From Duncaniella sp. (lineage in GTDB: Bacteria > Bacteroidota > Bacteroidia > Bacteroidales > Muribaculaceae), in the NCBI GenBank assembly GCA_029056055.1, contig JAIDCC010000100.1, forward strand, positions 1 to 33,268: a stretch of DNA of 33,268 bases. The letters run 5' to 3'. Under the pieces are notes generated by a model. That model saw nothing but the letters and a program-made list of their open reading frames with translations. It did no database searches and was not told the origin of the DNA. Shown in pieces: positions 1-33,268 of this stretch (position 1 is its first letter; every line of letters starts with the position of its first letter). Made by a program: the position numbers and the translations under genes.

Positions 1-77
1 ATGCTTCTTCACTCAAGCCCCAAATCATCGCAAAAATAACTTCGTCTTATTTGTTCATTTATTTTTCTCACTTACTT
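1..77 (-). repeat. Nested-palindrome element, type A, cut by the window edge
   Basis: Read on the minus strand, this begins with AAGTAAGTGAG and contains GATGATTTGGGGCTTGAGTG. It matches the left 77 bases of the element at 28660-28842 with about five differences. The apical hairpin and right half lie outside the window. It ends about 27 bases before the first gene. No transposase accompanies it. The identification rests on direct comparison of copies inside this window. Confidence 0.85.
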
Positions 78-103
78 AACGCCCCAAATGTTAAATTGGT
101 TCA

Positions 104-676
104 ATGGCAGAATACAATAAAATGCAGCAGACCAAGCGCCATTTCTTCGCTATGCGCAACGGCATCATCGCCGACACCATACGCCGCGCCGGTCTCGACT
201 ACAAAATCATCTTCGGGCTAAACTTGCCCCAGATTGCCGACTATGCCGCGGCCACGGGCTACGACCCCGACCTGGCGGCACAGTTGCGCGCCGACGTGCG
301 CTGCCGCGAGAGCCAGTTGCTCGCGCCGATGCTCGTAGACCCCGCGACTCTCACGCTTGACGACGCCCTCGCCATGGCCCGCGAAGTGCGCACCACCGAA
401 GTGGCCGACATCCTCTGCCACCGCCTGCTGCGCCGTCGCCCCGAGATGGCCGCGGAAATCACCGAAGCCCTGACGGCCGATGCGACACCGCTCAGCGTCT
501 ACACAGCCCTGCGTCTCGCGCTCAACCTCCTTGCCGTAGCCCCGCCGGCCTCCGAGCAATCGGAGCGCTACACGGCGCTTGCCAAGCAGATTCTTGAGGC
601 CACCGCAGCCGTCGGCGACACTTCGCTCGCCGGCATACGCCGCCAGATGGCCGACGAACTCGAATACCGACCCTGA
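104..676 (+). CDS. Hypothetical helical protein upstream of yaaA
   Basis: Predicted cytoplasmic protein of 190 residues with no signal peptide or membrane segment. The sequence is Ala/Leu/Arg rich and looks all-helical, perhaps a HEAT/ARM-like repeat fold, with an N-terminal block RHFFAMRNG around residues 12-20. I do not recognise a catalytic motif and assign no function. The ATG at 104 is used; a second Met at residue 7 (position 122) is also possible. yaaA follows after 21 bases on the same strand, so the two are probably co-transcribed. No clear TAnnTTTG promoter lies in the short gap after the repeat at 1-77. Confidence 0.75.
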   Translation: MAEYNKMQQTKRHFFAMRNGIIADTIRRAGLDYKIIFGLNLPQIADYAAATGYDPDLAAQLRADVRCRESQLLAPMLVDPATLTLDDALAMAREVRTTEVADILCHRLLRRRPEMAAEITEALTADATPLSVYTALRLALNLLAVAPPASEQSERYTALAKQILEATAAVGDTSLAGIRRQMADELEYRP

Positions 677-697
677 CCCACCACTCATTCCGCGCCC

Positions 698-1474
698 ATG
701 CTAATCCTGATAGCCGAATCGAAAACCATGACCCCGTGTGCCGACGCCGTGAGCCCCGACATCGTGGTCGCCCACACGCCGGCGTTTGACGCCGAGGCGG
801 CCGAAATCATGGAGTCGCTGCGCGGAGCCTCGGCCGAAGAGCTCGCCGCCGACGCAAAACTGAGTCTGCCGCTGGGGCGTCGCCTCAAGGAAATGATTTA
901 TGAGTTTCCCAACAAGCAGAGCGGCGGACGCGCCATCGAGAGCTTCACAGGCGTAGTGTTCAAGGCGTTCGACTACAGTTCGCTCACGCCCCTCGAGAAA
1001 GCCCGTGCCGACGAGCGCGTGCGACTCATTTCGTCGCTCTACGGATGGTTGCGTCCCGACGACATCATCAAACCCTACCGTTTCGACTTCACCACCCGCC
1101 TTGCACCCGAAGGAAAGAGCTTCGCCGCCTACTGGGCCCCGCAAGTCACCGCCGCCCTGCTGCGCCGCCTCGAAGAGACAGGAGAGACCGACGTGCTCAA
1201 TCTCCTGCCCGCCGACGCCACCCGCTGCATCGACCTGCGCGCCATAGCCCCTTACGCCCGCGTGTGGCGAGCCGACTTCAAGGAGATTCTCCCCGGCGGA
1301 AAGACACGCACACCCAACGCCGGGCGACTCAAAACGCTGCGAGGCGAGCTGCTGCGCCAAATCATCACCGACGACATCACCACGCCCGAAGGGCTGACCG
1401 GTGTCAGCTCGCCCCACTTCGCGGCAGCCGGCACCCCCGCCCCCGACGGCACCATAACATTTCATACAGTCTGA
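698..1474 (+). CDS. yaaA: YaaA family peroxide-stress protein (UPF0246/DUF328)
   Basis: At 258 residues this equals the usual length of the family. The N-terminus MLILIAESKTM and the block SSLYGWLRPDDIIKPYRFDF (about residues 104-123) are family hallmarks. In E. coli YaaA lowers intracellular free iron during peroxide stress and binds DNA; the cytoplasmic role here is inferred from the family. The region normally reading like NLASxEYxK is divergent here (NLLPADATRCIDL). It sits between a hypothetical gene 21 bases upstream and a HIT gene 24 bases downstream, suggesting a three-gene operon. Confidence 0.9.
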   Translation: MLILIAESKTMTPCADAVSPDIVVAHTPAFDAEAAEIMESLRGASAEELAADAKLSLPLGRRLKEMIYEFPNKQSGGRAIESFTGVVFKAFDYSSLTPLEKARADERVRLISSLYGWLRPDDIIKPYRFDFTTRLAPEGKSFAAYWAPQVTAALLRRLEETGETDVLNLLPADATRCIDLRAIAPYARVWRADFKEILPGGKTRTPNAGRLKTLRGELLRQIITDDITTPEGLTGVSSPHFAAAGTPAPDGTITFHTV

Positions 1475-1498
1475 TACCCTTAACCCAACACAAACCTT

Positions 1499-1927
1499 AT
1501 GTATTCCGACCCCAAAGACTGTCTCTACTGCACCAACAACGAGACACTCCACAATCTGATGATTGAAATCGCGCCCCTCAAGGTGTCGCGCGCATTCCTC
1601 TTCAAGGAACAGACCTACAAGGGCCGTTGCCTCGTGGCCTACAACGGTCACGTCAACGACCTCAACGAGCTTACCCCCGAACAGCTCCATGACTTCATGG
1701 ACGATGTGGCAGCCGTCACACGCGCCATGCAGAAGGTGTTTAACCCTGAGAAAATCAACTACGGAGCCTACAGCGACAAACTCTCTCACCTCCACTTCCA
1801 CCTGGCGCCCAAGTATGTCGACGGCCCCGACTACGGCGGCACATTCCGCATGAATCCGGGCGAAGTCTACCTCTCCGACGAGGAATACGCTTCGATGGTC
1901 GACGCCATGCGCGAGGCCCTCAAATAG
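1499..1927 (+). CDS. HIT (histidine triad) family nucleotide-binding protein
   Basis: A 142-residue cytoplasmic protein with the histidine triad HLHFHLAP at residues 97-104; His97, His99 and His101 fit the H-x-H-x-H pattern of nucleotide hydrolases/transferases. The N-terminal CLYC (residues 8-11) resembles the Cys pair of many HIT proteins. Family members cleave nucleoside phosphoramidates or dinucleoside polyphosphates; the substrate here is unknown. It is last in the probable yaaA operon and is followed by a strong terminator at 1951-1980. Confidence 0.88.
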   Translation: MYSDPKDCLYCTNNETLHNLMIEIAPLKVSRAFLFKEQTYKGRCLVAYNGHVNDLNELTPEQLHDFMDDVAAVTRAMQKVFNPEKINYGAYSDKLSHLHFHLAPKYVDGPDYGGTFRMNPGEVYLSDEEYASMVDAMREALK

Positions 1928-1950
1928 TCGTCAAAACCGCTCAAACTCAC

Positions 1951-1980
1951 AAAGCCGTGTCGCAGGCCGACACGGCTTTT
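1951..1980 (+). terminator. Rho-independent terminator after the HIT gene
   Basis: A perfect 12-bp stem (1951-1962 with 1968-1979) has a 5-base loop and runs into TTTT. It lies 24 bases past the HIT stop codon. Confidence 0.9.
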
Positions 1981-2033
1981 ATATTTTTGCGCAATTTCAT
2001 GGCAAATTTCTATGCAGAATAAAGAATTTTTAC

Positions 2034-2041
2034 TACTTTTG
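2034..2041 (+). promoter_or_regulatory. Bacteroidetes -7 promoter element
   Basis: TACTTTTG fits TAnnTTTG. It lies 43 bases before the start codon of the beta-helix gene. No convincing -33 TTTG is seen. Confidence 0.65.
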
Positions 2042-2083
2042 CAACCAAAATTCACAAAACACAAGATTTAATCACATTTGCTT

Positions 2084-3460
2084 ATGAAAATTTCTACCCT
2101 GTTGCTTGGCGCGGCCTTCTGCACGCTGCCCCTGTCGCTGAGTGCCGCAGAGTATGCTACCGCCGGCAACGGTACCGAATACTCGTTTGAGACCCTCTCG
2201 GCCATCGAAGGCTCAAACGTGACCAAAACCGCCGACGGCGCGTTTGAGGTGACCGCCGACGTGACCATCACCGCAGGCGACAAATTCGTCCTCGACAAGG
2301 GCGCGACCGTCAAACTCGCCTCGGACGTGCGCATCTACCTTCAAGGCGACGCCGTGATGGACGGCGGCGACTCGCGCACCACCTTCACACGCCTCGACGA
2401 CGCGGCCACACCCGCCGGTATCCGCTCGACCGTCGGCGGCACGTTCAAAATCACTAACGTCAACTTCGAATACGCCGGACTCAACGACTACTCCGATGGA
2501 GGAGCCGAAATCTCAAACTGCTCGTTCTCGCTCTGCAACGGCAAAATTTCGAGCGTAGCCGCCGTCAACTGCGGCACCACCGACACGGCCTACAAAATCA
2601 CCAACTGCTCATTCTCGGAATGTGCAGTGCCCGCCATCGGCACGGGAGCCAACACCTTCTGCGACCTCCTCATCGAAGACTGCGAATTTTTCGACAACAA
2701 CACCGAAAACGCCAACAAGCCCCAGCTCAACCTCACGGTCGGACTTGACAAACCGGTCGTCGTGCGCGGCTGCACCATCACCGGCACCGGCCGAACCATG
2801 GTAGGTGGTATCGCTGTCTCAAACCTGCTCGTCGGTCAAGGCACTAACAAGGTCTACATCGAAAACAACACCATCTCGGACAACCGCTATGGCATCACCG
2901 CCACCGGCCCCCTCTACATCGAGGTGCGCGACAACATCCTGCTCAACAACAACCACGACCCCAACCCCATGTCGGGCGGCTCGGGCATCAGCCTCGCCGG
3001 ATACAGCTATGGCCAGAGCGGCATCATCTCGGGCAACCACATCGAAGGCCACCTCTGGGGCATCACGCTCATCCAGTGTGACGACATCAACTGCGGCCAG
3101 GTGGACAACCCCGACTCGCCCGGCGGCAACGTCTTCAAAGACAACGGCAACGGCGGAAAGGCATACGACCTCTACAACAACGGCCAAAACACCGTCTACG
3201 CCCAGCTCAACACGTGGAGCGTGGCCGAGCAGACCGAAGAGCTCATCGAGACCGTAATCTCCCACAAGATCGACGACCCCAAGCTCGGCGAAGTCATTTT
3301 CATGCCCGCGGCCTCATCGTCGGCCATCGAGACCATCAGCGCCGACGCAGCCGAGGCTGAATACTACAACCTCCGCGGAGTGCGCGTGGCCCGTCCCATC
3401 TCGGGCGGTGTCTACGTAGTGCGCCAAGGCTCCAAAGTGTTCAAGGCCCTCGTAAAATAA
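2084..3460 (+). CDS. Secreted right-handed beta-helix protein with a C-terminal sorting-like domain
   Basis: A 458-residue protein. The start is the ATG at 2084, because the in-frame codon at 2078 is TTG and the ATG directly opens a signal peptide (MKISTLLLGAAFC..., cleavage likely after SLSAA). The middle has many short repeats rich in Asn, Gly and Ser with parallel beta-helix character (for example IENNTISDNRYGI and ISGNHIEGHLWGI), typical of carbohydrate-binding or lyase-like proteins. No catalytic residues can be assigned. The C-terminus, from EYYNLRGVRV to VYVVRQGSKVFKALVK, resembles the T9SS type A sorting domain or its gut-Bacteroidales relatives, suggesting surface or periplasmic location. 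It has its own promoter and is transcribed alone. Confidence 0.82.
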   Translation: MKISTLLLGAAFCTLPLSLSAAEYATAGNGTEYSFETLSAIEGSNVTKTADGAFEVTADVTITAGDKFVLDKGATVKLASDVRIYLQGDAVMDGGDSRTTFTRLDDAATPAGIRSTVGGTFKITNVNFEYAGLNDYSDGGAEISNCSFSLCNGKISSVAAVNCGTTDTAYKITNCSFSECAVPAIGTGANTFCDLLIEDCEFFDNNTENANKPQLNLTVGLDKPVVVRGCTITGTGRTMVGGIAVSNLLVGQGTNKVYIENNTISDNRYGITATGPLYIEVRDNILLNNNHDPNPMSGGSGISLAGYSYGQSGIISGNHIEGHLWGITLIQCDDINCGQVDNPDSPGGNVFKDNGNGGKAYDLYNNGQNTVYAQLNTWSVAEQTEELIETVISHKIDDPKLGEVIFMPAASSSAIETISADAAEAEYYNLRGVRVARPISGGVYVVRQGSKVFKALVK

Positions 3461-3493
3461 CCCCCGATATTTTTAGTTGTGAATAACATTTAC

Positions 3494-3501
3494 TATCTTT
3501 G
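3494..3501 (+). promoter_or_regulatory. Promoter of the candidate small RNA
   Basis: TATCTTTG is an exact TAnnTTTG element. Transcription would start near 3507-3508. No start codon with a meaningful reading frame follows before the terminator at 3585-3611. Confidence 0.6.
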
Positions 3502-3507
3502 CATTCA

Positions 3508-3611
3508 CAAAGGGTAGTTTCCCCTTTAACGAAATACTTCGAGTGCTTAAGCAACGATTTTAGAAACCGACAGTAGTCGATTGGAAAGAGTGGTGAAAAC
3601 CACTCTTTTTT
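3508..3611 (+). ncRNA. Candidate small RNA of about 104 nt
   Basis: A TAnnTTTG promoter, about 100 bases without a usable reading frame, and a strong intrinsic terminator make a self-contained unit. Predicted structure: AAAGGG (3509-3514) with CCCTTT (3522-3527); a small CGAC/GTCG hairpin (3568-3579); and the terminator stem. It does not show the conserved SRP RNA loop and is too short for 6S RNA or tmRNA. The RNA end points are inferred. The remaining DNA up to the GH28 promoter (3612-3801) holds nothing recognisable apart from a weak TAATTTTG near 3750. Confidence 0.5.
3585..3611 (+). terminator. Rho-independent terminator of the candidate small RNA
   Basis: A perfect 10-bp stem (AAAGAGTGGT with ACCACTCTTT) is closed by a GAAA tetraloop and followed by a run of T to 3611. 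Confidence 0.88.
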
Positions 3612-3801
3612 CGTTTTGACACCGAGATTGTTGGACGTGGAGAGAGACAAGGGGACAAGTGCGGGCTTTGGAAGTCATCCCCGGGGATGCAGGGGCGAAA
3701 GGGTGGTGAGGGATTCGGGGGTTATCGCACTATGAGGAGAGGGATTTAGTAGTAATTTTGTGGTGTCGCGGAAGCGATTTGGATTTTCATCGGATTTATC
3801 A

Positions 3802-3809
3802 TAACTTTG
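3802..3809 (+). promoter_or_regulatory. Promoter of the GH28 gene
   Basis: TAACTTTG is an exact -7 element about 65 bases before the GH28 start. The predicted transcript begins close to the repeat motif AAGTAAGT at 3813. Confidence 0.65.
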
Positions 3810-3812
3810 CAG

Positions 3813-3840
3813 AAGTAAGTATGTGTTCGAAAATATTTAA
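3813..3840 (+). repeat. Type D leader repeat (AAGTAAGTATGTGTTCGAAA)
   Basis: Bases 3821-3840 match 20932-20951 with one difference, and both copies adjoin an AAGTAAGT-like end. Here the motif occupies the start of the GH28 5' leader. Confidence 0.6.
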
Positions 3841-3874
3841 GTCAAGTCACACACAAACACACGGCCTTATCACC

Positions 3875-5266
3875 ATGAAACGAATGAAACGCCTCTTCAG
3901 CCTGTTTGCCGCCATGGCGACGCTGCTGACCGCGGGAGCCACCGACGGTCTGCCCTCTTATCCCGAGACTCTCAGAGACAGCATCCTCGCACAAATCACC
4001 GGTGCGTCACGCCCTGCCAAGGAAATCTCAATCCTGAAATTCGGCGCGCGCCCCGACGGAGTAAGCGACTGCCGCCCGGCATTCGAAAAAGCAATGCGTC
4101 GAGCCGACAAAGAGGGAGGTCTGACGATAAGCGTGCCTGCGGGAGAATACTTCATGCAGGGGCCGCTGACGCTGACGTCGAACGTGACCATCAACCTTGA
4201 CTCGGGAGCCGTGCTGCGTTTCACGCCCGACCCGGAGCGCTATCCCGTGGTGTCGACGAGCTGGGAGGGCACGTATCTCTACAACTATTCGCCCATGATT
4301 TACGGAAGGGGGCTTAGGAACGTGGCCATCACGGGACGCGGCACCATCGACGGCAATGCGTCGACGACGTTTGCCACATGGAAACCGCGTCAGCGCGAGG
4401 CACTGCTGCGCAGCCGCGAGATGAACCATAATCATACTCCGGTGGAGGAACGTCGCTTCGGCGAAGGCTCGTGGCTCAGGCCGCAGCTCGTGCAGCTCTA
4501 CGAATGCAGCGGTGTGACGCTCGAAGGTGTGAAAATCATCAATTCGCCGTTCTGGTGCGTGCATCTGCTGCGGTCGGAGAATGTGGTGTGCCGGGGTCTG
4601 CGCTACGATGCGAAACTGGTGAACAACGACGGCATCGACCCTGAAAGTTCGCGCAACGTGCTCATCGAAGAGGTGGAGTTTGACAACGGCGACGACAACG
4701 TGGCCATCAAGAGCGGGCGCGACGACGACGGACGCCTGACAGCCGCACCGAGCGAGAACATCGTGATACGCCGCTGTCATTTCAAGGGCTTGCACGCCGT
4801 GGTGATAGGCAGCGAGATGTCGGGAGGCGTGAGAAACGTATTCGTTGAAGACTGCGACTACGCGGGCTATTGCAAACGAGGCATCTACGTCAAGACCAAT
4901 CCCGACCGCGGGGGATATGTGAAAGGGCTTTACGTCAGGAACTGCGTGTTTGACACCGTGGAAGACCTCTTCTACGTCACGAGCAAGTATGCGGGCGAAG
5001 GGCTCGAAAGCACACACTTTTCGGAAATCTCGGACATCGTGGTGGATGGGCTGAGCTGCCGAGAGGCTACGGGGGCTGCGCTCGTAGTTCAGGGCACGGA
5101 GCAGCTGCCTGTGAGCCGGGTGAGCTTCGACAACATCCGCGTAGGCAAGGCCAAGACGGGCATCAGTTTCACAGATACCTGCCCCGTGATGCTCGGCACG
5201 TGCGCCATAGGTCCCTCGGCCGACATACCCACCCAAGTGACCGCCGCTGACAACATCTTCAGATAA
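3875..5266 (+). CDS. Glycoside hydrolase family 28 (polygalacturonase-like), secreted
   Basis: A 463-residue protein starting at the ATG at 3875, which opens a signal peptide (MKRMKRLFSLFAAMATLLTAG); the frame is open further upstream, but that part would precede the promoter. GH28 hallmarks: early block FGARPDGVSDCRPAF; NNDGID at residues 250-255; GDDNVAIKSG with Asp273/Asp274; GLHAVVIGSEMSGG around His307; and RGIYVKTN. Asp255, Asp273 and Asp274 correspond to the catalytic Asp set. Members hydrolyse galacturonan or rhamnogalacturonan bonds by inversion in the periplasm or at the surface; the exact substrate is unknown. No SusC/SusD pair is nearby. It faces the flippase gene tail to tail with 12 bases between them. 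Confidence 0.88.
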   Translation: MKRMKRLFSLFAAMATLLTAGATDGLPSYPETLRDSILAQITGASRPAKEISILKFGARPDGVSDCRPAFEKAMRRADKEGGLTISVPAGEYFMQGPLTLTSNVTINLDSGAVLRFTPDPERYPVVSTSWEGTYLYNYSPMIYGRGLRNVAITGRGTIDGNASTTFATWKPRQREALLRSREMNHNHTPVEERRFGEGSWLRPQLVQLYECSGVTLEGVKIINSPFWCVHLLRSENVVCRGLRYDAKLVNNDGIDPESSRNVLIEEVEFDNGDDNVAIKSGRDDDGRLTAAPSENIVIRRCHFKGLHAVVIGSEMSGGVRNVFVEDCDYAGYCKRGIYVKTNPDRGGYVKGLYVRNCVFDTVEDLFYVTSKYAGEGLESTHFSEISDIVVDGLSCREATGAALVVQGTEQLPVSRVSFDNIRVGKAKTGISFTDTCPVMLGTCAIGPSADIPTQVTAADNIFR

Positions 5267-5278
5267 GAGAAAGCTTGT

Positions 5279-6658
5279 TCAGATAAGAGGAATCAGGAGG
5301 GTGGCGGCGGTGACGAGGAGGAGGGTTGCGAGGGCGAGGAGGATGATGCGCGGGGGGAGGGTCATGCGGTAGCGACGGTAGTAGACGAAGGCGACGATGA
5401 CGGTGTAGACGAGATACCAGAGGGTGAATGCGAGGCCGAGGCCGCGGAGTCCGAGAAGGGTGTAGCCGGCGATGTTGAGGAGCAGGCCTACGAGGGCGCT
5501 CGCTATCTCGGTGAGCATGTAGACGAGTCCGTCGCCTTTGGCCAGCATGACGAAGGCCATGCACCAGGAGACGCCGCGGAGCACCATGCCGGGAAGGGCG
5601 GCGAGGATGTAGGGCACGGCGGGGGCGAAGTCTTTGGAATAGAGGATTTCGACAAAAAGCGGTGCGAGGGGAATGAAAACTATGAGCACCGGGCAGAGGA
5701 TGAACATGAGAAGCCGCATCTCATGAGCCACGAAAAGGCCCATTCTGTCGGGGCGGGCGGCCTGTGAGGCGAGGCGCGGATAGTATTCGACACCGATGGC
5801 CGTGAAGACCATTCCGACGTAGCGGCTGACGATGGTGTAGCCCGACTGATAGACGCCCACTTCGGCAGTCGAGGCGATGGTGTTGAGCCATGCCACGAAG
5901 ATGTAGTTGAGTAGCTGCGAGGTAATGTCGGCACCGGTCATGAAGAGGCCGAGGCGCAGGAGGTCGGTCACCATGCCACGACGTTCGGCGGCAGCGAGAG
6001 GGCGCGGCGCGGGGAGCGAGCGGGTGTCGCGGCGGTAGACGTAGACGGTGGCGGCGAGGCCGAAGAAAGTGTAGGCGATGAGGGAGGGAACAATCGAATC
6101 GAGCCGCCAGAAATAGAACATCGGGATGCTGACCAACAGCCCTCCGCCGACGCCGATGAGCGAGCAGCGAGCCAAGGGGCCGAGGTGGCCGAGACCTTGC
6201 AGGAGAGCCTGACGGCCGGCGGTGAGGGTGAGCATGAGCACCATCACGCCGAGCGCGGCAAATTGGAGCGTGTAGGAAAAGTGGCCGAAAGTTTCGCGGG
6301 AGAGGAACGGGGCGGCGAGAACCATGACGAGGAGACCGGCGAGACCGAGCCAAAGCGAAAGGCGTCGGATGAGGCGGGCAATGTCGGCGGCACGTTGCAT
6401 GGAGCCGGAAGAGCGGGCAGCGGCCACGTCGCGCACGGCAGTCTGACGCAGACCGAGTTGAGAGAGCGCGGCCACCATGGTCACCGCGTTATTGAAGATG
6501 GTGAACAGGCCCACTCCGGCCGCACCGAGCCAAAGAGCCACGAGTTTGACGCGAATAGCCCCGCAGAGAATCTGCACCATCTGAAGACCGCCGAACGTGC
6601 CCATAGCCGCGAGCACCTTGCGGGTGAGCGAAGGGCGTTGAGAAACTATCCGCGCCAT
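5279..6658 (-). CDS. Oligosaccharide flippase family protein (Wzx-like, MATE/MOP superfamily)
   Basis: A 459-residue inner-membrane protein, about 12 or more hydrophobic segments through its length. The start MARIVSQRPSLTRKVL at 6658 is chosen because it overlaps the preceding glycosyltransferase stop by 13 bases, and the open frame further upstream codes Arg-rich nonsense. The N-terminal segment (LVALWLGAAGVGLFTIFNNA) and overall pattern are typical of polysaccharide exporters that flip lipid-linked glycans to the periplasm. With the upstream glycosyltransferase it suggests a small surface-glycan unit; the glycan is unknown. No terminator separates it from the convergent GH28 gene. Confidence 0.85.
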   Translation of the reverse strand: MARIVSQRPSLTRKVLAAMGTFGGLQMVQILCGAIRVKLVALWLGAAGVGLFTIFNNAVTMVAALSQLGLRQTAVRDVAAARSSGSMQRAADIARLIRRLSLWLGLAGLLVMVLAAPFLSRETFGHFSYTLQFAALGVMVLMLTLTAGRQALLQGLGHLGPLARCSLIGVGGGLLVSIPMFYFWRLDSIVPSLIAYTFFGLAATVYVYRRDTRSLPAPRPLAAAERRGMVTDLLRLGLFMTGADITSQLLNYIFVAWLNTIASTAEVGVYQSGYTIVSRYVGMVFTAIGVEYYPRLASQAARPDRMGLFVAHEMRLLMFILCPVLIVFIPLAPLFVEILYSKDFAPAVPYILAALPGMVLRGVSWCMAFVMLAKGDGLVYMLTEIASALVGLLLNIAGYTLLGLRGLGLAFTLWYLVYTVIVAFVYYRRYRMTLPPRIILLALATLLLVTAATLLIPLI

Positions 6659-7467
6659 GGTCTGCGGATTTTGAAGTATCCACCCCACGCGCCTTGCGCC
6701 AGCCCGATGAGAGCGCCGAAAAAACCGGCCTGACCGCCGCGCGCCAGACGCCAAGCCTTGAGAGGCAGACGGAGCGGAGTGGTGAAGGGATAGATGAGAG
6801 CCATGGCCGCGCCGAAGCCGCGAAGCGTAGAGGCGGCGACGCGGGAGCGAGAGCCTGTGGTGGCACCATCGTGACGGCAGAGAGTGAGAGGGAGAAACAC
6901 GACTTTGAGCCCGAGGCGCATGGCCGTCAGCAGCCACACTTCCTCCTCGCCGCAGCCGTAGCGAGTGGCCAGCCCCATCTGCGGAGAGAAACGGAGGCGA
7001 CGGTCGGCCAGGGCGGAGCGGCGCACGGCAATTTCAACCGACGAGATGTAATAGCCCTTCGGGAGATGCTCGGTGAGCACAACTGCCGACGCGGGATAGG
7101 CCTTGGGAGCCCCTTCGTGGCGGAAGAGAGCCACGTCCATACGAGGGTCGCGCGCAAAAGCCTCGCGCAGACCGCGGATAGCGTCGGGGAAATAGGTGAG
7201 GTCGTCGTCGGCCACGAGAAGAATATCCGCGCGTGCCGCCTCGAAAGCCTCATTGCGGTTTTCGCTCAGACAACGGGCAGCGGTGCGCACCACCCTGACA
7301 TCGGAGCGCGAGGCAAGCGCGGGAGGCACCTCAGCACCGCCGCTCTCCTGCCAGGCTACGACGTAGGCCACTCCCTCGGCGGGAGGGAGGAGCATAGCCG
7401 CGACGCGCCCGGCGCCCTCAGGGCGGCAGGTGCAGACGAGTATTTCAACCGACGGGAGTGTCATCAT
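6646..7467 (-). CDS. GT2-like glycosyltransferase
   Basis: A 273-residue protein, GT-A fold: N-terminus VEILVCTCRPEG, and a VADDDLTY block (about residue 90) giving the DxD motif that binds metal and nucleotide sugar. YGCGEEEVWL later resembles the acidic catalytic-base region (ED-like). A hydrophobic C-terminal stretch (LPLKAWRLARGGQAGFFGAL) may attach it to the membrane. It likely adds a sugar to a lipid-linked glycan exported by the overlapping flippase gene. Two Met codons stand at the start (7467 and 7464). The -7 promoter element lies only 5 bases upstream, so the mRNA may be leaderless. Confidence 0.8.
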   Translation of the reverse strand: MMTLPSVEILVCTCRPEGAGRVAAMLLPPAEGVAYVVAWQESGGAEVPPALASRSDVRVVRTAARCLSENRNEAFEAARADILLVADDDLTYFPDAIRGLREAFARDPRMDVALFRHEGAPKAYPASAVVLTEHLPKGYYISSVEIAVRRSALADRRLRFSPQMGLATRYGCGEEEVWLLTAMRLGLKVVFLPLTLCRHDGATTGSRSRVAASTLRGFGAAMALIYPFTTPLRLPLKAWRLARGGQAGFFGALIGLAQGAWGGYFKIRRPWRG

Positions 7468-7471
7468 GGTG

Positions 7472-7479
7472 CAAAGATA
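7472..7479 (-). promoter_or_regulatory. Promoter of the glycosyltransferase-flippase operon
   Basis: Minus-strand TATCTTTG is an exact TAnnTTTG. It ends 5 bases before the ATG at 7467, putting the transcription start at or next to the start codon. Confidence 0.65.
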
Positions 7480-7522
7480 TAAAAAAACTGTTAACTGAAG
7501 ATTATGTTCGGGTGAAAAACTG

Positions 7523-7728
7523 AGAAGTTGTTTAAACTTTTTTACGGTGAAATAAAATTCATTAAGGTAGAAGTTGAAAACGACCTCTTTTCGGGTCTTT
7601 CATCATCTTTTTGGCTGATTTTCCACCTCTCATCGGTCGTGTAGCTCGCTACACTCCCTCTTCGATGTGGAAAATCATCTCAAAAATCTGATAAAATCTC
7701 CGAAAAGAAAAAAGTTTAAACAACTTCT
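7523..7728 (-). repeat. Nested-palindrome element, type B, between two divergent promoters
   Basis: Outer arms carry AGAAGTTGTTTAAAC (from 7523) and its complement ending near 7728. A second left-arm candidate starts at 7569, with CTTTTCGG (7587-7594) facing CCGAAAAG (7700-7707). Inside are a perfect 10-bp stem (7617-7626 with 7667-7676) and an apical hairpin GTGTAGC/GCTACAC (7639-7654). On the minus strand it shares TTTTTGAGATGATTT, TAGCGAGCTA and CCAAAAAGA with the type A elements. Bases 7524-7554 are identical to the solo repeat at 22685-22715. It separates the divergent promoters at 7472-7479 and 7751-7758. Confidence 0.85.
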
Positions 7729-7750
7729 TTGCGGTTTACGTGATAATTAC

Positions 7751-7758
7751 TATCTTTG
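7751..7758 (+). promoter_or_regulatory. Promoter of sufE
   Basis: TATCTTTG is an exact -7 element, giving a leader of about 35 bases before the ATG at 7799. Confidence 0.7.
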
Positions 7759-7798
7759 TAGCTTACAAGACACGCCTAACCGGGTCTTGGCTCAATCA

Positions 7799-8233
7799 AT
7801 GACAATAGACCAGCAACAAGACGAAATCATAGAAGACTTCGCGGGACTCGACGACTGGATGGACCGCTACGGACTCATCATCGACCTTGGCAATCAGCTT
7901 CCCGCAATCGACGAGAAATATCGCACCCCCGAGCACCTCATCGAAGGGTGTCAGAGCCGCGTATGGCTCGGCGCCGAACTAACCGACGAGGGAAAAGTGC
8001 ACTTCACGGCCGACTCTGACGCCATCATCGTGAAAGGCATCATCTCGCTCCTCATCAAAGCACTCGACAACCAGACACCCGACGACATCCTCGACACGCC
8101 GCTGCGCTTCATCGACGAAATCGGACTGAGCGAACACCTCTCGCCGACGCGTTCGAACGGCCTTCTGGCTATGGTGAAGCAGATGCGCCTCTACGCTACC
8201 GCCTTCAAGGCACGTCAGGACGCCGCGAAATAA
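7799..8233 (+). CDS. sufE: SufE family cysteine-desulfurase sulfur acceptor
   Basis: A 144-residue cytoplasmic protein. The start at 7799 is chosen because the frame upstream lies in the repeat and before the promoter. The block LIEGCQSRVWLG places the sulfur-accepting cysteine at residue 51, the same number as in E. coli SufE. SufE takes persulfide sulfur from the desulfurase SufS and passes it to the SufBCD scaffold for Fe-S cluster assembly. No other suf gene is beside it; dnaX follows after about 50 bases without a terminator, so the two are probably co-transcribed. Confidence 0.92.
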   Translation: MTIDQQQDEIIEDFAGLDDWMDRYGLIIDLGNQLPAIDEKYRTPEHLIEGCQSRVWLGAELTDEGKVHFTADSDAIIVKGIISLLIKALDNQTPDDILDTPLRFIDEIGLSEHLSPTRSNGLLAMVKQMRLYATAFKARQDAAK

Positions 8234-8284
8234 GTCAGTCACCCCCTCACTCTCTCCTCAGACAACCTCCATCTTTTAACCCTA

Positions 8285-10132
8285 ATGGACCACTATCTCG
8301 TATCGGCACGCAAGTATCGCCCGTCGACGTTTGCCAGTGTGGTGGGGCAGAAAGCCCTGACAGCCACTCTGAAAAACGCCATCGCCACGGGACGCCTCGC
8401 CCACAGCTACCTCTTCTGCGGGTCGCGAGGCGTAGGCAAGACATCGTGTGCGCGCATCTTCTCGAAGACCATCAACTGTCTCAACCCCACGCCCGACGGC
8501 GAAGCCTGCAACGAGTGTGAATCGTGCCGGGCGTTCAACGAGGGCAATTCGCTCAACATCATAGAGCTTGACGCGGCATCGAACAACAGTGTCGAAGATA
8601 TCCGCGAGCTGACCCGTCAGGTGCTCATACCGCCGTCGACGGGGCGCTACCGCGTTTTTATCGTCGATGAGGTGCACATGCTTTCGGCTGCGGCCTTCAA
8701 CGCCTTTCTCAAGACCCTCGAGGAGCCGCCGGCCTACGTGATTTTCATTCTGGCCACGACCGAGAAGCAGAAAATCCTGCCCACCATCCTGTCGCGCTGC
8801 CAAATCTACGACTTCAAGCGCATCACGGTGCGCGACATGGTAGACCATCTTAGCTACGTGGCCTCGCAGGAGGGAATACAGGCCGAACCTGCGGCACTGG
8901 GCGTGATAGCCCGCAAGGCCGACGGCGCCATGCGCGACGCGCTGAGCATCTTCGACCAGGTGGCGGCATCGTCGCGCGGCAACATTACGTTTCAAAGCAC
9001 GATAGACAACCTCAACGTGCTCGACTACCGCTACTACAACCGCCTGCTGGAATGTTTTCTCGGCGGCAAGGTGCTCGACACGTGGATGATTTATAAAGAA
9101 ATCCGCGACCACGGCTTCGACTCGCACTTCTTCCTGAACGGACTGGCCGACCACCTGCGCGACCTCATGGTGGCGCGCGACCCGTCGACGATAACACTTC
9201 TCGAGACCGACGACGAGGCACGCCGGCAGATGGCAGAGACAGCCGTGAAGCTCCATCCGGAATTTCTGCTGCGGGCCATGGCACTCTGCAACGACGCCGA
9301 CCTGCATTGGCGCGACGCAGCCAACAAGCAATTTCTCGTAGAGCTGACGCTCGCAAAAATATGCCAATTATGCAGCCCCTCGCCCAATGACAGACAGGGC
9401 GCCGACGGCGGGGGGCAGACACTGAAACCTATCGACGCCCCGCGCACCACCGGCCAGCCCGCCCCGGCTCAACCTGCGGCAGCGGCTCAACCCGCGGCGC
9501 AGCGTCAGACACAGGCCGCTGCCGCACCTGCCGCAACCGCACCCGGGCCTCAGGCAACGGCTCAGGCCGCGCCTCAAGCGCGTCAGGCTGCCCCGGCAGC
9601 CACACAGCCTCGCCCGGCTGCGACGGCAGCGGCCGCACAGCCTCAGCGCCCCGCGCGCACGTCGCTGCGCCCCAACGGCCTCTCGACATTCTCGCTCAAA
9701 AACAAGCCGACCGGCGACGGAGGGCAGATGACCGCCGCCGACCCCGCGGCCACCTATGTCAAGACGAAGCGCACTCAGAGCTACACGCCCCAGGCACTCC
9801 AAACCGCATGGCAGAAATTCATGGATGCCAACAGGCAGAAACATATCCTCATCAACACCATGCGCGCCTGCGCGCCCCACAGCGTCGGCGAGCACGACTA
9901 TGTCATCACCGTAGAAAACGAGGTGCAACAGTCGGAGCTTCACACGGCCATGCCGGAGCTGCTGCGCCATCTGCACGACTCGCTGCAAAACGATGAGATA
10001 CGCCTGACGGTGACAATCAATGACGGCGACCCCGCGCCCCACACGTGGAACGAGCGCCAGGTGCTCAACCACATGGTGGAAAACTCAGCCGAGGTAGGCG
10101 AACTCATCTCGACACTCGGTCTGACGCTCTGA
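8285..10132 (+). CDS. dnaX: DNA polymerase III subunit gamma/tau
   Basis: A 615-residue protein. It has Walker A GSRGVGKT at residues 46-53, zinc-binding Cys65/75/78/81, Walker B FIVDEVHML at about 125-133, and the SRC arginine-finger motif near 170-172. These define the AAA+ clamp-loader ATPase that loads the sliding clamp at the replication fork. Residues about 385-465 form a low-complexity Ala/Gln/Pro linker, followed by a C-terminal domain (from about 500) corresponding to tau. I see no obvious slippery site for a short gamma form. The low-complexity linker also produces long spurious open frames on the other strand. Confidence 0.96.
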   Translation: MDHYLVSARKYRPSTFASVVGQKALTATLKNAIATGRLAHSYLFCGSRGVGKTSCARIFSKTINCLNPTPDGEACNECESCRAFNEGNSLNIIELDAASNNSVEDIRELTRQVLIPPSTGRYRVFIVDEVHMLSAAAFNAFLKTLEEPPAYVIFILATTEKQKILPTILSRCQIYDFKRITVRDMVDHLSYVASQEGIQAEPAALGVIARKADGAMRDALSIFDQVAASSRGNITFQSTIDNLNVLDYRYYNRLLECFLGGKVLDTWMIYKEIRDHGFDSHFFLNGLADHLRDLMVARDPSTITLLETDDEARRQMAETAVKLHPEFLLRAMALCNDADLHWRDAANKQFLVELTLAKICQLCSPSPNDRQGADGGGQTLKPIDAPRTTGQPAPAQPAAAAQPAAQRQTQAAAAPAATAPGPQATAQAAPQARQAAPAATQPRPAATAAAAQPQRPARTSLRPNGLSTFSLKNKPTGDGGQMTAADPAATYVKTKRTQSYTPQALQTAWQKFMDANRQKHILINTMRACAPHSVGEHDYVITVENEVQQSELHTAMPELLRHLHDSLQNDEIRLTVTINDGDPAPHTWNERQVLNHMVENSAEVGELISTLGLTL

Positions 10133-10177
10133 CCTACATACAATAACACAATAACAGCGGCGAAAATACGTTATATC

Positions 10178-10215
10178 TACGGCCACGGCAGCATCAAAAG
10201 CCTGTCGTGGCCGTA
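10178..10215 (+). other. Stem-loop in the dnaX-lipoprotein gap
   Basis: TACGGCCACGGCAG (10178-10191) pairs with CTGTCGTGGCCGTA (10202-10215) over 14 positions, with one G-U. No T tract follows, and the next start codon is 10 bases on. It may be an mRNA processing or translation-control hairpin rather than a terminator. Confidence 0.6.
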
Positions 10216-10225
10216 ACTCCAGCCT

Positions 10226-11614
10226 ATGAAAACACTCTTCTCTATCATAATCATCATCGCGGCGGCACTGCTGACGGCTTCGTGCATCGAGGACGGATAT
10301 GCCACTTCAGCCGACGCTCAGCCGAAATTTTCGACCGACACGCTCAAGATGGGACTTTCATTCACCGAACAGCCCACTCCGACGAGCCGTTTCACCGTGC
10401 ACAACCGCAATAACAAAATCCTCTCGATAAGCCACATCGCCCTGCGCTCGGGGGCTGAATCGGCGTTCCGCATCAACGTCGACGGCTCGGCGGGCGAAAG
10501 TTTCAGCGACATCGAAATCCGCCCCAACGACTCGATTTACATCTTTGTGGAGGCCACGCTTCCGGCCACCGGCTCGGGAGAGGCCCGCGCGTTTACCGAC
10601 CATATCGACTTTCTCACCAACGGCGTGAGCAGTTCGGTGGTGGTGCGCGCCGACGGCTGCGACGTGAAGCGCGTCAAGGGCTACACGGTGAGCAGCGACG
10701 AAGTGTGGAAGCCGGGGATGATGTATCAGGTGTTTGACTCGCTCGTGGTGGCACCGGGCGCCACCCTCACGCTCGACCCCGGAGTGACGCTCTGCTTTCA
10801 TGCGGGCGCCTACATGAAGGTGGATGGGACGCTGATTGCCGAGGGCACCGCCGAGGCGCCCGTAGAAATGCGCGGCGACCGCACCGACAACGTGCTCACC
10901 GACATTTCTTTCGACCTCATGGCCTCGCAATGGACGGGTCTCGCGTTCGGGCCCGAGAGCCGCGGCAACCGTCTGCGCCACGCCAACATCCGCAACACCG
11001 AGTATGGCATCAGGGCCTACGAGGATGCGGAAGTGGAATTTATCAACTGCCGTCTGCGCAATTCGGCCTCGTACGTTCTCACCGGCAGTCACGCGAAGCT
11101 GCGCATCATCGGCACAGAGGTGGCCGAGGCGGCATCGGGCCTGCTGGCGCTCATCGGCGGCGAAGCATACGTCTCGCAGTCGACCTTCGCCAACTACTAT
11201 CTCTTCGCAGCCATCCGCGGGGCGGCCATCCAGCTGACTCACTTTTCGCCCGACACGGCCGACCCCGAGAGCGACCGCCCCTTCCTGAAGGCAGATTTCT
11301 CGAATTCTATAGTCTACGGCCTCGGCACCGACCTCAATGCCGGCGACTTCGAAGGCACCGACATCTATTTCCGCAACTGCGTGCTAAAGAGCACGGGCGA
11401 GGACGACGACCATTTCATTTCGATACTCTGGGACACCGACCCTCTCTATGGCACCGTGCGCGAGGACTACCTCTTCGACTACCGCCTGAAGCCTGAATCG
11501 GCGGCGCGCACATGGGCCGACCCCGCGCTCATCCCCGCTGAAGCCGTAACCGACCCCTACGGCGAGAAGCGCACCACTGTGGCCGGAGCCTACGAACAGC
11601 CACTCCCCCTGTGA
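10226..11614 (+). CDS. Lipoprotein with a parallel beta-helix domain
   Basis: A 462-residue lipoprotein. The signal peptide ends in the lipobox LTASC, with the lipidated Cys at residue 20, followed by acidic residues (IEDGY) that favour surface export in Bacteroidetes. Residues about 45-130 look like an immunoglobulin-like beta domain (FTVHNRNNKILSISHI). From about 150 on there is a beta-helix pattern (LTLDPGVTLCFHAGAYMKVDGTLIAEGTAEAPVEM). The family is known to me only as uncharacterised Bacteroidales proteins; no enzyme activity is assigned. Its stop codon overlaps the start of the next gene (TGATG), so translation is likely coupled. Confidence 0.82.
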   Translation: MKTLFSIIIIIAAALLTASCIEDGYATSADAQPKFSTDTLKMGLSFTEQPTPTSRFTVHNRNNKILSISHIALRSGAESAFRINVDGSAGESFSDIEIRPNDSIYIFVEATLPATGSGEARAFTDHIDFLTNGVSSSVVVRADGCDVKRVKGYTVSSDEVWKPGMMYQVFDSLVVAPGATLTLDPGVTLCFHAGAYMKVDGTLIAEGTAEAPVEMRGDRTDNVLTDISFDLMASQWTGLAFGPESRGNRLRHANIRNTEYGIRAYEDAEVEFINCRLRNSASYVLTGSHAKLRIIGTEVAEAASGLLALIGGEAYVSQSTFANYYLFAAIRGAAIQLTHFSPDTADPESDRPFLKADFSNSIVYGLGTDLNAGDFEGTDIYFRNCVLKSTGEDDDHFISILWDTDPLYGTVREDYLFDYRLKPESAARTWADPALIPAEAVTDPYGEKRTTVAGAYEQPLPL

Positions 11615-12345
11615 TGCAGCCTACTGACTTGCTTATCCTCGCGGCCATCGCGGCCATGCTGTTTTTCGGCATCAGCCTCGTGGCCATTCTGCTGGTCGGC
11701 ATCAGGCGACTGCGCCGACGCCACCGCCGCAGCCGGCTGCTGCGCAAAGTGTCGGCGCCCGACCGCGGGGAGCCTCTCGAACGCGAGCTCGCGGTAAATC
11801 TTCTCGAGGCAGGGGTTCACCCGGCGACACTCTTCCACGACCTTTACGTAGATTTGGGGCGCGACCGCTATTCGCAGGTCGACCTCGTAGCCCTCACCCC
11901 GCGGGGCATCATCGTCATCGAGGTGAAAGACTACGGCGGAGGCATTTTCGGAAAAGGCGACGACACCGAGTGGGTGAAGACGCTCGCCTACGGGAATGAA
12001 AAACACACATTCTACAACCCAGTGATGCAGAACGCCGGCCACATCAGGGCTCTACGCAACACGCTGCGTCAGGCCGCCCCGGAGGCGCGTTTCATCTCGG
12101 TGATAGTGTTTTCGGGACGCGCCACACTCCACCGCTTCGACCGTCTGCCACCCGACACATTCGTGTGCTACGACGCGGAACTCCCCGCCCTCGTCGAGAA
12201 GATTGCCCACTCCGGCCCCAAGTGCCGTTACGCCGACAAGAAGGGCGTTGTCGCCGCGCTGCGGCGAGCGGCGGCAAACGGAGCAGACCCCGCCGTAGTG
12301 GCGCTCCACGCGCGCAACATCGCCGCACTTCATCCCCGCGACTGA
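11614..12345 (+). CDS. Membrane-anchored NERD-domain protein
   Basis: A 243-residue protein. The start is the ATG at 11614, which overlaps the upstream stop by one base; a GTG at 11611 is less likely. A single N-terminal membrane helix (about residues 6-29) is followed by an Arg-rich stop-transfer segment (RRLRRRHRRSR). Then comes a NERD (nuclease-related) domain at about 50-175 with QVDLVALTPRGIIVIEVKDY, whose D and E-x-K residues match the nuclease core. Whether it cuts DNA is unknown. A long terminator stem follows. Confidence 0.85.
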   Translation: MQPTDLLILAAIAAMLFFGISLVAILLVGIRRLRRRHRRSRLLRKVSAPDRGEPLERELAVNLLEAGVHPATLFHDLYVDLGRDRYSQVDLVALTPRGIIVIEVKDYGGGIFGKGDDTEWVKTLAYGNEKHTFYNPVMQNAGHIRALRNTLRQAAPEARFISVIVFSGRATLHRFDRLPPDTFVCYDAELPALVEKIAHSGPKCRYADKKGVVAALRRAAANGADPAVVALHARNIAALHPRD

Positions 12346-12372
12346 CCGCAACCTGACGCATAGACACAACGC

Positions 12373-12414
12373 ACACAGGGCCGCATGGTAAGACTATACC
12401 ATGCGGCCCTGTGT
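12373..12414. terminator. Bidirectional terminator between convergent NERD and DUF4834 genes
   Basis: An 18-bp perfect stem (12373-12390 with 12397-12414) has a 6-base loop. Downstream on the plus side comes a T-rich stretch (GTTATTTTAT). The two genes it separates converge on it. Confidence 0.85.
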
Positions 12415-12444
12415 GTTATTTTATACGATGTGGTGTGTTCGCGG

Positions 12445-12795
12445 TCAGATTTCTTCCCATTCGGCATCCGACACCTGCGGTTCGGAGGGAGAGGAGGAAG
12501 GCGGAACGTAGGTAGAGGACGCCGTGGTCTGCGTCACGGAAATTTCTTCAAACTCGATGTATTCGCCTTCGTCGCGCGAGAAGATTTTCCTGCCGCGGCG
12601 GCGTGTGGCCTCCTGCTCGCGGCGCGCTTCGTCATAACGGCGGCGTGCCTCGCGTGCATTCGGCATACCGAACTGCTGCGCAAACATGTCTTGCACTCGC
12701 TCAGACATCTTGCGCGCCAGATAGCGGCGCACGAAGGGCATGACGACGAGCCAGCCCAAATAGACCACGAGTATGGTGACTATGAGTGTTATCAT
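12445..12795 (-). CDS. DUF4834 family small membrane protein
   Basis: A 116-residue protein. One N-terminal membrane helix (about residues 2-22) is followed by a charged Arg/Glu-rich helix (residues 24-68) and an acidic, Ser/Pro-rich tail ending DAEWEEI. This matches DUF4834, a Bacteroidetes family of unknown function often found beside phosphatidylserine pathway genes. It lies 59 bases downstream of pssA on the same strand and probably ends the psd-pssA operon. A link to phospholipid synthesis is inferred from position only. Confidence 0.8.
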   Translation of the reverse strand: MITLIVTILVVYLGWLVVMPFVRRYLARKMSERVQDMFAQQFGMPNAREARRRYDEARREQEATRRRGRKIFSRDEGEYIEFEEISVTQTTASSTYVPPSSSPSEPQVSDAEWEEI

Positions 12796-12854
12796 TCAGG
12801 TTGAGCTAAAGGTGGAGAGGAAAGGGAGGATGGAGAGGGGAACGTGAGCAGTCC

Positions 12855-13580
12855 TCACTCTTGCGAGGCATTCTCTTTGAGGCGGTCGTTGCTGCGGCCG
12901 AAAATCGAGAGAATGATATAGAAAATGATGGTCCACGCAAATCCGGCCACTCCGGAAGTGGCCACAAACAGGGCGGCGGCGAGGAGCAAGCCGTAGCGAC
13001 GCACGTTTTCGTGCCAGCCGTAGGTCTTGAATTTCAGCGAGAACATGGGAATCTCGCTCACCATGAGCCACGAGAAGAGCAGAATCAGAGCGAGCATCAC
13101 CCAGTAGCCGGGGAAGCCGTGGGCATCAATCCACGCGAGGCAACCCACCCAGAAGATGGCATTGGCGGGGATGGGGAGACCTATGAACGAGGTTGTCTGA
13201 CGGGTGTCGACGTTAAACTTGGCCAGACGCAACGCCCCTGCCACGGCAATGATGAGAGCCGTCAGACAGAGCCCGCGGGCCACGCCGTAGGACGTGAGGG
13301 TGTTGAGCACGAGAAAGGCGGGGGCGAGGCCGAAGCTGACGAGGTCGCTGAGCGAGTCGAGCTCCTTGCCCATGTCGGAATAGGCCTTGAGAAGTCGCGC
13401 CGTGAAGCCGTCGAGAAAGTCGAAGACGGCGGCCGCGCCTATTGCTATAAACGCCCATTGCCTCGGCGTGAGACCTGCGGCAGTCGGGAACGTCTGAAAC
13501 GAAAGCCAGACGGCCACTGCGCCTGAAATCAGGTTGAGGCAGGTTATGGTGTTGGGGAGATAAACTTTACACGATTTCAT
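12855..13580 (-). CDS. pssA: CDP-diacylglycerol-serine O-phosphatidyltransferase
   Basis: A 241-residue inner-membrane enzyme that joins CDP-diacylglycerol and serine to give phosphatidylserine. The start MKSCKVYLPNTITCLNL at 13580 matches the family; the open frame upstream looks non-coding. The CDP-alcohol phosphatidyltransferase signature is complete: DFLDGFTARLLKAYSDMGKE followed by LDSLSD, that is D-x2-DG-x2-AR-x8-G-x3-D-x3-D. Several hydrophobic segments follow. psd lies 105 bases upstream; together they make phosphatidylethanolamine. Confidence 0.95.
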   Translation of the reverse strand: MKSCKVYLPNTITCLNLISGAVAVWLSFQTFPTAAGLTPRQWAFIAIGAAAVFDFLDGFTARLLKAYSDMGKELDSLSDLVSFGLAPAFLVLNTLTSYGVARGLCLTALIIAVAGALRLAKFNVDTRQTTSFIGLPIPANAIFWVGCLAWIDAHGFPGYWVMLALILLFSWLMVSEIPMFSLKFKTYGWHENVRRYGLLLAAALFVATSGVAGFAWTIIFYIILSIFGRSNDRLKENASQE

Positions 13581-13684
13581 AGAATGATGGAGTAGGGCCG
13601 CGGGCAGACACACACTACACGCAAGGCTGCGCGGGAGGCTTGCGGGCGCGACCGTTGAGGGGGAGAGGAGAGATAGAAGCAAAC

Positions 13685-14359
13685 TTATTGTTTTGAGCGC
13701 AGGCGTCCTACGACGCTTACACCGCCAACAGTCTTATCGCCGATTTTCACGAACACCTCGCAGTCGAGGGGGAGGTAAAGGTCGACTCTCGAGCCGAATT
13801 TGATAAAGCCGAGATGGTCGGCGATATCGGCCTCCTCACCGGGCTCGGCATAGGTGACGATGCGGCGGGCGACAGCGCCGGCAATCTGACGGACAAGGAT
13901 TTCCTGCCCGTTGGTGGCGCGTATCAGAATTGATGAGCGTTCGTTTTCGGTGGAAGCTTTGGGGAGCCATGCGCTGAGGAAACGACCGCGGTGATGGCGC
14001 ACCATGAGCACTTCGCCGTCGATGGGAAACCAGTTGGCGTGGACATTGACCACCGACATAAACACCGAGAGCATCCTCACCTTGCGCTTGAGCACTTCGG
14101 GCTCAAACACCTCTTCGAGGGCCACGACCGTGCCGTCGACCGACGAAACGACCACATTCTCGCGGTCGCCGTGAAACGTGCGGCGGGGCGAACGGAAGAA
14201 GTTGACCACAAAAAGATAGGTGATGGCCGAAACGGCTGAGAAAGTCCACGGTATGGCCACCGGGCGTATGAACATCCAGGCCGATACGTTGACCACAGTC
14301 AGTATCAGCAGCAATACAAGAAGTATGTTGGTGCCTTCGCGATGGATTTTGACTTTCAT
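13685..14359 (-). CDS. psd: Phosphatidylserine decarboxylase proenzyme
   Basis: A 224-residue protein of the short Psd class. Two hydrophobic segments (about residues 11-31 and 34-55) anchor it in the inner membrane. The self-cleavage site is FIKFGSRVDL, with Ser190 becoming the pyruvoyl cofactor; an FGS in place of the E. coli LGST is usual in this class. It converts phosphatidylserine to phosphatidylethanolamine, directly after PssA. The start at 14359 (MKVKIHREGTN) fits the family; the open frame continues 96 bases further upstream with unlikely composition. The predicted leader is therefore about 110 bases. Confidence 0.94.
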   Translation of the reverse strand: MKVKIHREGTNILLVLLLILTVVNVSAWMFIRPVAIPWTFSAVSAITYLFVVNFFRSPRRTFHGDRENVVVSSVDGTVVALEEVFEPEVLKRKVRMLSVFMSVVNVHANWFPIDGEVLMVRHHRGRFLSAWLPKASTENERSSILIRATNGQEILVRQIAGAVARRIVTYAEPGEEADIADHLGFIKFGSRVDLYLPLDCEVFVKIGDKTVGGVSVVGRLRSKQ

Positions 14360-14474
14360 GTAATAGCGGTTAGAGGTAAGACCGGAGGGGGTGTTGACGC
14401 CGCAACTCCGGCAGGCTCGTCGGCTCTCGCAAGCATCTGCGGCAGAAAACTGCACATAGCTGCTTACTGAAGTG

Positions 14475-14482
14475 CAAAATTA
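14475..14482 (-). promoter_or_regulatory. Promoter of the psd-pssA-DUF4834 operon
   Basis: Minus-strand TAATTTTG is an exact -7 element. It gives a leader of about 110 bases before psd. Confidence 0.6.
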
Positions 14483-14629
14483 TAAAATAATTCGGCAATA
14501 TGCAAAATGTCAATCGTTTTTTTATGCTTTTTCACACTGCGGCGCCCACGAGCAAAACATTTTCAACCCATCATTGCGGCGCGATGAAAAAATTTTCGTA
14601 ATTTAGCGGAGAAAAGCCCCTGACTTAAG

Positions 14630-15466
14630 ATGAACCGCATCCGAGCCTCCATAGTGACCTTCCGCACCGACCCGGCCGAACTGCGCCGCTGCATCGGCGC
14701 GCTCAATGCCGCCGGAGTCACGCGCGTGGCCGTCGTAGACAATTCGCCCGACGACTCGCTGCGTGCCGTAGTAGCCGAACTCGGAGCCTCCTACACCCAT
14801 CGGCCCGACAATCCCGGCTACGGCGCCGCCCACAACATAGAATTGCGCCGCTCGCTGGCCGATGTCGACACGGCCTATCATCTGGTGATAAACAGCGACG
14901 TATGGTTTGAGCCTGACACCATCCGCCTCATCGTGGCCGAGATGGACCGCCGCGGCGGCATAGGGCAACTCATACCGCGCACGTTCTACCCCGACGGCCG
15001 CGAGCAGGAGGTGGTCAGACTCCTCCCCACGCCCTTCGACCTCTTCGTGCGCCGCTTCCTGCCCAAGGCGCTGACACGCGCGCGCGACCGCCGCTACCTG
15101 CTCGCCTTCCGCGACCATTCGCGCGAGCTCGACGTGCCCTATCATCAGGGGAGTTTCATGTTTCTGCGCACTTCGGCGCTGCGCAGCGTGGGGCTGTTCG
15201 ACGAACGTTTCTTCATGTATCCCGAAGACATCGACCTGACGCGCCGCATCAACCGCGAATATCTCACCCTCTACTGGCCCGGGGCGAGGATTGTCCACGC
15301 CCACCGCGCTGCAAGCTACAAAAGCCTGCGCATGACCCTCGTCCACACCGTCAACATGATGCGCTATTTCAACAAATGGGGATGGTTTTTCGATTCGGAG
15401 CGCCGCCGCGTCAACCGCGAGGTACTCGCTGCCGCAAAGGCTCTCCAAGCCCCCGCGTCCCATTAA
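14630..15466 (+). CDS. GT2 glycosyltransferase, rhamnosyltransferase-like
   Basis: A 278-residue cytoplasmic or membrane-associated protein. The N-terminus RIRASIVTFRTDPAELRRCI and VVDNSPDD form the nucleotide-sugar site, and LVINSDVWFEP gives the DxD-like motif. The acceptor region HQGSFMFLRTSALRSVGLFD and catalytic MYPEDIDLTRRI (ED motif) are typical of WbbL-like rhamnosyl or other hexosyl transferases of lipopolysaccharide or capsule. The donor sugar is not known. A weak promoter match (TAATTTAG at 14599-14606) stands about 24 bases upstream. It is transcribed alone towards a shared terminator. Confidence 0.85.
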   Translation: MNRIRASIVTFRTDPAELRRCIGALNAAGVTRVAVVDNSPDDSLRAVVAELGASYTHRPDNPGYGAAHNIELRRSLADVDTAYHLVINSDVWFEPDTIRLIVAEMDRRGGIGQLIPRTFYPDGREQEVVRLLPTPFDLFVRRFLPKALTRARDRRYLLAFRDHSRELDVPYHQGSFMFLRTSALRSVGLFDERFFMYPEDIDLTRRINREYLTLYWPGARIVHAHRAASYKSLRMTLVHTVNMMRYFNKWGWFFDSERRRVNREVLAAAKALQAPASH

Positions 15467-15500
15467 CTTCACCCGCCCTACCCGTCATTGCCAAAAAACA

Positions 15501-15533
15501 GGCGGCAGACTCTCACGATGAAAGTCTGCCGCC
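15501..15533. terminator. Terminator between convergent GT2 and yebC genes
   Basis: GGCGGCAGACT (15501-15511) pairs with its complement (15523-15533). On the minus strand a run of six T follows, so it mainly serves yebC; it may also stop plus-strand transcripts. Confidence 0.85.
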
Positions 15534-15571
15534 GAAATATTTTGTCTTATCGGAGCGTGGGGAGAAGCGGA

Positions 15572-16312
15572 TTATTCCTCCTCTTCCTTCATGTTGTGGA
15601 ACACGTTCTGCACGTCCTCATCTTCTTCGAGCTTTTCGAGAAGTTTGTCGAGGGTGACGCGCTGCTCGGCGGTCACTTCCTTGAGGTCGTTGGGGATGCG
15701 CTCGAATTCCGACGAGATGATTTCGAAACCGTTTTCTTCGAGATACTTCTGGATATCCGAGTTTGATTCGAAAGCACCGTAGAGCACCACCTGCTCTTCG
15801 CCTGTTTCGTCGTCGACGATGTCTTCGAGTTCGTCTACGCCGTAGTCGATGAGTTCGAGCTCAAGGTCTTCGAGGCTCACACCCTCTTTGGGTTTGATTT
15901 TGAAGACACACTTGTGGTCGAAGAGGAACGACAGCGAGCCCTGGGTGCCGAGTGTGCCGCCGTGCTTGGTGAAGTATGAGCGCACGTTGGCCACGGTGCG
16001 GGTGTTGTTGTCGGTAGCAGCCTCTACGAAGATGGCGATACCGAAGGGGCCGTAGCCTTCGTAAGAGATTTCCTTGTAGTCGCCGGCATCCTTGTCGGTG
16101 GCTTTCTTGATGGCGCGCTCTACGGTGTCCTTGGGCATGTTGGCTGCCTTGGCGTTCTGCATGAGGGCGCGCAGACGGGGATTGGTGTCAGGGTCGGGAC
16201 CGCCGGCTTTTGCGGCGATGGTGATTTCTTTACCGATGCGCGTGAATGTGCGCGACATGTTGCCCCAACGTTTCAGTTTGCGGGCTTTACGATATTCAAA
16301 TGCTCTTCCCAT
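15572..16312 (-). CDS. yebC: YebC/PmpR/TACO1 family protein
   Basis: A 246-residue cytoplasmic protein. The N-terminus MGRAFEYRKARKLKRWGNMS, the block NPRLRALMQNAKAANMPKDT (about residues 43-62) and YEGYGPFGIAIFVEAATDN are conserved in the family. Members are described as transcription regulators and, more recently, as factors easing translation through proline stretches. The tail ends in a Glu run. It follows pheT by 52 bases on the same strand without a terminator, so it is likely co-transcribed, in keeping with a translation role. Confidence 0.94.
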   Translation of the reverse strand: MGRAFEYRKARKLKRWGNMSRTFTRIGKEITIAAKAGGPDPDTNPRLRALMQNAKAANMPKDTVERAIKKATDKDAGDYKEISYEGYGPFGIAIFVEAATDNNTRTVANVRSYFTKHGGTLGTQGSLSFLFDHKCVFKIKPKEGVSLEDLELELIDYGVDELEDIVDDETGEEQVVLYGAFESNSDIQKYLEENGFEIISSEFERIPNDLKEVTAEQRVTLDKLLEKLEEDEDVQNVFHNMKEEEE

Positions 16313-16364
16313 GGGTAGGTGTTAATAGTATTGTCAGAAGGTGTGTGTGATTTTCAATCAGTGC

Positions 16365-18839
16365 TTATCGGAGCTCTGCCTGAAGTTTCTTTGTAAGGTT
16401 GGCGATGATTTTCTGCATCACGGCGTCAATCTGCTTGTCCTGGAGGGTCTTCTCGTCGTCTTGCAGGGTGACTGAGATGGCATAGCTCTTCTTGCCGGCG
16501 GGGAGGTTGGAGCCTTCGTAGACGTCGAAGAGGGTCACGTCGCGCAGCAGCTTGCGCTCGCTTTCGCGCACCACGGCTTCCACCTGGCCGAACGAGACGG
16601 CCGCGTCGAGCAGCAGCGCCAGGTCGCGCTTCACGCCCTGCGTCTTGGGCAGCGGGGCTAAGGTCACGTTGCGCTTGATGGCCATGTCTACGAGGGCGTC
16701 CCAGCAGAGTTCGGCATAGTAGACCTCCTGCTTGACGTCGGCCTTGGCGGCCACCTTGCGGCTGAGGATGCCGAGCGTGCCGAGAGGTTTGCCCGAACGG
16801 GTGGTGATGTCGAGACCGGCCGAATAGAGCGCCGAATCTGAAGGCGCCAGCTTGATTTCCGACGGATTGAGGCCGAGACGGGCGAAGATGTTGGCCACCA
16901 CGGCGCGAAGGTCGTAGACCGTGGCCTGTGCCTCGGGGCGCACCCACGATGCGGGGCGCAGACGGCCCGTCATCCAGATGGCCAGGTGCGATGCCTGCGA
17001 GTAGGGGGCGAGGATGGCTTCCTGTGTCGAGGCCACGTCGGGACGGAAGGTGTAGACGTTGCCAAACTCATACATCATCAGGTCGGCTTCCTTGCGGTTG
17101 ATGTTGTGGGCAAGGCTTTCAAGACCGCCGAAGAGGAGGGTCTGGCGCATCACGTTGAGGTCGTTGCTCAGGGGGTTGAGCAGGCGCACGCAGTTTTCGG
17201 CCGGATAGGGGGCGAAGTCGGTGTAGTAGGCCTCGGCCGTGAGCGAGTTGTTGAGGATTTCGTTGAAGCCTTCGCCGCAAAGCTGCTCCGAGATGAGCGA
17301 GCGCAGGCGGTTGTCTTCGTCGGCATGGCTCTTTGTGGTGAGGGCCGAATGGAGGGTCTCCGAGATTTCCACGTTGTTGTAGCCGTAGATGCGGAGCAGG
17401 TCTTCCACCACGTCGCACGGACGGGTGACGTCGACGCGATAGGTGGGCACGCGCATCTTCACGGCTTTCTCGCTCACTTCGGTGATTTCCATTTCGAGGC
17501 TGCGCAGGATGTCTACCGTGGTGTCTGCACCGATTTTCTTGCCGATGAGGCGGTCGGTGTAGTCAAAGTCGAGGGTCACTTCCACCGGCTCGACCACTTT
17601 GGGGTAGATATCTGCCACGGGGCCGGTGATGGTGCCGCCGGCGAGTTCTTTCACCAAAAGTGCGGCAAGCTTGAGCACGTAGAGACAGCCGTTGGGGTCG
17701 ACGCCGCGCTCGAAGCGGAACGAGGAGTCGGTCGACAGGCCGTGACGGCGCGCGGTCTTTCTCACCGAGGTGGGGTTGAAGCATGCGCTTTCGAGGAAGA
17801 TGTCGGTGGTCTGCTCGGTGACGCCCGAGTCGAGACCGCCGAACACGCCGGCTATACACATAGGCTCGGCGACGTTGCATATCATCAGGTCGCGCGAGTC
17901 GAGGGTATGTTCCACGCCGTCGAGGGTCACGAACTTCTCTCCCTCGCGGGCGTTCTTCACCACAATCTTGCCGCCCGCTATCTTCGCGACGTCAAAACAG
18001 TGGAGCGGCTGGCCGAGCCCCATGAGCAGGAAGTTGGTGATGTCTACAATATTATTAATGGGGCGCAGACCCACGGCGTTGAGCAGGTCGCGGAGCCATT
18101 TGGGCGATTCCTTGACGGTGACCCCCTTGATGGTGACGCCGGTGTAGCGGGTGCAAGCCTCGGGGTTTTCCACTTCCACGGCTATGCCTCCCTCGGCTTC
18201 GTCAAGCGCGAAGGCTTCCGTGCCGGGACGATGGAGCGTGCCGGCTCCCGGTTCGTCGTGGCGGAGCATCCAGGCGTTGAGGTCGCGGGCCACTCCGTAG
18301 TGCGAAGCGGCGTCGATGCGGTTGGGGGTGAGGTCTACCTCGAGCACGTAGTCCGACGTCAGCCCGTAGTATTCGGCGGCGGGAGTGCCGGGGGCGGCGG
18401 CGCCATCTTCAAGCACTATGATGCCGTCGTGCGACGTGCCGATGCCTATTTCGTCTTCGGCGCAAATCATGCCGAAGCTTTCCACGCCGCGGATTTTCGA
18501 CTTCTTGATTTTAAATTCCTTGTCGCCGTCATAGAGAGTGGTGCCTACGGTGGCCACGACTACCGTCTGACCGGCCGCCACATTGGGCGCGCCACACACT
18601 ATCTGCACTGCTTCTTCCTGACCGAGGTCTACGGTCGTGATGTGAAGGTGGTCGGAGTCGGGGTGCTCGACGCATGTGAGTACCTTACCGATGACGATGC
18701 CTTTCAGGCCGCCGCGGATGCTCTCCACCTCTTCTACCGACCCTGTCTCAAGGCCTATCGACGTGAGGGCCTCTGCGAGACGTTCGGCAGTCAGCTCTAT
18801 GTTGATGTATCTTTTGAGCCAATTATATGATATATTCAT
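16365..18839 (-). CDS. pheT: Phenylalanine-tRNA ligase beta subunit
   Basis: An 824-residue cytoplasmic subunit, close to the usual 790-830. The start MNISYNWLKRYINIELTAERL at 18839 is the conserved N-terminus. Domains in order: EMAP-like tRNA-binding domain (about 40-155), B3/B4 editing domain (about 210-390), B5 (about 405-475), a degenerate synthetase-like core, and the C-terminal anticodon-binding FDX-ACB domain (about 730-824, ending QKIIANLTKKLQAELR). With PheS it charges tRNA-Phe; pheS is not in the window. A promoter lies about 22 bases upstream and yebC follows. Confidence 0.97.
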   Translation of the reverse strand: MNISYNWLKRYINIELTAERLAEALTSIGLETGSVEEVESIRGGLKGIVIGKVLTCVEHPDSDHLHITTVDLGQEEAVQIVCGAPNVAAGQTVVVATVGTTLYDGDKEFKIKKSKIRGVESFGMICAEDEIGIGTSHDGIIVLEDGAAAPGTPAAEYYGLTSDYVLEVDLTPNRIDAASHYGVARDLNAWMLRHDEPGAGTLHRPGTEAFALDEAEGGIAVEVENPEACTRYTGVTIKGVTVKESPKWLRDLLNAVGLRPINNIVDITNFLLMGLGQPLHCFDVAKIAGGKIVVKNAREGEKFVTLDGVEHTLDSRDLMICNVAEPMCIAGVFGGLDSGVTEQTTDIFLESACFNPTSVRKTARRHGLSTDSSFRFERGVDPNGCLYVLKLAALLVKELAGGTITGPVADIYPKVVEPVEVTLDFDYTDRLIGKKIGADTTVDILRSLEMEITEVSEKAVKMRVPTYRVDVTRPCDVVEDLLRIYGYNNVEISETLHSALTTKSHADEDNRLRSLISEQLCGEGFNEILNNSLTAEAYYTDFAPYPAENCVRLLNPLSNDLNVMRQTLLFGGLESLAHNINRKEADLMMYEFGNVYTFRPDVASTQEAILAPYSQASHLAIWMTGRLRPASWVRPEAQATVYDLRAVVANIFARLGLNPSEIKLAPSDSALYSAGLDITTRSGKPLGTLGILSRKVAAKADVKQEVYYAELCWDALVDMAIKRNVTLAPLPKTQGVKRDLALLLDAAVSFGQVEAVVRESERKLLRDVTLFDVYEGSNLPAGKKSYAISVTLQDDEKTLQDKQIDAVMQKIIANLTKKLQAELR

Positions 18840-18860
18840 CTTTGAAAACCGATTTGACCG

Positions 18861-18868
18861 CAAAGTTA
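18861..18868 (-). promoter_or_regulatory. Promoter of pheT-yebC
   Basis: Minus-strand TAACTTTG is an exact -7 element, giving a leader of about 16 bases. No attenuator-like leader peptide is seen. Confidence 0.7.
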
Positions 18869-18961
18869 ATAATTTTTCGTGAGACTTCCACAGAAATCAC
18901 CGAAAAATCATCCTCCCCGCGCCTCAAAGAGTGTGCGCCCCCTCCGCCTCTACGGTTTTAA

Positions 18962-19003
18962 TTTTTGGTGGTGGGGCGGGCTTCAGCACGCCCGCGGCGT
19001 CTC
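18962..19003 (+). repeat. GC-rich hairpin repeat, copy 1
   Basis: It begins TTTTTGGTGGTGGGGCGGGC and ends GGCGTCTCC, enclosing a GGCGGGC/GCCCGC hairpin. It aligns with 19265-19306 at roughly 75-80 % identity by eye. Confidence 0.6.
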
Positions 19004-19195
19004 CGGCGCGCCTCGGTTTCCGGGTCCCCACCCCCGCGTCTCTGCTGCGCCCCGTCTCCGCGTCCCCGCCCGCGGCGTCTCTGCCGCGCCCAGTCCCCGC
19101 TGCCGCGCCTCAAAGGCGCTCCCCCTCCGCGGCAGCAGCGTTTGTCTTCGGATGGTTGCGTCTCCGCGTGCCGTTCCCGCCCTCGGCCCCGATTC

Positions 19196-19229
19196 CTCTG
19201 ATGGCTCTGATAGCTCTGATTCTCTGATG
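19196..19229 (+). repeat. Short tandem repeat (TCTGATGGC-like)
   Basis: Four imperfect units of 8-9 bases built on TCTGAT stand head to tail. Confidence 0.7.
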
Positions 19230-19264
19230 CCGCCTCCCTCACCCGTCCTCTTGGGTGCGTAGCC

Positions 19265-19306
19265 TTTTTGGTGGTGCGGCGAGCTTTAGCGAAGCCGTTG
19301 CGTCTC
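19265..19306 (+). repeat. GC-rich hairpin repeat, copy 2
   Basis: It begins TTTTTGGTGGTGCGGCGAGC and ends TTGCGTCTCC. The internal palindrome (GGCGAGCTTTAGCGAAGCC) differs in sequence from copy 1 but keeps a hairpin. Confidence 0.6.
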
Positions 19307-19414
19307 CCGAGCCCAAAAGCGCCCGAAAGCGCGCCCAAAGGCGCCGCCAACCGCGTTTCCTGTTTGCAAAATTACACCCCGCGCCCCATTCTCATCCAAT
19401 TCCAAATTCCCCAT

Positions 19415-20041
19415 TCAACATTCCCCATTCTCACTCCTCACTCCCTTAAACGTCATCCGATGATGCGGCGAAGGGCCATGCTCGGCTATCGCCTGACGGT
19501 GAGCCTCCGTAGGATACGCCTTGTTGACGTCCCAGCCATACTGCGGAAATTCCTTGGCCAGATTCATCATATATTCGTCGCGGTGGGTCTTGGCAAGTAT
19601 CGAAGCCGCCGCGATATTGCCCAGCGTGGAGTCGCCTTTCACTATGGTCTGAAACGGCACGTCGCGCCACTGCGTGAAGCGGTTGCCGTCAACCACCACT
19701 CCGCCCGGCACCACGTCGAGCATGTCGAGCGCGCGGTGCATGGCCAGAATTGAAGCACGCAGAATGTTGATTTCGTCTATCTCGCGGGCCGACACCGAGG
19801 CCACGGCCCAACTGACCGCCTCAGCCTCGATGATGGGGCGCAGCATGTCGCGCTGCTGTTCGGTCAGCTTTTTCGAATCGTTAAGGAGGGGGTGGGTCCA
19901 CCCGTCGGGAAGAATGACGGCCGCGGCAAACACCGGACCGGCCAGACAGCCGCGCCCCGCTTCGTCGCAGCCCGCCTCAAGTATGAAGGGCGTCGTGGCT
20001 GCCGGGAGGGGCGATTGCTGACGTCGGGGCTTACTGCTCAT
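19415..20041 (-). CDS. rnhB: Ribonuclease HII
   Basis: A 208-residue cytoplasmic enzyme that removes ribonucleotides and RNA primers from DNA hybrids. [14 protein letters not shown] (about residues 24-37) carries the catalytic Asp-Glu pair and the GRG motif; further acidic residues are in VVVDGNRF and [21 protein letters not shown]. The core ends at HHRMTF; the last nine residues ([10 protein letters not shown] is the visible tail) are encoded by a non-coding-type repeat, which supplies the stop codon. Its start overlaps the stop region of the response-regulator gene by 11 bases, so translation is probably coupled. Confidence 0.95.
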
Positions 20042-20732
20042 CTACGAAGCCATATCCGAGGCCCGAGCGGTTGACGAGGTTCTTGCTGTAGCCCGAAAGT
20101 TTCTTGCGCAGACGCGAGATGTTCACGTCCACCAGGCGGGGGTTGGTGAGCTCTTCGCCCGGCCATGCCTCGGCAAATATTTCCTCGCGCTTGAAGAGGC
20201 GGTTGCGCGAGCGCAGCAACAGCTTGAGTATTGAAAATTCCGTCGGCGAGAGCGACACGGTTTCGCCGTCGATGAGGAGACCGTGCGAGTCGACGTTGAG
20301 GATGAGGGTGCGATATTCTATGACGCGTGAGTTCATCGCCGGACGCATGTTGCGGTGGCGGCGGAGTATCGAGCGGATGCGGGCTATCATCTCGCGCAGC
20401 GAGAAGGGTTTCACCACGTAGTCGTCGGCCCCGGCGTTGAGGCCCTCGATAATGTCGGTTTCGCTGTCGAGCTGCGAGCAAATCATCACCGGGATGTGGG
20501 CCGTCATCGGGTCTTCCTTCACGATGTTGAGAAAGTCGAAGCCGCTGTGCTTGCCAGGCAGTTCTATCTCTGTGATGACGAGTTGATACGTGTCAAGGTT
20601 GAGGCGCAGCGCGGCTTCGGCATCGGCCACCACCTCCACGTCATATCCCTCGCTACGCAGATTCTCTTTCAGCAGAGAGGCTATCGTTGCGTCTTTTTCG
20701 ACAATCAGTATGTTTGGATTGGTAGTGTTCAC
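20031..20732 (-). CDS. Atypical OmpR-family response regulator
   Basis: A 233-residue protein with a receiver domain (about 6-120) and a winged-helix DNA-binding domain (about 135-230, including [19 protein letters not shown] and [12 protein letters not shown], ending GLGYGF). The phosphoacceptor Asp is replaced by Glu55 (codon at 20568-20570, in VITEIELPG). The acidic pocket has Glu12 followed by Lys13 where an Asp is expected. Ser86 and Lys108 (VVKPFS) are kept. Such a receiver is probably not phosphorylated and may be permanently active or controlled otherwise. No histidine kinase gene is nearby. It is co-transcribed with rnhB. Confidence 0.93.
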
Positions 20733-20808
20733 GGTGCAAGCGGTTTTTCTTCGTCAGATTCGACTGGTTTTAAGCGCTCTTTTTTACGAGCGTCGCTTTT
20801 GTTTGTTG

Positions 20809-20816
20809 CAAATTTA
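20809..20816 (-). promoter_or_regulatory. Promoter of the response regulator-rnhB pair
   Basis: Minus-strand TAAATTTG is an exact -7 element. The leader of about 70 bases holds a small hairpin (GCGCTC/GAGCGC near 20775-20795). Confidence 0.6.
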
Positions 20817-20881
20817 GTGATTTTTACGCAGTCTGCAAAATCTGTCACCAAATTGTAGACGAATTGCAATAACATTGTAAA

Positions 20882-20926
20882 AAAGAGACTTTGCCCTTCC
20901 GCCGGAGCGGGGGCAAAGCCTCTCTT
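20882..20926 (-). terminator. Terminator of the capsid-like operon
   Basis: The stem is AAGAG-A-CTTTGCCC facing GGGCAAAG-C-CTCTT, with one opposed mismatch. On the minus strand it runs into TTTTTTAC. It lies about 50 bases past the capsid-like stop codon. Confidence 0.87.
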
Positions 20927-20931
20927 TAAGC

Positions 20932-20963
20932 ATGTGTTCGAAATTATTTAACACATACTTACC
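20932..20963 (-). repeat. Type D hairpin repeat
   Basis: ATGTGTT (20932-20938) pairs with AACACAT (20950-20956), followed by ACTTACC. The first 20 bases match the GH28 leader repeat at 3821-3840 with one difference. Confidence 0.6.
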
Positions 20964-20976
20964 TACACCTTAGGCG

Positions 20977-22149
20977 TCACGCCTCGGGCACGATGCGCAT
21001 GTGGGCGTCGGGATAGCGAAGCACCAGACACGAGGCTTCGGTGAGCACCACGGCCTCGGTGTTTCTCACGCCCTGCTTGCGGAAAGAGATGCGTTCGGCC
21101 GAGAGGGGCACGTGGACATACTTCGTCAGGTATTCGGGGTCTATCACCATGCCGGCGTCCGGCATTCCGCACATGTCGAACACCTCCGAAAGCACCACGT
21201 AGAGGGTGCCGAATTTCGACACTATCGTCTGGAAATCTATCCCCCAGTGGGTGGTGGTCTCCGAGCTGAGCACCACGCGCTGATGCTCGAGGTTGCTCAG
21301 CTTTTCGATGAGTCCCGAGCCTGCGAGGAGCACCTTGCGCTTCGAGCCGCCGGCGTTGGTGAACGCCTTGCGCATCATGGCGTTGAGGGTCTCGCCGGTC
21401 ATCGCACTGTAGCCGAATTCTCCCTTGGCCTGATTCCAGATGCCGCCCGCAAGGAGCACTTCCTCGCCGTCGGGTCGACGCAGACGCTGGCGGATGCCGA
21501 AGAGGTAGGAGCGCTCGATGCCGAGGCGCATGTCCATGATGGCCATCTCTTCCTGGTCGTTGAACGTCCAGCCCACTTCTTTGTCGGCAAGACGGTGGTA
21601 GAAGCTTTCTTCTATCTGGGTCTTGAAGATTTGACAGAGGTTGAAGTCCTTGTTGGGCAAGGTGGTGTGTATCGAGGTCTGCACGTCGAGCTCGCCGGCA
21701 GCGCGCCCCATTCTCACCACTTTTGCGCCCACGGCTATGGCGGGAAGGTCGTAGGGATAGGTGCCCACGGGGATAAGTTTGAGCGTGGTCCCCTCGATTT
21801 CGTTGATGTAGCCCACCACGGCCTTGCCTCCTGCCGTGGCTGCGGGGATGACGATGGTTTCCGAGGGCGAGAATATCGACGAGGTTTTCACCTTGATGTT
21901 CACCACGTTGCCCTGCTGGATGCGTTTCTGTTCGGCCACGGCTTCGGTCACTTCCGACGAGGGGTCTTTCATGCGGGCCGAGTAGAATTCTACCTGCATC
22001 GAGCTACACTTGCGTGCGCCGGCGAAGCGTGAAATCTGGTCGAGAGGGGTGGCGGCGGGGCGGATTTTCACCACGCGGCTGTCGATGTTGTTGTGGAGCA
22101 GTTCGGGCGAAAGGCTCTTCGATACGGGAAAGGTTAAAGGTGCTGACAT
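20977..22149 (-). CDS. Phage major-capsid-like protein (SU10/DUF5309-like, HK97 fold suspected)
   Basis: A 390-residue protein without signal peptide or membrane helix. The arrangement resembles SU10-type major capsid proteins: an N-terminal arm, a central helical stretch (IFKTQIEESFYHRLADKEVGW... then MAIMDMRLGIERSYLFGIRQ, about 180-235), MTGETLNAMMRKAFTNAGGSKRKVLLAG, then a beta-rich C-terminal part (IVSKFGTLYVVLSEVFDMCG, VIDPEYLTKYVHVPL). The assignment is from recalled family pattern, not a search. No terminase, portal, protease or tail gene is in the window. It has an upstream partner gene, its own promoter and a terminator, so it looks like a standing cellular operon or prophage relic. 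Alternative: an encapsulin-like compartment shell. Confidence 0.6.
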   Translation of the reverse strand: MSAPLTFPVSKSLSPELLHNNIDSRVVKIRPAATPLDQISRFAGARKCSSMQVEFYSARMKDPSSEVTEAVAEQKRIQQGNVVNIKVKTSSIFSPSETIVIPAATAGGKAVVGYINEIEGTTLKLIPVGTYPYDLPAIAVGAKVVRMGRAAGELDVQTSIHTTLPNKDFNLCQIFKTQIEESFYHRLADKEVGWTFNDQEEMAIMDMRLGIERSYLFGIRQRLRRPDGEEVLLAGGIWNQAKGEFGYSAMTGETLNAMMRKAFTNAGGSKRKVLLAGSGLIEKLSNLEHQRVVLSSETTTHWGIDFQTIVSKFGTLYVVLSEVFDMCGMPDAGMVIDPEYLTKYVHVPLSAERISFRKQGVRNTEAVVLTEASCLVLRYPDAHMRIVPEA

Positions 22150-22212
22150 AGTTGTAATAGTTTTAAAAATTAAGTATTTGTTATTTATTGAATTATGTTA
22201 CCTGTTCTTGTT

Positions 22213-22512
22213 TTAGTCGCAGCGGGCGTCCCACACAGACGGGCGCAGTCCCGAGAGCACGCGCGAGGCTTCGTCGTCGGCCTCTTCGGCATTTTCCGTG
22301 CGTTCTATTTCGAGCATTTCCCACAGGCCGAGGGGTGGCAGACCCAAGGGGTCGGGCGCGGGCGCCTTCTCTTCTGTTTCGGGGGTCGACTCCGGTTCTC
22401 CCGCAGGCTCTGCTTCAGGTGGAGTCGGTTCGGGCGACTGGTCGGGCGTGGTGGCCACGTTTTCGGGCGACTTCTGCGCCGCTTCGGCGAGGTTGAGATT
22501 TTCTTCGTTCAT
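22213..22512 (-). CDS. Small acidic Pro/Glu-rich protein, partner of the capsid-like gene
   Basis: A 99-residue, strongly acidic protein. Residues about 14-58 are a disordered Pro/Glu/Thr tract. The C-terminal third has PLGLPPLGLWEMLEIERTE, an amphipathic helix candidate, then an acidic stretch and LRPSVWDARCD. No signal peptide. The start is supported by a promoter about 29 bases upstream. The gene precedes the capsid-like gene by 63 bases on the same strand. By position and composition it could be a scaffold, head-associated or cargo protein; this is inference and I recognise no family. Confidence 0.65.
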   Translation of the reverse strand: MNEENLNLAEAAQKSPENVATTPDQSPEPTPPEAEPAGEPESTPETEEKAPAPDPLGLPPLGLWEMLEIERTENAEEADDEASRVLSGLRPSVWDARCD

Positions 22513-22540
22513 TGCTGTTTCGTGTTTGAGGTTTACACTG

Positions 22541-22548
22541 CAAAATTA
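22541..22548 (-). promoter_or_regulatory. Promoter of the capsid-like operon
   Basis: Minus-strand TAATTTTG is an exact -7 element, giving a leader of about 23 bases. Confidence 0.65.
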
Positions 22549-22656
22549 CTGCCGCCGGAGGCCCTCGATAGTGCGATTATGACGAAACGCGCATCAAAAA
22601 CATCATTTTTTTCGCCCGCACCCCCTCGCGCCGCCCCAACTATCGAAAAATTTCAC

Positions 22657-22664
22657 TACCTTTG
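22657..22664 (+). promoter_or_regulatory. Promoter of the SGNH esterase gene
   Basis: TACCTTTG is an exact -7 element, giving a leader of about 67 bases that contains the repeat at 22685-22715. Confidence 0.65.
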
Positions 22665-22684
22665 CGAAATACAACCCATATTTC

Positions 22685-22715
22685 TATTTCACCGTAAAAA
22701 AGTTTAAACAACTTC
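22685..22715 (+). repeat. Solo type B terminal repeat in the esterase leader
   Basis: These 31 bases, including AAAAAAGTTTAAACAACTTC, are identical to the complement of 7524-7554 at the type B element. The rest of that element is absent here. Confidence 0.85.
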
Positions 22716-22736
22716 ATATTTCCCCTTACCTTTCGG

Positions 22737-23816
22737 ATGAAACTCATCTATTCGCTCGCCTTGACGGCCTCTCTCCTCGCTTCAGCCACCTCTTGCCGCG
22801 ACAATTCGCCGGTCGAGGTCGGCGCCGACTCTCCCTACATCCACTACATGGGACGCCTCGACCGCACCAACCCCGCCGAGCCCGCATTCTCCTTCCCGGG
22901 CACTACGGCCATGCTTTCGTTCGAGGCCGACTCCGTGGCCATGCACGTCTCGCCCGGAAGCGGCTACTTCGTGGTCGAAATCGACTCGCTCGCCCCGCAG
23001 AAGGTGTGCTTCGACCCCACCGACTCGGTGATGACCCTCGGACGCGACCTCGGCGAAGGCCTCCACAACCTCCGCGTCACCTACTGCATCGAAGGCTACG
23101 AGAAGTCGCCCCGCTGGCGTGGCTTCACGCTCAGCCCCGGCGCCAAACTCCACGAACCCGCGGTGCCCCAAGGCCCGAAAATCGAATTCATCGGCAATTC
23201 CATCACCTGCGGCTACGGCACCGATGCCGAAGGTCCCGAAATTCATTTCAGCTACGACACCGAAAACCATTGTCTGAGCTACGCCCACCAGACCGCCCGA
23301 CTGCTCGATGCCGACTACTACGTCGTGGCGCGCTCGGGCAGCGGCATCTATCGCAACTACAACGGCCCGCGCGAGGGGTCGCCCGACGGCACCATTCCAT
23401 CCGAGTATGACAACACGCTCATCTATTGCCCCGACGTCAAGTGGGACTTCTCCACTTGGCAGCCCGACGTGGTGTGCATCAATCTCGGCACCAACGACAC
23501 GTCGCTCGGCAATTACGACATCGCTCTCTTCGGCGAACGCTACGGCGAGTTTCTCTCTCATCTGCGCAGCGTCTACCCCGACGCGAAATTCGTGCTCCTC
23601 ACCGGTTCTATGCTCCACGGCAAAGCCCTCGACGATGTGCGTCACACTCTCGACTCGCTCGCTGCCTCCCGCCCCGGAGTGATGCGCTTCGATATGTCTG
23701 AAGAGACGGGCGAACTCGGCTACGGCGCCGACTATCACCCCTCGCCCCGACGCGCTGCCCTCAACGCCGTCGAACTCTCGCAATTCATTGCCAACGAGGT
23801 GCTCCCCTCCAACTAA
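22737..23816 (+). CDS. SGNH/GDSL acetylesterase lipoprotein, carbohydrate esterase family 2-like
   Basis: A 359-residue protein. The signal peptide ends in SATSC, with the lipidated Cys at residue 20, followed by RDNSP. Residues about 30-135 form a jelly-roll-like domain, and about 148-359 the SGNH hydrolase. Block I is FIGNSITCGYG with nucleophile Ser155; block III is NLGTNDTS; block V is ADYHPSPRR with the catalytic His. This two-domain layout is typical of CE2 enzymes that remove acetyl groups from xylan or other plant glycans. It likely acts at the cell surface or in the periplasm. The last codons and stop lie in a 30-bp unit that is repeated directly downstream. Confidence 0.88.
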   Translation: MKLIYSLALTASLLASATSCRDNSPVEVGADSPYIHYMGRLDRTNPAEPAFSFPGTTAMLSFEADSVAMHVSPGSGYFVVEIDSLAPQKVCFDPTDSVMTLGRDLGEGLHNLRVTYCIEGYEKSPRWRGFTLSPGAKLHEPAVPQGPKIEFIGNSITCGYGTDAEGPEIHFSYDTENHCLSYAHQTARLLDADYYVVARSGSGIYRNYNGPREGSPDGTIPSEYDNTLIYCPDVKWDFSTWQPDVVCINLGTNDTSLGNYDIALFGERYGEFLSHLRSVYPDAKFVLLTGSMLHGKALDDVRHTLDSLAASRPGVMRFDMSEETGELGYGADYHPSPRRAALNAVELSQFIANEVLPSN

Positions 23817-23854
23817 CCGTCATTCGAGGTGCTCCCCTCCAAATAACCGTTCTC
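23795..23854 (+). repeat. 30-bp tandem duplication across the esterase stop codon
   Basis: Two adjacent units (23795-23824 and about 23825-23854) share CGAGGTGCTCCCCTCCAA and TAACCGT. The first contains the real stop codon, so the second is untranslated. Confidence 0.85.
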
Positions 23855-23866
23855 ATTACTATACAT

Positions 23867-24030
23867 AAGTAAGTCTTGCAAATTAGTTTATATCAAAGCT
23901 GAGATTTGATGTGAATGTAGTTTCGACTTACGACGAAGGCGTATAGCCGTAGCTCTATAACTGAGGAGCAAGTCGGAAATGCGTCACAGCAAATTCTGAT
24001 TTGATATAAACTAATTTTCAAGACTTACTT
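23867..24030 (+). repeat. Nested-palindrome element, type C, adjoining metH
   Basis: 31-bp terminal inverted repeats (23867-23897 and 24000-24030) start AAGTAAGTCTTG and differ at one position. Inside are nested stems (ATTTG/CAAAT; TTTCGACTT/AAGTCGGAAA) and an apical TATAG/CTATA hairpin. The layout matches types A and B although the sequence differs. The right end lies 6 bases before the metH start. No obvious target-site duplication and no coding capacity are seen. Confidence 0.85.
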
Positions 24031-24036
24031 AGCTTA

Positions 24037-27000
24037 ATGTCATTTCTCGAAGCCCTGCGCTCGCGCATTCTTCTGCTCGACGGTGCCACAGGCACCATGA
24101 TTCAACAGGCGCGCCTCGCCGAAAGCCATTTCCGCGGAGCGCGTTTCGCGGCGTGGCCCAAGCCGTTGCTCGGCTGCAACGATGTCCTCGCGCTCACCGA
24201 GCCTAAGGTCATAGCCCGGATAGCCCGCCAATACATCGACGCCGGCGCCGACATCATTTCTACCGACACTTTCAACGCCAATGCCATTTCGCTCAGCGCC
24301 TACGGCCTCGAAGACGCGGCGGCCGAAATCAATCTCGCCGCTGCCCGCATTGCCCGCGAGGCGGCCGACGCTGCCCCGCGCAAGGTCTGGGTGGCCGGCT
24401 CGATTGGCCCCACCGACAAGACCGCTTCCATGAGCCCTGACGTCGACGACCCCGGTGCGCGCGCCGTCAGCTATGCCCAACTGCGCGATTCCTACGCCGT
24501 CCAGATTGCCGCCCTCGCCGAGGGGGGTGTCGACCTGCTCCTCTTCGAGACCGTGTTCGACACCCTCAACCTCAAGGCCGGACTCGATGCCGCGGCGTCG
24601 TTCGGGCTCCCCGTCATGGTGTCGCTCACTCTCGCCGGCGGGGGCGCACGCACGTTCTCCGGCCAGACCATCGAGGCTTTCCTCGCGTCCGTCTCCCATT
24701 ACCCCATCGCCACCATCGGCCTCAACTGCTCGTTCGGTGCCACCGAAATGGCCGGGCCGCTGCGGCTGCTCTCGCGCATTGCTCCATGGCCCGTCAGCGT
24801 CCACCCCAACGCCGGTCTCCCCGATGCCATGGGTCGCTACGCCGACACGCCCGCGCGCATGGCTTCGCTCATAGGTGAGTTTGCCGCCGAGGGGCTTGTC
24901 AACATCGTCGGGGGCTGCTGCGGCACCACTCCCGCCCACATTGCCGAAATCCGCCGGGCCGTGGCTCCGTTCCCGCCCCGCGTCTGGCCCTCCGCCGAGC
25001 CGCGCCTGCGTCTTTCAGGCCTCGAGATGCTCGACGTCGATTCTAAGGATTTCACCGTCGTCGGCGAGCGCTGCAACGTGGCCGGCTCCCGCAAGTTCCT
25101 CCGCCTCATCAAGGAGGGCGCGCTCGGCGAGGCTCTCGCTATCGCCCGCCGGCAGGTGGAGCAGGGTGCCGACATCATCGACATCAACATGGACGACGGT
25201 CTCCTCGACTCCCGACGCGAAATGGCGCGCTTCCTCGACCTCCTCGCCGCCGAACCGGCCATTGCCCGCGTGCCGGTGATGATTGACTCCTCCGACCGCG
25301 AAACAATCTTCGAGGCGCTCGGCCATGTGCAGGGCAAACCTGTGGTCAATTCCATCTCGCTCAAGGAGGGTGAGACGCGCTTCCTCGAAGATGCCCGCAT
25401 GATTCGCCGCCGTGGCGCGGCGGTCGTCGTCATGGCCTTCGACGAAAAGGGGCAGGCCGACACTTTCGAGCGGAAGGTCGAGGTGTGCGCCCGCGCCTAC
25501 CGTCTCCTCACCGAGCAGGCCGGTTTCCCTCCCGAAGACATCATTTTCGACCCCAACATCCTTGCCGTGGCCACGGGCATCGAGGCCCACGACCGTTACG
25601 CGCTCGATTTCATCCGCGCCACAGAGTGGATTAAAACCAATCTCCCCCACGCCAAGGTGAGCGGCGGGGTCAGCAACCTCTCGTTTGCGTTCCGCGGCCA
25701 CAACTCCCTGCGCCGCGCCATGCACAGCGCGTTTCTCCACCACGCCCGACGCGCCGGAATGGACATGGCCATCATCGACCCCGCGTCGCTGGTGAGCTAC
25801 GACGAAATCCATTCCGATTTGCGCTCTCTCATCGACGACCTCCTGCTCTGCCGCCGCCCCGATGCCGCCGAGCGTCTCACGGCCTACGCCGCCGCCCACC
25901 CCGATGCCAAGGGGGCGCCGACCGCGCCGTCGGCCAAGGCTTCCGAGGCCGTGGCCGCTACCCCAGCGCAGCGTCTCGCCGAGGCTATGGTCAGCGGTAT
26001 CGACGATTCGCTGGACGCTGACATCTCCGCCCTGCTCGAAAGCGGCCTCCCGGCGGTCGACATCATTTCCGGCCCGCTCATGGAGGGCATGAACCGTGTC
26101 GGGTCGCTCTTCGCCGAGGGTCGCATGTTTCTGCCGCAGGTGGTCAAGGCGGCCCGCACCATGAAGCGCGCGGTCGAAATCCTCCGTCCGGCTCTCGAAG
26201 CCTCGCGCGCTGCCGCCTCGTCTACGGCTGCCGGTCGCATCCTCATCGCCACTGTCAAGGGCGACGTCCACGACATCGGCAAAAACATCGTCGCCATAGT
26301 CATGGGTTGCAACAACTACGAGGTCACCGACCTGGGCGTGATGGTGCCCCCGGAGGCTATCGTCGAAGCGGCGCGTGCCTCCCGCCCCGACATCATCTGT
26401 CTCTCCGGTCTCATCACTCCGTCGCTCGACGAGATGGTGCGCACTGTCGCCGCTCTCGCCGAAGCGGGCATCGACACGCCTGTCATGGTCGGGGGCGCCA
26501 CCACTTCCGCTCTCCACACCGCGCTCAAGATTGCCCCGGCCACGACGGCTCCCGTAATCCATGCCGCCGATGCGGCTCAGAATCCGGTGCTCGCCGCCCG
26601 CCTTCTCGACCCCGCCTCGCGCGAGGAGTTTCTTTCCTCTCTGCGTGCCTCGCAGGAGCGTCTGCGCGGCGATTACCTCGCTTCTACCCTTCCTCCCTAC
26701 TCTCCCGACGAGGCGCGCCGCCGCCACGCGCCCTATGCCGCCGCGCCTGCTCCGCGCCCGCGCGCGATGGGTGTGACGGAGCTTTCCCCCGCCGTCGCCG
26801 ACGTGGTGCCGTTCATCAACTGGAAAATGTTTCTGCATGCCTGGCGCATGGCGGGGTCGCCCGACGCCGAACGCGCCTCGCTGCTCGACGATGCCCGCGC
26901 TCTCCTCGACTCGCGGCCCGACTGGTTCGACATCCGGTGCAAAACTCTGCTCGGCGAGGCGCGCGTCTGCCGCGACTCCGACACCGTCAGCTTCTTCGGC

Positions 27001-27474
27001 GCCGAGCTCCTTATGCCGCGCCGTCTCCGCGGAGGTTCCGACTCATGCCCCTCGCTGGCCGATTGGATTTACTGCGGCCCCGAGCCCGACTACATGGGTG
27101 CTTTCGCCGTAGCGGTCCACACCTCCGCGCCCGACGATGCCGACCCTTACACGTCGCTTCTCGTCAGCACGCTTGCCCATCGTCTTGCCGAAGCCGCGTC
27201 CGAATGGCTTCACGCCCGGGTGCGCACTTCGCTCTGGGGCTACGCGCCCGACGAGGCTCTCTCCGTGGCCGACCTCTTCGCCGGACGCTTCCGTGGCATC
27301 CGCCCCGCCGTAGGCTATCCCTCTCTCCCCGACCAGCGGCTCAATCTCCGTCTGGCCGAAGTGCTCCGCCCCGACACCATCGGCATCACTCTCACCGAAA
27401 ACGGAGCGATGCACCCCGACGCCTCTGTTGCGGGCCTCTACATCGCGGCGCCCGAGGCGCGCTACTTCGCCTGA
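24037..27474 (+). CDS. metH: Cobalamin-dependent methionine synthase
   Basis: A 1145-residue cytoplasmic enzyme, somewhat shorter than E. coli MetH. It has a homocysteine-binding domain (about 1-320) with zinc ligands Cys231, Cys294 and Cys295 (GGCCGTTP); a methyltetrahydrofolate domain (about 335-600, VGERCNVAGSRKFLRLI); a cap domain (about 645-735); a cobalamin domain (735-880) with DVHDIGKN, His745 as cobalt ligand, and SGLITPSLDEM; and a reactivation domain (about 925-1145) with RPAVGYPSLPDQRL. It moves a methyl group from methyltetrahydrofolate through cobalamin to homocysteine. No cobalamin riboswitch is seen; the leader is filled by the type C element. Its 3' end overlaps the convergent lipoprotein gene by 13 bases. 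Confidence 0.97.
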   Translation: MSFLEALRSRILLLDGATGTMIQQARLAESHFRGARFAAWPKPLLGCNDVLALTEPKVIARIARQYIDAGADIISTDTFNANAISLSAYGLEDAAAEINLAAARIAREAADAAPRKVWVAGSIGPTDKTASMSPDVDDPGARAVSYAQLRDSYAVQIAALAEGGVDLLLFETVFDTLNLKAGLDAAASFGLPVMVSLTLAGGGARTFSGQTIEAFLASVSHYPIATIGLNCSFGATEMAGPLRLLSRIAPWPVSVHPNAGLPDAMGRYADTPARMASLIGEFAAEGLVNIVGGCCGTTPAHIAEIRRAVAPFPPRVWPSAEPRLRLSGLEMLDVDSKDFTVVGERCNVAGSRKFLRLIKEGALGEALAIARRQVEQGADIIDINMDDGLLDSRREMARFLDLLAAEPAIARVPVMIDSSDRETIFEALGHVQGKPVVNSISLKEGETRFLEDARMIRRRGAAVVVMAFDEKGQADTFERKVEVCARAYRLLTEQAGFPPEDIIFDPNILAVATGIEAHDRYALDFIRATEWIKTNLPHAKVSGGVSNLSFAFRGHNSLRRAMHSAFLHHARRAGMDMAIIDPASLVSYDEIHSDLRSLIDDLLLCRRPDAAERLTAYAAAHPDAKGAPTAPSAKASEAVAATPAQRLAEAMVSGIDDSLDADISALLESGLPAVDIISGPLMEGMNRVGSLFAEGRMFLPQVVKAARTMKRAVEILRPALEASRAAASSTAAGRILIATVKGDVHDIGKNIVAIVMGCNNYEVTDLGVMVPPEAIVEAARASRPDIICLSGLITPSLDEMVRTVAALAEAGIDTPVMVGGATTSALHTALKIAPATTAPVIHAADAAQNPVLAARLLDPASREEFLSSLRASQERLRGDYLASTLPPYSPDEARRRHAPYAAAPAPRPRAMGVTELSPAVADVVPFINWKMFLHAWRMAGSPDAERASLLDDARALLDSRPDWFDIRCKTLLGEARVCRDSDTVSFFGAELLMPRRLRGGSDSCPSLADWIYCGPEPDYMGAFAVAVHTSAPDDADPYTSLLVSTLAHRLAEAASEWLHARVRTSLWGYAPDEALSVADLFAGRFRGIRPAVGYPSLPDQRLNLRLAEVLRPDTIGITLTENGAMHPDASVAGLYIAAPEARYFA

Positions 27475-28496
27475 CCCAACTTCTCCCTGACCATCTCGGC
27501 ACCCTCCTCCACGCTTTCGCCGCGATAGAGGATGGCTCCGGTCGAGTCGGTCACCAGGCAGTAGGGCACGCGAGGCACCTGAAGTCTGCGCAATGCCGCC
27601 GAGCTGACGCCTCCCGGCGCCCAGCCCTGAAGCCATGTGGCCGTGTCGCGCTTGATGTCGGTGCGCCACACGGCCGAATCGGCTTGCACGCCTGCTTCAA
27701 GTATCACGAGTCGCGATTTCGGAAATGAGTCGCGAAGGCTCCGCAACTCCCCGCGCACACGCGCGTCCTTTGGTCTGTCGGTCACCACAAGCAGTCCGTA
27801 GCTCTGCAATCCCGGCGTGAGCTGCGCGCGCTTCATCGAGTCGGCGCTCACGGGCATCGTAATGCCGCGCATCTCGGCGCGCGCGCCGGTGGTCAGCTGC
27901 GCCCCGAGCAGCATCGCCCATTGGCGGAACATGCCCTGCGGACGCGCTTCCGGCGTCAGAAGTCTCACAAGTGAGTCGGCCTCGAGCTCATGCCCTGCGG
28001 CATCAAACCGCGTCATCAGCAGAAACGCCGCCGCAAGCTCGCCGGGGTGCTCTTCCACCAGACGCGCCACCACTCTGTTGCGTGCCGCTCCCGCCGACAC
28101 GCTGTCGGCCTCGGCGGCCATCGCCACGTAGCGCTGCGCCGTCTTCCACCCCTTCAGTTCGAGCGACGCGGGCTGACCCAATGTCATGCGCGCCTCGATT
28201 TTCTCTCCGTTCTTCACCGGAAAGGCCGCCACTTCCTCGCCGCGCCCCGACAGGTAGAGTTCGGCGAGCGTCGGCTCGGCCGACACCCCCGTGAATTCCA
28301 CAATCTCCTTGGCGTCGGGGTGACCCGTCACGCGCTTCAACACTCCGCGCGCATCCGTGTAGACCATCTCCACGCCCTGACTGCCAAGTCCGGCGAGCCG
28401 ACACCTCACGGTGAAATTTTCCTTCTTGTCCGAGCATCCGCTCAGCAGCATCCCCGCAAGCGCGGTTATCACGATTATCAGTTTTTCTATTCTCAT
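27462..28496 (-). CDS. Thioredoxin-like lipoprotein lacking the CxxC motif
   Basis: A 344-residue lipoprotein starting at 28496 (MRIEKLIIVITALAG), with lipobox LLSGC and Cys21. The N-terminal part (about 28-125) resembles the beta-sandwich domain (DUF4369-like) that precedes TlpA-type thioredoxin domains in Bacteroidetes. The middle is helical. The C-terminal part (about 235-344) has a thioredoxin-like pattern with the cis-Pro segment VPRVPYCLVTDSTGAILYRG, but no CxxC where the active site belongs, so it is probably redox-inactive. Function unknown; a periplasmic binding or folding role is possible. Confidence 0.75.
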   Translation of the reverse strand: MRIEKLIIVITALAGMLLSGCSDKKENFTVRCRLAGLGSQGVEMVYTDARGVLKRVTGHPDAKEIVEFTGVSAEPTLAELYLSGRGEEVAAFPVKNGEKIEARMTLGQPASLELKGWKTAQRYVAMAAEADSVSAGAARNRVVARLVEEHPGELAAAFLLMTRFDAAGHELEADSLVRLLTPEARPQGMFRQWAMLLGAQLTTGARAEMRGITMPVSADSMKRAQLTPGLQSYGLLVVTDRPKDARVRGELRSLRDSFPKSRLVILEAGVQADSAVWRTDIKRDTATWLQGWAPGGVSSAALRRLQVPRVPYCLVTDSTGAILYRGESVEEGAEMVREKLGQAK

Positions 28497-28517
28497 CTTC
28501 TTTCTTTTGTTGCGCTG

Positions 28518-28525
28518 CAAAGTTA
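28518..28525 (-). promoter_or_regulatory. Promoter of the thioredoxin-like lipoprotein gene
   Basis: Minus-strand TAACTTTG is an exact -7 element, giving a leader of about 16 bases. Confidence 0.7.
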
Positions 28526-28659
28526 AACAAAACTTTCAAAACAAACATCATCGAATATGCTAAACTTGTCAAAGAACTCTCCGGCCCCACACCCGATGCC
28601 GCTTAGCCTATGAATATTTTTTCAACGGTCTATTGCTGAAAACTATTCACGTAATTTTT

Positions 28660-28842
28660 AAGTAAGTGCGAAAAATAAATGAACAGATAAAAGGAAGTTA
28701 TTTTTGAGATGATTTGGGGCTTGAGTGAAGAAGCATAGCGAGCTATGCGCCTGAACGAAAGGCCCAAAGCATCCAAAAAGAACGAGTTTTACTGTTCAAG
28801 AATTTTTCTTCGCATATATCGTTTTATTTTTAGAACTTACTT
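28660..28842 (+). repeat. Nested-palindrome element, type A, full copy 1
   Basis: 183 bases from AAGTAAGT to ACTTACTT. The outer arms also share an AAAAATAAA block. A middle stem pairs GATGATTTGGG with CCCAAAGCATC. The apical hairpin is GCATAGC-GA-GCTATGC (28733-28748). A side hairpin GAAC/GTTC sits in the right arm. The DNA between this copy and the lipoprotein promoter (28526-28659), and between the two copies (28843-28939), contains no gene I can support. Confidence 0.9.
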
Positions 28843-28939
28843 ATTATTTGAAAAAGTTGACTCTGTTAGCGGCTTAGACCCTACTGTACAACCTCAAATT
28901 TTACCGAACTATTGACTTAAAAGAACTGTTTTAAATGGT

Positions 28940-29123
28940 AAGTAAGTGAGAAAAATAAATGAATAAATAAAACGAAGTTATTTTTGAGATGATTTGAGAT
29001 TTGAGTGAAGGAGCATAGCCTCCCTATGCGACTGAACGAAAGGCTCAAAGCACCCAAAAAGAACAAGTTTTTTTGTTCAAGAATTTTTCATAACATTCAT
29101 CGTTTTATTTTTAGAGCTTACTT
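28940..29123 (+). repeat. Nested-palindrome element, type A, full copy 2
   Basis: 184 bases in the same orientation as copy 1 and about 97 bases beyond it. The middle stem reads TTTGAG/CTCAAA where copy 1 has TTTGGG/CCCAAA, so a base pair changed on both sides. The apical hairpin is GCATAG/CTATGC with a CCTCC loop. The right-arm hairpin is longer here (GAACAA/TTGTTC). Confidence 0.9.
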
Positions 29124-29158
29124 AAGTAAGTCTTGGAAATCAGTTTATAAGACTTACT
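29124..29158 (+). repeat. Internally deleted type C element abutting type A copy 2
   Basis: It begins AAGTAAGTCTTGGAAATC and ends AAGACTTACT, that is, the type C left end joined to its right end. It starts at the base after copy 2 ends. Confidence 0.75.
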
Positions 29159-29191
29159 AATAGTAAACTATCCAACACATCCTGACAAATA

Positions 29192-30142
29192 ATGCTTCAT
29201 CACTCACACACATCGATATTCCGGGGATTGAGACTTATGATTCCGGCATTGATGGGCATATTGTCCGGATGCGATCATAAAGACCTGCTCATAGACGAAC
29301 CGGCAATCTTGAATCCACTCATTACGGTCAGTTACGACTGGGTGAAAACTCCCTACACCCTACCTAACGGGATGGCAAATATCTTCTATCCTGTCGGACA
29401 CGATCCGGGGAGTTACTGGAGGAGTGATTTCCGTCCCGAAGGAGGTATGGTCAGGATGCCCGGCGGAGAATATATCGCCGTGACATTCAACAATGACACC
29501 GAAATAGTAAGATTTTCCGGTATCGACGCTATCTCAGGCTTCATTTTCCACACGCCTCCCGTCGACACCGGCAATCTGCCCGCCGACCAGCTTCCATTCC
29601 CGCCTCAACGACTCTACCGTCAGCCTGACAGGATGTGGAGCGACACGCTGCGGGATATAAATATTCTCTCCACCTCTGACAGAGACAGCGTAACATTTCA
29701 TCCGAGAGTCATCACACGCGACTATCATATAGAAATGACCGACATCGTAAACCTTCAGTCCGCGCTACGCTATTACGCAGTAATCTCCGATCTATCCGCT
29801 TCCTACAGTCCGGAATTGCAGCAGCCTGCGGGCGACGCAGTCTGCATGGGTGGATTCATGTCGCCGATGGACTCCTCCACAATCATATCCACCGTGACGA
29901 GTTTCGGGATGTCGCCACGCTCACAGAAATGCCGGCTGGCAGTTTACATGTGGCTGGCAGACGGGGCGAAAAAGATGTATCAATATGATGTCACCGACCA
30001 AATCAAGGAGGCACCCGACTCGATGAATCTCGTGATCAGAGTGAAGGGTCCCGAACTTCCGTATATAAAACCTGACCAAGGAGACGGCGGCGGTCTTGAC
30101 ATCGGCATCGACGACTGGGAATTTGTTGAGATAGAACTCTGA
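29192..30142 (+). CDS. DUF5119-like fimbria-associated lipoprotein
   Basis: A 316-residue lipoprotein. The signal peptide ends GILSGC with Cys27, followed by DHKD. The block LITVSYDWVKTP (about 42-53), YHIEMTDIVNLQSALRYYAVISDLS and the late CRLAVYMWLADG...YDVTDQI match the pattern of DUF5119 proteins, which occur beside fimbrillin genes and probably help assemble or anchor fimbriae; the family role is not established. It heads the cluster. No TAnnTTTG promoter is seen in the 33 bases between it and the repeats, so transcription may start inside the repeats. GC content is visibly lower than in flanking genes. Confidence 0.8.
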   Translation: MLHHSHTSIFRGLRLMIPALMGILSGCDHKDLLIDEPAILNPLITVSYDWVKTPYTLPNGMANIFYPVGHDPGSYWRSDFRPEGGMVRMPGGEYIAVTFNNDTEIVRFSGIDAISGFIFHTPPVDTGNLPADQLPFPPQRLYRQPDRMWSDTLRDINILSTSDRDSVTFHPRVITRDYHIEMTDIVNLQSALRYYAVISDLSASYSPELQQPAGDAVCMGGFMSPMDSSTIISTVTSFGMSPRSQKCRLAVYMWLADGAKKMYQYDVTDQIKEAPDSMNLVIRVKGPELPYIKPDQGDGGGLDIGIDDWEFVEIEL

Positions 30143-30181
30143 GCAAACTCAATGCAGTAGGTCAACGAACTTTATTGGCTT

Positions 30182-30189
30182 TATATTTG
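30182..30189 (+). promoter_or_regulatory. Internal promoter before the first fimbrillin
   Basis: TATATTTG is an exact -7 element about 55 bases before the ATG. It would let the fimbrillin genes be expressed separately from the DUF5119 gene. Confidence 0.6.
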
Positions 30190-30244
30190 TATCTTAAATA
30201 AGATCCATTCTCGCATAGATTTCAAACTTCAAAATTAAGAAATT

Positions 30245-31276
30245 ATGAAAATAACCACGCCCCTCATAATCGCCACAGCCGCAGTTCTCCCCCTTGCGTC
30301 ATGCTCCGATCACGATCCAATCGACAATCCCACCCGCAACCTCATAACATTCAATGCCTCCGCCCCATTGAGCGGCCGACAGGTGACAACGACAGAAGAC
30401 CTGAAGGACTTCAAAGTATGGGCTTTCGCCGACGGCCAACTCTACATGAGAGACGTCACCGTAAACCGTACATCCGAAGGATGGAATTACAGTCCGTCAA
30501 TGTACTGGCCATCTGACGCGGCGCTCAACTTCTACAGCTACAGCCCCGCCATCGTGACCGAGACCCAATCTGACGAGACTAATCCGGATATTCCCGGATT
30601 CATCAACGGTGGTAAGACCGACCTTCTATATGCGGTAAACAAAGGTGAGACTCGCGGTGATGGAAATACATCTCCCGTAAAAATCAATTTCCGCCATGCT
30701 CTTTCGCAGGTTCGCTTCCTCATGCGTCCGCGTGTTGCCAAGGCGGGTGGACAGCAACTTTCCGTCAAGGTCAAGGCTCTCGACCTTCTGGGCACGTACA
30801 CGGCAGGTTCGTTCGACTTCCCGCAGGGTTCCACCACCATCGGTAATGATATTGTCGGCCTATGGCATAGCCAGACATCCATTGCCAATAAAAATATTTT
30901 CAGTGGTGAGCAAATGCTCTCTACCGATGACCCCAAGGAACTCAACTCGACGGGCTACATTTTCTCTATACCGCAGACTCTGCCACAATCAAACGTAGAC
31001 GGCACCGACTATCAGGGAGCATACGCACGCGTGCTGTGCGAGATATACGACCGCACCTCCGGTGTCAAGGTATGGCCTCAGAATGCCGATGTTGACGGAG
31101 CCGGTTATCTATACTTCCCGCTCAGCACCAACCTGACTTCTGCCACTGAATGGCAACTCGGAAAAGCCTATCGCTACACTCTCAATATAGATGTGCCTGC
31201 TGCCACAAGCAAGATTGAATTTGATGTCACGGTAGATGAATACCCTGATTTCATTGAGTTGAATACCGGCAACTGA
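30245..31276 (+). CDS. Fimbrillin family lipoprotein (Mfa-like), first copy
   Basis: A 343-residue lipoprotein with lipobox PLASC and Cys20. It shows the fimbrillin pattern: LITFNASAP, then TEDLKDFKVWAFADGQLYMRD, WNYSPSMYWPSDAALNFYSYSP (about residues 79-100), HALSQVRFLMRPR, and the C-terminal WQLGKAYRYTLNIDV strand. Fimbrillins are exported as lipoproteins, trimmed and polymerised into thin surface fimbriae that mediate adhesion. Its stop overlaps the next start by one base (TGATG), so the two are translationally coupled. The polymer partner and processing protease are not in the window. Confidence 0.87.
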   Translation: MKITTPLIIATAAVLPLASCSDHDPIDNPTRNLITFNASAPLSGRQVTTTEDLKDFKVWAFADGQLYMRDVTVNRTSEGWNYSPSMYWPSDAALNFYSYSPAIVTETQSDETNPDIPGFINGGKTDLLYAVNKGETRGDGNTSPVKINFRHALSQVRFLMRPRVAKAGGQQLSVKVKALDLLGTYTAGSFDFPQGSTTIGNDIVGLWHSQTSIANKNIFSGEQMLSTDDPKELNSTGYIFSIPQTLPQSNVDGTDYQGAYARVLCEIYDRTSGVKVWPQNADVDGAGYLYFPLSTNLTSATEWQLGKAYRYTLNIDVPAATSKIEFDVTVDEYPDFIELNTGN

Positions 31277-32388
31277 TGAAAAGAACTACAAGAATATACG
31301 TAAACGTGCAGGCGACGGTCGTACTCTGTGCGACCGTCGCCTGCACACATTCAAACGAACCTGCCCGGATAGATGACGACAGGCACATTTCTTTTGAGGT
31401 AGAGACTAATTCTTTCTCTCAGACAAGCAGAGCGGAAGGAATCACAACCACAGAGAATATTCCTGAATTTAAAATCTGGGCATACGATACTGCTCTGTTC
31501 GCCTTCGTCATGCAGGGTGTGACGGCGGTGCGCACCGGTATCAACAGCTGGAGCTACTCTCCGGCCGCTGACTGGACAGGCAACCCCATAAACTTCACTG
31601 CCGTGAGCCCGGCATCTGTCGATATCAACATCAATCCGTGGTGGGTAGACATGATCAGGTATCAGAACAAGGGTGATCAGGATCTGGTGGTCTGCCGGCG
31701 AACCAATGTCGTCCAGACTTCCGGCCGGCTGAAACTCCACTTTTATCACGCCCTCGCGATGGTCGATGTTGTGGTCCGGCCAAATCTTCCTGACGGGAAG
31801 GTTGTCCTAAAGAGTGTCACTATGGTCAATGTCAACGATGTCGGGGAGTTCCACTACCCCCCGGAGGGCTTCAATGCAGCCACCACTGCCGCAGAGGTAT
31901 CAGAATGCTGGAACATCTATCCCCAGTCACTGAGGATTCCGGTATTCTTCTCCGAAAATGGTACGGCGCTGCCAAACGCCTCCGCATTTGCGGCCGACAA
32001 TCAAGGATACGACTTTTTCATACCGTCATACCTCACTGAGTTTAACTTCGACGCCTACTTTAATACCACTTATCTTGAAATAGACTACCGCCTTGAGAAT
32101 GACCATGGCGCGACGATCTGGCCCAACGCCTCCACCGACTACCGACTTGTCTCGGACAACAATCCCGGTTACGGTCAGCTCCGTCTGGGACTTTCAACCG
32201 GACTCGAGGAACACCGCTGGCTCGCCGGGAAACGCTACCGCTACAATGTAGCCATCAACGGTCCTGCCGAAGTGCCACCGGGGGCTGCCTCAGACAATGC
32301 CCCAAGCGCAGCTACATCGCTCACATTAGACATCGCCGACTCATTCACTGACATTTCGCACCCTTCCGATCCAAATCATCCTCTGTAA
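31276..32388 (+). CDS. Fimbrillin family lipoprotein (Mfa-like), second copy
   Basis: A 370-residue lipoprotein with lipobox ATVAC and Cys23. It shares with the first copy ENIPEFKIWAYDTALFAFVM, WSYSPAADWTGNPINFTAVSP, FYHALAMVDVVV and HRWLAGKRYRYNVAI. The C-terminal tail (after about residue 335) is Ala/Ser/Pro rich and absent from the first copy, so this may be a minor or tip subunit; that is inference. The signal-peptide codons form a perfect 16-bp hairpin, which may hold down translation. Confidence 0.85.
   Translation: MKRTTRIYVNVQATVVLCATVACTHSNEPARIDDDRHISFEVETNSFSQTSRAEGITTTENIPEFKIWAYDTALFAFVMQGVTAVRTGINSWSYSPAADWTGNPINFTAVSPASVDININPWWVDMIRYQNKGDQDLVVCRRTNVVQTSGRLKLHFYHALAMVDVVVRPNLPDGKVVLKSVTMVNVNDVGEFHYPPEGFNAATTAAEVSECWNIYPQSLRIPVFFSENGTALPNASAFAADNQGYDFFIPSYLTEFNFDAYFNTTYLEIDYRLENDHGATIWPNASTDYRLVSDNNPGYGQLRLGLSTGLEEHRWLAGKRYRYNVAINGPAEVPPGAASDNAPSAATSLTLDIADSFTDISHPSDPNHPL
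31306..31346 (+). other. Perfect 16-bp hairpin in the second fimbrillin signal-peptide codons
   Basis: GTGCAGGCGACGGTCG (31306-31321) pairs fully with CGACCGTCGCCTGCAC (31331-31346) around a 9-base loop. It begins 30 bases after the start codon and encodes roughly VQATVVLCATVAC. It is far more GC-rich than its surroundings and has no T tract. Confidence 0.9.
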
Positions 32389-32458
32389 ACTGCCGTTAAC
32401 GAAATAAGGGTATCACCTCCGTCGATGGAGGGAGTACAGGCATTGGAGTAATACAGTT

Positions 32459-32468
32459 AAGTAAGTCT
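32459..32468 (+). repeat. Solo AAGTAAGTCT terminal motif after the fimbrial cluster
   Basis: AAGTAAGTCT preceded by TT repeats the end of the type C elements (29124 on the other side of the cluster). The rest of 32389-32547 holds only a weak CCTCC/GGAGG hairpin without a T tract. Confidence 0.5.
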
Positions 32469-32547
32469 GACAGTCAATCAAAATCAGGATAAGGCAATCG
32501 GTTTCAGCAAAATCGGGAAAAATTCTGCGCCTTTGGCAAAAATTTCG

Positions 32548-32555
32548 TAACTTTG
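32548..32555 (+). promoter_or_regulatory. Promoter of pldA
   Basis: TAACTTTG is an exact -7 element, giving a leader of about 60 bases. Confidence 0.65.
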
Positions 32556-32621
32556 CACATTCAGCATCTCTCCGCTCCACCGCACTCCTTCGTCTGCCCT
32601 CACTTCACTTTCAACACCTCC

Positions 32622-33268
32622 ATGCTCCGACTCATCGTTCTCTCGCTCACCCTCCTCTTCGCCTCGCTCGGCCTCCGCGCCCAGGTGCTCTCCGACGTGG
32701 CCGAAGGTAAAGACATCGTGGTCAACACCGACTCCGTGCGCCGCGCCTTCGACTCCGGACCATTCTTCGGTCTCTACAAAGACAACTATTTCATTTTCGG
32801 CTGTCCCGTCGGCCAGACCGTCACGCGCCAGAACTCCAACATCAAGTTTCAGATTTCTTTCGCCCAGCGTCTCACCAAATCCACACTCCCCTTCGGCACC
32901 TACCTCTTCCTCTTCTACTCGCAGAAAGCATTCTGGAACATCCTCGAAAACTCCATGCCGTTCACCGACCTCAACTTCAACCCCGGCATCGGTCTCACCA
33001 AACCCCTCTTTGTCAAAAACCGCTTCGTAGGCAAAATCAACCTCATCGCCGAGCACGAAAGCAACGGCCGCGACGGAGCCGCATCCCGCTCATGGAACCG
33101 CATCTCGCTCGGCGGCTCAATCATGATTGACCCCCAAATCACCGTCCACGCCAAATTCTGGATTCCTATCGTCGACGGCTACGAAAACCCCGACCTCCTC
33201 GACTACACAGGCATCTATAAGATGGGCACAGCCTTCAACTCCCGCAACGGCCGCTGCGGTTTCGCACT
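32622..33268 (+). CDS. pldA: Outer-membrane phospholipase A, 3' end outside the window
   Basis: 215 codons are visible and the frame is still open at the window edge. The signal peptide is MLRLIVLSLTLLFASLGLRAQ. The catalytic set is recognisable in AEHESNGRDG...SRSWNR: His145, Ser147 and Asn159, with the same spacing as His142, Ser144 and Asn156 of E. coli OMPLA. FAQRLTKSTLPFGTYLFLFYSQKAFW is the family's first barrel strands. The enzyme is a calcium-dependent outer-membrane beta-barrel that hydrolyses phospholipids that have reached the outer leaflet. Confidence 0.92.
   Translation, partial: MLRLIVLSLTLLFASLGLRAQVLSDVAEGKDIVVNTDSVRRAFDSGPFFGLYKDNYFIFGCPVGQTVTRQNSNIKFQISFAQRLTKSTLPFGTYLFLFYSQKAFWNILENSMPFTDLNFNPGIGLTKPLFVKNRFVGKINLIAEHESNGRDGAASRSWNRISLGGSIMIDPQITVHAKFWIPIVDGYENPDLLDYTGIYKMGTAFNSRNGRCGFA

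Follow-up and report, generated by a model that had tools for sequence, protein, structure and literature searches.

Short MITE-like elements of Bacteroidales share a putative hairpin module with tandem G.A mismatches

Repeat elements in the window

The window, by which we mean the entire stretch of 33,268 nucleotides under study, harbors copies of two types of short repeats, termed here A and B, together with an additional MITE and a single-end remnant. Most of them contain a hairpin core that is detected with a covariance model. The features are as follows:

1..77, minus strand: type A element, cut off; end at 58-77 (0 mismatches); partial core at 1-36, 27.2 bits, cut at its 3' side
7523..7728, minus strand (the strand carrying the G.A mismatches): type B element, 206 bp; ends GAAGTTGTTTAAAC at 7524-7543 and 7708-7727
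7607..7686, minus strand: 80-nt hairpin core of the type B element; covariance model match, 90.5 bits
22682..22715, minus strand: type B end remnant, single end, 97% over 34 bp
23867..24030, plus strand: additional MITE, 164 bp; core 26.1 bits, E 0.0014
28660..28842, plus strand: type A element, 183 bp; ends at 28660-28679 and 28823-28842
28701..28780, plus strand: 80-nt hairpin core of the 28660 element, 102.5 bits
28940..29123, plus strand: type A element, 184 bp; left end at 28940-28959, right end up to 29123
28981..29061, plus strand: hairpin core, 81 nt, of the 28940 element, 89.9 bits

All four copies that a first-pass annotation had described (at 1-77, 7523-7728, 28660-28842 and 28940-29123) are present, the first of them being partial since the window comprises an entire contig, the end of which falls inside the repeat. 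The middle stem reads as had been described, TTTGGG/CCCAAA in one type A copy and TTTGAG/CTCAAA in the other, and so do the apical arms GTGTAGC/GCTACAC of the 7523-7728 element and GCATAGC/GCTATGC of the 28660 element; the 28940 element, to which the latter arms had been assigned as well, reads GCATAG/CTATGC with a longer loop. The 164-bp element and the type B end remnant had been overlooked. The former has a diverged core at 23909-23990 and terminal repeats that agree at 29 of 30 bases; the latter lies just upstream of an open frame starting at 22737. No reading frame of at least 90 amino acids lies wholly within any of the elements.

Copy number, ends and target sites

Type A copies are many, dispersed and mostly intergenic in this genome. 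The 192 matches to their end pattern (at most 2 mismatches) represent the full count and correspond to about 96 copies; the type B end pattern yielded 42 matches (at most 3 mismatches), with about a dozen full copies. The reversed-pattern control gave 0 matches in both cases. The core occupies at least 86 distinct places in this genome (128 matches, 42 of which are opposite-strand echoes, among the best 150 of 1120 candidates). Since the genome similarity search scored 40 of 125 candidates, and the core searches 150 of 1120 here and 11 per genome elsewhere, the copy numbers derived from them are lower bounds. Among the genomes of the genus, it is the one studied here in which type A is at home: it has 171 type A ends, whereas G012 has 32 ends, which belong to a sister family, and each of the 25 remaining genomes has 0-4. 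With a crude gene caller, 9 of 212 places of all end types fell into the interior of a predicted reading frame, 7 of 78 in this genome, in a set that contains at least one false motif match (L031 at position 1376) and 19 places lacking a neighboring gene.

The left ends of both full type A copies in the window are identical at 25 of 30 positions to those of an IS630 element (L101), and their right ends match the ends of L101, L102 and L104 at 18-23 of 30 positions, the left end of L104 having been excluded from this comparison. The terminal repeats of the 164-bp element are identical at 26 and 27 of 30 positions to the right end of another IS630 element (L090, in genome G113). In the three frames scanned (L090, L095 and L101), matches to the DDE_3 transposase domain reached E values of 1.4e-25 to 1e-30. 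Judged by this sequence likeness, the ends of type A and of the 164-bp element are those of the IS630 family (DDE_3) of insertion sequences found in related genomes. No DDE_3 transposase was found in the draft assembly of this genome or in 25 of the 26 other genomes of the genus; a resident transposase is not required of a relict MITE. In genome G004, IS630 ends are present and the body is missing from the assembly; such repeat bodies can escape assemblies. A Pfam search with two end-peptides of this G004 insertion sequence, which are too short for the purpose, gave no match.

Type A and the 164-bp element are mostly flanked by TA; type A elements are preceded by T and followed by A in 96 of 119 cases. 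Re-pairing of the flanks cannot discriminate here (103/133 versus 102.0 after re-pairing), as the dinucleotide is invariant, and the nearly invariant TA could consequently belong to the terminal repeat. One type A copy (L028) is nested in a type B remnant, and joining its flanks gives a sequence that aligns through the junction with a second such remnant (78% over 64 columns). None of the remaining elements among the 119 gave an alignment of this kind with a different locus; two further matches fell into the element's own locus.

Core-bearing elements with other ends show target duplications in varying proportions. For end type E, a 4-bp duplication is present in 23 of 32 cases (re-paired mean 3.95, max 11). 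Duplications of 3 bp flank 9 of 10 copies of the G747 family (re-paired mean 4.64, max 9 of 2000), all six type C elements (mean 3.02, max 6 of 2000) and 7 of 17 type B elements (words AAT, TTA, TTT, TAA, ATC and TGA; mean 1.74, max 7 of 2000); in types B and C and in G747, the highest count among 2000 re-pairings thus equalled the observed number. The IS5 family includes groups with 3-bp TNA target duplications, and type B was considered as a candidate MITE of this kind. With its different ends and some 3-bp duplications, type B probably depends on another transposase class. For end types other than A, we found a parent insertion sequence neither among the loci examined (types B-G) nor in viral contigs (three end patterns, with no exact type B end), plasmids (nothing similar to type B; two core-only matches in Prevotella nigrescens) or phages. 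The proposal of the first-pass annotation that the copies are MITE-like and moved in trans finds support in the IS630-like left ends of type A, in the target duplications of relatives with other ends and in the lack of longer reading frames inside them.

A predicted folded core common to different elements

Of 397 genomes sampled from the same family, the Muribaculaceae, 233 contain the 80-nt core, which was also found in Prevotella, Hoylesella and other Bacteroidales. By sequence comparison, it constitutes a hairpin module with tandem G.A mismatches that is joined to seven kinds of ends across the Bacteroidales, with flanks consisting of TA or of 3-bp or 4-bp target duplications; some of these kinds, namely C, F and G, are perhaps related to each other. 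The core-bearing elements are about 160-390 bp long, and similar cores recur across end types; the impression that ends and core are exchangeable finds support beyond the evidence on which it had initially been based. None of the 12 IS630 loci examined contains the core inside the insertion sequence (L090 has a core outside of it); in two loci that do not belong to these 12 (L094 and L105), a core detected by pattern lies beyond the IS match. The findings do not fit decay from a single known insertion sequence; we rejected this origin in view of the several families and of ten G747 copies that are at least 98.5% alike. The idea that the core encodes a protein was provisionally dismissed as well.

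The copies are predicted to fold better than by chance. The three full window copies have RNA folding z-scores of -9.20, -5.07 and -7.59, and the 28940 copy has a DNA folding z-score of -5.45; in each case, 0 of 200 shuffles were as good. A covariation test, proposed as a check when paired changes were first reported, was conducted on 41 cores hand-picked from 47 reference sequences, with one of them recut and duplicates and near-duplicates dropped. Paired cells amounted to 92.5% versus 82.2% in shuffles, doubly changed cells to 117 versus 41.8 (0 of 500 shuffles as high), and the covariation score to 0.297 versus 0.127, and to at most 0.095 when the pairing was slid. Counts of pairs showing a double change (13 versus 11.8) and of further pair types (35 versus 33.6) were not clearly higher than in shuffles. 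The changes in the stems of the core are compensatory.

The hallmark of the core is a set of two to three tandem G.A/A.G mismatches among the covarying pairs, present on one strand only. After reduction of 184 distinct 80-mers to 59 cores (less than 80% identical), 51 of the latter retain tandem G.A at p9/10 and 55 retain it at p13/14, frequencies that are inflated as the detection pattern spans p2-p14 and hence includes both sites. A third tandem G.A, outside of this pattern at p16/17 or p17/18, is present in 39 of 59 cores versus 16.1 in re-paired halves (max 25 of 2000). In the window, the core at 28981-29061 has tandem G.A at all three sites; that at 28701-28780 reads A.G, A.C instead of A.G, G.A at the innermost site, a replacement of G.A by A.C found in 16 of 41 cores, all of type A. 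The G747 elements are missed by the motif pattern (0 of 10); they are absent from the mismatch counts of the 59 cores, the gene-orientation counts and the end/core-exchange counts; read by eye, they also possess three tandem G.A steps, with different spacing.

One might consider the paired changes as neutral, brought about by correction of one palindrome arm from the other during replication and by shared ancestry, with no function needed. Every copy is indeed a quasi-palindrome in DNA, and neither the covariation shuffles nor the G.A re-pairing keeps relatedness. However, arm correction would convert mismatches into pairs, and the tandem G.A retained at p9/10 and p13/14, at the third site and, independently of the motif pattern, in G747 argues against mere palindrome repair. 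We therefore regard the neutral explanation as quite unlikely.

RNA or DNA, and the relation to known systems

Selection on a folded RNA or a cruciform had been suggested from the first copies. Compensatory changes and retained G.A mismatches sustain the part on selection for a fold; the choice between the two molecules is another matter, since covariation by itself cannot separate an RNA from a DNA fold. If the core were an RNA element, the transcript of the G.A strand would fold and control the neighboring mRNA, and selection on this role would keep the stems paired. The covariation would fit such a role, as would the finding that in 57 of 59 cores the G.A strand is the one that folds better as RNA (mean -30.2 kcal/mol, versus -20.7 kcal/mol for the complement). 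Precedents have been described as well: Correia/NEMIS and ERIC are short MITEs with TA termini whose folded transcripts act on adjacent mRNA, with RNase III sites proposed for Correia/NEMIS and an RNase E site for ERIC (PMC2229807). However, the same strand is the better folder in 57 of 59 cores with DNA parameters, so that this preference lends no support to RNA over DNA. Where the flanking genes are in tandem, the G.A strand is sense in 64 and antisense in 62 cases (p 0.93), and this absence of an orientation bias argues against an mRNA role and sets the present elements apart from Correia/NEMIS and ERIC as these have been portrayed. Furthermore, a search of Rfam at gathering thresholds gave 0 matches for the window, and a search of 11 loci at E<=1 gave only a tRNA and a sub-threshold 5_ureB_sRNA (RF02514; L155:1816-1975, 28.5 bits versus a gathering threshold of 40, about 240 bases from the L155 core), none of them relevant. 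Taken with these counts, an RNA element is in our view unlikely. With regard to the replication strand, local GC skew reveals a weak bias on which we do not rely: read on the G.A strand, the skew of the flanks is negative in 117 and positive in 84 of 201 cases (p 0.024, uncorrected).

Imperfect, strand-specific hairpins also recall REP sequences, which are recognised by RAYT. The core could be an older second mobility signal of this sort, a single-stranded hairpin for a Y1/HUH enzyme that rides in DDE-type MITEs, and the two cores in opposite orientation in some D/F-type elements (L275, L271, L281 and L231; L090 likewise) are reminiscent of paired REPs. Yet the elements that enclose the cores have DDE-type ends and target duplications, which makes this origin very unlikely. 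CGTC-type REP repeats have been reported in Bacteroidetes without a dedicated transposase (PMC3733652), and REPs of the GTAG/CGTC groups resemble the present hairpins in being imperfect and many-copy; they measure 20-40 bp and bear a terminal tag, whereas the hairpin studied here forms part of elements that are about 160-390 bp long and, in several types, have target duplications. We accordingly rejected an assignment to the free-standing 20-40 bp REP/RAYT palindromes, as the hairpin is embedded in larger elements that have ends of their own.

A close counterpart of type A is RUP of Streptococcus pneumoniae, for which 108 short, intergenic, non-coding copies with IS630-like ends (IS630-Spn1) and TA termini have been reported (PMC2229807, PMC3049150). 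It shares high copy number, short length, intergenic location, IS630-like ends and TA termini with type A; it measures 107 bp, and its description, as far as available to us, mentions no internal module common to MITEs of other transposase classes. Among Bacteroidales, MITEs are likewise on record from Porphyromonas gingivalis (BrickBuilt, MITE293/MITE239 and MITE464/PgRS), with IS5-family-like ends in BrickBuilt (PMC4596501). BrickBuilt and 464/PgRS contain tandem direct repeats, and the accessible parts of their description do not mention a G.A hairpin; it is by description rather than by sequence that we set them apart. A literature search, with most subscription journals outside its scope, returned no description of the G.A hairpin or of a MITE family of Muribaculaceae.

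Collectively, we consider it probable that the repeats are MITEs moved in trans that share a G.A hairpin module, putatively active at the DNA level. As short, non-coding MITEs without a transposase, they would be cut and pasted via their ends by the transposases of full insertion sequences. Points that speak against this account are the missing DDE_3 transposase, the TA flanks that could belong to the terminal repeat, the lack of a parent found for the other end types, the re-pairings that equalled the duplication counts of B, C and G747, the A.C at the innermost site of some type A cores and the weak strand bias. The hairpin would act as DNA, folding on one strand when this is single-stranded, for instance during lagging-strand replication, and the folded form might bring both ends together or bind a host factor; MITEs with the hairpin would thereby spread better. 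The mismatches, we speculate, keep the palindrome imperfect. The presence of the same G.A hairpin inside otherwise unrelated MITE families suggests a shared function. More tentatively, and with less confidence than we place in the account as a whole, the hairpin may be a functional cassette in its own right that has been passed between Bacteroidales MITEs belonging to at least three transposase classes; a strand-specific structure of single-stranded DNA, or a host factor bound to it, would then raise the spread or survival of these MITEs, whichever transposase cuts.

The initial observation is confirmed as real and is larger than first described. The G.A hairpin core provides a searchable motif in the form of a covariance model, and its carriers are gut and oral bacteria across one order, the Bacteroidales. 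Bacterial MITEs are usually viewed as ends plus filler. A structurally conserved filler, combined with unrelated ends and varied duplication lengths, would mean that MITEs can possess a functional inner part.

Elements in the window and the distribution of the core

The window comprises the whole of contig 3 in a draft genome of 129 contigs and 2.88 Mb. The first-pass annotation had placed four copies of a nested-palindrome element in it and described their stems; direct reading of the sequence found all four where they had been placed, with the stems read correctly, and shuffled sequences fold far less stably than the three full copies. A further element was absent from that annotation:

Window 23867-24030: 164-bp short non-autonomous transposon (MITE) with near-perfect 30-bp terminal repeats resembling an IS630 end

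Its terminal repeats agree at 29/30 bases and match the right end of an IS630 element in another genome, G113, at 26/30 and 27/30, while its core, the 80-nt hairpin with tandem G.A/A.G mismatches found inside these elements, is diverged (26.1 bits with our covariance model).

This genome contains 192 matches to the type A end at up to two mismatches (reversed pattern, 0) and 42 to the type B end at up to three, and the covariance model of the core, built from 41 sequences, gave at least 128 matches at no fewer than 86 distinct places. At up to one mismatch, 171 type A ends are present here, 32 ends of a sister family in G012, and 0 to 4 in each of the remaining 25 of the 27 genomes of the genus that we compared; within the genus, type A is at home in this genome. 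Outside it, one near-identical copy (L139) was found in the first ~190 bases of a contig (G281:C17) in a genome of another genus, where the contig end cuts it. It is 99.5% identical to one of the copies here (182 bp compared), so that either the element passed between genera recently or the contig is a stray one.

The core itself reaches much further: within the family, 233 of 397 genomes and 21 of 30 genera have matches (E<=0.01). Across the phylum, 2 of 395 genomes matched at E<=1e-4, this one and G747 from the same order, in a sample holding just six listed genomes of that order, this genome included. A pattern scan of GTDB returned at least 118 stretches, and the 80 record titles among the matches listed are all Bacteroidales except for one titled Paenibacillus sp. 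NALB_7961_12. That record has exact DNA in common with G012, a member of the Bacteroidales (L217, L220, L248), and is clearly a mislabel. Carriers among the matches listed include Prevotella bivia, P. disiens, P. corporis, P. ihumii, Hoylesella timonensis, H. buccalis, Alloprevotella and Candidatus Colimorpha, all of them Bacteroidales. Three contigs of a viral collection carry the core as well.

Type A and IS630 elements

In G004, a type A-like end and a reading frame open an element in which four contig ends stop; the tail of this frame has matches in 39 of 297 genomes at E<=1, many of them weak. Three full frames of other genomes (L090, L095, L101) contain Pfam DDE_3, the catalytic domain of IS630-type transposases (E 1.4e-25 to 1e-30), and the elements have ends similar to those of type A, with 25/30 identical bases at the left end of L101. 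These frames span 357-362 codons, with the DDE_3 match beginning at residue 192-197 and no Pfam family matching the N-terminal half; the genes are perhaps frameshifted. Among the draft assemblies of the genus, DDE_3 was found in 1 of 27 genomes and not in this one; since G004 has no DDE_3 match although IS630-like ends are present, absence from a draft genome means little.

T precedes and A follows 96 of 119 type A-like copies, in keeping with insertion at TA. One copy (L028) lies in a type B remnant, and when the flanks of this copy are joined, they align to another remnant across the junction. Flanks matched in 103 of 133 copies and in 102.0 when joined at random, because T and A are nearly invariant, so that a TA duplication is unproven for type A. 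Type A likely belongs to the IS630-derived MITEs. It would work in the manner of the RUP repeat paired with IS630-Spn1 in Streptococcus pneumoniae (PMC2229807, PMC3049150), and of other MITEs.

One core within several kinds of end

When 207 core places were compared with seven end types, 16 matched none, 7 matched two and the rest one, in some cases at one side only. The flanks vary with the end type, being TA for type A; target duplications of the others were assessed against random re-pairing of flanks. Type E alone clearly exceeds all 2000 re-pairings, with 4-bp duplications in 23/32 copies (re-paired mean 3.95, maximum 11). Duplications of 3 bp were found in 9/10 copies of G747 (mean 4.64, maximum 9), 6/6 of type C (3.02, 6) and 7/17 of type B (1.74, 7).

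Cores are alike across end types (C vs G, 71/80; C vs D, 67/80), and agreement within type A is as low as 26/80. Types C, F and G have similar ends and may be related; by eye, those of A, D and E show no mutual resemblance. L058, a copy of this genome, combines type A ends with a type B-like tip. Among seven bystander elements found solely by their ends, five contain the core motif, and the other two (L236, L242) were matched by the core model. The core was absent from 11 of 12 IS630 loci searched with the model and lies outside the insertion sequence in L090; no parent insertion sequence for types B to G was found in this analysis. The shared hairpin is described in no paper retrieved by our literature search, whose reach mostly excluded subscription journals.

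Several variants were observed. Five D/F-type elements (L275, L271, L281, L231, L090) hold two cores each in opposite orientation. Type A copies L076 and L077 carry, as read in the sequence, a ~34-bp insertion beside the tip hairpin, the same insertion being indicated in L188 and L190 by longer model matches, and L068, L078 and L079, among type A and G012 elements, have lost the hairpin with near-intact ends. One palindromic element sits at a TA in a type B remnant and has, by eye, a TGAAG/TGAAG mismatch hairpin:

G000:C69 (this genome), about 16848-17007: palindromic element L054/L059, ends AAGTATGTG...CACATACTT

Mismatches and function of the core

With stem pairs numbered from the loop outward, 59 cores sharing less than 80% identity show tandem A.G then G.A at p9/10 in 51 cases and at p13/14 in 55, both sites having belonged to the detection pattern. 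Outside this pattern, 39/59 have a third tandem step, at p16/17 or p17/18, against 16.1 for randomly re-paired core halves (maximum 25 in 2000 re-pairings), and p6/p7, left free in the pattern, are paired in 98% vs 63% on re-pairing. The p12 pair swaps between A-T (41/59) and G-C (12/59), and the innermost site is A.C in 16 cores, each of type A, out of the 41 in the initial alignment. In 57/59 cores the strand carrying the G.A mismatches out-folds its complement, under RNA and DNA parameters alike. The G747 core, missed by the pattern, reads as three tandem G.A steps; its ten copies, at least 98.5% alike, are a recent burst. Palindrome repair alone would account poorly for these stems, as it would erase G.A mismatches, not retain them.

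Core places lie outside predicted genes in 203 of 212 cases, as judged by a crude codon-usage gene caller. Divergent spaces hold 45 and convergent ones 13, a contrast that could stem from longer promoter spaces; for 19 places a neighbour is missing. Near one element, at L155:1816-1975, Rfam gave a sub-threshold match to 5_ureB_sRNA (28.5 bits, cut-off 40), probably by chance. If the core acted in read-through mRNA, its orientation should be skewed; between tandem genes, however, the G.A strand is sense in 64 and antisense in 62 cases. We therefore favour a role at the DNA level, in which the core would act in the spread of these MITEs.
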